DNA of 44,566 nucleotides, taken from NCBI GenBank assembly GCA_003141695.1, contig PLNE01000152.1, forward strand, positions 21,629-66,194, given 5' to 3'. Of this stretch, positions 1-44,566 are shown piece by piece. The notes under the pieces were generated by a model. The model worked only from the letters and a program-made list of their open reading frames with translations. It ran no database searches and had not been told where the DNA came from. Source of the DNA: Candidatus Dormiibacterota bacterium. Its GTDB lineage: Bacteria > Chloroflexota > Dormibacteria > Aeolococcales > Aeolococcaceae. Numbering within the stretch: the stretch's first letter is position 1; every line of letters begins with the position of its first letter. The translations under genes and the position numbers were made by a program.

Positions 1-608
1 GCGTGGCCGGCGCTGAGGGCCCCCGAGGCGACGGCCTCCTGGAGGGGAGCGGGCAGCTGGAGCAGGCGGATCGCATTGGTGACCGCCGGGCGGCTGCGAC
101 TGAGACGCAGGGCGATCGCCTCATGGGAGAGGCCAAAGGCGTCCGCGAGGCGCGCGTAGGCGGCCGCCTCCTCGATGGGGTTGAGGTCCTCGCGAAGGAG
201 GTTCTCACTGAGCGCCATCTCCAGGGCGTGGCGGCCGGACTCAGACGCGGGTCGCAGGATGGCGGGGATCTGGCCGATGCCCGCCTGGCGCGCGGCGCGG
301 AGCCGACGCTCGCCGGCGACCAGGCGGTAGTCGTGAGCGTCAGGCTCCACCACGATGGGATGAAGGAGGCCGTGGAGCCGGATGGAGGCCGCCAGGGCGG
401 AGAGGGCGGCGGCGGCGAACTCGCGCCGGGGCTGTTCAGGGTTTGGGCGGACGCGGAAGGGGTCGACCTCGATGAGGACCGGGCCGCCGCTGCCCATGTC
501 CCGCGCCGGGTCGCTGCTGGCGAGGAGCGCGTCGAGGCCGCGGCCGAGGCCGTGGCGCCGTGGCGAGGCGGCGGTGGGAGGGTGACCTCCGGTGCTCTCG
601 ACGCTCAT
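1..608 (-). CDS. parB: Chromosome-partitioning protein ParB, C-terminus cut off by the window edge
   Basis: ParB is the CTP-dependent DNA clamp that loads at parS sites near the origin and is moved by ParA. Translating the minus strand from the ATG at 608 gives a basic N-terminal tail with HGLGRGLDALL, typical of ParB. The ParB/Srx nucleotide-binding motif GERRLRAAR follows near residue 105. After it come the ENLLREDLNPIEEA box, a helix-turn-helix region (SRSRPAVTNAIRLLQLP) and the start of the GALSAGHA segment, where the window ends. About 202 residues are visible, so the last part of the HTH domain and the dimerisation domain are missing. The ATG overlaps the parA stop (ATGA), so the two genes are translationally coupled. 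No frame defect is seen. Confidence 0.95.
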   Translation of the reverse strand, partial: MSVESTGGHPPTAASPRRHGLGRGLDALLASSDPARDMGSGGPVLIEVDPFRVRPNPEQPRREFAAAALSALAASIRLHGLLHPIVVEPDAHDYRLVAGERRLRAARQAGIGQIPAILRPASESGRHALEMALSENLLREDLNPIEEAAAYARLADAFGLSHEAIALRLSRSRPAVTNAIRLLQLPAPLQEAVASGALSAGH

Positions 609-1411
609 GCCTGCAGGGGGGCGGCCATGAGCTCGGCGTCGGCCTGGAGCCGGGCGTCGAGGTTGACGGCGAGCTCGCGGTAGGCGTCCGCGCCCCGGGA
701 GCTGGGTGCGTAGGAGGTGATGGGAAGGCCGTAGCTCGGCGCCTCGCTCAGCCGGACGTTGCGGGGGATGACGGGATCCAGTACCAGGTCTCCGAAGCGC
801 TTGCGCACCTCTTCGACCACCTGGTTGGCGAGGGTCAGGCGACCGTCGTGAAGGGTGAGCACGATGCCGGCGATGCGGAGCTGGGGGTTGAGCTCGCGGC
901 GGAGCAGGCTGATGGTGTGGGTGAGCAGGCCGAGACCCTCCAGGGCGTAGAACTCGCACTGGATGGGGACGACCAGCGCCCGGGCCGCCACCACCGCGTT
1001 GACGGTGAGGAGCCCGAGGCTCGGCGGGCAGTCGAGGAGCACGTAGTCGAGAGGGTCGTCGGCGAGGGCCTCGAGCGCATAGGAGAGGCGCTTCTCGCGC
1101 CGGGCGACGCCCACCAGCTCGATCTCCGCGCCCGCCAGGGCGATGTCCGAGGGAACGAGGTCGAGGCCGGGGATCGAGGTGGACATGCGGGCTTCGGCGA
1201 TGGGTCTGCCCAGCACCACGACGTCGTAGGTGCTGGCGGGGATGTCGCGTCGGGCCACGCCCAGCCCTGAGGTGGCGTTGGCCTGGGGGTCGCAGTCGAT
1301 GATGAGGACCCGCCGTCCGATTTCCGCAAGGTGGGCCGCCACGTTGATCACCGTGGTGGTCTTGCCCACCCCGCCCTTCTGGTTGGCGACGGCGAGGACC
1401 AGCGGCGGCAT
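605..1411 (-). CDS. parA: Chromosome-partitioning ATPase ParA (Soj-like)
   Basis: ParA is the Walker-type ATPase that drives segregation of ParB-bound origins over the nucleoid. The 268-residue protein starts at the ATG at 1411, just before the deviant Walker A motif NQKGGVGKTTT, followed by INVAAHLA and LIIDCDPQANAT (A' motif). YVLLDCPPSLGLLTVNA is the Walker B region. Further ParA signatures are the VPIQCEFYALEGL segment and RNVRLSEAPSYGLPI. There is no N-terminal HTH, so this is the short chromosomal type. A longer frame runs upstream to 1543, but a CATAAT hexamer lies 7 nt before 1411 and the extra residues (Pro/His-rich) do not look like ParA, so I reject it. The gene is coupled to parB by a 4-bp overlap. 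Confidence 0.96.
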   Translation of the reverse strand: MPPLVLAVANQKGGVGKTTTVINVAAHLAEIGRRVLIIDCDPQANATSGLGVARRDIPASTYDVVVLGRPIAEARMSTSIPGLDLVPSDIALAGAEIELVGVARREKRLSYALEALADDPLDYVLLDCPPSLGLLTVNAVVAARALVVPIQCEFYALEGLGLLTHTISLLRRELNPQLRIAGIVLTLHDGRLTLANQVVEEVRKRFGDLVLDPVIPRNVRLSEAPSYGLPITSYAPSSRGADAYRELAVNLDARLQADAELMAAPLQA

Positions 1412-1418
1412 GGCTGCG

Positions 1419-1424
1419 ATTATG
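1419..1424 (-). promoter_or_regulatory. Putative -10 element of parAB (leaderless)
   Basis: CATAAT on the minus strand lies 7 nt before the parA ATG. No Shine-Dalgarno is present, so the transcript probably begins at or next to the start codon. No clear -35 is seen. Confidence 0.5.
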
Positions 1425-1492
1425 CGGCGCCGGGGCGGGGCCGAGCCGGGGGAGAGAGCTGCGGAGGGCGGGTGGGGATGGGTGGGCAGGCT

Positions 1493-1521
1493 TGTTTCAC
1501 CGTCATGATCCCCGTGAAACG
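1493..1521. promoter_or_regulatory. Split parS-like inverted repeat, copy 1
   Basis: TGTTTCAC, 13 bp, then GTGAAACG. The left arm matches a half-site of the consensus parS (TGTTTCAC/GTGAAACA) exactly and the right arm has one mismatch at its last base. The 13-bp spacer is identical in copy 2, 50 bp away. It lies about 80-110 bp upstream of parA and upstream of the divergent LAGLIDADG gene. Confidence 0.6.
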
Positions 1522-1542
1522 TGGACGGCCCATCATCGAACA

Positions 1543-1571
1543 TGTTTCACCGTCATGATCCCCGTGAAACA
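1543..1571. promoter_or_regulatory. Split parS-like inverted repeat, copy 2
   Basis: Perfect 8-bp arms TGTTTCAC and GTGAAACA flank the same 13-bp spacer (CGTCATGATCCCC) as copy 1. Without the spacer this would be a perfect 16-bp parS. It lies 3 bp upstream of the -10 hexamer of the LAGLIDADG gene, covering the -35/-10 spacer, so a bound protein would be placed to repress that gene. The binding protein (ParB, or the LAGLIDADG protein itself) is unknown. Confidence 0.65.
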
Positions 1572-1574
1572 CGA

Positions 1575-1580
1575 TACCCT
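1575..1580 (+). promoter_or_regulatory. Putative -10 element of the LAGLIDADG gene (leaderless)
   Basis: TACCCT lies 6 nt before the GTG at 1587. There is no ribosome-binding site, and the spacing matches the other leaderless starts in the window. Confidence 0.4.
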
Positions 1581-1586
1581 CACGCT

Positions 1587-1976
1587 GTGGATGCCCCCGC
1601 TGCTCAGCTCGACGGGCTCGCCGTCGGATACCTGCTCGGGCTGCTCGTCGGCGAGGGGACCTTCGGCGGGGACGGTCGCCAGCCGCAGGTCACCCTGCGG
1701 ATGCACGTCCGCCACGAGAAGCTCTTCCGCTGGCTGACCGCCACCTTCCCAGGCGGGCGGCTCTACGGCCCCTACCATCACGGCGGGCGCCACTACTACC
1801 AGTGGATGGCCCGCGGCGACTACCTCCGCCAGGTGCTGGTCCCCCTCATCGCCGCCCACCGCGACTGGCTGGACGACCACGCCGGCGGCCGCTTCGACGC
1901 CATGTGCGAGCGCTATGGGATCTCCGAGCCCGGTCCGGGCCCCAGCTTCGAGCCCTGCGGCGAACCAGCTTCCTGA
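1587..1976 (+). CDS. Free-standing single-motif LAGLIDADG-type protein (homing endonuclease fold)
   Basis: The 129-residue protein begins at GTG 1587. Residues 11-22 read GYLLGLLVGEGTF, a LAGLIDADG-type helix ending in G-E-G, where the acidic residue would bind the catalytic metal. A beta-rich segment follows (PQVTLRMHVRHEKLFRWL, FPGGRLYGPY, RHYYQWMARGDYL), then VLVPLIAAH and FDAMCERYGI. The pattern and length fit single-motif members, which act as homodimers on palindromic or near-palindromic DNA. No intron or intein host gene surrounds it. It diverges from parAB, with two dyad repeats in its promoter region. It could be an active endonuclease or, as WhiA shows for this fold, a DNA-binding regulator. 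A GTG at 1521 and an ATG at 1542 are in frame but lie inside the repeats. Function is inference. Confidence 0.72.
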   Translation: MDAPAAQLDGLAVGYLLGLLVGEGTFGGDGRQPQVTLRMHVRHEKLFRWLTATFPGGRLYGPYHHGGRHYYQWMARGDYLRQVLVPLIAAHRDWLDDHAGGRFDAMCERYGISEPGPGPSFEPCGEPAS

Positions 1977-2050
1977 CCACGGAGAAACCGGTGCCGTTTG
2001 GCATCTGATGAAGGAGCCGCGCTCACAGGCGGCCATTCGCCTCCCGCCCG

Positions 2051-2056
2051 TAGAAT
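2051..2056 (+). promoter_or_regulatory. Putative -10 element (leaderless) of the gene at 2064
   Basis: TAGAAT lies 7 nt before the ATG at 2064. This supports that start over the in-frame TTG at 1998. Confidence 0.5.
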
Positions 2057-2063
2057 TCGGAAG

Positions 2064-2768
2064 ATGTCGGTGGTGAGCCAGATGGAACGCTGGGTGGTGC
2101 GGGGGAAGGATCTGCAGCGCCGGATGCTGGCGGCGCGGGAGGCCCACAGGTTCCCGCTGCTGGCCAAGGAGGCCCAGCACTGGACATTTCTCGCCGCGGT
2201 GCCCCCTCGCGAGGTATTCGCGGTGATGGAGCAGATGCTCGGCACCTTCCCCTTCCGATTCGAGCTGACCGGCGAGAGCTCAGCGCGCATCGTCGAATTC
2301 CGGCGCAAGGGACTGATCGGCCAGTGGTCCCGGCACGTCGAGATCCACACCCGGTGGGTGACCTGCGAGGCCAGGACCGAATCTTCGGGGACGGTGGTCA
2401 CCGTCGTCGCGAGCAAGGGCCGTGGGCCGGTGCCCCGCGCTCTGCAGCTCGTCCAGCTGCTCACCCGAGGCAGCGAGGATGCGCGGACGGTGTACCGCCA
2501 CCGGGCGATCCCCGCCGGGCCGGTGAGCTTGGTCGCCTCCTGGGCCGGGATGCCCTACGAGCTCTTCACGGAGCCGCGCCGGGACGGGCCGCGCGGCCCG
2601 CGGGTCCTGACCGCCAGCGGCATCGAGGCCATCCCGGGCGGCAGCGGCCCCTTCACCAGGGTCCGCCTCTCCGATGGGATAGAGGGCTTTATCGAGACCG
2701 ATCAGATTGTCGCCGCCCCGGAGGCCTCCACCCGCGAGGCCCAGCTGGAGGCGGCGCGCTTCGTCTGA
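2064..2768 (+). CDS. Hypothetical protein, possible SRPBCC-like domain
   Basis: I do not recognise this 234-residue protein with certainty. Residues about 40-150 (FLAAVPPREVFAVMEQ, then alternating strands through HVEIHTRWVTCEA and GTVVTVVASKG) resemble the helix-strand start of START/SRPBCC-like ligand-binding proteins. The C-terminal part (GSGPFTRVRLSDGIEGFIE) has the look of a small SH3-like barrel. There is no signal peptide or membrane segment, so it is probably cytoplasmic. The start is set by the TAGAAT hexamer 7 nt upstream. The gene stands alone between the LAGLIDADG gene and a minus-strand terminator. Confidence 0.6.
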   Translation: MSVVSQMERWVVRGKDLQRRMLAAREAHRFPLLAKEAQHWTFLAAVPPREVFAVMEQMLGTFPFRFELTGESSARIVEFRRKGLIGQWSRHVEIHTRWVTCEARTESSGTVVTVVASKGRGPVPRALQLVQLLTRGSEDARTVYRHRAIPAGPVSLVASWAGMPYELFTEPRRDGPRGPRVLTASGIEAIPGGSGPFTRVRLSDGIEGFIETDQIVAAPEASTREAQLEAARFV

Positions 2769-2927
2769 GACCCGCGCACGGCGTGCACACGCCGTCTCGC
2801 CTGGCGGGGCCCGGCGAACCCTCACGCACTGACGCCCGGGAGTTTCGGCACTCACGGATGCGGACGCCTACGGCGCGCCGCCACCATCTCGGACTGCCAT
2901 CACCGAGCCGGCTCCAGAAGAAACAGA

Positions 2928-2960
2928 ACGGGGTGCCCACCCGCGTGGTGGACACCCCGT
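2928..2960 (-). terminator. Rho-independent terminator reading leftward
   Basis: A long hairpin with arms ACGGGGTG and CACCCCGT, extended after one mismatch by CCACC/GGTGG around a 5-nt loop. On the minus strand it is followed by a T-rich stretch (TTCTGTTTCTTCT). It would end transcripts from the DUF2203/micro-ORF side. In the plus direction no T-run follows. Confidence 0.7.
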
Positions 2961-3025
2961 CTAGCGCTCGGAGACGTCACGACCGCCGTGAGCGATCGCG
3001 TCTCACAAGGTCAGGCTCCCGGCGA

Positions 3026-3088
3026 TCAGCAGACGCCTCGGGCGCTGGTCGGCTGGGGCACCGTATGTGGGCAATCAATCATGGGCAT
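3026..3088 (-). CDS. Possible 20-residue micro-ORF with strong ribosome-binding site
   Basis: AAAAGGAGGG, one of the strongest Shine-Dalgarno matches in the window, sits 2 nt before the ATG at 3088. The peptide begins MPMIDCPHTVPQP and ends GVC, with Cys at positions 6 and 20. A terminator on the same strand follows 65 bp after the stop. A TACACT hexamer near 3190 could give an independent transcript of about 250 nt, or the ORF could be the tail of the DUF2203 transcript. The rest of 2769-3247 holds nothing else I can support. The function is unknown and the coding status unproven. Confidence 0.35.
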   Translation of the reverse strand: MPMIDCPHTVPQPTSARGVC

Positions 3089-3247
3089 GACCCTCCTTTT
3101 CTCGGAGTGCCGCATCGCCCCATACCGCAGAGCGTCGTGGATGATCAGGCGCGGGGAGGCGGTGGGCCGGAGACGCTTGAGGGAAAGTGTAACTGGTGCC
3201 CACCCTGCGCGTGGCATGCGCCTACGCCTGCGAGACCAGCCGATCTC

Positions 3248-3631
3248 TCAGAGAGGTTGCCGACCGGAGACGCCGGTGTCCCGCGTGTGCCACCAGCCGA
3301 CCTGGTCCTCGCCGAGCCGCCAGCAGAGGTACACCGGCCGGCCCTCCCTCACCGACGGGAAGTCGCAGAGGCCGGTGGCCAGGTCGCGGAGGATGACGTC
3401 CATCTCGTCGACCTCATCGAGCAGAGCCTGTATCTTGGCTGCGGCTTGGAAGACCGATGCGGCGGCCTCGGGCGAGCCGTTGGATCGGCCGGCATGGGCC
3501 AGACGCTCGCGCCCCTCCACCGCAGCGTCGGAGCCGGCTGCCTCCTGCAGGCCGCGGATCAGATCCACCAGGCGGGGGAGCAGCGCATCCGCCTGCGCCT
3601 TGTCGAAGAGGTGCTCAGAGGAGAGGGACAC
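3248..3631 (-). CDS. DUF2203 family protein
   Basis: This small cytoplasmic protein (127 residues) has the DUF2203 pattern: an N-terminal LFDKAQADALLPRLVDLI helix, a coiled middle (FQAAAKIQALLDEVDEMDVIL), then RDLATGLCDFPSVREGRPVYLCW. It closes with the family's C-terminal RLGEDQVGWWHTRDTGVSG and RQPL. The biochemical function of the family is not known to me. The start GTG at 3631 follows GAGGA at a 7-nt spacing, and an AATACT hexamer lies about 30 nt upstream. An in-frame GTG at 3727 would add a low-complexity tail and is rejected. It lies downstream of sufT on the same strand, separated by a hairpin, so linkage to Fe-S biogenesis is positional only. Confidence 0.82.
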   Translation of the reverse strand: MSLSSEHLFDKAQADALLPRLVDLIRGLQEAAGSDAAVEGRERLAHAGRSNGSPEAAASVFQAAAKIQALLDEVDEMDVILRDLATGLCDFPSVREGRPVYLCWRLGEDQVGWWHTRDTGVSGRQPL

Positions 3632-3687
3632 ACTCGGATCCTCAGGGACCGTGCCGCCGCTAGTATTCGTTGCGCGTACTGGGGGGT

Positions 3688-3706
3688 CCTTCGCTCGGAG
3701 CGAAGG
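3688..3706. other. Perfect hairpin between sufT and the DUF2203 gene
   Basis: CCTTCGCT, a 3-nt loop, AGCGAAGG: 8-bp perfect arms. There is no T-run on either strand, so it is either a weak or Rho-dependent end for sufUT or an mRNA-stabilising stem. Confidence 0.4.
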
Positions 3707-3737
3707 CCTGCGGCCCTCGCTCCTCACTCCGTCGCCC

Positions 3738-4121
3738 TCAGTAGATGCCGAGCTCCAGCTTGACCTCGTCCGAGGCCATGGTGCGGGGGTCCCACGGCGG
3801 GTCCCAGACCAGGTTGACCCGCACGTCCTCGACGCCCGGGAGCGGGGCGCAGACGGCGTGGACCTGGCTCTGCAGGATGCTGGCCAGCGGGCAGTAGGGC
3901 GAGGTCAGGGTCATGTCGACGGTGAGCAGCCCGCTCTCGTCGATGGCTGACCCGTAGACGAGTCCGAGGGAGACCACATCGATCCCGATCTCCGGGTCGT
4001 AGACCTCCGAGAGGGCCTCACGGATCATCTCGTCGGAGGCCCGGAGGCTGGTGCCGGGCCCGGACTGGGTCGGCGCGGCCCCCTCGAGCGGGCTGACGGC
4101 CACGGTCGGTTCATCGCTCAT
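3738..4121 (-). CDS. sufT: SufT / MIP18-family Fe-S assembly protein
   Basis: This 127-residue protein has the MIP18 (DUF59) domain of SufT-type proteins, which help Fe-S cluster maturation. Diagnostic segments are IREALSEVYDPEIGIDVVSLGLVYG (residues about 35-58) and TLTSPYCPLASILQSQV with the conserved Cys. GVEDVRVNLVWDPPW follows near the C-terminus. The first 30 residues are a low-complexity tail. The ATG at 4121 overlaps the sufU stop (ATGA), so the two are co-translated. A sufU-sufT pair is common at the end of SUF operons in high-GC Gram-positives, but here the pair lies 7 kb from the main suf operon. Confidence 0.92.
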   Translation of the reverse strand: MSDEPTVAVSPLEGAAPTQSGPGTSLRASDEMIREALSEVYDPEIGIDVVSLGLVYGSAIDESGLLTVDMTLTSPYCPLASILQSQVHAVCAPLPGVEDVRVNLVWDPPWDPRTMASDEVKLELGIY

Positions 4122-4570
4122 GCCGCGTCTCCTTCCTGCGCTGAGTCGAGGGCCCGGAGGATCACACTGCACGCGAGCGTGGCGCACTTGACCCTGACCG
4201 GGTACGCCCGCACCCCCTGGAGCGCCTCCAGGTCCCCGAGCTCGTCCGGTCGCCCGTCTGCCACCAGCATCTGGCGGTACCTACGCGCCAGGTCGACAGC
4301 CTCCTTCCTGGGCAGCCCGGCCACCTGGTCGCAGAGCATGCTGGCCGCCGCCTGGCTGATCGAGCAGCCCTTGCCCGTGAAGGCGATCTCGGACAGGCGA
4401 TCACCCTCGAGGCGCCAGGTCAGAGTGATCTCGTCGCCGCAGAGTGGGTTGTCAGCGTCCAGGCTCCCATCCGCGTGATCGACGCTCCCGCGCCGGCGAG
4501 GGTTGCGATAGTGGTCGAGGATGAGCTCGCGATAGAGGTCGTCATCGACCGGCGTAATCCCGACTTGCAC
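4118..4570 (-). CDS. sufU: SufU, Fe-S scaffold / zinc-dependent sulfur-transfer protein
   Basis: SufU accepts persulfide sulfur from SufS for SUF cluster assembly. The 150-residue protein has DLYRELILDHYRNPR at the start, DNPLCGDE with the first Cys, GKGCSISQAA with the second, and KCATLAC supplying the third ligand. The stretch between the second and third Cys contains the extra segment typical of SufU rather than IscU. I chose the GTG at 4570 because a TACAAT hexamer lies exactly 7 nt upstream. The in-frame ATG at 4579 overlaps that hexamer and would be outside the transcript. It is first in the sufU-sufT pair and diverges from the lipoprotein gene. Confidence 0.92.
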   Translation of the reverse strand: MQVGITPVDDDLYRELILDHYRNPRRRGSVDHADGSLDADNPLCGDEITLTWRLEGDRLSEIAFTGKGCSISQAAASMLCDQVAGLPRKEAVDLARRYRQMLVADGRPDELGDLEALQGVRAYPVRVKCATLACSVILRALDSAQEGDAA

Positions 4571-4577
4571 ACTCAAC

Positions 4578-4583
4578 ATTGTA
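4578..4583 (-). promoter_or_regulatory. Putative -10 element of sufUT (leaderless)
   Basis: TACAAT lies 7 nt before the GTG at 4570, the same hexamer and spacing as at rrf2-suf (17520-17525). Confidence 0.5.
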
Positions 4584-4794
4584 CCTGGGCGCCCGCGACC
4601 CAGGCCCCATTTTGGCGCACGGATGTTCCGTCGCTTCACCACCACGGCGCCTCTGCGGGGCGCAGGGGCCGTCGGGCGCCATGAGACAGCCCCCAGGCCG
4701 AGCCGGGGGCGCACACCGCCTCCGCCCGTTCCGGCGGCGTAACCTCGGGCTGCTGCCGCCTGTTTCCGTAGTCGTGAGGGTTGGTGCCGCCGGT

Positions 4795-6231
4795 GTGAGC
4801 AGAATCGAGCGCTGGGGCGTCCCCCTGGCCGCGACGGCGATCCTGACCATGGCGGCCGGATGCAGCTCGGCCAGCGGCGTGCGGACGCCCTCGCCATCGG
4901 CGGCTCGATCTGCCTCTCCGTCAGGCGGCGGATCGGCTGCTGTGTGCGCCCCGACCTGGCAGCTGAGCGCCGCCCTGGTGCCCGCCGCCGCCGCCGCCGC
5001 CAGCACCCAGCTCGCAGGAGTGGCGGCCGTCTCCTCGATCGACGTCTGGGCCGTGGGCTCCTCGGCGCCGGCAGGCCAGGCGGCGACGACACTCACCGAG
5101 CACTGGAACGGCACCGCCTGGTCCATCGTCAAGAGCCCCGACGCCAGCAACGCGGCCACGCTGGGTGGCGACCAGCTCACTGCCGTTGCCGCCGTCTCCA
5201 CGGCGGACATCTGGGCGGCGGGGTACATCGGGACACCCGGCGTCTCTTACAGCTCCCTGGGACAGCCTCAGTCGACCGCGGTCCAGACCCTCACCGAGCA
5301 CTGGAACGGCACGGCCTGGTCAATCGTCAACGCCCCTGATATCGCTGCCCGTGACGGGGTGGAGCCGTGGGACGTCCTCACCTCCATCACGGCCATCAGC
5401 ACGGGCGACGTGTGGGCGGTGGGCGTGACCGAATGGCCTCTCACCTACGACATGGGCGGTTTCGTGGCCGCGCAGCCGCTGGTCGAGCATTGGAACGGCA
5501 CCTACTGGGCGATCGTCAATGTTCCCGACCCAGAGCCCGCACCTCCCGACTGGGCCCTTGCCCAGGCTGGGACCCCGCCTGCCACCGGCGCCACCATCGG
5601 AAGCGTCGCGCTCCTCGGTGTCGCTGCAGGCTCGGCAAACGACGTGTGGCTGGTCGGTGGCTACGAGACCGACATGGGGGTGCAGACCTACGCCCCGAGC
5701 CCGTGGGAAACCCTCACCGAGCACTGGAATGGCACGTCGTGGTCGGCGGTCCCGGCCCCCGATACCACCCTCCCCGAACCCCTCTCCGGGGGCAGTTCGG
5801 CAGCCGATGACCTGCTCACCTCCGCGTCCGAATCGTCGGGCGGAACCCTCTGGGCGGTCGGAGGGGCGCTTCCGGGCTCGGCGCTGACGCTCCAGCTCGG
5901 GCTGGCCTTCGGGACGTCGAGCTTCACCGGGTGGCATCTGGTGCCGAGCCTGGCCGTGACGACGGTCGTCAACCGAGCCGGATATCCGGCGAGCGGCTCC
6001 GGCGCCAACAGCTTCGCCCCGGGCACCAGCGCGCTGGCGGGCGTGGTGACGGTCAACGCGGAGGATGCCTGGGCGGTCGGAGCCGTCATCCTCCATTGGG
6101 ATGGGGTCTCCTGGCAGCCGATGTACACGGTGAACGGGGAGCCGTTCGACTATCTCACCGGGGTCGCCGAGGGGCCGGGAGGGCTCTGGGCGGTCGGAGG
6201 AACGAGCATCGTGCACGCGACATGCGCCTGA
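4795..6231 (+). CDS. Secreted lipoprotein with a seven-repeat beta-propeller
   Basis: The start GTG at 4795 gives a short signal peptide (RIERWGVPLAATAILTMAAGC) ending in a lipobox with the Cys at about residue 22. A Ser/Pro/Ala-rich linker follows. The 478-residue protein then carries seven blade-like repeats. Each has a [D]-x-W-x-[V/A]-G motif (SIDVWAVG, TADIWAAG, TGDVWAVG, ANDVWLVG, GGTLWAVG, AEDAWAVG, GGLWAVG). The first four also have a TLTEHWNGTAWSIV-like strand. Seven repeats fit a seven-bladed propeller exposed on the cell surface, probably binding a ligand. No catalytic residues are evident. It ends next to a kelch protein, and the pair is duplicated at 8318-9678. Further upstream GTG codons (such as 4774) are possible. 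Confidence 0.75.
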   Translation: MSRIERWGVPLAATAILTMAAGCSSASGVRTPSPSAARSASPSGGGSAAVCAPTWQLSAALVPAAAAAASTQLAGVAAVSSIDVWAVGSSAPAGQAATTLTEHWNGTAWSIVKSPDASNAATLGGDQLTAVAAVSTADIWAAGYIGTPGVSYSSLGQPQSTAVQTLTEHWNGTAWSIVNAPDIAARDGVEPWDVLTSITAISTGDVWAVGVTEWPLTYDMGGFVAAQPLVEHWNGTYWAIVNVPDPEPAPPDWALAQAGTPPATGATIGSVALLGVAAGSANDVWLVGGYETDMGVQTYAPSPWETLTEHWNGTSWSAVPAPDTTLPEPLSGGSSAADDLLTSASESSGGTLWAVGGALPGSALTLQLGLAFGTSSFTGWHLVPSLAVTTVVNRAGYPASGSGANSFAPGTSALAGVVTVNAEDAWAVGAVILHWDGVSWQPMYTVNGEPFDYLTGVAEGPGGLWAVGGTSIVHATCA

Positions 6232-6269
6232 CCTACCGGCCGGTAACCAAGCCGAAGAATCTCAGTCCC

Positions 6270-7454
6270 ATGGACACGAGCGGTCACCTCGACGCCGGGG
6301 GCCAAATAGGCGTCATCGCCTCGGCCCGTGCGCGACGGCTCAGCGCGCGGCGGACCCACCTGATCGGTGCGGCGGTCGCCGTCGTCATGGTGGCCGGGGG
6401 GCCCGCCACGGCTCTCGTCACCAGCGCCGCCGCGCCGTCGCCCTCGGTCACCCCGGCCGCATCCGCGGCCACCGACGACTGGTCGCAGCTGCTTCCCACC
6501 ACGGCCCCGCTCCCCCGCGACTCCGCGGAGGTGGCCTACGACACGAGCACGAGCACCGTCGTGATCAGTGGCGGGGAAGCCGGTTGCGGCCCCCTCGGCC
6601 GCGAGGTGTACCAGGACACCTGGACCTGGAACGGCAAGGCCTGGAAGGAGGTGGCGACCAACGCCCCGCCCGTCTTCGGGGTGCCGGCGGCCTATGACGG
6701 CGCCACCCAGACCTTCGACGTCCTCTGGTACCCGGGTTGTGCGGACGGGCCGGCAACGTCGGAGTGGAACGGCGAGAGCTGGAGCGCGGCGAACGGGGCG
6801 GAGAGCGAGCAGACGGCCTGGCCGGACGTCGACGGCGCCATGGCCTACGACGCCTCGACGCAGACGATCATCCTCTGGTCCCCCTCGCCGCCCTTTGAGC
6901 AGAGCCCGACGTCGACCACCACCCCTTCCGGGTCGACGACGTGGAGCTGGGACGGCACCACCTGGAGCGAGCTCTCGCCCTCGGTGTCGCCGCCGCCCTC
7001 GCTCGGTGACTCCCAGGACGTGCAGATGGTCTACGACACGGCGACCAGCCAGGTCCTCCTCTACGGGGATCACTCGCAGGCGATGTGGGCGTGGAATGGG
7101 AGCAAGTGGTCGGAGCTGTCGGGGAGCGGCGGTCCCTCACCCCGCGTGGGCTCCAGCATGATCTACGACTCCGCCCTGGATGAGGCCCTGCTCTTCGGGG
7201 GAGACACCGTGACCGCCAACTCCTCGGCCTCGGCAAGCCAGGACGAGACCTACACCCTGGGCGCGCCGCTCAACGACCTCTGGGCCTGGAACGGCAGCAT
7301 CTGGCAGCAGCTGCACCCGGCGACCTCGCCGCCGGCTCGCTTCTACGCGCAGATGGCCTTCGATGGAGACGACGGCCAGGTGGTCCTCTTCGGGGGCGCC
7401 GTCAACGACACCGCCGACATCGCCGACACCTGGGTCTACGGACCGCCCGCCTGA
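6270..7454 (+). CDS. Secreted kelch-type beta-propeller protein
   Basis: This 394-residue protein has an N-terminal basic stretch, a hydrophobic segment (LIGAAVAVVMVAGGPATALV) acting as signal peptide or anchor, and a short Ala/Ser/Pro linker. Six kelch-like repeats follow. Each has a strand of the type AYD-x(3-4)-T-x-VVxxGG or LWSP, and a later strand TWxWNGxxWxEL (for example DTWTWNGKAWKEV, MWAWNGSKWSEL, DLWAWNGSIWQQL). The sixth ends DTWVYGPPA. Six blades suggest a closed propeller outside the membrane. An ATG at 6222 in the same frame overlaps the upstream gene's end and may be the real start, giving co-translation. A close paralogue is at 8581-9678. Confidence 0.75.
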   Translation: MDTSGHLDAGGQIGVIASARARRLSARRTHLIGAAVAVVMVAGGPATALVTSAAAPSPSVTPAASAATDDWSQLLPTTAPLPRDSAEVAYDTSTSTVVISGGEAGCGPLGREVYQDTWTWNGKAWKEVATNAPPVFGVPAAYDGATQTFDVLWYPGCADGPATSEWNGESWSAANGAESEQTAWPDVDGAMAYDASTQTIILWSPSPPFEQSPTSTTTPSGSTTWSWDGTTWSELSPSVSPPPSLGDSQDVQMVYDTATSQVLLYGDHSQAMWAWNGSKWSELSGSGGPSPRVGSSMIYDSALDEALLFGGDTVTANSSASASQDETYTLGAPLNDLWAWNGSIWQQLHPATSPPARFYAQMAFDGDDGQVVLFGGAVNDTADIADTWVYGPPA

Positions 7455-7488
7455 GCTCGGCTTGCACACGGACCCGTGGTGGAGGGCC

Positions 7489-7926
7489 TCAGGCCACCAG
7501 CACCAGGTCGAGGCGGGGGAATTGACCGAAGGCAGCATCCGTCGTGACCATCCGGTAGCCGGCTGAGATCGAGAAGGCGGCCAGGTAGGCGTCCATCCAC
7601 AGTTTCGGGGCGGCCGTGTCGCGGAGCGTCAGCTCCCTCCATCGGGCCTCGATCCCCGGAGGCTCGTCAGCCCGGAGCATCACGCGATCATCGGCGAGGA
7701 GCGCCTCATACGCGGCCCACGCCTCTCGGTTGCTGAGCGGCGGATTCCCGTAGGGCGCGAGCACGGCGGCGTTGGTGAGCAGCCGGAGGTACGCCTGCTG
7801 GGTCACCCGGCAGAAGAGGACGCTTCCGGGCACGGCCATCTGGTCGAACCAGCGCCGCGCCGCCGCTGCGTGAGCGTGCCCGGACAGCGTCAGCGCCAGC
7901 CAGAGGTTGACGTCGCAGAGGTTCAC
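7489..7926 (-). CDS. vapC: VapC-family PIN-domain toxin
   Basis: The 145-residue PIN-domain ribonuclease starts MNLCDVNLWLAL, where the first conserved acid (D5) sits in the usual N-terminal strand. Later acids lie in the YEAL and DDRVM region, in KLWMDAYLAAF (conserved D of the third strand-helix) and in MVTTDAAFGQF (fourth acidic position). All four active-site positions seem kept, so it is probably functional. Toxins of this type cut tRNA or other RNA and are neutralised by the paired antitoxin. The GTG start overlaps the vapB stop by 4 bp, in the usual antitoxin-toxin order. The pair sits between two copies of a duplicated secreted-protein module. Confidence 0.88.
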   Translation of the reverse strand: MNLCDVNLWLALTLSGHAHAAAARRWFDQMAVPGSVLFCRVTQQAYLRLLTNAAVLAPYGNPPLSNREAWAAYEALLADDRVMLRADEPPGIEARWRELTLRDTAAPKLWMDAYLAAFSISAGYRMVTTDAAFGQFPRLDLVLVA

Positions 7927-8192
7927 GATGTCGAGCGCTCCGCCTCCTCTGCCACCAGGAGCTCGGCCACCCGATCGGGAGTCAGCTCGTAGCCAGGGAG
8001 GGCCGGGTGAGCACAGACGACGAGCGGAAGCCGCACCTGTCGCCGGCGCCCCTCCAGGCGGTCCCCCTCGCTGGCCAGCCCACGCCGGAGCAGGTCGGCC
8101 AGCACGTCCTTGAGCCGTCGTCCCTCGTTCACGGCGCGGATCCGGGCGGCACGCATCAGGTCGTCCGGCAACTCCAACGTGGTCTTAGCCAT
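7923..8192 (-). CDS. vapB: VapB-type ribbon-helix-helix antitoxin
   Basis: This 89-residue protein opens with MAKTTLELPDDLMRAARIRA, the typical DNA-binding beta-strand and first helix of ribbon-helix-helix antitoxins. NEGRRLKDVLADLLRRGL is the second helix. The C-terminal 50 residues (PLVVCAHPALPGYELTPDRVAELLVAEE) would wrap the toxin. The ATG at 8192 is preceded by a TACCAT hexamer at 6 nt, so the message is probably leaderless. The complex is expected to repress its own promoter, as in other vapBC operons. Confidence 0.85.
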   Translation of the reverse strand: MAKTTLELPDDLMRAARIRAVNEGRRLKDVLADLLRRGLASEGDRLEGRRRQVRLPLVVCAHPALPGYELTPDRVAELLVAEEAERSTS

Positions 8193-8198
8193 CGACGC

Positions 8199-8204
8199 AT
8201 GGTA
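8199..8204 (-). promoter_or_regulatory. Putative -10 element of vapBC (leaderless)
   Basis: TACCAT lies 6 nt before the vapB ATG. TTACCC lies 18 bp further upstream as a weak -35 candidate. Confidence 0.5.
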
Positions 8205-8317
8205 CCAGCTTGATGGTTTAATGGGTAACTACGGCGTGATGGGGGACGTGGGCAGCGCCCTGCTGCCGCACCATCGGGCGGCGTAACCTGCGGCTTCTCG
8301 CGCCCGTTCACGTGGCA

Positions 8318-8449
8318 ATGGGAAACGTCCAGCGCCGGGGCATCCCGCTAGCTACGGTGGGCACCAGCCCCCTGGTGGGCGTGGTGACGCTGAGTTCGAG
8401 CGATGTCTGGGCCGTCGGAGCCGCCATCCTGCACGCGACATGCGCCTGA
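8318..8449 (+). pseudogene. Miniaturised relic of the propeller lipoprotein gene
   Basis: The 43-codon frame from ATG 8318 to TGA 8449 joins pieces of the lipoprotein at 4795-6231. VQRRGIPLAT matches its start (IERWGVPLAAT), GTSPLVGVVTLSSSDVWAVGAAIL matches the sixth blade, and HATCA plus stop matches its last residues. DNA just upstream (GGCGGCGTAACCT near 8277) also matches the region before 4795. About 1.3 kb of the middle is gone, yet the frame remains open. The signal peptide and lipobox Cys are lost, so a product is unlikely to work like the parent. The remainder of 8205-8580 holds only decayed homology to the parental intergenic and signal-peptide region. Confidence 0.75.
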
Positions 8450-8580
8450 CCCGCCCGACCGTCACCGGCTTTCGCCGTCTTCATTCCCGCTACGTGGACG
8501 ATCGCTAGGAGCCCACGGATCAAGGGAGGCTCACACGCTCGACCCGCGGTCGACGCCGTGCCGCACATCGGACCGTCCTG

Positions 8581-9678
8581 ATGGTCGTCGCAGCGGCGGT
8601 CCTTCTTACCGGCGGGGGGCCTGCAACCGCCCGCCTCACCAGCGCAGCCGCGTCCTCCAGCTCGCCGAAGCCGACCGCATCCACGACTGCGGACACGTGG
8701 TCGGAGCTGCACCCCGCGACGGCTCCGCTCCCGCGTGACTCCGCAGTGGTGGCCTATGACGACGCCACGCAGACGGTGGTGGTGAGCGGCGGAGAAGCCA
8801 GCTGCGGGCCTATCGGGCGCGACGTGTACACGGACACCTGGACCTCGGACGGTTCGGGGTGGAAGCAGGTCTCAACCGATGCGCCGGGGGTGTTCGGCGT
8901 GCCGAACGCCTACGACGACGCCACGGGCACCGTCGACCTCATCTGGGTGCCGAGTTGCGGCAGCCTGGACACGAGCCAGTGGAACGGGCAGACGTGGACG
9001 GACACGTGGGCCGAGACGGCGCCCGGCTACGATCAGCCGGTCCCTGATAGCGACGGCGCCATGGCCTACGACCCGGCCACCAAGACGCTCGTGCTCTGGT
9101 CTCCCTCTCCCGGCTACAACCTCGATGCAGCGTCGTCCGCGCCCATGAACCAGTCGTCCACGTGGAGTTGGGATGGGTCGACGTGGCAGCAGCTCTCACC
9201 GGATACGTCACCGCCGTCGTCCATCGGGGGGCAGACCCTGGATGTGCAGATGGTCTACGACTCCGCGACCGGCCAGATGCTCCTTTACGGCGATCCTTCC
9301 CAGACCATGTGGGCGTGGGATGGCAGCGACTGGTCGCCGATCTCGACCATGGGAGGCCCGTCGGCCCGGGTGGGTGCGAGCATGGTGTACGACTCGGCTC
9401 TGGGCGAGGCACTCCTCTTCGGCGGCGCCGCCGTGAGCGGGTTCACGCCTGCGTCGGCGAGCCAGGTTGAATCGTTCACCATGGGGGCGCCGCTGAACGA
9501 TCTCTGGGCCTGGACCGGCAACGCCTGGAAGCAGCTCCATCCGGCAATCTCGCCGCCGGCGCGGTTCTACGCGCAGATGGCGTACGACGCGGCCAGTGGT
9601 CAGGTGGTGCTCTTCGGGGGCGCCGTCAACAACACCGCCGACATCGCCGACACCTGGGTCTACGGACCGCCCACCTGA
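8581..9678 (+). CDS. Kelch-type beta-propeller protein, paralogue with damaged N-terminus
   Basis: The 365-residue product is a clear paralogue of 6270-7454. It has the same six kelch-like repeats (DTWTSDGSGWKQV, WNGQTWTD, TWSWDGSTWQQL, MWAWDGSDWSPI, DLWAWTGNAWKQL, DTWVYGPP) and an almost identical C-terminus. The only start in frame is ATG 8581, inside the hydrophobic segment (VVAAAVLLTGGGPATA). Codons just upstream still encode a recognisable RRRAAHRTVL basic region, but there is no start codon there and a TAG at 8506-8508 closes the frame. The basic n-region of the signal peptide is therefore lost, and export may fail. It may be a gene in decay. Confidence 0.7.
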   Translation: MVVAAAVLLTGGGPATARLTSAAASSSSPKPTASTTADTWSELHPATAPLPRDSAVVAYDDATQTVVVSGGEASCGPIGRDVYTDTWTSDGSGWKQVSTDAPGVFGVPNAYDDATGTVDLIWVPSCGSLDTSQWNGQTWTDTWAETAPGYDQPVPDSDGAMAYDPATKTLVLWSPSPGYNLDAASSAPMNQSSTWSWDGSTWQQLSPDTSPPSSIGGQTLDVQMVYDSATGQMLLYGDPSQTMWAWDGSDWSPISTMGGPSARVGASMVYDSALGEALLFGGAAVSGFTPASASQVESFTMGAPLNDLWAWTGNAWKQLHPAISPPARFYAQMAYDAASGQVVLFGGAVNNTADIADTWVYGPPT

Positions 9679-9701
9679 GCTGGCCACGGTCCGCGCGCTG
9701 G

Positions 9702-9707
9702 TAGATT
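9702..9707 (+). promoter_or_regulatory. Putative -10 element of the dehydrogenase gene
   Basis: TAGATT lies 9 nt before the ATG at 9717. No Shine-Dalgarno is seen, so the message may be leaderless or nearly so. Confidence 0.4.
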
Positions 9708-9716
9708 GACCGTTCA

Positions 9717-10799
9717 ATGTCCATCACCCTCCAGGTCCTCCACGGCGACGAGACCGGCGAGGAGCTGCTCGTCGAAGCCCTCCGCGTGCTGGACGCGGAC
9801 GTCCTCGGCACCCAGCTCGAGCTGCGCCACCACGACCTGAGCCTGGAGAACCGGCGTGCCACCCAGAACCGGGTGGTGATCGAGGCGAGCCACGCCATGC
9901 GTGAGACCGGCTATGGGCTCAAGGCGGCGACCGTCACCCCCGAGGGGCAGGGGGACGTGGGCAGCCCCAACGCCATCCTCCGCGCCGAGGTCGGGGGCAC
10001 GGTGATCCTCCGCACCGGGCGCCGGATCCCCGGGGTGATCCCCATCGCCGGGGTGAGCGCCCCCATCAGCGTGGTCCGGATGGCGGTCGGCGACGCCTAC
10101 GGGGCCAAGGAGTGGCGAGAGGGAGCGGGCGATGACGAGGTCGCCTTCCGCACCGAGCGGATCTCCAGGTCGATCTGCCGGGAGGTGGCGGAGTTCGCCT
10201 TTGTCCATGCGGCGAGGACCCGTGCCCGGGTCTTCGGCGGGCCCAAGTACACGGTTTCGCCGGTGTACGAGGGGCTGCTCAAGGAGGAGATGGACGCCGC
10301 CGCCCAGCGCCACCCGGAGGTGGACTACGAGCCCCAGCTCATCGACGCCACCTACGCCCTGCTGCTCAATCAGGGCGGGGACTCCCTGGTCATCCCCACC
10401 CTGAACCGCGACGGCGACTGCATGAGCGACCTGGTGCTCGGCCTCTTCGGGTCGATCGCCGGCGCCGAGTCGGTGCTGATCGGCTTCACGGGCGACTCGC
10501 TCACCCCGAGCGTCGTGATGGCGGAGGCCCCGCACGGCACCGCACCGGCGCTCCGGGGCAAGAACCTGGCCAACCCGATGGCGATGATCCTGGCCTGCGC
10601 GTCGGTGCTCGGCCTCATGCCGGGCGACGAGGTCCGGACCGCCTCCCGTGCCATCTATGAGGCTGTCTTCGAGACGGTGCGGCACGGCACCCGGACCGCC
10701 GACCTCGGTGGGCACTCGCTCACCGACCAGTTCACCGACGCCGTCATCGAGGCGGTGCGGGGCAAGCTCGAGGTCTGGGGCACGCTCGGGGTCGGCTGA
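9717..10799 (+). CDS. Isocitrate/isopropylmalate dehydrogenase family enzyme, probably isocitrate dehydrogenase
   Basis: This cytoplasmic 360-residue enzyme oxidatively decarboxylates a 2-hydroxy-dicarboxylate. It shows the family's N-terminal LHGDETGEELL, LKAATVTPE and GSPNAILR (substrate phosphate/Ser loop), then RTGRRIPGV. A Lys/Tyr-containing middle (AYGAKEWREG, RVFGGPKYTVSPVYEG) follows. The C-terminal cofactor segments are AEAPHGTAPALRGKNLANPMAMILA and TADLGGHSLTDQF. The arginine-rich RTGRRIP segment and the HGTAP-x-x-GKN-x-ANP motif favour isocitrate over isopropylmalate. No leu genes lie nearby, supporting a TCA role. NAD versus NADP use cannot be settled by eye. It converges with the HEAT-repeat gene (34 bp gap). 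Confidence 0.85.
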   Translation: MSITLQVLHGDETGEELLVEALRVLDADVLGTQLELRHHDLSLENRRATQNRVVIEASHAMRETGYGLKAATVTPEGQGDVGSPNAILRAEVGGTVILRTGRRIPGVIPIAGVSAPISVVRMAVGDAYGAKEWREGAGDDEVAFRTERISRSICREVAEFAFVHAARTRARVFGGPKYTVSPVYEGLLKEEMDAAAQRHPEVDYEPQLIDATYALLLNQGGDSLVIPTLNRDGDCMSDLVLGLFGSIAGAESVLIGFTGDSLTPSVVMAEAPHGTAPALRGKNLANPMAMILACASVLGLMPGDEVRTASRAIYEAVFETVRHGTRTADLGGHSLTDQFTDAVIEAVRGKLEVWGTLGVG

Positions 10800-10833
10800 T
10801 CCCTCCGGTCTGACCCTCAGGAGCCGCCCGCTC

Positions 10834-11661
10834 TCAGGGAGGGTCGAGAGCCCCGCTGATCGTCTCGAGCGCCGCGCGAGCGGCCCGGCGCACCCCCTCG
10901 TCGCCGTCCTGGAGCGCGGCGGTCAGCGCCTCGACGGCTCGCGCATCGCCGATCCCGGCCAGCGCCTGGACGACGTCCCAGCGGACCTCGCCGTCCGGGT
11001 CCGCCAGGGCGGCGATGAGGGGTGGGACGGCCCGAATGTCGGCGACCCGGCCGAGCGCCTGAGCGGCACTCCCGCGCGTCCCTCCGTCGCGGGCGCCGAG
11101 CAGGGTCACCAGGGGTTCCACGGCGGAGGCATCGCCGATCCGGCCCAGTGCCTGGGCGGCACCAGAGCGCACCGCCCCGCTGCGGTCCCTGAGAGCGCCG
11201 AGGAGGGGGTCCACCGCCGAGGCGTCGCCGATAGCGCCCAGCGCCGCGGCGGCCACCGCTCGCACGTCCGCCTTTCGGTCGGCGAGAGCGGCCAGGAGGG
11301 GCTCGACCGCGGGTGCCCCGATGCGACCGAGGGCGGCGCCGGCGCCCCTGCGCACGTCTCCGTCCCGATCCATGAGGGCGGCGACGAGGGCCGGGATGGC
11401 GATGGGGTCGCCGATCTCCCCCAGCGCCCAGGCGGCCCCATAGCGGGTGTCCGGCCCGCGGTGCCCGAGGGCGGCGACGAGGGCAGGCACGGCCGGCCCG
11501 CCGACCCTGCCCAACGCCATGGCGGCGAGGCTGCGCACCTCAGGGTCGCTCTGGCGCCCGAGGGCGGCGATGAGCGCGGTCACGTCCCCGCCGGCCTCGA
11601 TCACGCTGACATCCGGAACTCCGACCGGCGCCGGGCTCCCCTTCGAATGACCAGGCTTCAC
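10834..11661 (-). CDS. HEAT-repeat (PBS-lyase-like) protein
   Basis: The 275-residue protein is almost wholly made of about eight 30-31-residue helical repeats. The pattern is PLLAAL-x-D-x(4)-VR-x(2)-AA-x-ALG-x-IGD/A, for example PALVAALMDRDGDVRRGAGA and DPLLGALRDRSGAVRSGAAQ. Such alpha-solenoids act as protein-binding scaffolds. The PBS-lyase name is historical and says nothing of function here. There is no signal peptide. The GTG at 11661 follows a CATAAT hexamer at 9 nt. It is upstream of no obvious partner and is convergent with the dehydrogenase gene. Repeats are very regular, so expansion or contraction by recombination is possible. Confidence 0.85.
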   Translation of the reverse strand: MKPGHSKGSPAPVGVPDVSVIEAGGDVTALIAALGRQSDPEVRSLAAMALGRVGGPAVPALVAALGHRGPDTRYGAAWALGEIGDPIAIPALVAALMDRDGDVRRGAGAALGRIGAPAVEPLLAALADRKADVRAVAAAALGAIGDASAVDPLLGALRDRSGAVRSGAAQALGRIGDASAVEPLVTLLGARDGGTRGSAAQALGRVADIRAVPPLIAALADPDGEVRWDVVQALAGIGDARAVEALTAALQDGDEGVRRAARAALETISGALDPP

Positions 11662-11670
11662 GGTTCGGTG

Positions 11671-11676
11671 ATTATG
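11671..11676 (-). promoter_or_regulatory. Putative -10 element of the HEAT-repeat gene
   Basis: CATAAT lies 9 nt before the GTG at 11661, the same hexamer as at parA. No Shine-Dalgarno is present. Confidence 0.4.
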
Positions 11677-11700
11677 ACCGCCCCGCGCACCCGATTCAGG

Positions 11701-12954
11701 TCAGACACGGAAGACCCGGCGCACCTCCGCGATCCCCTCGCCCAGCCGGTCGATCTCCTCGTGGGTGTTGTAGAGGTACACGGACGCCCGCGCGGTGGCC
11801 GGGACGTCCAGCTCCCGCATCAGCGGCTGGCAGCAGTGATGCCCCGCCCGCACCGCGATGCCGAGGCGGTCGAGGATGGTGCCGGTGTCGTGGGGGTGGA
11901 CGTCGGCGACGTTGAAGCTCACTGCGCCCCCGTGGATGGCAAGGTCCCGGGGGCCGTACACGGTGGCCCCCGACTCGTCGAGGACGTCGATCATGTGGCG
12001 GACCAATCCCTGCTCGTGGGCGTGGATGCGCTCGATCCCCACCTCGTCCAGGTAGTCGCAGGCGGCGGCGAGGCCCACCGCCGAGGCGACGTCGGGGGTC
12101 CCCGCCTCGAACTTGTGGGGGACCGTGTTCCACGTGGAGCGCTCCAGCTCCACCTTGGCGATCATGCTGCCCCCGCCCAGGAAGGGGGGCATCCGCTCCA
12201 GCAGCTCGGGCCGGGCCCAGAGCGCGCCGCTCCCCATCGGGCCGCACATCTTGTGGCCGGAGAAGGCGAGGAAGTCCACCCCCAGCTCCCTCGTCGAGAC
12301 CCGCATGTGGGGCACCGACTGGGCGCCGTCGAGGCAGACCAGCACGTCCCGCCGGTGGGCCTCCGCGGTGATCGCCGCGATGTCGTTCACGGTGCCGAGC
12401 ACGTTGGACTGGTGGGTGAGGCTGAGCAGCCGGGTGGGCGGCGCGAGCAGCTCGTCGAGGTTGGAGAGTTCGAGGCGGCCGTCCTCGGTCAGGCCGATGA
12501 AGGCGAGCTGGAGCCCGGCGCGCTCGGCGGCCAGCTGCCAGGGGACGAGGTTGCTGTGGTGCTCCATCAGGGTGAGCACGATCCGGTCGCCCTTTTGGAG
12601 CAGCTCCCGGGCGTAGGAGCCGGCGACCAGGTTCAGCGCCTCGGTGGTGTTGCGGACAAAGACCAGGCCCTGCGGGTCGGCGTCGATGAATCCGGCGACC
12701 CTCACCCGCGACGCCTCGAAACGATCGGTCGCCTCGTTTCCCAGCTGGTGGACGCCGCGGTGGACGTTGGCGTTGCTGCGCCGGTAGTAACGGTCGACTG
12801 CGTCCATAACTTGGATCGGCTTCTGGGAGGTGGCCGCGGAATCCAGGTAGGTGAGCGGGTTCCCGCCCACCTCGCGGTCGAGGATCGGGAAGTCGGCGCG
12901 GATACGCTCCAGGTCCAGGGAGGGGGCGGTGGCGGGGTCGATGGTCGTGGCCAT
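11701..12954 (-). CDS. sufS: SufS cysteine desulfurase (group II)
   Basis: This PLP enzyme takes sulfur from cysteine for the SUF machinery. The 417-residue protein has YLDSAATSQKP near the N-terminus, LTLMEHHSNLVPWQ, LVCLDGAQSVPHM, and the PLP-binding Lys in FSGHKMCGP. The catalytic Cys is in RAGHHCCQPLM near residue 370, on the short loop of group II (SufS) enzymes, which need SufU as sulfur acceptor. A GTG at 12966 in frame overlaps the end of the Rieske gene, so either start is possible and both keep tight coupling. It is the last gene of the rrf2-sufCBD-Rieske-sufS operon. Confidence 0.96.
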   Translation of the reverse strand: MATTIDPATAPSLDLERIRADFPILDREVGGNPLTYLDSAATSQKPIQVMDAVDRYYRRSNANVHRGVHQLGNEATDRFEASRVRVAGFIDADPQGLVFVRNTTEALNLVAGSYARELLQKGDRIVLTLMEHHSNLVPWQLAAERAGLQLAFIGLTEDGRLELSNLDELLAPPTRLLSLTHQSNVLGTVNDIAAITAEAHRRDVLVCLDGAQSVPHMRVSTRELGVDFLAFSGHKMCGPMGSGALWARPELLERMPPFLGGGSMIAKVELERSTWNTVPHKFEAGTPDVASAVGLAAACDYLDEVGIERIHAHEQGLVRHMIDVLDESGATVYGPRDLAIHGGAVSFNVADVHPHDTGTILDRLGIAVRAGHHCCQPLMRELDVPATARASVYLYNTHEEIDRLGEGIAEVRRVFRV

Positions 12955-12958
12955 GGAT

Positions 12959-13285
12959 TCAGCCACTCAGGGCAACCCTGATCATGCCGTCGGCGACCTC
13001 CACCCGGTGGACGCGCACCGGCTCCACTGCGGGCAGGGTGATGGGGTCACCTGTGCGCAGGTCAAACGCCGAGCCGTGCAGCGGGCACTCGATGGCGCAG
13101 CGCTCCAGGTCCAGGTCGCCCTCGGAGAGCGAGGCCTCCTGGTGGGTGCAGGTGTCGTCGACGCAGTGCAGCCGCCCCTCGACGTTGAAGATCGCGATCG
13201 GCACCTCATCGACCTCGACCCGCGCCGCGTGTCCCGGAGGGATGTCGGCCGCCCGGGCCACCATCACCCATTGGTCCGCGATCAC
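12959..13285 (-). CDS. Rieske [2Fe-2S] ferredoxin in the suf operon
   Basis: This 108-residue soluble protein is a one-domain Rieske ferredoxin. CTHQEASL and CPLHGSAFDLRTG carry the two Cys and two His cluster ligands (C-x-H near residue 45 and C-x2-H near residue 64). It resembles the ferredoxin subunits of ring-hydroxylating dioxygenases, but no oxygenase is near. A Rieske gene next to sufD is a recurring feature of SUF operons in high-GC Gram-positives, where it may supply electrons. That role is inference. GTG 13285 overlaps the sufD stop (GTGA). A much longer frame continues upstream through sufD but is not coding. Confidence 0.9.
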   Translation of the reverse strand: MIADQWVMVARAADIPPGHAARVEVDEVPIAIFNVEGRLHCVDDTCTHQEASLSEGDLDLERCAIECPLHGSAFDLRTGDPITLPAVEPVRVHRVEVADGMIRVALSG

Positions 13286-14628
13286 GGAGCGACCTCGTCG
13301 GCGTCGAGGCCGCCCCCACCCCCATCTCCGATCTCGGCGTCGACCAGTGCGAGCAGCCACTCCCGGGTGGTCTCGAGGGGGACGCGGTCGAGGACATCGG
13401 CGAAGTAGCCGCGGACCACCAGCCTCTCGGCGTCGTCCGCTGGAATGCCGCGCGCCATCAGGTAGAAGCGCTCCTCGTCGTCCACGTGGCCCACCGTCGT
13501 CCCGTGCCCGCAGCGGACGTCGTTGGCCTTGATCTCCAGCCGCGGGACGCCACTGGCGCTGGCCCCCTGGCTGAGCAGGAGGTTGCGGTTGACCACGTAG
13601 CCGTCCGCGTGGATGGCTCCGGGCAGGACGTCGATCAGGCCCCCGTAGACGCTCTGGGCGTGGTCGCGTGCGGCCACCTTGAGGAGCAGATTGCTCCTGG
13701 TGTCCGGTCCGCGATGGAGCTGGAGGGACTGGTGGTCGATGTGCTGGTGGGCGTCCGCGAAGCAGACCGCGAAGACGTCCGCCTCGGAGCCGCGGCCCTC
13801 CAGGATCACGTCCCAGTAGGCCTTCTGCAGCCGAGCGCCGAGGGTGGCGCCGAACAGGCGGTAGTGGGCGCTCGTGCCGCAGTTGGCCCGGCGGGTCGAG
13901 AAGTGCCAGGTCTCGGGGGGGAGCTGCTGCACGGGGATGTCGTCGAGGCGGGCGTCCTCTCCGAGCTGGAAGGCGGTGACGGCCACGGAGAGGCGGGGAG
14001 CCGGGTCGGCCGGGCCGACGAGGTCCTCGACCAGGGTCAGCGAGGCGTGGTCGTCGAGCACCACCAGGGTGGCGGGGAAGGACGCCTGCTCGTCCCCGGC
14101 GGCGAGATGTGCGATCCAGACCGGGGCCACCGCCTGCATCCCGGCGGGGACGTGGATGAAGACGCCGCCCCGCCAGAGCGCGTTCCACATGGCCACGAAA
14201 TAGGACTCACCGATGCCGATGCCGGAGAGACCGCGCTGGACCAGGTCGGGATGGCGTTCCGCCGCCTCCTCGAGGGAGGAGACGATCACCCCCTGGGCGA
14301 GCAGCGACTCGGCGTTCTCGACGGTCACACCTCCGTCCGGGCCGCAGAGGACCAGCGCCGCTCCGGGGAGGGCCGTGGCGTGGCGGCTCTGGGCCAGCTC
14401 CACCAGCTCGCGCGCGGGGGTTCCCGCTGCGGCGAAACGGTCGAGGTGGAGCTTGGCGATGTCGGTGCGCCGCCAGTCCTCGTCGCGTGACGAGGACGGC
14501 GCCGGCATCGCCGAGAAGGCGTCCCAGGCCGCCGTCCTGCGGTCGGCGAGCCACGCCGGGCTGCCCGCGACTCTGGCGTCGAGGGTCTCCCGGCAGACGA
14601 CCCCGGTCGCGGTCGCTGCCTCTGCCAT
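13282..14628 (-). CDS. sufD: SufD, subunit of the SufBCD scaffold complex
   Basis: SufD pairs with SufB and, with two SufC ATPases, forms the complex that builds Fe-S clusters. The 448-residue protein has the N-terminal WRRTDIAKLHLDRF segment, a beta-helix core (GVFIHVPAGMQAVAPVWI, LVVLDDHASLTLVEDL, DVILEGRGSEADVFAVCFAD) and DTRSNLLLKVAARD. The conserved KANDVRCGHGTTVGHVDDE region contains the His expected at the SufB-SufD interface. The C-terminus, YLMARGIPADDAERLVVRGYFADVL, is the usual SufC-docking helical part. The gene is separated from sufB by 124 bp and coupled to the Rieske gene by 4 bp. Confidence 0.96.
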   Translation of the reverse strand: MAEAATATGVVCRETLDARVAGSPAWLADRRTAAWDAFSAMPAPSSSRDEDWRRTDIAKLHLDRFAAAGTPARELVELAQSRHATALPGAALVLCGPDGGVTVENAESLLAQGVIVSSLEEAAERHPDLVQRGLSGIGIGESYFVAMWNALWRGGVFIHVPAGMQAVAPVWIAHLAAGDEQASFPATLVVLDDHASLTLVEDLVGPADPAPRLSVAVTAFQLGEDARLDDIPVQQLPPETWHFSTRRANCGTSAHYRLFGATLGARLQKAYWDVILEGRGSEADVFAVCFADAHQHIDHQSLQLHRGPDTRSNLLLKVAARDHAQSVYGGLIDVLPGAIHADGYVVNRNLLLSQGASASGVPRLEIKANDVRCGHGTTVGHVDDEERFYLMARGIPADDAERLVVRGYFADVLDRVPLETTREWLLALVDAEIGDGGGGGLDADEVAP

Positions 14629-14752
14629 CAGACGGCGGCGCTCCAGGGCGCCGAGGTCAAGGAAGCGAGCAGCGCAGGGAGGGAGCGCACTGAGGTGCGT
14701 GACCGACCGAGCAGCGGAGCTGACGCCGAGATCGGCGTTCTGGACGCCACCG
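14629..14752 (-). other. 124-bp gap inside the suf operon
   Basis: All other neighbouring genes from rrf2 to sufS overlap or are a few bases apart. This gap has a short hairpin (CGCAC-TGAG-GTGCG) and a C/T-rich stretch on the coding strand, but no gene, promoter or terminator that I can support. Confidence 0.4.
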
Positions 14753-16153
14753 TCACCCGATCGACCCCTCCATGGAGAGCGCCAGCAGCCGGTTGAGCTC
14801 CACCGCGTACTCCATCGGCAGCTCCTTGACGAAGGGCTCGAAGAAGCCGTTGACGATGAGCGCGGTCGCCTGCACCTCGTCGATGCCCCGGGACTGGAGG
14901 TAGAAGATCTGGTCCTCGCCCACCTTGGACACCGAGGCCTCGTGGCCGAAGGTGACGTCCGGGTTCTCGATGTCCATGTAGGGGTAGGTGTCGCTCCGGG
15001 ACTCCTCGTCGAGGAGGAGCGCGTCGCAGCGGACGTTGGCCTTCACGTTGGTCGCCTTGGGGAGGACCCGGATGTGGCCGCGGTAGGAGGTGCGCCCGGT
15101 CCCCTTGGAGATCGAGCGGCTGACCACGTTGCTCGTCGTGTTGGGCGCCACGTGGATGCACTTGCTGCCCGCGTCCTGGTGCTGACCATTGCCGGCGAAG
15201 GCGGCGGAGAGGACCTCCCCGTGGGCACGCTCGCCCATCAGGTAGATCGAGGGGTACTTCATCGTCACCTTGGAGCCCAAATTCCCGTCAATCCACTCGA
15301 TGGTCGCGTCTTCCTTGGCGATGGCCCGCTTGGTGACCAGGTTGTAGACGTTGTCCGACCAGTTCTGGATGGTGGTGTAGCGGACGTGGGCACCCTTCTC
15401 GGCGATGATCTCGACCACCGCGGCGTGCAGGGAGTCGTTGGAGTAGGTGGGGGCCGTGCAGCCCTCGATGTAGTGGACGTAGGAGCCCTCGTCGGCGATG
15501 ATCAGCGTCCGCTCGAACTGGCCCATGTTGTCGCTGTTGATCCGGAAGTAGGCCTGGAGCGGGATGTCGACGCGCACCCCCTTGGGGACGTAGACGAAGG
15601 AGCCGCCCGACCACACCGCGCTGTTCAGGGCCGCGAACTTGTTGTCATTGGGCGGGATCACGGTGCCGAAGTAGCGCTTGAAGAGCTCCTCGTGCTCGCG
15701 CAGGCCGGTGTCGCAGTCGCTGAAGAGCACTCCCAGCTTGCTGAGGTCGTCGCGGATGCTGTGGTAGACGACCTCGGAGTCGTACTGAGCCGAGACCCCG
15801 GCCAGGAACTTCTGCTCCGCCGCGGGGATGCCGAGGCGATCGAAGGTGTTCCGGATCGAGTCGGGGACGTCGTCCCAGCTCCGCCCCATCTCGTCGACCG
15901 GCTTGATGTAGTAGTAGATGTTGTCGAAGTTGATGCCGGAGAGATCCGCGCCCCAGTTGGGCATGGGCCGCTTGAAGAAGTGCTCCAGCGCCTTGAGGCG
16001 GAACTTGAGCATCCACGCCGGCTCCTGCTTGTGGTCGGAGATGGCGGCGACCACCTCGGGCGAGATCCCCTTCTCGGTGCGGAACACCGAGACGTCGACA
16101 TCGTGGAAGCCGAACTTGTAGTCCTTGGTCAGCTCGTGGGCCTGTACCGTCAT
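14753..16153 (-). CDS. sufB: SufB, core of the Fe-S assembly scaffold
   Basis: SufB is the central subunit on which the nascent cluster forms. The 466-residue protein is very typical: [18 protein letters not shown] at the start, [22 protein letters not shown], then [47 protein letters not shown] and [17 protein letters not shown] follow. The [20 protein letters not shown] region holds the conserved Cys, and [21 protein letters not shown] the conserved acidic site. The frame is uninterrupted and has no intein, unlike the mycobacterial gene. The ATG at 16153 overlaps the sufC stop (ATGA). Confidence 0.97.
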
Positions 16154-16989
16154 GGGCGTGAGACCTCCGTCCCGGGGGGACTGGTCGCGGTGGTGTAGGG
16201 GTCGTAACCCTCGCGCTCGATCAGGTGGGCCAGCTCCGGACCGCCGCTGTCGACGATCCTGCCCTGGTGCATGATGTGGACCCGGTCGGGCGTGAGGTTC
16301 TCCAGGATCCGGTAGTAGTGGGTGATGAGCAGCACGCCCATCCGCCCCTCGCTCTTCTCCATGATCCGGAGGACTCCGTCGGCCACGATGCGCAGGGCGT
16401 CGACGTCCAGACCGGAGTCCGGCTCGTCGAGGATGGCGAGACGGGGCTCCAGCATGGCGAGCTGGAGGGTCTCGGCCCGCTTCTTCTCCCCGCCGGAGAA
16501 GCCGTCGTTGATGTAGCGGGAGCGGAAGCTCGCGTCCATCCGGAGCGCCGTCATCTCCTCCCCCAGCCGCGCGATGAACTCGCGGGCAGGAAGCTCCTTC
16601 CCCTGGGCCCGGAGTGCCGCACGGAGGAAGTTGACGGTGGTCACCCCGGGGATGGCGATCGGGTTCTGGAAGGAGAGGAAGAGGCCGAGCTTGGCCCGGC
16701 GATCGGGGGTCAGAGCCAGCAGATCCTGGCCGTCGAAGCTCGCCGCACCGCCGGTCACCTGATACTTGGGGTGGCCCATCAGGCTGTAGGCGAGGGTCGA
16801 CTTGCCGGAGCCGTTGGGCCCCATCAGGACATGGACCTGGCCGACCGGGACGCGCAGGTCCACGCCGTCCAGGATCGGCTTGCCCTCCACCGACACCCGG
16901 AGGCCGTCGACGTGCAGCTCCGCGGTGGGCGGCGCGCCCGCAGCGTTGGTCGCGGCCACCACCCGGGCCTGCTCGGCGATCTCAGACAT
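16150..16989 (-). CDS. sufC: SufC, ABC-type ATPase of the SufBCD complex
   Basis: SufC is the soluble ATPase that drives SufB-SufD remodelling during cluster assembly. The 279-residue protein has Walker [10 protein letters not shown] at about residue 60 and the Q-loop [14 protein letters not shown] with the SufC-typical FQNP. It also has [18 protein letters not shown] (ABC signature), Walker [18 protein letters not shown] and ITHYYRIL (switch His). The family's [15 protein letters not shown]-like segment follows. An extra 27 residues precede the domain. It overlaps rrf2 by 8 bp and sufB by 4 bp. Confidence 0.97.
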
Positions 16990-17512
16990 GGGCCACCTCC
17001 TGAACCGCGCGCAGCCCCATCCGTCCGGTGAGGAGGGGCAGCGGGGCGAAGCTGTCGACCAGGGCGTGGTCGGTGACCAGCTCCTGCAGGGTCGTCTGGC
17101 TGAGCACTGTATCGATCGACGCCTTGAGCCGGCGCCAGAGGGTCTGGGAGGCGCAGTCGCCCTCCCGGACGCAGGTGCCCTGGACGTAGTCGTGGGAGAC
17201 GCACTCCACCGGGGCCACCTCTCCCTCCACCACCTGGATCACGTCGAGCACCGAGATCGAATCGGGCCGCCGGGTGAGGCGGTAGCCGCCGTGGACGCCA
17301 CGGGTGGAATCGACCAGGCCACCGCGGCGGAGCTGGGCAGCGAGCTGCTCGAGGTAGGAGAGGGGCAGGTGCTCGTTCCGGGATACCTCGGCGAGGCTCA
17401 TCGGGCCCCTCCCGTAGGCCCTGGCGAACTCGGTCATCATCCGCAGGCCGTAGTGAGCCTTGGAGCTCACCCGCATGCTGAACGACGCCGCCGTCGAAAT
17501 CCCGACCGTCAT
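16982..17512 (-). CDS. Rrf2-family Fe-S sensing repressor of the suf operon
   Basis: The 176-residue regulator has the Rrf2 winged-helix: MRVSSKAHYGLRMMTEFA, PMSLAEVSRNEHLPLSYLEQL, LRRGGLVDSTRGVHGGYRLTR. A cysteine motif follows (C-x9-C-x5-C, near residues 104-120, including CVREGDC) that could hold a [2Fe-2S] cluster, as in IscR. The C-terminus is longer than usual. As first gene of the operon it probably senses cluster supply and controls sufCBDS. This differs from actinobacterial SUF operons led by an ArsR-like SufR. I start at ATG 17512 because TACAAT lies 7 nt upstream. The internal Met at 17476 matches the usual Rrf2 start. Confidence 0.92.
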   Translation of the reverse strand: MTVGISTAASFSMRVSSKAHYGLRMMTEFARAYGRGPMSLAEVSRNEHLPLSYLEQLAAQLRRGGLVDSTRGVHGGYRLTRRPDSISVLDVIQVVEGEVAPVECVSHDYVQGTCVREGDCASQTLWRRLKASIDTVLSQTTLQELVTDHALVDSFAPLPLLTGRMGLRAVQEVAHV

Positions 17513-17519
17513 ACCGGGA

Positions 17520-17525
17520 ATTGTA
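17520..17525 (-). promoter_or_regulatory. Putative -10 element of the rrf2-suf operon (leaderless)
   Basis: TACAAT lies 7 nt before the ATG at 17512, in the 27-bp gap after iscS. Hexamer and spacing are the same as at sufU, so the two suf units may be driven alike. No clear Rrf2 operator dyad was found. Confidence 0.5.
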
Positions 17526-17539
17526 GCCGGTGGGGGCGG

Positions 17540-18712
17540 TCAGCCGCCGTCGCGGACGCGGGAGACGGAGATCCGGACCCGCTCGGCAGCGGCCTCGACC
17601 TCCGCGCCGGTCGTGAACCGCCCCAGGCTGAGCCGCAGCGCGCTGCCGGCCAGATCGCCGAAGCCCATGGCGGCGAGGACGTGGGAGGGCACGGGCGCCC
17701 CGCTGGAGCAGGCACTCCCGGCGGAGGCTGAGACCCCCAGCTCGTCGAGGACGGCGAGGAGCAGCTCGCTCCGGCACCCCCGGACCACAAAGCTGCAGAG
17801 GCCGGGGAGCCGGACTTGCGGATCGCCGGTGGGCTCCAGGCCGGGAACGCTCCCTATTAGTAGGTCGGTCAGCCAACCAGCTAGACGGGAGAGCTCCGCC
17901 GCGTCCGTCTCCTGGCGGCGCCCCGCAAGCTCGGCGGCCGCGCCGAATCCCACGACGCCGGCCACGTTCTCCGTACCGGACCGGCGCTCACGCTCCTGGC
18001 CGCCGCCGGTGATCTGGGCGGCGGGGAAGACACCGTGCCTGGCCACCAGCGCGCCCACCCCCTGGGGCCCGTACGCCTTGTGGGCGCTGAGGCTGAGGAG
18101 GTCCACCCCCAGAGCGCCGATGCCGAGGCGCAGCCTTCCGAGCGCCTGGACCGCATCGGTGTGCACCAGGGATCGCGGGTTGCGGGCACGGACGGCGGCA
18201 GCGATGGCCGGCACGTCCTGGACGGTCCCCACCTCGTTGTTGGCGAGCATCACCGAGACCAGCACGGTGTCGGGTCGGACGGCAGCGGCCACCAGGGCGG
18301 GATCGATCCGCCCCTGCCGATCGCAGTCGATGACGGTCAGCTCAGCCCGACCGGCCTCAGCCAGCCCCTGGGCGGTGGTGAGGACGGCCTCGTGTTCGAC
18401 GGCGCTCACCACCAGGTGGTGGCCACACTCCGCCCCCCACCGCTCCAGCACCCCGCGGAGGGCGAGGTTGTCGGCCTCGGTCCCGCCCGAGGTGAAGATC
18501 ACCTCCCTCGACGCGCAGCCGGCGGCCGCGGCGACCTGGTCGCGGGCGTCGTCGACGGCGGCACGGGCCCGCCGGCCGTGCCCGTGGGCCGAGGAGGGGT
18601 TGCCGAACTGCTCTCCCAACCAGGGCAGGAGCGCCGCGTGCACCTCGGGGTCCAGCGGGGTGGTCGCGGCGTGGTCGAGGTAGATGGGCTGGGCAGGTGG
18701 CCTGTGCTCCAC
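17540..18712 (-). CDS. iscS: IscS/NifS-type cysteine desulfurase (group I)
   Basis: This 390-residue PLP enzyme has YLDHAATTPLDPEV, FTSGGTEADNLAL, SAVEHEAVL, MLANNEVGTVQDV and VHTDAVQALGR. The PLP Lys is in LSAHKAYGPQGVGAL. The catalytic Cys is in SASAGSACSSGAPVPSHVL, on the long flexible loop of group I enzymes. It is a second desulfurase beside SufS and may serve tRNA thiolation or other sulfur uses, though no mnmA is near. It lies upstream of rrf2 on the same strand with 27 bp between. GTG 18712 follows TAGACT at 8 nt. Confidence 0.95.
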   Translation of the reverse strand: MEHRPPAQPIYLDHAATTPLDPEVHAALLPWLGEQFGNPSSAHGHGRRARAAVDDARDQVAAAAGCASREVIFTSGGTEADNLALRGVLERWGAECGHHLVVSAVEHEAVLTTAQGLAEAGRAELTVIDCDRQGRIDPALVAAAVRPDTVLVSVMLANNEVGTVQDVPAIAAAVRARNPRSLVHTDAVQALGRLRLGIGALGVDLLSLSAHKAYGPQGVGALVARHGVFPAAQITGGGQERERRSGTENVAGVVGFGAAAELAGRRQETDAAELSRLAGWLTDLLIGSVPGLEPTGDPQVRLPGLCSFVVRGCRSELLLAVLDELGVSASAGSACSSGAPVPSHVLAAMGFGDLAGSALRLSLGRFTTGAEVEAAAERVRISVSRVRDGG

Positions 18713-18720
18713 GTCGAGCC

Positions 18721-18726
18721 AGTCTA
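18721..18726 (-). promoter_or_regulatory. Putative -10 element of iscS (leaderless)
   Basis: TAGACT lies 8 nt before the GTG at 18712. The same hexamer and spacing recur at 20383-20388. Confidence 0.45.
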
Positions 18727-18775
18727 GTGGGCCGGATCCGGCCGCCCCACCCGGGTCGCCGCTGTCCGTCCGTCC

Positions 18776-20374
18776 TCAGGGTGGCGAGAGGTCACCCAAT
18801 ACATTTCCGGGCCACACCATGATCGTGGTGCCGGCCACCGTGGTGATCTCGCTCGGCGTGCCCAGGGACTTCTCGACGACGGCTCGATCGCTGCTGTCGC
18901 TCTCGTCGAGGAGGACGAAGGTGGCGCGGTCGTGCTGGGGGTCGTACCACGACACCGTGGTGTGCCAGAGGAACGGTGTCAGCGAATCGGAGGTCGGACT
19001 GACCGCCCGGACCGTGATCGCACCCTTGGTGCTCACCGTCACCACGTTGGCGTCCCAGTACGTGCCCAGGCCCTGGGCTGCCCCGTGATCTGACAGCCAG
19101 GCGGTCACCGCCGTGAGCGGCGCCGCCCCCGGCTGGGCGGTGATGGCACCGGCCGCGAAGACGGCGGCATAGGCGGCGCCCAGGGCGACCAGGCCGAGCC
19201 AGAGGCGGGGCCATCGCGCCATCAGCCGGGGGACGGCCTCGCGCCCGGCGAGCACGGCTCCAAAGCCCAGGAAGGGAACGAGGTAGCGGGCCGAGGTGAC
19301 GTCGGTGGCCTGCTGGCCGACGAGGTAGGCGGCGGCGTCGATGAGCATGCCGAGGGCGAGGACCCGCGCCACCGCGTCGAGGCGGAGCCAGCGTCGAGGC
19401 CGGAGCAGGAAGAGCAGGGACGCCACGACCAGGAGCAGGCCGCCGAGGTGGAGGAGGAGAGAGCCCCAGGCGAGGCCGGCCGGTTGGTCGAGGACGTCGG
19501 CTCCGAACACGGTGAGGAGGGCACGGCCTCCCACGGAGAGGTTGTGGCTCAGGGAGGAGACCGGTGCCGGCAGCCCGTACCCGCCCCCGAGCAGGGGAGC
19601 GGCGGTGAATCCGCGCAGCCTCCGGATCCCCCACCAGGCCACCGGCGCGCTGACCGCCGAGGCGACCCCCACGCAGACGAGGAGCAGATCGCGCCGGGTG
19701 CCGTCCCGCCGCCCGAAGACCAGGTCGAGCCCTCCGATCCCGGCGAGGGCCCCGCCGCCCACCACCGCCGCGAGCGGGTCACCGATGCTCGCCGCCGCCA
19801 GGGCCACCCCGACGACGGTCCACCAGGCCCTTGATCTCGTGGTGCCCTGGAGAGCCAGGCACGCGACCAGGAGGAGGAGGAGGCTGGCGGCGTGGTCGCT
19901 CCCGGCCGGGATCAGGACGCCCGCAGGGAAGGACTCGCCTGCGCTCGGGAGCAGCAGCGTCTGGGCGGCGAGCAGGGCGCCGGTCACCAGCATCGCCACC
20001 GCCCGGGTGCGGCCTCGGAGCCGGCCGCCCGCCAGCCAGATCCCGGCCAGCACGACACCGGCGCCGAGCAGGCCCGCGGCCTCGTACTCCACCGCCGAGG
20101 TCAGCCCCTGGAACCTCTCCAGGAGTGCCAGCAGGGGGAGCTTGTCGGTGAAGAAGCTGTCGGAGGGGAGCGTCCAGCCGCCGAGCAGCACGTTGCCGTG
20201 GGCCATGGCCCAGCCCTCCAGCACCGAACTGGCCTGGTCGGAGTTGAGCGGGACCTGCCGGCTGAGCCGCGCGATCGCCACCGCGAGCAGGAGACCCAGG
20301 ACGACGGTGCCGGCGGCGGCGGCGGCGGCGGCGGCCCGGCGCGCGCCACGCCGGTCTTTCGAGGCGGGTTCCAC
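18776..20374 (-). CDS. Polytopic membrane protein, possibly GT-C-like
   Basis: The 532-residue protein has about ten hydrophobic segments, starting with TVVLGLLLAVAIARL after a basic Ala-rich N-terminus. LNSDQASSVLEGWAMAHGN lies in the first outside loop, where GT-C glycosyltransferases carry an acidic motif. The last about 110 residues (from YWDANVVTVSTKG) are soluble. I cannot name a substrate; it resembles lipid-sugar-using transferases or their non-catalytic relatives. GTG 20374 is set by TAGACT at 8 nt. It stands alone, divergent from 20557-20997. Confidence 0.6.
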   Translation of the reverse strand: MEPASKDRRGARRAAAAAAAAGTVVLGLLLAVAIARLSRQVPLNSDQASSVLEGWAMAHGNVLLGGWTLPSDSFFTDKLPLLALLERFQGLTSAVEYEAAGLLGAGVVLAGIWLAGGRLRGRTRAVAMLVTGALLAAQTLLLPSAGESFPAGVLIPAGSDHAASLLLLLVACLALQGTTRSRAWWTVVGVALAAASIGDPLAAVVGGGALAGIGGLDLVFGRRDGTRRDLLLVCVGVASAVSAPVAWWGIRRLRGFTAAPLLGGGYGLPAPVSSLSHNLSVGGRALLTVFGADVLDQPAGLAWGSLLLHLGGLLLVVASLLFLLRPRRWLRLDAVARVLALGMLIDAAAYLVGQQATDVTSARYLVPFLGFGAVLAGREAVPRLMARWPRLWLGLVALGAAYAAVFAAGAITAQPGAAPLTAVTAWLSDHGAAQGLGTYWDANVVTVSTKGAITVRAVSPTSDSLTPFLWHTTVSWYDPQHDRATFVLLDESDSSDRAVVEKSLGTPSEITTVAGTTIMVWPGNVLGDLSPP

Positions 20375-20382
20375 GTCGGGGC

Positions 20383-20388
20383 AGTCTA
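20383..20388 (-). promoter_or_regulatory. Putative -10 element of the membrane protein gene (leaderless)
   Basis: TAGACT lies 8 nt before the GTG at 20374, the same arrangement as iscS. Confidence 0.45.
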
Positions 20389-20502
20389 TGCGGAGCTCCG
20401 ACCCGTGACGCCGCCCCGCACGCGCGGGCGCAGCCTCGGCTGGGCGATCGTGGGGCCGCCCCCCTCCATCGGGGAGACGGTGCGGATCTCGCCCAACTCA
20501 GT

Positions 20503-20508
20503 TATCAT
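20503..20508 (+). promoter_or_regulatory. Putative -10 element of the gene at 20557
   Basis: TATCAT lies about 48 bp before the ATG. Here the leader is long enough to carry a Shine-Dalgarno (GGAGGGGAGAAGAGAG just before the start). Confidence 0.4.
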
Positions 20509-20556
20509 GCGGCGTCCGGAGCGCGGCCGCTGCCGCCTGCGGAGGGGAGAAGAGAG

Positions 20557-20997
20557 ATGACGTTTATCCATGTGGAGCCGGCCCGTGATGACGGCTGGGA
20601 CAAGGATGCCGCGGTGCGGGCCTCGGAGACGACCCGGCTGTCGGAGCTGCTCAGCCGGCTCCTCGGCGATCTCGCCCGGATCGACACGCCCAACCAGCCC
20701 CGCTTCGACGAGTACCTGGATCAGGAGGCGCTCGACGCGGTGCAGAGCGACCCTGAGCCCTACCACCTGATCGGGCGAGCGGCCCACTCCCTGGAGGACG
20801 GCGGGGAGCGCTGCGTCACCGCCGCCTACTGGCGGGAGGACGGCGCCGACCAGGTCGACGTCGAGCTGGAGGTCGCGGACGACGAGGTGGTCTGGGGACC
20901 GACGCTGGCCCCGGTGCCCGCCGGGCCGCTGAGCCACCACCTGAGCGCCACCGTGGACTGCCGCGAGGGTCGCATCGAGCGCCTCGAGCTGGGGTAG
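20557..20997 (+). CDS. Hypothetical acidic soluble protein
   Basis: This 146-residue protein is not one I recognise. It is rich in Asp/Glu, with no signal peptide or membrane segment. The first half is helical (RLSELLSRLLGDLARID) and the second half looks like beta-strands (VTAAYWREDGADQVDVELEV, HHLSATVDCREGRIERLEL). The start ATG 20557 has a purine-rich ribosome-binding site directly upstream. It is followed by a strong hairpin shared with the convergent gene. Confidence 0.65.
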   Translation: MTFIHVEPARDDGWDKDAAVRASETTRLSELLSRLLGDLARIDTPNQPRFDEYLDQEALDAVQSDPEPYHLIGRAAHSLEDGGERCVTAAYWREDGADQVDVELEVADDEVVWGPTLAPVPAGPLSHHLSATVDCREGRIERLELG

Positions 20998-21122
20998 CCG
21001 CCGGCCGCCCGAGTGGCGTGACGCCCGCGGCGCGTCAGCCCGTCTCGGCCCCGGGCCACATGGACCTGGTCCACTCGAGCCAACTGGACGGCCGGTTAGC
21101 GCTCCTCTCGCGTCCTGCCGCG

Positions 21123-21157
21123 CGCGGCTCCGCCGAGACAATCCCGGCGGAGCCGCG
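21123..21157. terminator. Bidirectional hairpin terminator between convergent genes
   Basis: Perfect 12-bp arms (CGCGGCTCCGCC / GGCGGAGCCGCG) with an 11-nt loop lie between the stops at 20997 and 21166. There is no T-run, but position and stem strength suggest it ends both transcripts. Confidence 0.6.
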
Positions 21158-21165
21158 ACGGCGAG

Positions 21166-23769
21166 CTATCCGACCGGCGGACGCCCGGCGGCGAGGGAGA
21201 CGAAGACGTTCTGACCGGGCAGGTAGAGGGTCTGCTGCACTGCGGGGGAGGTGCTCGTTCCGTTGGCCCCGTTGGAGTCCCAGGGGTGGACCCCACCGTA
21301 GCCATCGAGCATGTACCCGCTCCTGCAGTCGGCGCCGGTGATGACGATGGAGCTGGCGATGTCCCAGCCGGGCCAGTAGGCGAAGTTGGTCGGGTTTTTC
21401 CCGTACTGGCTACCGAAGCCGTGAATGCCGCCGAAGCCGTCGAGGACGTAGCCGCCCCCGCCGCCCGGGCAGATCGCGACGTCGTTGGCGATGGTCCAGT
21501 TTGGCCAGTAGCCGGAGATCTGAGGCACGGCGGGCATCGGCGTGCCGGCTGCGGCGAAGGGATGGAGGCCGCCGAAGCCGTCGAGGACGTAGCCGCTGTC
21601 GGTGCCCGGGATCAGCACCAGCTTGATGGCGATGTCCCAATTGGGCCAGTAGCCGGTGACCTGAACCGGCGGAGCGTTGCCGAAGGGGTGCACGCCTCCG
21701 AAGCCGTCCAGGACGTAGCCGCTCGCGCCCTTGCTGCCGGCGATGACCGCCACGTCATTGGCGATGGTCCAGTTAGGCCAGTAGGGGCCACCTGTGGCCG
21801 CCGGCGCGCCCCCCACCTGGTGCAGACCGCCGAAGCCGTCCATGATCTGGCCGTAGGTCGGGTTGTACGGGTCGACGGCCACCGCCTTGGCGATCTGCCA
21901 CTGCGGCCACATCGGGCCACCGGAGATGAGCGGGGAGGAGACGGGCCCCAGCTGACCGTAGGCGCTCAGGCTGTACATGGCACCGAAGGGAAGGGCCGCC
22001 GAGGAGGTGGCGCCGGAGGGGATGGTGGTGGTGGCCTGCTGGACCTTGGTCAGGTCCGCCGAGCCGAGCTGGTTGTGGGCGTCGATGAAGAACGAGTACG
22101 TATCGCCTGGCAGTCCGGTGAAGGTGGTCGAGGTGGCAGAGGTGGTGGTGAACAGGTCCCACCCCAGTGAGGCCTGGTATACCCAGACGTCATAGCCGGT
22201 CGCCGCGACGTTCCCCTGGGTGCCCCACGAGAGCGTGAAGTTCGTGTGCGTGACCGTGGAACCGCCGTTGACGGTGGGCACCGTGGCGATCGGGACCACG
22301 CCGCCCGAGTGCTGGTTGTTGCCGTGGAAGGTTGGCCAGGAGTTGATCGGGATGCTGTTGGTGGAGGTTCCCGGGACCGCGAACGTGCTGATGGCGTACG
22401 CGCTGCCCACCTCGTAGGTGTCGATCATGAAGAGCTGCCCGGTGCCGAGATCGGCGATCGTCGGGGTCGCGAAGGCCACTCCGATCCCGCCCTCAGCATT
22501 GATGTTGGCCTGGTCGACGATGCCGCCGGACGCGCTCCATCCGTAGATGTAGCTGTTGCCCGGCGTCCACACGCCATCGGCACCGCCGCTGATCGGGGCG
22601 ATCGCCGGGCTGCCCAGGTTGGTCACCGGGGCGGACGTGGGGGCGCTGGCGCTCCAGAGGAGGTTGCCGCTCGGCCCCCAGACATAGACCACCGAGTTCT
22701 CATCCTGCTCGGCGATGTCCAGCGTGCCGTTTGCGCTCAGACTGCCGAGCGCCGGCGATCCGAAGTCGTCGCCCGAGGTGGACAGCGTGTCCAGGGTGCC
22801 GCCGGGCGCGGTCAGGATGTGGAGGTACGCGCCACGGTTGGCCGGTCCCATGGTCTGGCTGTAGAAGTGGCCGGTCCCGGTCACGATCTCCGGCGAGCCG
22901 TTGCCGGTGAGGTTGCCGGCCGCCGCCGACGACCACGTGACCTCGTTCTGGTCCACGGGCCAGACGTTCGCGTGTTCACAGCCCGAGAGGGTGGCATTGG
23001 GGGTGGGACAGCCGGTGGGTGGGATGGCGTACCACGCCGCAGTGCCCCACTGGTTGGGGAGGGAGTCGCCGCCCGCGATGATCCAGAGCTGCCCGTTGTT
23101 GTCGAGATTCACGAGCGTCGGTGTCTGCACCGCGCTGTCCCAGAGGGCGACGGGGAAACCGGGCAGGAGCTGGCCCTCGAAGTTCCAGGCGTACAGGAAG
23201 TGGTCGAGGCTCGAGGCCACGACGTCCTCCTCGCCGTTTCCAAACAGGTCACCGACCGCCACGCCGCCGAGGAAGCCGGGATTGAAGACGCCGCCCGACT
23301 CCTGATAGTCGTAGCCGGCAAAGACCGGCCAGCCGGGGACGCTGGACCCGTCCCCATTCCACGCGTAGACGTACCCGTTCTGGGAGGTGACCAGGACCTC
23401 GAGGCGGCCGTTGCCGTCGAGATCGGCGAGTGTCGGAGTGGTGTCGACGGCGTCACCCACGTTCTTGGGCCAGCCCGGCATGACCTGTCCGCTGGAGCTG
23501 AAGACGTACACGCTCCCGTTGGGGAATGCGGTGACGACCTCTCGCTGGCCGTTGCCGAAGAGGTCGCCCACGGCGGCCCCGGCATACGGCTGCGCTCCCC
23601 AGTAGGGGCTGTTTGCGGTGGTGGCGCCGGTGCTGAAGCTCCAGCTCGGCTGGAGGGTCACCGGCCCGCTGGCCGTGGCACCCACGGAGCTGGCGCCGGC
23701 CATCCCCAGGATCGGGAGGATGGCCGCGACGGCGACGATCTGTCGGCGGGAGAGGTGAGAATGGAGCAT
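21166..23769 (-). CDS. Secreted FG-GAP propeller + FN3 + six-repeat C-terminal module
   Basis: The 867-residue protein has a signal peptide (RRQIVAVAAILPILGMAGASSVGATA). An N-terminal propeller of about eight FG-GAP/VCBS-like repeats follows (AAVGDLFGNGQREVVTA, PTLADLDGNGRLEVLV, VAVGDLFGNGEEDVVAS) to about residue 460. Next is a fibronectin type III-like domain (TNFTLSWGTQGNVAATGYDVW to about residue 570). The last 270 residues are the six-repeat module shared by four other proteins here. It is probably exported and binds calcium or carbohydrate outside the cell; no enzyme motif is seen. A TACTCT hexamer lies only 4 nt before the ATG at 23769. Confidence 0.8.
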   Translation of the reverse strand: MLHSHLSRRQIVAVAAILPILGMAGASSVGATASGPVTLQPSWSFSTGATTANSPYWGAQPYAGAAVGDLFGNGQREVVTAFPNGSVYVFSSSGQVMPGWPKNVGDAVDTTPTLADLDGNGRLEVLVTSQNGYVYAWNGDGSSVPGWPVFAGYDYQESGGVFNPGFLGGVAVGDLFGNGEEDVVASSLDHFLYAWNFEGQLLPGFPVALWDSAVQTPTLVNLDNNGQLWIIAGGDSLPNQWGTAAWYAIPPTGCPTPNATLSGCEHANVWPVDQNEVTWSSAAAGNLTGNGSPEIVTGTGHFYSQTMGPANRGAYLHILTAPGGTLDTLSTSGDDFGSPALGSLSANGTLDIAEQDENSVVYVWGPSGNLLWSASAPTSAPVTNLGSPAIAPISGGADGVWTPGNSYIYGWSASGGIVDQANINAEGGIGVAFATPTIADLGTGQLFMIDTYEVGSAYAISTFAVPGTSTNSIPINSWPTFHGNNQHSGGVVPIATVPTVNGGSTVTHTNFTLSWGTQGNVAATGYDVWVYQASLGWDLFTTTSATSTTFTGLPGDTYSFFIDAHNQLGSADLTKVQQATTTIPSGATSSAALPFGAMYSLSAYGQLGPVSSPLISGGPMWPQWQIAKAVAVDPYNPTYGQIMDGFGGLHQVGGAPAATGGPYWPNWTIANDVAVIAGSKGASGYVLDGFGGVHPFGNAPPVQVTGYWPNWDIAIKLVLIPGTDSGYVLDGFGGLHPFAAAGTPMPAVPQISGYWPNWTIANDVAICPGGGGGYVLDGFGGIHGFGSQYGKNPTNFAYWPGWDIASSIVITGADCRSGYMLDGYGGVHPWDSNGANGTSTSPAVQQTLYLPGQNVFVSLAAGRPPVG
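21169..21978 (-). repeat. Six-repeat C-terminal module, copy A
   Basis: Six units of 42-50 residues. Units 2-6 open with G-x-[VIM]-[LM]-D-G-[FY]-G-G-[LVI]-H. Units 1-5 end with [YM]-W-P-[GNQ]-W-x-IA; the last ends YLPGQNV. The first unit is the most diverged of the five family members. Confidence 0.85.
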
Positions 23770-23859
23770 CGTAAGAGTAGGGTGCCGACTACCGCCAGAA
23801 GCGGGACCGCAGAAGGGTGCCCTGTTACACCTTCGTCATCCTCCCATCGGAGTAGGCGT

Positions 23860-24510
23860 GTGAGCGATGCAGCCCTGGCGAGCGCTCGCGACCGGAGGCA
23901 TCCGACGCCGCTGTTGCAACGGATTCATGGGCTGGACAGCGCGGTCGAGGCCTGGGCGGCGGGCCGCCGCAGCGGGCCGATCGATGCCACGGCGCATCTC
24001 CTCTCCTCGGCGGCCGATCGGAGCAAGCTCTGGGCCGCCATTGCCCTAGTGAGGGCCCTGACCGATCGCGAAACGGGGCGTCAGGCCGGGGCACGAGCCC
24101 TCGTCACCGTGGCCATCCAGACCGCGCTGGTGGAGGGACTGGTCAAGCGGGCCACACGGCGTGACCGGCCCGGCAGCGACGTCCCCCTCAAGTTTCACGC
24201 CCGGCGGCCGCCGAGCACCTCCTTCCCCTCCGGGCACGCCGCCTCGGCGGCGGCCGCGGCAATCCTTCTCGCCGACGGGAGGCCGCGCTGGCGAGCACCG
24301 CTCGGGTTGCTGGCCCTGGGGGTCGCCTGGTCCCGGGTCCAGACCGGGCTGCACCATGTGAGCGACGTCCTGGCCGGGCTGGCGCTCGGTGCCGCGGTTG
24401 GGCTGCTGGTCCGCCGGCTCCTGCCCCTGCCGGCGCCGACGGCGCGAGCGGCGGTGCCCCAGGCCCCCGCCACCGGTGCGGGAGCTCCCAAGGATCTCCG
24501 CGTACACTGA
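23860..24510 (+). CDS. PAP2-family membrane phosphatase
   Basis: The 216-residue protein has the three PAP2 phosphatase motifs: KRATRRDRP, PSTSFPSGHAAS and SRVQTGLHHVSDVLAG, with the catalytic His in the last two. Four or so hydrophobic segments fit an integral membrane enzyme. GTG 23860 is preceded by GGAG at 7 nt. The UbiA-type transferase gene starts 8 bp after its stop. The same pairing is found in mycobacteria (Rv3807c-Rv3806c), where these act in making decaprenylphosphoryl-ribose/arabinose, so this enzyme may dephosphorylate the 5-phosphoribosyl lipid. That assignment is inference from synteny. Confidence 0.85.
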   Translation: MSDAALASARDRRHPTPLLQRIHGLDSAVEAWAAGRRSGPIDATAHLLSSAADRSKLWAAIALVRALTDRETGRQAGARALVTVAIQTALVEGLVKRATRRDRPGSDVPLKFHARRPPSTSFPSGHAASAAAAAILLADGRPRWRAPLGLLALGVAWSRVQTGLHHVSDVLAGLALGAAVGLLVRRLLPLPAPTARAAVPQAPATGAGAPKDLRVH

Positions 24511-24518
24511 TCGATCCT

Positions 24519-25487
24519 ATGAGCGCGACCACCGGCGGCAGGCTGGTCGATGAGGGGGCGGCGGTCAGCGAGCTGGTCAGCCGGCCCGAGGCGGCCGGCA
24601 AGGGAGGACTCCCGGGCCTGGCCCTCGACCTGATCCGCACCGCCCGGCCCCGGCAATGGGTTAAGAACGGCTTCGTCCTGCTTCCGGCCGTCTTCGGCGG
24701 AGCCTTCGGGATGGCCGCGCTCGGCCGGACGGCGCTGGCCACCGCCGCCTTCTGCCTGGCTTCCAGCGGCCTCTACTTCATCAACGACATCGCCGACCGG
24801 GACGCTGACCGCCTCCATGAGCGCAAGCGCCACCGCCCTATCGCGGCCGGGAGGCTGGGCGTCGGCACCGCCGTGACCGCCGGGGTGGTGCTGATGGCCG
24901 CGGGCCTGCTCCTCGGTCTCGCCGCATCCCTCGAGGCGGGCGGCCTGCTCGCCGCCTACGTCGTCTCCACGATCGCCTACTCGGCATGGCTCAAGCACGT
25001 CGCGATCCTCGACGTCATCGTGATCGCTGCGGGATTTGTCCTTCGGGTCGGTGCCGGCGCCGCCGCGGCTGCGGTGGTCCCCAGCGAATGGCTCCTCCTC
25101 TGCAGCCTCTTCCTCGCCCTCTTCCTCGGTTTCGGCAAGCGGTACAACGAGCTGGTGCTGCTCGGAGAGGACGCCCAGTCCCACCGCCCGGTCCTCGGCG
25201 AGTACACGGCCGCCTCCCTGCATCAGTTCCTCAACGCCTCGATGCTCGGGGCGCTCTTCTCGTACTGCCTCTGGGTGTTCATCTCCACTCAGGGGCAGGA
25301 GCATCACGGGCTGGTGCTCACCATCCCCTTTGCCGTCTACGGCATCTTCCGCTACACCCTGCTGATGGAGACCCGCCGGGAGGGCGGCCAGCCCGAGGAG
25401 GTGGTGCTCCGAGACCGGCCCACCCAGCTGGCCGCGCTGCTCTGGGTCGCCGTCGCGCTGCTGGCGATCTACGGCCCGAGGCTCTGA
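24519..25487 (+). CDS. UbiA-family prenyltransferase, likely decaprenyl-phosphate phosphoribosyltransferase
   Basis: The 322-residue membrane protein has about eight hydrophobic segments and both Asp-rich UbiA motifs. The first is NDIADRDADRLHERKRHRPIAAG. The second region, around YNELVLLGEDAQSHRP, is of the type seen in DPPR synthases. RPRQWVKNGFVLLPAVF at the start is typical of decaprenyl-phosphate phosphoribosyltransferases, which join phosphoribose (PRPP) to polyprenyl phosphate. With the preceding PAP2 phosphatase it could supply a lipid-linked pentose for surface glycans. The first 30 residues are soluble. TACACT lies 10 nt before the ATG, so it may also have its own promoter. It overlaps the convergent glycosyltransferase by 19 bp. 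Confidence 0.82.
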   Translation: MSATTGGRLVDEGAAVSELVSRPEAAGKGGLPGLALDLIRTARPRQWVKNGFVLLPAVFGGAFGMAALGRTALATAAFCLASSGLYFINDIADRDADRLHERKRHRPIAAGRLGVGTAVTAGVVLMAAGLLLGLAASLEAGGLLAAYVVSTIAYSAWLKHVAILDVIVIAAGFVLRVGAGAAAAAVVPSEWLLLCSLFLALFLGFGKRYNELVLLGEDAQSHRPVLGEYTAASLHQFLNASMLGALFSYCLWVFISTQGQEHHGLVLTIPFAVYGIFRYTLLMETRREGGQPEEVVLRDRPTQLAALLWVAVALLAIYGPRL

Positions 25488-26623
25488 GCGCCCGGAGCGT
25501 GCACGCCTGCGACATCGCGCAGCAGGGCCGCGTGTCTCTCGACGACTGAATCCACCGACCACAGCTCCCGGGCCCGCGCCGCAGCCCGGACACGATCGGC
25601 CGGACCCGGCAGCGGCTCGGAGAGAAACTCCGCGATGGCGCCCGCATCCCGGGGCGGGACCAGGCGTCCGAGATGGACCTCCGTGAGCGGCACCCGGACC
25701 CCGGGCAGGTCGCTGGCGAGCGCCGGCACGCCGAGCATCAGGGCCTCCGCCTGCACGATGCCGAAGGCCTCCAGAGGGTTGATCGAGGGGAGCGCCAGCA
25801 CGTCGATCGAGGCGTAGAAGTCCGCCACCTGCGAGTCGGGAAGGAATCCGAGGAGCTGGATGCGGGGATCCCCGGCGGCGCGCCGCCGGACGCTCTCGAC
25901 GACCGAACCGCCCGCCACGGCGGCGAAGTCTCCGGCGAGCAGGAGGCGCGCGTCCGGATCGGAGAGCTGCCGGAAAGCGTCGACCAGGTACTCGATCCCC
26001 TTCTCCTCGACGAGCCGGCCAAGGAAGCCCACGTGCAGGCTACCGGTCGACCGGAAGGTGGGCATGCCTCCGGAGCGGTCGCGGCAGGGCGGCGGGATCG
26101 CCCTCAGCCGGGGCAGCAGGGCAGCGGCCAGGCGCGACGACTGGGCGTAGTCGGCGCTGGTGGCGACGACGGCCCGGCTTCGGTGCAGTGCGAGCCGCGA
26201 CGAGAGCTCGAGCGCCGCGGTCTGGGCCCGGTTGGCGAGGCCCGCCGGGAGGGTGACATCGCAGTGGTACATGGAGACGATTGGGGTTCGCCGGACCACG
26301 GCGGCGATGAGCCCGGCCTCCAGCAGGGGGAGATGGAGGAGCAGCGCCTGGCTCCGGGCGGCGACCCGGGCGACGGTGGGCACGAACGAGGGGCTGACCG
26401 CCCCCTTGCCGATGCGGGCGATCACCGGGGTGCGGATGACCTCCACACCGTGCAGCGTCTCCCGGGCCGGGAGCTTGGGATCGTGGCGGGCGGCGACCAC
26501 CGTGACCCGCCAGCCGCGTGCGGCCAGGCCCTCGGCGATTGCCCGGGCCGTCTCGGTCAGGCCGCTGACGTACGGGGCGTAGTAGGTCAGTGCCACCGCC
26601 AGGTCCCGGCGCCGGTCAGCCAC
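25469..26623 (-). CDS. Glycosyltransferase family 4 (GT-B fold)
   Basis: The 384-residue cytoplasmic enzyme begins at GTG 26623. TYYAPYVSGLTETARAIAEGLAARGW is the N-terminal nucleotide-free Rossmann domain with the usual Gly-rich loop. The C-terminal half has LHVGFLGRLVEEKGIEYLVDAF and LLGFLPDSQVADFYASIDVLALPS. It also has NPLEAFGIVQAEALMLGVPALASDLPG, the E-x7-E region that binds the donor nucleotide-sugar. It overlaps the upstream membrane-protein gene by 8 bp, so the two form an operon. The acceptor is probably a lipid-linked or surface glycan. Confidence 0.88.
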   Translation of the reverse strand: MADRRRDLAVALTYYAPYVSGLTETARAIAEGLAARGWRVTVVAARHDPKLPARETLHGVEVIRTPVIARIGKGAVSPSFVPTVARVAARSQALLLHLPLLEAGLIAAVVRRTPIVSMYHCDVTLPAGLANRAQTAALELSSRLALHRSRAVVATSADYAQSSRLAAALLPRLRAIPPPCRDRSGGMPTFRSTGSLHVGFLGRLVEEKGIEYLVDAFRQLSDPDARLLLAGDFAAVAGGSVVESVRRRAAGDPRIQLLGFLPDSQVADFYASIDVLALPSINPLEAFGIVQAEALMLGVPALASDLPGVRVPLTEVHLGRLVPPRDAGAIAEFLSEPLPGPADRVRAAARARELWSVDSVVERHAALLRDVAGVHAPGAQSLGP

Positions 26624-28805
26624 CGGCGACGCCCAGGAGCCGGATCGACAGGAGGCTCGGGTCCCCCGGAGCCGGGGAGGCCGCCGGCAGGAGGTTGTCC
26701 AGCTGGACGAGGGAGACGGGAGCTGGGTCGGAGAAGGTGATCGAGGTCGGGGACGTCCCGACCGCAACTGGCCCGGAGAGGGGGGCGGGGAGCAGCTGGA
26801 AGGAGGACGAGGCCCCGGTCTCGATCGACACGGCCACCGGCTCCGGCGCCACCTGGGGGAGTGCCTCGACGGTGAGGGTCACCTGGGTGACACCCGGGCT
26901 GTGCACGACCAGCACCTCACCGTCGTTCACCTGCCACTGTGACGGCCCCGTCGCGTCGGTCTCGGGGCGGAGGTAGTTGACGGCCCCGAGGGCGATGACC
27001 GCGCTGCCCCTGCTGAGGTCCAGGAACCTGAAGCGCGAGTCGCTCCCTACCACCACGCCGGGCGCGGCGCTGACGAAGTCCTGGTCATCCACGACCACGT
27101 AGCGGCGGTACGTCCCGTCGTCGTACTGCAGGGCGGCCACCCCCCCGTAGTCCGGATACACGAACGGGTAGTGCACGGCGGTCAGGTCCCTGGTTGCGTA
27201 CATCAGCCACAGCTGGTCGAAGTGATCGTTGCTGATGACCATCGCTCCGTCTCCCGTCGGGCCGGCCACGCTCCGGATCCAGCCGGCCGCCTGCTGGAAA
27301 TCGGCGTCGACCTGGCGCTGGGGGTCGGCGGCAGCCACCCACCCGTCCGTGGTGTGAACGTTGACGTACACGAAGGCGGCCGTCGCGCCGGCGAGGCCCA
27401 CCATGGCGATGTAGACGATCTCGCGCCAGCGGGCGAGCAGCACCTGAAGAAGCGACGTCCAGCCGATGGCGCTGAAGAGGAGGACGAGCGCGAGGCTGAT
27501 CTCGATCGCCCGGTCCTGCCCGTACGGGAAGTAGCGGACCGTGCTGAGCAGGATCACCGTCAGGGCGATCGAGGCGGTGACACAGGCGATCAGCCGGCGG
27601 ACGGGGGAGATGGCCATCGCCGCCACCAGGCCGATCGCGATCATGCCCGCGAGGGGCAGCGCGTACAGGCTCCCCTGGGGGGTCCACACCTCCCGGGTGC
27701 CCGTGAAGTGCGCCAGGACGGTGAGCGCCGGTCCGAGGAACGCCGAGGGCTGGGTGCTGCTGGCGCCGGCGGCGTTGAGCACCAGTGACCTCACCGCGTC
27801 GTACCAGACGAAGGGCGCGATCACCGCCGCGACGACGGCGAGCACGACCGCCGCCCGCAGCGGAGCGAGCAGCGTCCTGGGATTCCTGACCAGGACAAAG
27901 GCGACCATCCCCAGGCCGATCACCGGCAAGTACTCGGTGTAGCTGCCGGCCAGGGCCGCGACCGCGCCCGCGGCCAGCCAGAGGGGAGGCCGTTGCTCCG
28001 GCGCGGACGTCCGGCCACGGTCGACGTAGGCGGCGAAGAGCGTCAGTGCGATCGGCACGGTGGCGATGCCGAGCATCCCCGCCGAGTTCGCGTTGAAGAC
28101 CTCGAAGGCGAGCACCCCCGACATGGAGGCGACGAAGCCACCCGCCAGCCCGATCTCTCGGCGGAGCCCGAGCGTGGCGGCCGCGGCAGCGCAGGCGCCG
28201 GGCAGCAGGGCGAGCCAGAGCGCGGAGACCGTGTACCAGGTCTGCTCCGGGTTGGTGTGGTCGGCGTCGGCGATCGCCGCCTGGTCCAGCTCCTCGCCGA
28301 TCCGCAGGCCGGTGGTGAGGTGGATGCGGGTGTAGCCCCAGACCGGGGGCTCGTCGGCGGGGGACGGGACGTCGGTCGCCGGGTGCTGCAGCAGCCAGTC
28401 GCTGACGGTGATGAAGCTATACGCGTCGTCGCCGCTGGTGGGCGCCACCAGGGTGGCGCCGTAGGGCTCGGCCGGTCGGAGGACGAGAAGGAGGGGGACG
28501 GCTCCCAGGACAAGGGCCAGTCCCAGCCAGCGCGCATCCAGCAGTGGCCGCCACCAGCGCCGCACCCGCCACGTCCTCACCGCGAGGGCGACCGCCGCCA
28601 GCCCGGCGAGGATCGGAAGTCCCACCTGGACACCGACCACGATCGTCGTGGCGTGAAGCCCGACCACCAGGGCCATCGCCCCCACCGCGGGTAGGGCGGG
28701 GAGCAGCCGTCGCTGCCAGGTCTCGGGGAGCCACGCGAGGACGGCGACGCCACTGGCGCCGAGGAGCACCAGGGCCACGACGGCGACTTCGAGGAGGCTC
28801 AGCAT
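26616..28805 (-). CDS. Large polytopic membrane protein (GT-C-like) with C-terminal soluble domain
   Basis: The 729-residue protein has about 11-13 hydrophobic segments over residues 1-490. APTSGDDAYSFITVSDWLL lies in the first large loop, where the acidic pair resembles the GT-C active-site motif. The C-terminal about 230 residues are soluble, with ISNDHFDQLWLMYATRDL and DSRFRFLDLSRGSAVIALG. A paralogue is at 42885-44566, matching through both domains. It may move or transfer sugars from lipid carriers; the activity is not established. It is coupled to the GT4 gene downstream, so the pair may act on one glycan. Confidence 0.65.
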   Translation of the reverse strand: MLSLLEVAVVALVLLGASGVAVLAWLPETWQRRLLPALPAVGAMALVVGLHATTIVVGVQVGLPILAGLAAVALAVRTWRVRRWWRPLLDARWLGLALVLGAVPLLLVLRPAEPYGATLVAPTSGDDAYSFITVSDWLLQHPATDVPSPADEPPVWGYTRIHLTTGLRIGEELDQAAIADADHTNPEQTWYTVSALWLALLPGACAAAAATLGLRREIGLAGGFVASMSGVLAFEVFNANSAGMLGIATVPIALTLFAAYVDRGRTSAPEQRPPLWLAAGAVAALAGSYTEYLPVIGLGMVAFVLVRNPRTLLAPLRAAVVLAVVAAVIAPFVWYDAVRSLVLNAAGASSTQPSAFLGPALTVLAHFTGTREVWTPQGSLYALPLAGMIAIGLVAAMAISPVRRLIACVTASIALTVILLSTVRYFPYGQDRAIEISLALVLLFSAIGWTSLLQVLLARWREIVYIAMVGLAGATAAFVYVNVHTTDGWVAAADPQRQVDADFQQAAGWIRSVAGPTGDGAMVISNDHFDQLWLMYATRDLTAVHYPFVYPDYGGVAALQYDDGTYRRYVVVDDQDFVSAAPGVVVGSDSRFRFLDLSRGSAVIALGAVNYLRPETDATGPSQWQVNDGEVLVVHSPGVTQVTLTVEALPQVAPEPVAVSIETGASSSFQLLPAPLSGPVAVGTSPTSITFSDPAPVSLVQLDNLLPAASPAPGDPSLLSIRLLGVAGG

Positions 28806-28831
28806 GGGCTGGGAATGGGCAAGCCGGCCCC

Positions 28832-28837
28832 ATGGTA
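28832..28837 (-). promoter_or_regulatory. Putative -10 element of the membrane protein/GT4 operon
   Basis: TACCAT lies 26 nt before the ATG at 28805, leaving a leader of about 20 nt with no Shine-Dalgarno. The 109-bp gap also contains a GC-rich hairpin near 28900. Confidence 0.35.
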
Positions 28838-28914
28838 ATGAAGCGGCACGCCGCTCCTCGGCCCGGCCCCGTAGGCGATCGCCTCCTCCCTTCCGCGCAC
28901 GCCGCGTGGAGGGG

Positions 28915-31128
28915 CTAGGTGGTCACCCCCAGGGCGCGGAAGACGTCCTGCCCGGGCAGGTATGCCGGGGCCGCCGCGTAGGGCGCCCCGCCGAAGGCGT
29001 GGAGGCCGCCGAAACCGTCGAGGACGTAGCCGGAGGGCGGGCTCGAGCTGTACTCGCTCATCGCCACCGCGATGTCCCAATTGGGCCAGTAGGCGGTCGC
29101 GGTGACCGGTGGCGCGTCACCGAAGGGGTGGACACCGCCGAAGCCGTCGAGGATGTAGCCTCCCCCCGAGTCATCGAGGGTGACACCGGTCGCGATGTCC
29201 CAACCCGGCCAGTAGGGCCCGTTGGTGGGGATGGACGGCATCGGCGTCCCTGCGGCGGCGAACGGATGGAGCCCGCCAAAGCCGTCCATGACCCAGCCGC
29301 TGCGGTTGTCGGGACGGAGCACGATCCCCACGGCTATGTCCCAGTTTGGCCAGTAGCCGGTGATCGTGACCGGCGGGGCGTTGCCGAAAGGATGGAGGCC
29401 GCCGAAGCCGTCCAGCACGTAGCCACCGGCGCAGCCAGAGGTGACCACGATCCCGTTGGCGATGTCCCAGCCCGGCCAGTACGCTGAGGTGGGGAGGTTG
29501 GGAGCCGTCCCGAAGGGGTGGACGCCGCCGAAGCCGTCGAGCACGTAGCCGCCGGTGTGGTTGGGGCACACCGCCACGCCCGTGGCGATCGTCCAGCCGG
29601 GCCAGTACGGGCCGTTGCCGGTCGGGGCTGCGACCGACCCGAAGTGGTGCACGCCACCGTAGCCGTCCAGGGTGATGCCGTTGACGGCAGCCAGAGGCAC
29701 GCTGGCGAAGGCATTCACATAGTCGCCCCCGCCCACATAGAGCTGTCCGTTGGCTGCCGTCGGAGTGGTGAAGTGGGTGGAGCCGCTGATCGAGAGGGAC
29801 TGCTCCAGCTGGCCGGTGGCGGTGGAGAAGCCCAGCAGCTGGCCACCGCCGGAGCTGACCGACCACACCAGCCCACCGGCCACGATGGGGGGGTGGTTGG
29901 CGACGTTGGCGGTGTTGTACCAGAGGGTGGAGAAGTCGTCGTTGCTGTTTGCGATCTGGACCGCCGTCATGCCGTCGCTGCAGCCCACAAAGACGGTGCC
30001 GCCGGCGTAGGCGAGGCTGCCGAAGGCGGCGTCCGACGTCGCGTGGCAGACCTGGTGCTCGGCGATCTGGCCGCCGATGTGCCCCAGGGCGGTGGTGTTG
30101 AGCAGGTAGCCCATCCCGGACTTGCCGACGATGAAGATCCGGCCGTTGGGGAGCTGGAGGGGCGCGGTGGAGCCGAGGTCGGCGTCGCCGGCGTTGTCGT
30201 GGTACCAGGTGCTGGGGGCGAAGTAGTCGACCGGTGCTCCCTGGGCCAGGTTGTTCGGGTCGAGCTTGATCACGCCGTCGCTGTAGTCGTACTGGTCAGA
30301 AGAGTTGACGTGGTTGCTGTTGCCGGTGGCAGCGTAGATGTAGCCGGCGGCGTCCTCCGAGAGCCCCCCGGCCGACCAGTCCGCCCCCTGGCTGTCGCCC
30401 GAGTCCACCTCGCTCGACGCCCACCAGGTCAGGCTGCCGGATCCGCTCTCCGGGTAGCTCACCACATAGCCGTGGTAGCCACCGCAGTCCCCGTCGTTGC
30501 CGCCCATGGGCACGTACACCCGCCCGTCGGTGACCAGCAGAGCGCCGCGGTCCTCCATGGTCAGGGCCTCGTTGCTCCACGTGATCCCGGACGGGTTGCT
30601 GGTGTCCGGCGGGTCGATGTTGGCAGACCAGTTCACCGCCCCTGTGCTCAGGCTGAGGCTGACCAGGTCGAAGTAGAAGCTGGAGCCGCCGGTCTGGATG
30701 TTGGCGACCACGTAGACGTTGCCCCCGTCGATGACCGGGGTGCTGGTGATCCCCTGCGGGTTGATGTCCCCACAGGTGATCGCCGTGGTGCGCGGCGTCC
30801 CCAGGTGGGTCGACCATTCGACCGCGCCGTCCGAGCTGTCGAGGGAGTAGACGGTGTCGTTCTCGGTGGCGACGACCACCTGGTTGCCGACCACCAGAGG
30901 AGCCGCGTAGGTCGCCCCGTCCAGCCGCGTGGACGTCCAGGCCGGCACCGGGCTGGAGAGACCGGGATCGGCCGTGTCGTCGCCCTGCCGTGTGTTGTCA
31001 CCGTGGTAGGTGGGCCAGTCGGTCGCTGTGACCCCGAGCGGGCTGAGCGCGAGCAGGCCGACCACCAGGATTGGGAGTGCGTGCAATGTCCGGCGGAAGG
31101 CCCCATGGCTGGAATGTGGTGTGGGCAT
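28915..31128 (-). CDS. Secreted PQQ-type propeller + six-repeat C-terminal module
   Basis: The 737-residue protein has a signal peptide (RTLHALPILVVGLLALSPLGVTA). A PQQ/pyrrolo-quinoline-like beta-propeller covers about residues 25-480. It shows WPTYHGDNTRQG at its start and repeated [VI]-V-VATENDTVYSLDSSDGAVEW-type blades; ALLVTDGRVYVPMGG and GYIYAATGNSNH are further blades. No PQQ-dependent catalytic set is obvious, so it may be a binding protein. The last 253 residues are the six-repeat module. ATG 31128 is set by TACCTT at 7 nt; an upstream frame to 31164 is rejected. Two glycan-type genes lie directly downstream. Confidence 0.8.
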   Translation of the reverse strand: MPTPHSSHGAFRRTLHALPILVVGLLALSPLGVTATDWPTYHGDNTRQGDDTADPGLSSPVPAWTSTRLDGATYAAPLVVGNQVVVATENDTVYSLDSSDGAVEWSTHLGTPRTTAITCGDINPQGITSTPVIDGGNVYVVANIQTGGSSFYFDLVSLSLSTGAVNWSANIDPPDTSNPSGITWSNEALTMEDRGALLVTDGRVYVPMGGNDGDCGGYHGYVVSYPESGSGSLTWWASSEVDSGDSQGADWSAGGLSEDAAGYIYAATGNSNHVNSSDQYDYSDGVIKLDPNNLAQGAPVDYFAPSTWYHDNAGDADLGSTAPLQLPNGRIFIVGKSGMGYLLNTTALGHIGGQIAEHQVCHATSDAAFGSLAYAGGTVFVGCSDGMTAVQIANSNDDFSTLWYNTANVANHPPIVAGGLVWSVSSGGGQLLGFSTATGQLEQSLSISGSTHFTTPTAANGQLYVGGGDYVNAFASVPLAAVNGITLDGYGGVHHFGSVAAPTGNGPYWPGWTIATGVAVCPNHTGGYVLDGFGGVHPFGTAPNLPTSAYWPGWDIANGIVVTSGCAGGYVLDGFGGLHPFGNAPPVTITGYWPNWDIAVGIVLRPDNRSGWVMDGFGGLHPFAAAGTPMPSIPTNGPYWPGWDIATGVTLDDSGGGYILDGFGGVHPFGDAPPVTATAYWPNWDIAVAMSEYSSSPPSGYVLDGFGGLHAFGGAPYAAAPAYLPGQDVFRALGVTT
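28918..29676 (-). repeat. Six-repeat C-terminal module, copy B
   Basis: Six units of 38-46 residues. Four of the six begin G-[YW]-[VI]-[LM]-DGFGG-[LV]-HPF and the first five end YWP-[GN]-W-[DT]-IA. The last ends YLPGQDVF and stops nine residues later. Confidence 0.9.
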
Positions 31129-31135
31129 GACAGCC

Positions 31136-31141
31136 AAGGTA
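31136..31141 (-). promoter_or_regulatory. Putative -10 element (leaderless) of the PQQ-type protein gene
   Basis: TACCTT lies 7 nt before the ATG at 31128. Confidence 0.45.
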
Positions 31142-31237
31142 GCAACCGGGGATCCGGCTGTCATCTCCGGGTGGCGCGAAGGGGGTGCCGCACCCGTGCC
31201 CGGTGAGGGCGCGTGGGCACCGGGACGGGCCCGGGGA

Positions 31238-34200
31238 TCAGGAGGCGGTGACGATGCCGACGACGACGTCCTGGTTCGGGAAGTACCCGGTTACCGTGAG
31301 CATCGGCGCACCCCCGGCCGGATGGATATCACCGAAACCGTCCAGGGTGTAGACGCCGGTGCCGCCGTAGGCCACCGCGATGCCGCGGACGATGTCCCAG
31401 TTTGGCCAGTAGCCGCTGGGGGTGATCACCGGGGCGTTGCCGAAGGGGTGGATGCCCCCGAAGCCGTCCACCGTGTAGCCCCCAGTGGCGGTGGCGACGA
31501 TCCCGCGGGCGATGGTCCAGCCCGGCCAGTACCCGGAGGGGGCTTGGTAGGGCGCCCCGTTGAACGGGTGCAGCCCCCCGAAGCCGTCCATCACGTAGCC
31601 CTCCTCGGTGCCCGGGATCACCGTGATCTTGGTGGCGATGTCCCAATTGGGCCAGTAGCCGGTGCCGTTGCAGGGGACGTCGCCGATGACCGCGCTGGAG
31701 TCGGCCCAGGGATGGAGGCCGCCGAAGCCGTCGAGGACGCAGCCGGCGGCGTGCTGAACGCCGCCCACGGTGATGCAGAAGGCGGCGACGTCGTTGGCGA
31801 TGGTCCAGCCCGGCCAGTAGCCGGTGATGTCGGGGATGGCGGGCATGGGAGTGCCGGCGGCGGCAAACGGATGCAGCCCACCGAAGCCGTCCATCACCCA
31901 CCCCGAGTACTGCCCGGTGGTGTCACAGGGATCCATGACGATCGACTTGGCGATCTGCCAGCCCGACCAGTAGCCGGTGATCGTGACCGGCGGCGAGTCG
32001 CCGAAATTGTGGACGCCGCCGTAGGCGTCGAGGGTGTACCCGCCACCTGAGGTGGCCGGCGGTGAAACGTAGGTGTAGGCGTCAGGGCCGGTGGACGACG
32101 GGCCAGTCGGGTTGGTCGCCGTAATGTTGACCGTCCCCGCGGCGCCCGCGGGCGTCAGCGCTCTGAGCTGAGTCGGACTGATGAACTCCAGCCCGGTGGC
32201 AAGGTTGGACCCGAAGTCTACCGTGGCGCCCGCTTCAAAGCCGGTGCCGTTGATCGTGACCAACTGGTAACCCAATGGCGATCCGAACGACGGAATTACC
32301 GACGTGACGGACGGCGTGGGTGGCGGGCCGCTTTGCACGTACGTGTACGCGGAGGTGCCGTCCTCCAGGCTGCTCCCATAGGCGTCGGTAGCCTGGAGGT
32401 AGACGTCGCCGGCACCCGCCGCAGGGGTGGAGCAGCTGAAGCTGCTAGTGGTCACGTTGGTCGGGGTCACCGAAACTCCCCCCAGGGTGACGGTCATGCT
32501 CCCGTCGGTGGGAAATCCGTATCCGCTCACCGTGACCGTCTGGTTTCCACCCAACGGACCCGCCGCCGGGGTCAGGGACGTCACCACTGGCGGCGAGTCA
32601 CCCTGCACACTCTGCACGATCAGCGTCTGGTCGATGGTGCTGCTGATGGCCGCATCGCCCACTGCCCAGCAGTTGACCAACCCGTCACAGGTGACGCCGA
32701 AGAGCTCGTCACTGATGGTGGAGGGGTTGGGACTGGGAGGGCTGGTGGAGACGTACCAACCCCCGTCCGTGTCCTGGAGCACAAAAGTCTGAGCGACGGA
32801 GCCCGTGGTTGGGAAGTATGTGCCCACGGCCCAGCAGTCGGCCGCGCTCGCGCACGAAACCGCATACAGGTCAGAGGCGACGCCGGGGCTGATACTGCCG
32901 ATGCTGACCCAGTCCGTTCCGTTGTACTGCTCGACAAGGGTCGAGTTGTACATCCCGGGGATGTCGAAGACGCCGACCGTCCAGCAATTGTCGCGGCCCG
33001 TGCACGCCACGGAATAGAGCGAGTTGAAGGTGATGGCCGAATTGCTCATTCCGCTGTCTGGACTGCTGACCACGGACCAACCGCTGCCAGCGTAATGGTA
33101 GATGAGCGTCTGGTATTGATCCGAGCTGTCGTACTCCGCTCCGACCGCCCAGCAGTCGGTCGCGCTCACGCAGCTGATCCCATCCAGGAGGTCGCCATAC
33201 TGATCCAAGTCGACGGACCATCCGCTGCCGTTGAACTCCAGGATCAGCGGCTGGTATGCGTCGATCGCGGTGTCGACGTAGTCTCCGACCGCCCAGCATT
33301 CCGTGGAGCTGGCGCAGGCGACGTCGAAGAGCCAGTTCCCCTCAGATCCCACATCGGGGCTGGCCACGATGGACCACGTGGTCCCGTCGTACCATTCGAT
33401 GAGGGTCTGGCTCACCCCACCCGCGACCTGGTAGTCGCCGACGGTCCAGCAGTCGGTGGGTCCGGCGCATGCGATGCCGTTCAGAACGTTGTTGGCGTTG
33501 GCGCCCTCACTGGGACTGCTCACCGTCCCCCAACCGCCTCCGATGTTCTCCTCGATCGCGGTTTCCGGTCCGCTCGCACCGGTGCCCACGGCCCAACACT
33601 CATCGGGGCTCGTGCAGGTGTCCGCGTACAGGACATCGCTGCTCGGGCTGCTGGCGACCGTCCACGGACCAGCAGGCTGCTGGAGCTCAGCGATGATCGT
33701 CCCGGCGTCGATGCCCACCGCCCAGCACACGGCGGCGTTCACGCAGGTGACCCCGGTGAGATCGACCAAGGCGCCCGTGTCGGGATTGGAGTAAAGGCTC
33801 CAAGCGCTACCGTTCCACTGGTCGAGCGCGGTGCTACCGATCGACCCGACCGACCAACAATCCGTGGCACTCAGACAGGTCACGCCGGCCAGTCCCACGC
33901 CATTCCCGTCAGCACTCGTGGCGGTGTACTGCGTCCAACTGGTGCCGTCGTAGTGTACGAACAGGGTCTCCTCATAGGGGGCGGAGTACGAGGTGCCGAC
34001 CGCCCAGCAGTCGGTGGCACTGGCACAGCTCACCGACGCCAGGTCGCCTTCCACCAGCGCACTGGGCGTGACGACAGACCAAGAGGTGCCGTCATACTGA
34101 TAGAAGAGGGCCCGCTGCAGGTAGGGCGCACCGTTGCCCTCCTGCTGATAACCGACTGCCCAGCAGTCGGTCGAGTCGACGCAGGTCACCGACGAGAGCG

Positions 34201-34897
34201 GCCCCAGATTGTATGCGGCAATCGACCAGGCCGTCCCGTTGAACTGCTCGATCGACGTGGTGCCGGCAGCCCAGCAATCGGTGGCGCTGATGCAGGTCAC
34301 TGATGAGAGGCCGCCCCCGTTCGGGCTCGAGCCGTCCACCGACCACGTGGTCCCGTTGAATTGTTCGATGACGCTCTGGGCCTGGCCCGGCTCGGCTCCC
34401 ACCGCCCAACAGTCCGTGGAGCTGACGCAGGTCACCGATGAGAGGGGTGATACGGGGTACCCGGTCAACGCCCAGTACTCCCCGTTCCACTGCTCGATCA
34501 CAGTGCCGACCGCCCAGCAGTCGTTGGCGCTGGGACACGTGATGCTGGCCAGCGTGCTGAGGCCGGTGCCGTTGGGAGATGGGATCACATCCCACTCCTC
34601 CGCTCCCGTCGGCGGGATCACGGTCCCATCGGCCGTCGATCTCAGCGAGTTGCTCGAGGTTCCCAGACCAAGGGGTCCGTTCACGGTCTGCGGTTCTCCG
34701 CTGGATCCTTGTAACTGGCCACGGGCTGACGGAGCCGGCGAGTTCACGGCAGGCGCTCCGCCTGCCGGGTGTGGTGGGGTCAGGGCGGAGGAGAAGGCAG
34801 CCCTGGCCGGGAGGCTATTGGGACCGAGGCCCAGGGCGCCGAAGCACAGCAGCGTGGCCGCCATCCCGACGATGGCGATACGTCTCGACCGAGCCAC
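31238..34897 (-). CDS. Giant secreted protein: 14-repeat double propeller, two IPT/TIG domains, six-repeat module
   Basis: This 1219-residue protein starts at GTG 34897, preceded by a GGGAGGAGGG site 10 nt upstream. Its signal peptide is RSRRIAIVGMAATLLCFGALGLG. After a Pro/Ser linker come 14 repeats with a paired-Cys motif C-x(6)-CWAVG (for example CVSSTDCWAVG, CASATDCWAVG) plus a strand like QYDGTSWSVV. Fourteen equals two seven-bladed propellers. Two IPT/TIG domains follow (VTSLTPAAGPLGGNQTVTVSG and VTSVIPSFGSPLGYQLVTING) near residues 800-950. The C-terminal 267 residues are the six-repeat module. The Cys pairs suggest disulfides and an extracellular place. An in-frame ATG at 34954 is less likely. 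Confidence 0.82.
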   Translation of the reverse strand: MARSRRIAIVGMAATLLCFGALGLGPNSLPARAAFSSALTPPHPAGGAPAVNSPAPSARGQLQGSSGEPQTVNGPLGLGTSSNSLRSTADGTVIPPTGAEEWDVIPSPNGTGLSTLASITCPSANDCWAVGTVIEQWNGEYWALTGYPVSPLSSVTCVSSTDCWAVGAEPGQAQSVIEQFNGTTWSVDGSSPNGGGLSSVTCISATDCWAAGTTSIEQFNGTAWSIAAYNLGPLSSVTCVDSTDCWAVGYQQEGNGAPYLQRALFYQYDGTSWSVVTPSALVEGDLASVSCASATDCWAVGTSYSAPYEETLFVHYDGTSWTQYTATSADGNGVGLAGVTCLSATDCWSVGSIGSTALDQWNGSAWSLYSNPDTGALVDLTGVTCVNAAVCWAVGIDAGTIIAELQQPAGPWTVASSPSSDVLYADTCTSPDECWAVGTGASGPETAIEENIGGGWGTVSSPSEGANANNVLNGIACAGPTDCWTVGDYQVAGGVSQTLIEWYDGTTWSIVASPDVGSEGNWLFDVACASSTECWAVGDYVDTAIDAYQPLILEFNGSGWSVDLDQYGDLLDGISCVSATDCWAVGAEYDSSDQYQTLIYHYAGSGWSVVSSPDSGMSNSAITFNSLYSVACTGRDNCWTVGVFDIPGMYNSTLVEQYNGTDWVSIGSISPGVASDLYAVSCASAADCWAVGTYFPTTGSVAQTFVLQDTDGGWYVSTSPPSPNPSTISDELFGVTCDGLVNCWAVGDAAISSTIDQTLIVQSVQGDSPPVVTSLTPAAGPLGGNQTVTVSGYGFPTDGSMTVTLGGVSVTPTNVTTSSFSCSTPAAGAGDVYLQATDAYGSSLEDGTSAYTYVQSGPPPTPSVTSVIPSFGSPLGYQLVTINGTGFEAGATVDFGSNLATGLEFISPTQLRALTPAGAAGTVNITATNPTGPSSTGPDAYTYVSPPATSGGGYTLDAYGGVHNFGDSPPVTITGYWSGWQIAKSIVMDPCDTTGQYSGWVMDGFGGLHPFAAAGTPMPAIPDITGYWPGWTIANDVAAFCITVGGVQHAAGCVLDGFGGLHPWADSSAVIGDVPCNGTGYWPNWDIATKITVIPGTEEGYVMDGFGGLHPFNGAPYQAPSGYWPGWTIARGIVATATGGYTVDGFGGIHPFGNAPVITPSGYWPNWDIVRGIAVAYGGTGVYTLDGFGDIHPAGGAPMLTVTGYFPNQDVVVGIVTAS
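31241..32041 (-). repeat. Six-repeat C-terminal module, copy C
   Basis: Six units of 39-53 residues, nearly identical in protein and DNA to copies D and E, including unit-specific inserts such as the Cys-containing loops of units 1-3. The last unit ends YFPNQDVVVGIVTAS. Confidence 0.9.
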
Positions 34898-34952
34898 AGC
34901 GGTTCGTCCCTCCTCCCGCGTCCCCAAACCGACTCTGGGCGACGCCACCGGC

Positions 34953-34958
34953 ATCCTA
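34953..34958 (-). promoter_or_regulatory. Putative -10 element of the double-propeller gene
   Basis: TAGGAT lies about 55 nt before the GTG at 34897. The ATG at 34954 overlaps the hexamer, which supports the downstream start with its Shine-Dalgarno. Confidence 0.35.
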
Positions 34959-34978
34959 GCAAAGGGCTACGGGGACCT

Positions 34979-37222
34979 TCAGGAGGCGGAGACGATGCCG
35001 ACGACGACGTCCTGGTTCGGGAAGTAGCCGCTCACCCAGAGGAACGGCGCCCCTCCCGCGGGGTGGACGCCGCCGAAGCCGTCCAGGGTCTCGACGCCCG
35101 TGCCTCCCGAGGCCACGGCGATGCCGCGGACGATGTCCCAGTTTGGCCAGTAGCCGTTGGGGGTGATCACCGGGGCGTTGCCGAAGGCATGGATACCCCC
35201 GAAGCCGTCCACGGTGTAGCCCCCGGTGCCAGTGGCCACGATCCCACGGGCGATGGTCCAGCCGGGCCAGTACCCGGAGGGGGCGTAGAAGGGCGCCCCG
35301 TTGAACGGATGCAGCCCTCCGAACCCGTCCATCACGTACCCGTAGTCGTGTCCGGGTACCACCGCGATCTTGGTGGCGATGTCCCAATTGGGCCAGTAGC
35401 CGGTGCCGGTGCAGGGGACGTCTCCGATGACCGCGCTGGAGTCGGCCCAGGGATGGAGTCCGCCGAAGCCGTCGAGAACGCAGCCGGCGGCGTGCTGGAC
35501 GCCGCCCACCGTGATGCAGAAGGCGGCGACGTCGTTGGCGATGGCCCAGCCCGGCCAGTAGCCGGTGATGGCGGGGATGGCGGGCATGGGCGTGCCGCCG
35601 GCGGCGAAGGGATGGAGCCCACCGAAGCCGTCCATCACCCAGCCGGAATACTGCCCGGTGGTGTCACAGGGGTCCATGACGATGGACTTGGCGATCTGCC
35701 AGCCCGCCCAGTAGCCGGTGATCGTGACCGGCGGCGCGTCGCCGAAGTTGTGGACACCGCCGTAGGCGTCGAGGCTGTACCCGCCACCGGCGTCGAACCC
35801 TCCGGCGATGGCGCTCCAGTAGTCGTTGCTGCCGCTGTCCATGCCGAGCGCCCAGATACCGATGCCCCTCAGTCCGTCCACGTTCACCAGCTGGTACCTG
35901 GCCTCCAGAGACTGGGTGCTGTCGTAGTAGACCTCGCGCGAGCCTCCGTAGGTGGTGCACTTAGGGTTTGTCGGCTCCGACAGCCAACTCGCCCACGCGG
36001 TCTGCGAGGTGGCGTCGTAGCTCTGAGTGAGATCGGGGAGACCGCAGGAGGAGAGGTCGTAGAGGACGTCGGAGTAGTACGGAGTGTCGACGTTGGGGGA
36101 GCTCGCGTAGGGGGCTTCGAAGGCTGTTGAGGTGGTTGAGTAGGCGACCCCGTAATACGGCACCCCGAGGAGGAGCTTGGCCGCCGGCATGTACTTGAGG
36201 TAACCACTCACAACCGAGGTGTCGGTCCACGGGTAGGGGCCGGCGAGCGGGTCGTTGGGCTGAGCGTTCCCACCGGAGTAGAGGCCGTAGGTCATCACGT
36301 CGATGGCGCTCACCACCGGCGCCAGCGCGGAGAGGTTCCACAGCTCACCACCCTGGTACGCGGAGGCGTAGGTGTCCACGCTCAGCTCGTCGCCGGCCGG
36401 GAGCGCGGTCGCGAGCTCGCTCATCAGCGAGGTGAACTGCGCGGAGTCTTGGCCGAGCCCGCTGTCCGGCTCGAAGTCGATGTTGACCCCGTCCACGCCC
36501 CGGCTCTTCACCTGCGTCACCACGTTGCTGACGAAGGTGGAGCCGGCTGACGTGGTGAGCAGCGTATTCATGCCGTTGTCACAGGTGGTGCTGCCACAGA
36601 GGTATGCGAACGTCGCCACCACCCGGTCGCCCGCCGCGTGAGCGGCGTTGAAGAGGCTGGTCGCCTGCTGGCTGCTCCACCCCTGCAATCCGGCATCGTT
36701 GATGAAGTTGCCGTCGTAGTTGACGTCGATGGCGAAGTAGGCGATGGTGGAGAGCAGGTTGAACTGAAGGTCCGTCTGCCAGTCCCCGCTCGTCACCTCA
36801 CCGTTCTGGACGAAGCCGAAGACCTCGGGCCCGCCGCCCGCCGCACCCGACTCCGTGAGACTGCCCGTCGCTGTCGACGCGGCAGCACCTGCCGTGACGC
36901 CGGCGGAGAAGTGATCGATGGGGTGCTGGAGAGGCGTGACCTGCCCTCCCTCGACGACGCCCGGAACGGATGGACCGTAGCTCTCGTCCATGAGCACGTG
37001 CGGGCCGGGGGTGGCTACGGCAGAGGCTCCCGTACCGCCGCCCGTCGCAGCCACGGACGTGGCCAACCCACTGCCGGCGAGGCAGGCGACGGCGGTGAGG
37101 ACGGCGAGACAGGAGACGTGCCGGGCTCTGAGCACCGAGGCCGGATGATGGCATGGGGTCCCCCACCATGGCAACCGCCGGCGATCGCCGGGTTCTGCCA
37201 CGCTCGGCCTTCTCGCGGTCAT
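34979..37222 (-). CDS. Secreted GH18 chitinase-like protein with six-repeat module
   Basis: The 747-residue protein has a long basic N-terminus and a hydrophobic signal segment (VSCLAVLTAVACLAGSGLA). The GH18 domain spans about residues 130-460. GVDGVNIDFEP carries the DGxxxDxE catalytic motif, with the acid at about residue 250. VMTYGLYSGGNAQ and LLGVPYYGVAYS fit the later GH18 strands, and GLRGIGIWALGMDSG is the last-strand Trp region. It may cut beta-1,4 GlcNAc polymers or a related glycan. The last 267 residues are the six-repeat module. ATG 37222 has GGAGGA at a 9-nt spacing and starts 28 bp after the upstream gene's stop, suggesting a shared transcript. Confidence 0.85.
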   Translation of the reverse strand: MTARRPSVAEPGDRRRLPWWGTPCHHPASVLRARHVSCLAVLTAVACLAGSGLATSVAATGGGTGASAVATPGPHVLMDESYGPSVPGVVEGGQVTPLQHPIDHFSAGVTAGAAASTATGSLTESGAAGGGPEVFGFVQNGEVTSGDWQTDLQFNLLSTIAYFAIDVNYDGNFINDAGLQGWSSQQATSLFNAAHAAGDRVVATFAYLCGSTTCDNGMNTLLTTSAGSTFVSNVVTQVKSRGVDGVNIDFEPDSGLGQDSAQFTSLMSELATALPAGDELSVDTYASAYQGGELWNLSALAPVVSAIDVMTYGLYSGGNAQPNDPLAGPYPWTDTSVVSGYLKYMPAAKLLLGVPYYGVAYSTTSTAFEAPYASSPNVDTPYYSDVLYDLSSCGLPDLTQSYDATSQTAWASWLSEPTNPKCTTYGGSREVYYDSTQSLEARYQLVNVDGLRGIGIWALGMDSGSNDYWSAIAGGFDAGGGYSLDAYGGVHNFGDAPPVTITGYWAGWQIAKSIVMDPCDTTGQYSGWVMDGFGGLHPFAAGGTPMPAIPAITGYWPGWAIANDVAAFCITVGGVQHAAGCVLDGFGGLHPWADSSAVIGDVPCTGTGYWPNWDIATKIAVVPGHDYGYVMDGFGGLHPFNGAPFYAPSGYWPGWTIARGIVATGTGGYTVDGFGGIHAFGNAPVITPNGYWPNWDIVRGIAVASGGTGVETLDGFGGVHPAGGAPFLWVSGYFPNQDVVVGIVSAS
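34982..35782 (-). repeat. Six-repeat C-terminal module, copy D
   Basis: Same length and unit inserts as copies C and E. Long stretches of near-identical DNA (for example the units around 35370-35640) point to recent duplication or gene conversion. The last unit ends YFPNQDVVVGIVSAS. Confidence 0.9.
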
Positions 37223-37250
37223 GGCGAGGGGTCCTCCGATGGCCTCGATC

Positions 37251-39860
37251 TCACGGGGCGCTGACCAGCCCGCAGTAGAGGCTGGACCCGGAGAGGTAGG
37301 AGGTCACGCCGAGGAGGGGAGCCCCGCCGGCAGGGTGCACCATCCCGAACGCGTCGAGGGTGTAGGCTCCGATGCCCCCCGAAGCCGCGGTAATGCCGCG
37401 GACGATGTCCCAGTTTGGCCAGTAGCCGGTGGCGGTGATCACCGGGGCGTTCCCGAAGGGATGGATGCCCCCGAAGCCGTCCACGGTGTAGCCCCCGGTG
37501 GCGGTGGCCACGATCCCGCGGGCGATGGTCCAGCCCGGCCAGTAGCCGGATGGAGCGTAGTAGGGCGCGCCGTTGAACGGGTGCAGCCCGCCGAAGCCGT
37601 CCATCACGTAGCCCCCGTCGGTGCCCGGGATCACCGTGATCTTGGTGGCGATGTCCCAATTGGGCCAGTAGCCGGTGCCGGTGCAGGGGACGTCTCCGAT
37701 GACCGCGCTGGAATCGGCCCAGGGGTGGAGGCCGCCGAAGCCGTCGAGAACGCAGCCGGCGGCGTGCTGGACGCCGCCCACCGTGATGCAGAAGGCGGCG
37801 ACGTCGTTGGCGATGGTCCAGCCCGGCCAGTAGCCGGTGATGTCGGGAACGGCGGGCATGGGGGTGCCGGCGGCGGCGAAGGGGTGGAGGGCGCCGAAGC
37901 CGTCCATCACCCACCCCGCGTACTGCCCGGTGGTGTCACAGGGATCCATGACAAGGGACTTGGCGATCTGCCAGCCCGACCAGTACGCCGAGACGGTGAC
38001 CGGCGGCGAGTCGCCGAAGTTGTGGACACCGCCGTAGGCGTCGAGCGTGTAGCCGCCGCCCGCCGCTGTCACGCCACTCTGAGGCCCGCTGGCCTCGACA
38101 TCCTGGATCCAGGTGGCCCAGTTGTCGTCGTCACCCGCCGTGATCACGTTGGCGGCGGTGTACTCTCCGACCACCCAGGCTCCGTGGGGGTCGGCGGGGT
38201 CGTAGGCCGCGCCCCCGTAGTCACCCCAGCGCTCGCCGTCGTAGCCGTCGATGCACCCGTTGCAGGTCGCCGTGTCCGCAACACTGCTGGCATGTGCGGC
38301 ATCCGCGAAGGTCGGCCCGTTCGCGTAGCCCGCACCCTGTCCCACGGCCTCGACGGTGGCGAGCGTCGACGAGGTGGAGACGTCCACCGACCCGACCATG
38401 TCGCCGTCGGCGTCGAAGGTCACCGACGGGTAGTAGGCGTAGGTGCCGTTGCCGCCGACATCCCAGTCCTGACCGGGCAGGATCTGCACCGAGCCGGCAG
38501 CGGCTTCCGCCTCGAGGAAGCGGGCACAGGCGTCGCGCTGGGTATTCCCACACGCGTCATTGGCGGTGGTCCAGAGCAGGCCGTTCATCCAGACGGCATC
38601 GAGGAGACGATCGTCATCGGTGTTGAGCAGGTACTGCGTGCCCGGCTGGGGGACGTACGGCGGTGCCGCGGTGGGGGTCATCGAGGGGTCGTACTCGGTG
38701 TACCGGACGTTGCCTGCCCCCGGTGTGCCGCTGATGTCGATCATGCCGAGCGTCGGCGAGCTGGTGGTTTCCCAGAAGGTCGAGTCGGAGTTGTTGTACA
38801 CAGCCCACTCGTCGCTCGTGGAGCTGAGCGACACGGCGGGCACGACGCCGAAACGGGAGGCGTCGGGGTTGGAGCCGAAAAGCTGAACGGTCCGGGGCGG
38901 CGAGATGGCCCCTGCGCCGCCGATAAGGTCGGCCTTCTGGATCACCTCGGTCTGCTCGCCGAGGGGCGCGCAGGCGTCGCACGCGAAATCGTTCCAGGAG
39001 ACCACGATCTTGTCGTTGCTGAATCCGAGTTTGGGCTCGTCGTTGATGACGCCGTTCGGCGCCGTCGAGGGCGTCCAGTCGAGTGCGTATGCCGTCCATG
39101 ACGAGGACGCGCTGATCGTGCTGGCGTTCGAGGCCAGGATCTCCACGCAGCTCCACGGCTTTCCCAGGGTCGTGTTGACCTGGACCCCGGACACGTACCA
39201 GCGGTCGGAGAGAGGGTCGAAGGCGATCTGCGGTTCGAGGGTCGGGGTGAGGATCGCAGCCCCGCTGAAGCAGGACGGGAAGAGGGCGTCGAGGTCAAGG
39301 GCAAACTGCTCAGTGCCACTGCGGTTGTAGCCCCATAGGGTGCTGTTGACGATCTCCGCCACCTGCGTGCTCGACACCGCCAGCGTGTCATCGGGTGGCG
39401 CGATGGACTGCGAGGGGTCACTGCACGCGCCACCGGCGGTGCACCACTGGTCGATGTCGCCGTCGTGCGAGGCCGCCTCGAATCCGGTGAGCAACGGACC
39501 GTTGGCGGTGCTCCCCTCCATCGTTCCGGCGGAGATGCTCGTGGTCGGAGGGGAGACGATCTCCGATGGAGATGCCGCACGGAGCCGTGCCGCGGCGAGG
39601 GCTGCCGGGTGGGGGGTGAGGAACGGGGCTGGAGCGGTCTCCGGCGCCGGTGCCGTGGCAGAGACGCTGGTCAGGGACACTCGGCCGAGGGGGTGCAATG
39701 TCCCGTAATCGGCACGGGGGACCGTCACGCTGAGCCGGGCGCTCACCGTCGACGGCGGTGCCGAGTTCGCGGGCGCCGCCGACGAGATCGTGCTCCCGCC
39801 GAGAACCAGGAGGACCAGCGGCAGGACGGCCCGCCGCGCGAAGACAGACTCGATAGTCAT
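37251..39860 (-). CDS. Secreted protein of unknown N-terminal fold with six-repeat module
   Basis: The 869-residue protein starts at ATG 39860 with a signal peptide (ARRAVLPLVLLVLGGSTISS). The next about 100 residues are a Pro/Ala/Ser linker. Residues about 120-600 form one or more beta-rich extracellular domains. They include DDTLAVSSTQVAEIVNSTLWGYN and LEPQIAFDPLSDRWYVSGVQ, like propeller proteins that report on 'P-P-D-T' motifs, and several Cys pairs. I see no catalytic signature. The last 267 residues are the six-repeat module. It is followed at 28 bp by the GH18 gene, likely in one operon. In-frame starts further upstream, to 40205, cross the opposite-strand coiled-coil gene and are rejected. 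Confidence 0.78.
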   Translation of the reverse strand: MTIESVFARRAVLPLVLLVLGGSTISSAAPANSAPPSTVSARLSVTVPRADYGTLHPLGRVSLTSVSATAPAPETAPAPFLTPHPAALAAARLRAASPSEIVSPPTTSISAGTMEGSTANGPLLTGFEAASHDGDIDQWCTAGGACSDPSQSIAPPDDTLAVSSTQVAEIVNSTLWGYNRSGTEQFALDLDALFPSCFSGAAILTPTLEPQIAFDPLSDRWYVSGVQVNTTLGKPWSCVEILASNASTISASSSWTAYALDWTPSTAPNGVINDEPKLGFSNDKIVVSWNDFACDACAPLGEQTEVIQKADLIGGAGAISPPRTVQLFGSNPDASRFGVVPAVSLSSTSDEWAVYNNSDSTFWETTSSPTLGMIDISGTPGAGNVRYTEYDPSMTPTAAPPYVPQPGTQYLLNTDDDRLLDAVWMNGLLWTTANDACGNTQRDACARFLEAEAAAGSVQILPGQDWDVGGNGTYAYYPSVTFDADGDMVGSVDVSTSSTLATVEAVGQGAGYANGPTFADAAHASSVADTATCNGCIDGYDGERWGDYGGAAYDPADPHGAWVVGEYTAANVITAGDDDNWATWIQDVEASGPQSGVTAAGGGYTLDAYGGVHNFGDSPPVTVSAYWSGWQIAKSLVMDPCDTTGQYAGWVMDGFGALHPFAAAGTPMPAVPDITGYWPGWTIANDVAAFCITVGGVQHAAGCVLDGFGGLHPWADSSAVIGDVPCTGTGYWPNWDIATKITVIPGTDGGYVMDGFGGLHPFNGAPYYAPSGYWPGWTIARGIVATATGGYTVDGFGGIHPFGNAPVITATGYWPNWDIVRGITAASGGIGAYTLDAFGMVHPAGGAPLLGVTSYLSGSSLYCGLVSAP
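37254..38054 (-). repeat. Six-repeat C-terminal module, copy E
   Basis: Matches copies C and D through five units with the same inserts. The last unit is more diverged (ends YLSGSSLYCGLVSAP), having lost the P-G/N-Q-D motif. Confidence 0.88.
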
Positions 39861-39900
39861 GGCGGAAACTCGGATGTGGAGGGGGACGGGGGCGCGGCGG

Positions 39901-39906
39901 ATGGTA
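39901..39906 (-). promoter_or_regulatory. Putative -10 element of the 39860-34979 gene pair
   Basis: TACCAT lies 40 nt before the ATG at 39860. No ribosome-binding site is clear. The rest of 39861-40131 holds the divergent promoter for the coiled-coil gene and nothing else I can support. Confidence 0.35.
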
Positions 39907-40096
39907 ACAGCGCTGTGCCTTTCCAGAAACGGACGTGACGGCATCGTTGCAGCGCCGGAACGCTTCGAGGACTCAGGCCGGGGCCTCCTGACGGCCGCCG
40001 CCCGCCGCGTTCCCCACCTTCCCCGGCACCGTGTCAGGGGTGTCCAGAAGCCGTCCGCCACCGTCCCGACCGCCGACCACTGGGCCCGGGTGGGGC

Positions 40097-40102
40097 TATG
40101 AT
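40097..40102 (+). promoter_or_regulatory. Putative -10 element of the coiled-coil/GT operon
   Basis: TATGAT, close to consensus, lies 29 nt before the ATG at 40132. The short leader carries GAGGAG just before the start. Confidence 0.5.
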
Positions 40103-40131
40103 CGCGATCGCCACCGCAGATCGAGGAGAGC

Positions 40132-40494
40132 ATGGCCGAGACCACAGGGGCATTCCGGCGGGTGGGACGCGCCGCCGCCAGGGCGGCGACGGCGCCGATG
40201 CGCACCTACGTCAATCGCCAGTTCGAGAAGATGGACGAGAGCTGGCAGGGCCGGATGCACCTGGTCCAGCACCGGCTCCTCGGTGACATCGAGGCCGCCT
40301 CGGAGCTGACCTCCACCCACGCCCGCAGCCTCACCCTTCTCAACCAGCGGCTGGACCAGCTCGACGAGCGGCTCGACGAGCTCAGCCGGCGGCTCACCGA
40401 GCTGCCCGACGCGGTGGTGGCCGCCATCGCAGGCCACGACAGCACCGATGAGCGAGCGGTGTCCGGTAGGCGGAAGGCCCCGCCGGCGAGGTGA
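40132..40494 (+). CDS. Coiled-coil protein preceding a glycosyltransferase
   Basis: The 120-residue protein has a basic N-terminal part (RRVGRAAARAA) and a long heptad region (LTLLNQRLDQLDERLDELSRRLTEL, residues about 67-91), so it probably forms a coiled coil. There is no signal peptide. It overlaps the downstream glycosyltransferase by 4 bp (GTGA) and has GAGGAG upstream of its ATG. It may tether or regulate the transferase, but this is inference from the operon only. Confidence 0.7.
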   Translation: MAETTGAFRRVGRAAARAATAPMRTYVNRQFEKMDESWQGRMHLVQHRLLGDIEAASELTSTHARSLTLLNQRLDQLDERLDELSRRLTELPDAVVAAIAGHDSTDERAVSGRRKAPPAR

Positions 40495-42872
40495 GCCGCT
40501 CGGAGTACGGGCTCATCCTCGACATCCAGGGGGCGCAGAGCGTCGCCCACGGTGAGCGCGGCATCGCCCGTTTCGTGGTCGAGCACGCCGCCGCCCTCAT
40601 GCGTCGGTCTCCCCGGGTGCGACGGCTCCTTCTCAACCCCCTGCAGCCGTTCCCCGGGCACCTCCCCGCAGGCCTCCTCGCTTCGCCGCTGCTCGGCTGG
40701 AGCACGCTCTCCGGGCTGCGGCGGGAGCTCGACTCCGGCGACGTGGCGGTCCATGTGATGTCGCCTTTCGAGCTGCCCGACCCGGCCACGGCGGTGATCC
40801 CCGATCACCTCATGAGGCCCGATGTCCCCCTCATCGTCACCCTCTACGACCTGATCCCCTACCTGATGCAGGAGCGCTACCTCGCCGATCCGGCCTGGAA
40901 GATGCGCTACCTGCAGCGGATCGAGACGATCCGGGGCGCCGATCTGGTCCTCGCGATCTCCGAGGCCACCCGGCAGGACGCCCTCCAGCACCTGGGCATG
41001 GACCCGGATGTGGTGGTGAACATCGGCGGAGGCGTCTCCCCCATCTTCCGGCCCGAGCCGTTCGGAGTTGATGCCTTCGCTGCCGCGTGCAGCGCGGTAT
41101 CGGAGATCCGGCGTCCCTTCTTCTTCTCGGTCGCCGGAGCCGAGTTCCGCAAGAACACCGAGCGGCTCATCGAGGCGTTCGCCGCACTGCCTGCCGGCGT
41201 CCGCCGTCAGCACCAGCTGGTCATCACCTGCGACCTGCCGGCGACCTGGCGCCAGGCCTGGCTCGATCACGCCCGCACCCACGGGTGCGACGACGGTGAC
41301 CTGGTGCTGACCGGGAGGGTCAGCGACGAGCTGCTGGTCCGGCTCTACCGCGGGGCCTCGCTCTTCGTCTTCCCCTCCCTCTACGAGGGCTTCGGTCTCC
41401 CTGTGGCCGAGGCGATCGCCTGCGGCTGCCCGGCGGTGACCTCCAACGTCTCCTCACTCCCCGAGATCCTCGACCACCCGCCGTCGACGTTCGATCCCAC
41501 CGACCCGGCGGACATCAGCAGGGCCATGGAGCTGGGGGTGGGCGATGGCGGCTTCCGCTCCGCACTGCTCGAGGCGGTCGGCAGGCGCGCTCCCCTCTTC
41601 AACTGGGACGCGGTGGCCGACCGGACCCTGGACGCCGTCCGCCGGCGGATCGACTCCCGGCGCTGGCCCGCTCCCCATCACCCCCGGACCAGCCGGCTCC
41701 GGGTGGCCCTGGTGACCCCGTTGCCCCCCGAGATCGGGGGTATCTCCAGCTACAGCGCCCGGCTGCTCCCCGCGCTCGCCGAGCAGATGGATCTCGACGT
41801 CCTCCATCCCAACCCGGACACGCCGGAGGTGCGCGTCCCGGGCGTGCGGATGCTGCCGCTGATCGGCCTTGGCCGCTACGTCAACCCCCACAGCTACGAC
41901 GCCGTGGTGTACGCGATCGGCAACAGCCCGCACCATGTGGCGACCTACGAGAAGCTGCTCGTCCACACCGGCATCGTCTGGCTTCACGACGTCCGCATCC
42001 CCCACCTCATCTGGCACTACGCGGCGAGCCATGGGATCGAGCCGGGCGACTACATCGCCGATCTGCTCCACCGCCACTACGGCATGAGGTATCCGGCGCG
42101 CGCGCTCACCGATTGGAGCGTCGCTCTCTGTGATCGTTACGGCCTGGGGTTGACCCCGGCAGTGGTCCGGGGGTCGCGCGGGGTCATCGTCCACTCCGCC
42201 CTGGCGGAGCGGCTGCTGCGCCTCGACCTGGGGCCCGACGCCTCGCCGCCACCGATCCGGGTGGTGCCCCACGCCGCCGCTCCGCTCCGCCCCGGCGGGC
42301 CGATAGAGCGGAGGACGCCACCCGTGGTCGGCGCTCTCGGGCTGGTCGACGAGAAGAAGTCGCCTCTCCTCCTCCTCGACGCCCTCGCCGAGATCCCTGC
42401 CGGTCACCGGCCGCGGCTGACCTTCGTCGGCCCCTGCGAGCCATGGAAGCGCGAGTGGCTGCTCGGGCATGCGGCCGAGCAGGGGATCGAGGAGTCGGTG
42501 TCGTTCACCGGGCATGTCGACAGCGAGGAGTGGTGGGCGGCGATCGATGCCCTCACCTGCGTCGTCCAGCTCCGGGTGGGAACCAACGGGGAGAGCTCGG
42601 GAAGCATTCGCGACGCCATGGCCCGCGGTGTACCCGTCATCACCAACCAGATCGGCGCCGAGGACGAGCTGCCTCCGGATAGCCTGGTCGCACTTCCCGC
42701 CGATGTCGATGCTTCGCGTCTCGCGGCGGCGATCCTGGAGGTCTGCGACCGGCCGGTCGTGTGGCGCCGGCTCAGCGAGGCGGGGTGGGCGTACAGCGCC
42801 ACCGTGACCGATGACGCCGTCGCCATCGAGCTGGCCGCCGCGATCACCGAGATGGCCGCGCGGGGCAACTGA
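40491..42872 (+). CDS. Two-domain glycosyltransferase (tandem GT4)
   Basis: This 793-residue protein fuses two GT-B transferases. The first (residues 1-395) has VPLIVTLYDLIPYLMQERYL, ISEATRQDAL, FFFSVAGAEFRKNTERLIEAF, then SLFVFPSLYEGFGLPVAEAIACG and CPAVTSNVSSLPEIL. The second (about 405-793) has VALVTPLPPEIGGISSYSARLLPAL at its start. It continues with HDVRIPHLIWHYAA, VVGALGLVDEKKSPLLLLDAL, and GESSGSIRDAMARGVPVITN in the donor site. The E-x7-E pattern of the first domain is intact; in the second the first Glu region is changed to GESSGSIRDAM. It may add two sugars in a row to one acceptor. It lies downstream of the coiled-coil gene by overlap. Confidence 0.88.
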   Translation: MSRSEYGLILDIQGAQSVAHGERGIARFVVEHAAALMRRSPRVRRLLLNPLQPFPGHLPAGLLASPLLGWSTLSGLRRELDSGDVAVHVMSPFELPDPATAVIPDHLMRPDVPLIVTLYDLIPYLMQERYLADPAWKMRYLQRIETIRGADLVLAISEATRQDALQHLGMDPDVVVNIGGGVSPIFRPEPFGVDAFAAACSAVSEIRRPFFFSVAGAEFRKNTERLIEAFAALPAGVRRQHQLVITCDLPATWRQAWLDHARTHGCDDGDLVLTGRVSDELLVRLYRGASLFVFPSLYEGFGLPVAEAIACGCPAVTSNVSSLPEILDHPPSTFDPTDPADISRAMELGVGDGGFRSALLEAVGRRAPLFNWDAVADRTLDAVRRRIDSRRWPAPHHPRTSRLRVALVTPLPPEIGGISSYSARLLPALAEQMDLDVLHPNPDTPEVRVPGVRMLPLIGLGRYVNPHSYDAVVYAIGNSPHHVATYEKLLVHTGIVWLHDVRIPHLIWHYAASHGIEPGDYIADLLHRHYGMRYPARALTDWSVALCDRYGLGLTPAVVRGSRGVIVHSALAERLLRLDLGPDASPPPIRVVPHAAAPLRPGGPIERRTPPVVGALGLVDEKKSPLLLLDALAEIPAGHRPRLTFVGPCEPWKREWLLGHAAEQGIEESVSFTGHVDSEEWWAAIDALTCVVQLRVGTNGESSGSIRDAMARGVPVITNQIGAEDELPPDSLVALPADVDASRLAAAILEVCDRPVVWRRLSEAGWAYSATVTDDAVAIELAAAITEMAARGN

Positions 42873-42884
42873 CGCCGGGCCGGC

Positions 42885-44566
42885 TCAGGGCCCCGCCGCC
42901 GCCTGCACCCCGACCAGCCCGATGGACCGCAGGCGCCCGTCCGGGGGCACCACCGCTGCGGCTCTGCTGCCCTGCAGGGTGAGCAGCGCCGCGTTGCCTG
43001 GCGGGAGGTCCACGGGTACCTCCACGCGAGCGGCGGTCACGGTGGCGGTGGCCAGGACCTGCCCGCCGCTCTCGACCTCCACGGTGTTGGGAGCCAGGTG
43101 CGGGACGGCGACCAGGGTGAGGATGATCCGCGTCACCGATGCTGAGTGGAAGACGAGGAGCTGGCCATCGTCGGTCATCCACTGCACGGGCCCGATGCCC
43201 GTGTCGTCGGAGACGGGGTTGAAGGAGAGCCCGGCGCCGAGTGCGATGACGGCGCCCCCCCGGCTGAGGTCGAGGAAGCTGAAGTCGCCGGAGTCACCCA
43301 CCACGACCCCGGGGCTCACCTCCATCAGCAGGTCGCTCTCGACCACCGCGTAACGGCGCGAGCTGCCATCGAAGAAGCGGGTGGTCGACTGCCCATTGCT
43401 GTACGTGTACACGAGATACGGGAAGTCGAGGTCGGTCATGTCGCGGAGGTCGTACTGGAGCCACACCTGGTCCCAGACCTGGGTGTCCAGCACCATGGCA
43501 TCATGGCCAGCCGGCCCGGCCACCGAGAGGAGCCAGTTCCGTGCGGCGGCGAACTCCTGGGCGTTGTAGATCTCCGAGGCGGCATAGGGGGTGGGGGACG
43601 GGGCGAGGTAGGGGAGCACCGTGTGGACGTTGACGGCGGCGAAGACCACGACGAGTGCCGCTGCCAGCACCGCGGCTGCGGGCCGCAGCCCCCGCCCGAG
43701 ACGCGGCGGGCGCAGGCGCGCGAGGAGGGCGCCGTAGCCCGCAGCCACCGCGAGCATGACCACGGGGAAGGTCACCTGGACCACCTCGCCCTGCCCGTAG
43801 GGGAAGTACCGGATCGTGCTCAGGACGAGCACCAGGGCGGCGATAGAGCCGATGACCAGGCGGAAGAAGCGGCGGGCGGGGCTGATCGCGATCGCGAGGA
43901 GGACGCCCGCGCCGAGGAGCAGGAGCGGCACGTAGCTGACTGGGTCGCCCGGCCCCGGTTCGAGGATGCCGAGGGTGCCCACGTAGTGCGCCGCGATGGT
44001 GCGCAGGGGGACGCCCAGGTAGCTGGCGGCCTGGCCCCCCGACTGGGACACGCCGGCCTCGTTGACGAATGACAGGACCACCCGCACCCAGACCAGCGGT
44101 CCCACCAGGAGGGCCAGCCCTGCCACGGTGGCGCCGGCCCGGAGACTGCGTCCGAGCTGGCCCGGCCGCCGAGCCACGACATACAGGACCGCCGCCAGTG
44201 CGAGGGCGGGAAGGTACTCCGTGTACGTGCAGGCGAGCGCCGTGAGCGCGCCCGCGGCGAGCCAGGCAGGCGGGCGATCCGGTCGCTGGGCGACGGCGTC
44301 GTCCAGGTACCTCCCCGCCACCGCCACCGCGAGCGGGGCCATGGCCAGGCCGAGGGCCCCGGCGCTGTGGGAATACACGACTTCGGATAGCACCACCGAG
44401 GACATGGCCGCGAGGACTGCCGCCGCCACGCCGGTGAGCCGCCGCAGGCGCAGGGTCGTGGCGGCTGCGATCAGTGCACCGGGCAGGAGCAGGACCCACA
44501 GAGCGGCGATCGCGTACCAGGTGACCAGGGGGTCGTGGCCGCTGACGACGGCGACCGCCGCCTGGT
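42885..44566 (-). CDS. Polytopic membrane protein (GT-C-like), start beyond the window
   Basis: The C-terminal about 560 residues are visible. The frame stays open through 44566, where QAAVAVVSGHDPLVTWYAIAALWVLLLPG matches the paralogue at 26616-28805 (about residue 175 on). About eight membrane segments are followed by a soluble domain with VWDQVWLQYDLRDMTDLDFPY and DFSFLDLSRGGAVIALG, also shared. The start is outside, so the N-terminal acidic loop cannot be checked. It converges with the double GT4 gene with a 12-bp gap. A GTG at 44429 is an internal codon, not a start. Confidence 0.68.
   Translation of the reverse strand, partial: QAAVAVVSGHDPLVTWYAIAALWVLLLPGALIAAATTLRLRRLTGVAAAVLAAMSSVVLSEVVYSHSAGALGLAMAPLAVAVAGRYLDDAVAQRPDRPPAWLAAGALTALACTYTEYLPALALAAVLYVVARRPGQLGRSLRAGATVAGLALLVGPLVWVRVVLSFVNEAGVSQSGGQAASYLGVPLRTIAAHYVGTLGILEPGPGDPVSYVPLLLLGAGVLLAIAISPARRFFRLVIGSIAALVLVLSTIRYFPYGQGEVVQVTFPVVMLAVAAGYGALLARLRPPRLGRGLRPAAAVLAAALVVVFAAVNVHTVLPYLAPSPTPYAASEIYNAQEFAAARNWLLSVAGPAGHDAMVLDTQVWDQVWLQYDLRDMTDLDFPYLVYTYSNGQSTTRFFDGSSRRYAVVESDLLMEVSPGVVVGDSGDFSFLDLSRGGAVIALGAGLSFNPVSDDTGIGPVQWMTDDGQLLVFHSASVTRIILTLVAVPHLAPNTVEVESGGQVLATATVTAARVEVPVDLPPGNAALLTLQGSRAAAVVPPDGRLRSIGLVGVQAAAGP

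Follow-up and report, generated by a model that had tools for sequence, protein, structure and literature searches.

A six-unit repeat module on exported proteins of an uncultured Dormibacterota: predicted propeller fold and putative role in envelope binding

We analyzed a 44,566-nucleotide stretch of DNA (the window) from an uncultured soil Dormibacterota and found five exported proteins that end in the same module of six repeat units. A six-bladed β-propeller is a well supported prediction for its fold, and binding to the cell envelope is its best-supported role, inferred in the absence of binding data. Taken together, we consider it probable that the module is a six-bladed, envelope-binding propeller tag, and that in phage lysins chains too short to form a ring assemble into one. 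Propellers that serve as wall-targeting modules are a known kind; the repeat described here lies outside the families searched.

Six-unit modules in the window and their relatives

The module forms the C-terminus of five ORFs, all on the minus strand, and was delimited by parsing its units. The ORF at 21166–23769 joins an FG-GAP-like propeller (PF13517, E-value 5.1e-09) to a module at 21169–21978 whose first unit is degenerate. The ORF at 28915–31164 starts with a hydrophobic segment (residues 26–48) and a PQQ-type propeller (PF13360, 1.3e-15) and ends in a module at 28918–29691, with units at 29551–29679, 29425–29550, 29299–29424, 29161–29298, 29032–29160 and 28918–29031. The ORF at 31238–34954 carries DCWAVG-type repeats, TIG domains (PF01833, 1.5e-23) and a module at 31241–32053. 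To this last module, those at 34982–35794 and 37254–38066 are 91 and 87% identical in protein sequence. The former belongs to a GH18 glycosidase (34979–37222, with the GH18 domain at 35837–36637; PF00704, 5e-24), the latter to a protein of no known family, without a Pfam match (37251–40205). The last ORF is a mechanical one that begins at a GTG; its true start is probably near 39.86 kb, where the signal peptide begins (hydrophobic segment at residues 117–136 of the mechanical ORF), in agreement with the earlier placement of the start. The DCWAVG repeats are 30% identical to CEAVG repeats of a module gene outside the window (L007), and are probably another unnamed propeller. Located among the module genes is a polytopic membrane protein without a module or Pfam family (26616–28805), adjoined by an ORF that reads as glycosyltransferase-like (25469–26767).

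All five module proteins possess a hydrophobic N-terminal segment of signal-peptide type, and none has an LPxTG motif or a C-terminal membrane anchor. Marginal hydrophobic stretches inside 31238–34954, 34979–37222 and 37251–40205 partly overlap the module and are probably strands, not anchors. A first reading of the letters alone (the sequence-only reading) had described the N-terminal parts as unrelated, and this was borne out: BLASTP found no match between any of them at 1e-3, and the modules all match one another with 44–91% protein identity.

The units have the consensus GYVLDG[FW]GG[LV]HPFG..YWPGWDIARG and a length of 35–53 residues in the five window modules. Each of the five genes does end in six units, as first described, and in 21166–23769 this holds only when the degenerate first unit (YSLSAYGQLGPV..MWPQWQIAK) is counted. 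A repeat array that arose by chance is excluded by the E-values of the module profile, which range from 1e-103 (21169–21978) to 8e-159 (31241–32053), and by the recurrence of the same array in dozens of other loci. We then counted units with an iterated unit profile in 103 loci with 86 closed ORFs. Exactly six units were detected in 39 of these ORFs and five in 22; the units that the profile missed are mainly degenerate first or last ones. Six units are the rule across Dormibacteria and Acidimicrobiia, and longer arrays have a period of six. For example, one ORF (L048:5175–8295) has 15 detected units with a spacing of 42,42,42,42,84,42,42,42,42,83,.. residues, and since 84 is two unit lengths, the array is three sets of five units plus one degenerate unit each. 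This protein carries three successive six-unit modules in a single chain.

The altered last unit seen in the window turned out to be general. In 52 six-unit modules, the second tryptophan (W28) is present in 78, 92, 84, 82 and 53% of units 1 to 5, respectively; in unit 6 the commonest residue at this position is glutamine (22%), not tryptophan.

No family in Pfam, NCBIfam, PHROG or PDB covers the window-type module. A significant match to a characterized domain, which the sequence-only reading had named as a refutation, was sought and not found, and a literature search returned no description of the repeat or of the related repeat discussed below. Several weak candidates were rejected: PknD and protein H10 (8fjf) match only at E-values of 0.2–0.4, PHROG 32842 only at 0.002 across 31 residues, and DUF3653 scores below its cut-off. 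DUF2507 matches seven of 54 relatives (best 6.7e-7, alignment A3) and was absent in nine relatives rescanned. A viral fold library gave generic propellers only.

The assemblies of Dormibacterota and Acidimicrobiia in which named relatives were found are without exception metagenome-assembled. Among 201 genomes of the window's phylum, matches are confined to the window's own class, which indicates that the module does not belong to the phylum at large. Matching records under the labels Myxococcaceae, Verrucomicrobiales and Bifidobacterium breve each represent one assembly, which may be misbinned or mislabelled. The modules of the B. breve-labelled assembly closely resemble those of an assembly from Acidimicrobiia (L042, L074 and L084), and here a wrong label is probable. 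Finished phage genomes and plasmids gave no match to the window-type module.

Predicted fold of the module

The sequence-only reading had suggested a closed fold, perhaps a six-bladed propeller, and had proposed structure prediction as a check. AlphaFold2 was run on the module at 28918–29691 with an alignment of 54 sequences and gave a confident model (pLDDT 94.2, pTM 0.91). Its 18 core strands are six A-B-C triplets, with strands B and C of the first blade at the N-terminus and a strand A at the C-terminus. Each blade would consist of the strands IARGIVL (A), GYVLDG (B) and GLHPFG (C), so that the chain is predicted to begin at strand B of blade 1 and to finish with strand A. Classical propellers have four strands per blade. 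The model meets the expectation of sequential antiparallel β-sheets, six in number, and fails that of four strands per blade: three are predicted, and a short fourth strand occurs only once (residues 108–110). In the DSSP assignment, the C-terminal strand (251–257) is an A strand whose sole free partner is the N-terminal B strand (4–9). As it can pair only there, the predicted ring apparently closes with its last strand against the first blade, an inference from strand pairing. That strand belongs to the altered sixth unit, and its pairing with blade 1, if it shuts the ring, would explain why the last unit differs from the others.

The best PDB fold matches are six-bladed YWTD propellers such as LRP4, LRP6 and megalin (probability 1.00, E-value 4e-5, TM about 0.6, large rmsd). 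These have the same number of blades as predicted for the module, but their blades are larger and the identity is only about 10–13%. Membership of that family would require a Pfam match or the YWTD motif (Ldl_recept_b); the module has no Pfam match and fails on this point. The sister family described below includes a lysin domain of six units, which was predicted with the same strand pattern, also 18 strands (pLDDT 92.9); its best fold matches are mostly seven-bladed WD40 proteins. In view of these matches and the TM of about 0.6, the blade number rests on the counts of strands and units. Structure prediction, the search for similar folds in PDB and the recurrence of six units in different species together support the six-bladed propeller that had been suggested, its closure being inferred.

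Fusion partners, genome copies and the putative ligand

A survey of the domains to which the module is fused, likewise proposed at the outset, returned partners rich in wall enzymes. In 102 segments outside the module, Pfam identified GH18 (8), C39_2 (8), Amidase_2 (7), Glucosaminidase (7), CHAP (6), CAP (4), YkuD (2), M23 (2) and Rv2525c-like (2) domains. Further partners are FG-GAP and PQQ propellers, subtilases and cellulases, and nothing about these propellers, subtilases and cellulases is specific to peptidoglycan. In several proteins the module is N-terminal and the C-terminal partner reads as YkuD, CAP or C39. The pattern expected of a wall-targeting tag, a terminal module on many unrelated wall enzymes, is fulfilled. 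LysM, SH3b and choline-binding modules offer a likeness, which we infer from their being terminal modules common to many wall enzymes and lysins; their fold and sequence differ from those of the window module, which has no match to them in Pfam.

The assembly of the window's genome comprises 241 contigs and 3.1 Mb (80% complete, 4.6% contaminated) and contains ten copies of the module. Five lie outside the window: on a GH5 enzyme and a CAP/TIG protein (GH5 and CAP by Pfam) and, by sequence reading only, on a peptidase-like protein, a repeat propeller and another glycosidase-like protein. The sole CAP match of the genome sits on a module protein. Eight of the ten copies share 82–93% DNA identity, and the matches run from the first unit to near the stop codon. 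Near-identical modules on unrelated N-terminal parts indicate that the module moves as a cassette. The high DNA identity does show duplication or gene conversion, as would be expected if the module were merely a stability or spacer domain without a ligand, spread by recombination between repeats. We give this reading very little credence, because aromatic, aspartate and histidine positions are conserved over two phyla, and because the module or its sister is present in phage lysins and tail proteins.

That modules this alike occur on enzymes acting on different substrates speaks for a single common ligand. The same observation bears on the possibility that the module is a carbohydrate-binding domain that targets external chitin, cellulose or foreign walls instead of the producer's surface. 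The GH18 and GH5 partners are what such a domain would have, and the C-terminal modules of phage lysins do target the wall that is cut. However, almost the same module is found in one genome on proteins that are not glycosidases (the CAP protein, the DCWAVG-type propeller and the peptidase-like protein), and different substrates should select different modules. We therefore regard substrate targeting as unlikely, without dismissing it.

Our preferred explanation is that the ring is an envelope-targeting module on secreted proteins with unrelated N-terminal parts. Its ligand would belong to the envelope of the producing cell itself and, by inference, would most likely be a wall glycan, and binding would probably occur through the repeated Y-W..W-D loops. 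The ring may then keep glycosidases, peptidases and other propellers attached to the cell surface, an anchoring that is likewise inferred. In the window's genome MurA is present and Omp85 had no match, which is what a monoderm with peptidoglycan should show, as far as an incomplete assembly can tell. The proposal of a common ligand- or wall-binding module in the sequence-only reading gains indirect support from the near-identical modules on unrelated exported proteins, the wall-enzyme partners, and the lysin and tail relatives; direct support from binding data is lacking.

A sister family and proposed ring assembly in phage proteins

The GYWLVASDGG repeat is known from actinobacteria, and we used it as a probe for a sister family, which has the motif GYWLVASDGG(I/V)FxFGDAxFxGS. 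No Pfam model covered these repeats in the examples scanned. If the two families are related, their repeats should be homologous in register. This was the case: hhalign aligned the two profiles over 228 columns (probability 97.8, E-value 1.1e-12), and BLASTP between the repeats reached 61 bits, compared with at most 26 bits for reversed-sequence controls. The GYW..DGG..FGDA..GS motif is absent from the window units, which read GYVLDGFGGLHPFG..YWPGW, and they are thus a sister, not a member, of the GYW family. In one genome of the window's family (G014), the sister repeat was matched 25 times and the window-type module not at all. Its sister repeats are fused to C39 and YkuD domains (48 and 41% identity) homologous to enzymes that carry the window-type module elsewhere. 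The two families share a unit length of about 42, the strand order, six units per cellular module and YkuD/C39 partners. The sister family differs in lacking the YWPGWDIAR loop and in also forming tails of one, two or three units on phage lysins. As the missing loop is the aromatic Y-W..W-D loop, the two families may bind different ligands.

Sister repeats lie at the extreme C-terminus of phage lysins, and nine of ten phage ORFs with sister repeats that were scanned (IMG/VR) are Amidase_2 or GH25 lysins. The window-type module itself occurs in two phage tail proteins whose genes immediately follow that of the tape measure. Sister units were counted in 53 non-redundant phage ORFs by scanning for the unit core with a cut-off of 8 bits (the highest score in 756 other ORFs was 2.8). 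One unit was found in three ORFs, two units in 20, three in 23, six in four, 12 in two and five in a single ORF, in which a 77-residue gap holds a degenerate sixth unit; no four-unit array was found among the 53. Lysins carry 1, 2, 3 or 6 units, tail proteins 6 or 12. Because of the relatedness among these ORFs, the counts are not independent events, and two of the two-unit proteins have a degenerate third unit by eye. Three phage ORFs (L142, L188 and L189) carry just one unit of the sister type, located at the C-terminus or close to it; with one unit per chain, a ring would need six chains. The GX15bay protein at L143:3639–7553 (MK557849.1, QBQ74878.1), annotated as glycoside hydrolase family 25, was rejected as a lysin, as its sequence reads as a tail protein. 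It has two sets of six GYW units.

We propose that the sister family may do a related job for phage lysins, in which two-blade chains would probably form trimers and three-blade chains probably dimers, each giving the same six-bladed ring. The proposed precedent for the two-blade lysins is the Ralstonia lectin RSL, in which three chains, each with two binding sites, come together as a six-bladed ring (PMC6631993). RSL and AAL, both fucose lectins, are six-bladed lectin rings as proposed for the module; neither has a sequence match to it in Pfam or PDB. The propeller of the phage phi11 receptor-binding protein has a putative GlcNAc-binding cavity and serves in recognition of the host wall (PMC6115969), but it has five blades and was not matched by the module in a PDB sequence search.

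The phage proteins also bear on the idea that the module is a protein-protein scaffold through which exported proteins attach to a shared partner or an S-layer rather than to a glycan. Many propellers bind proteins, as do the YWTD propellers that head the PDB matches; glycan binding is nevertheless a better fit to the wall-enzyme partners, the C-termini of lysins and the tail proteins of phages, and we consider a scaffold decidedly unlikely. For the envelope-binding propeller, we infer from the unit counts that a ring probably takes one chain in bacteria, and two or three in phage lysins. With no more than even confidence, we extend this to a superfamily of propeller wall-lectins, in which host and phage exploit the same ring, built in bacteria from one chain and in phage lysins from a pair of three-blade chains or a trio of two-blade ones; the window module would be one branch.

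If this explanation is true, phage lysins gain a wall-binding fold for which our literature search found no description, and the unit counts of 1, 2, 3, 6 and 12 in phage proteins offer a direct test of whether chains shorter than a ring assemble into one. Dormibacteria and Acidimicrobiia, which are large and mostly uncultured, would own a surface-targeting tag on many exported proteins. As this tag is recognizable by sequence, part of their surface proteome would become predictable.
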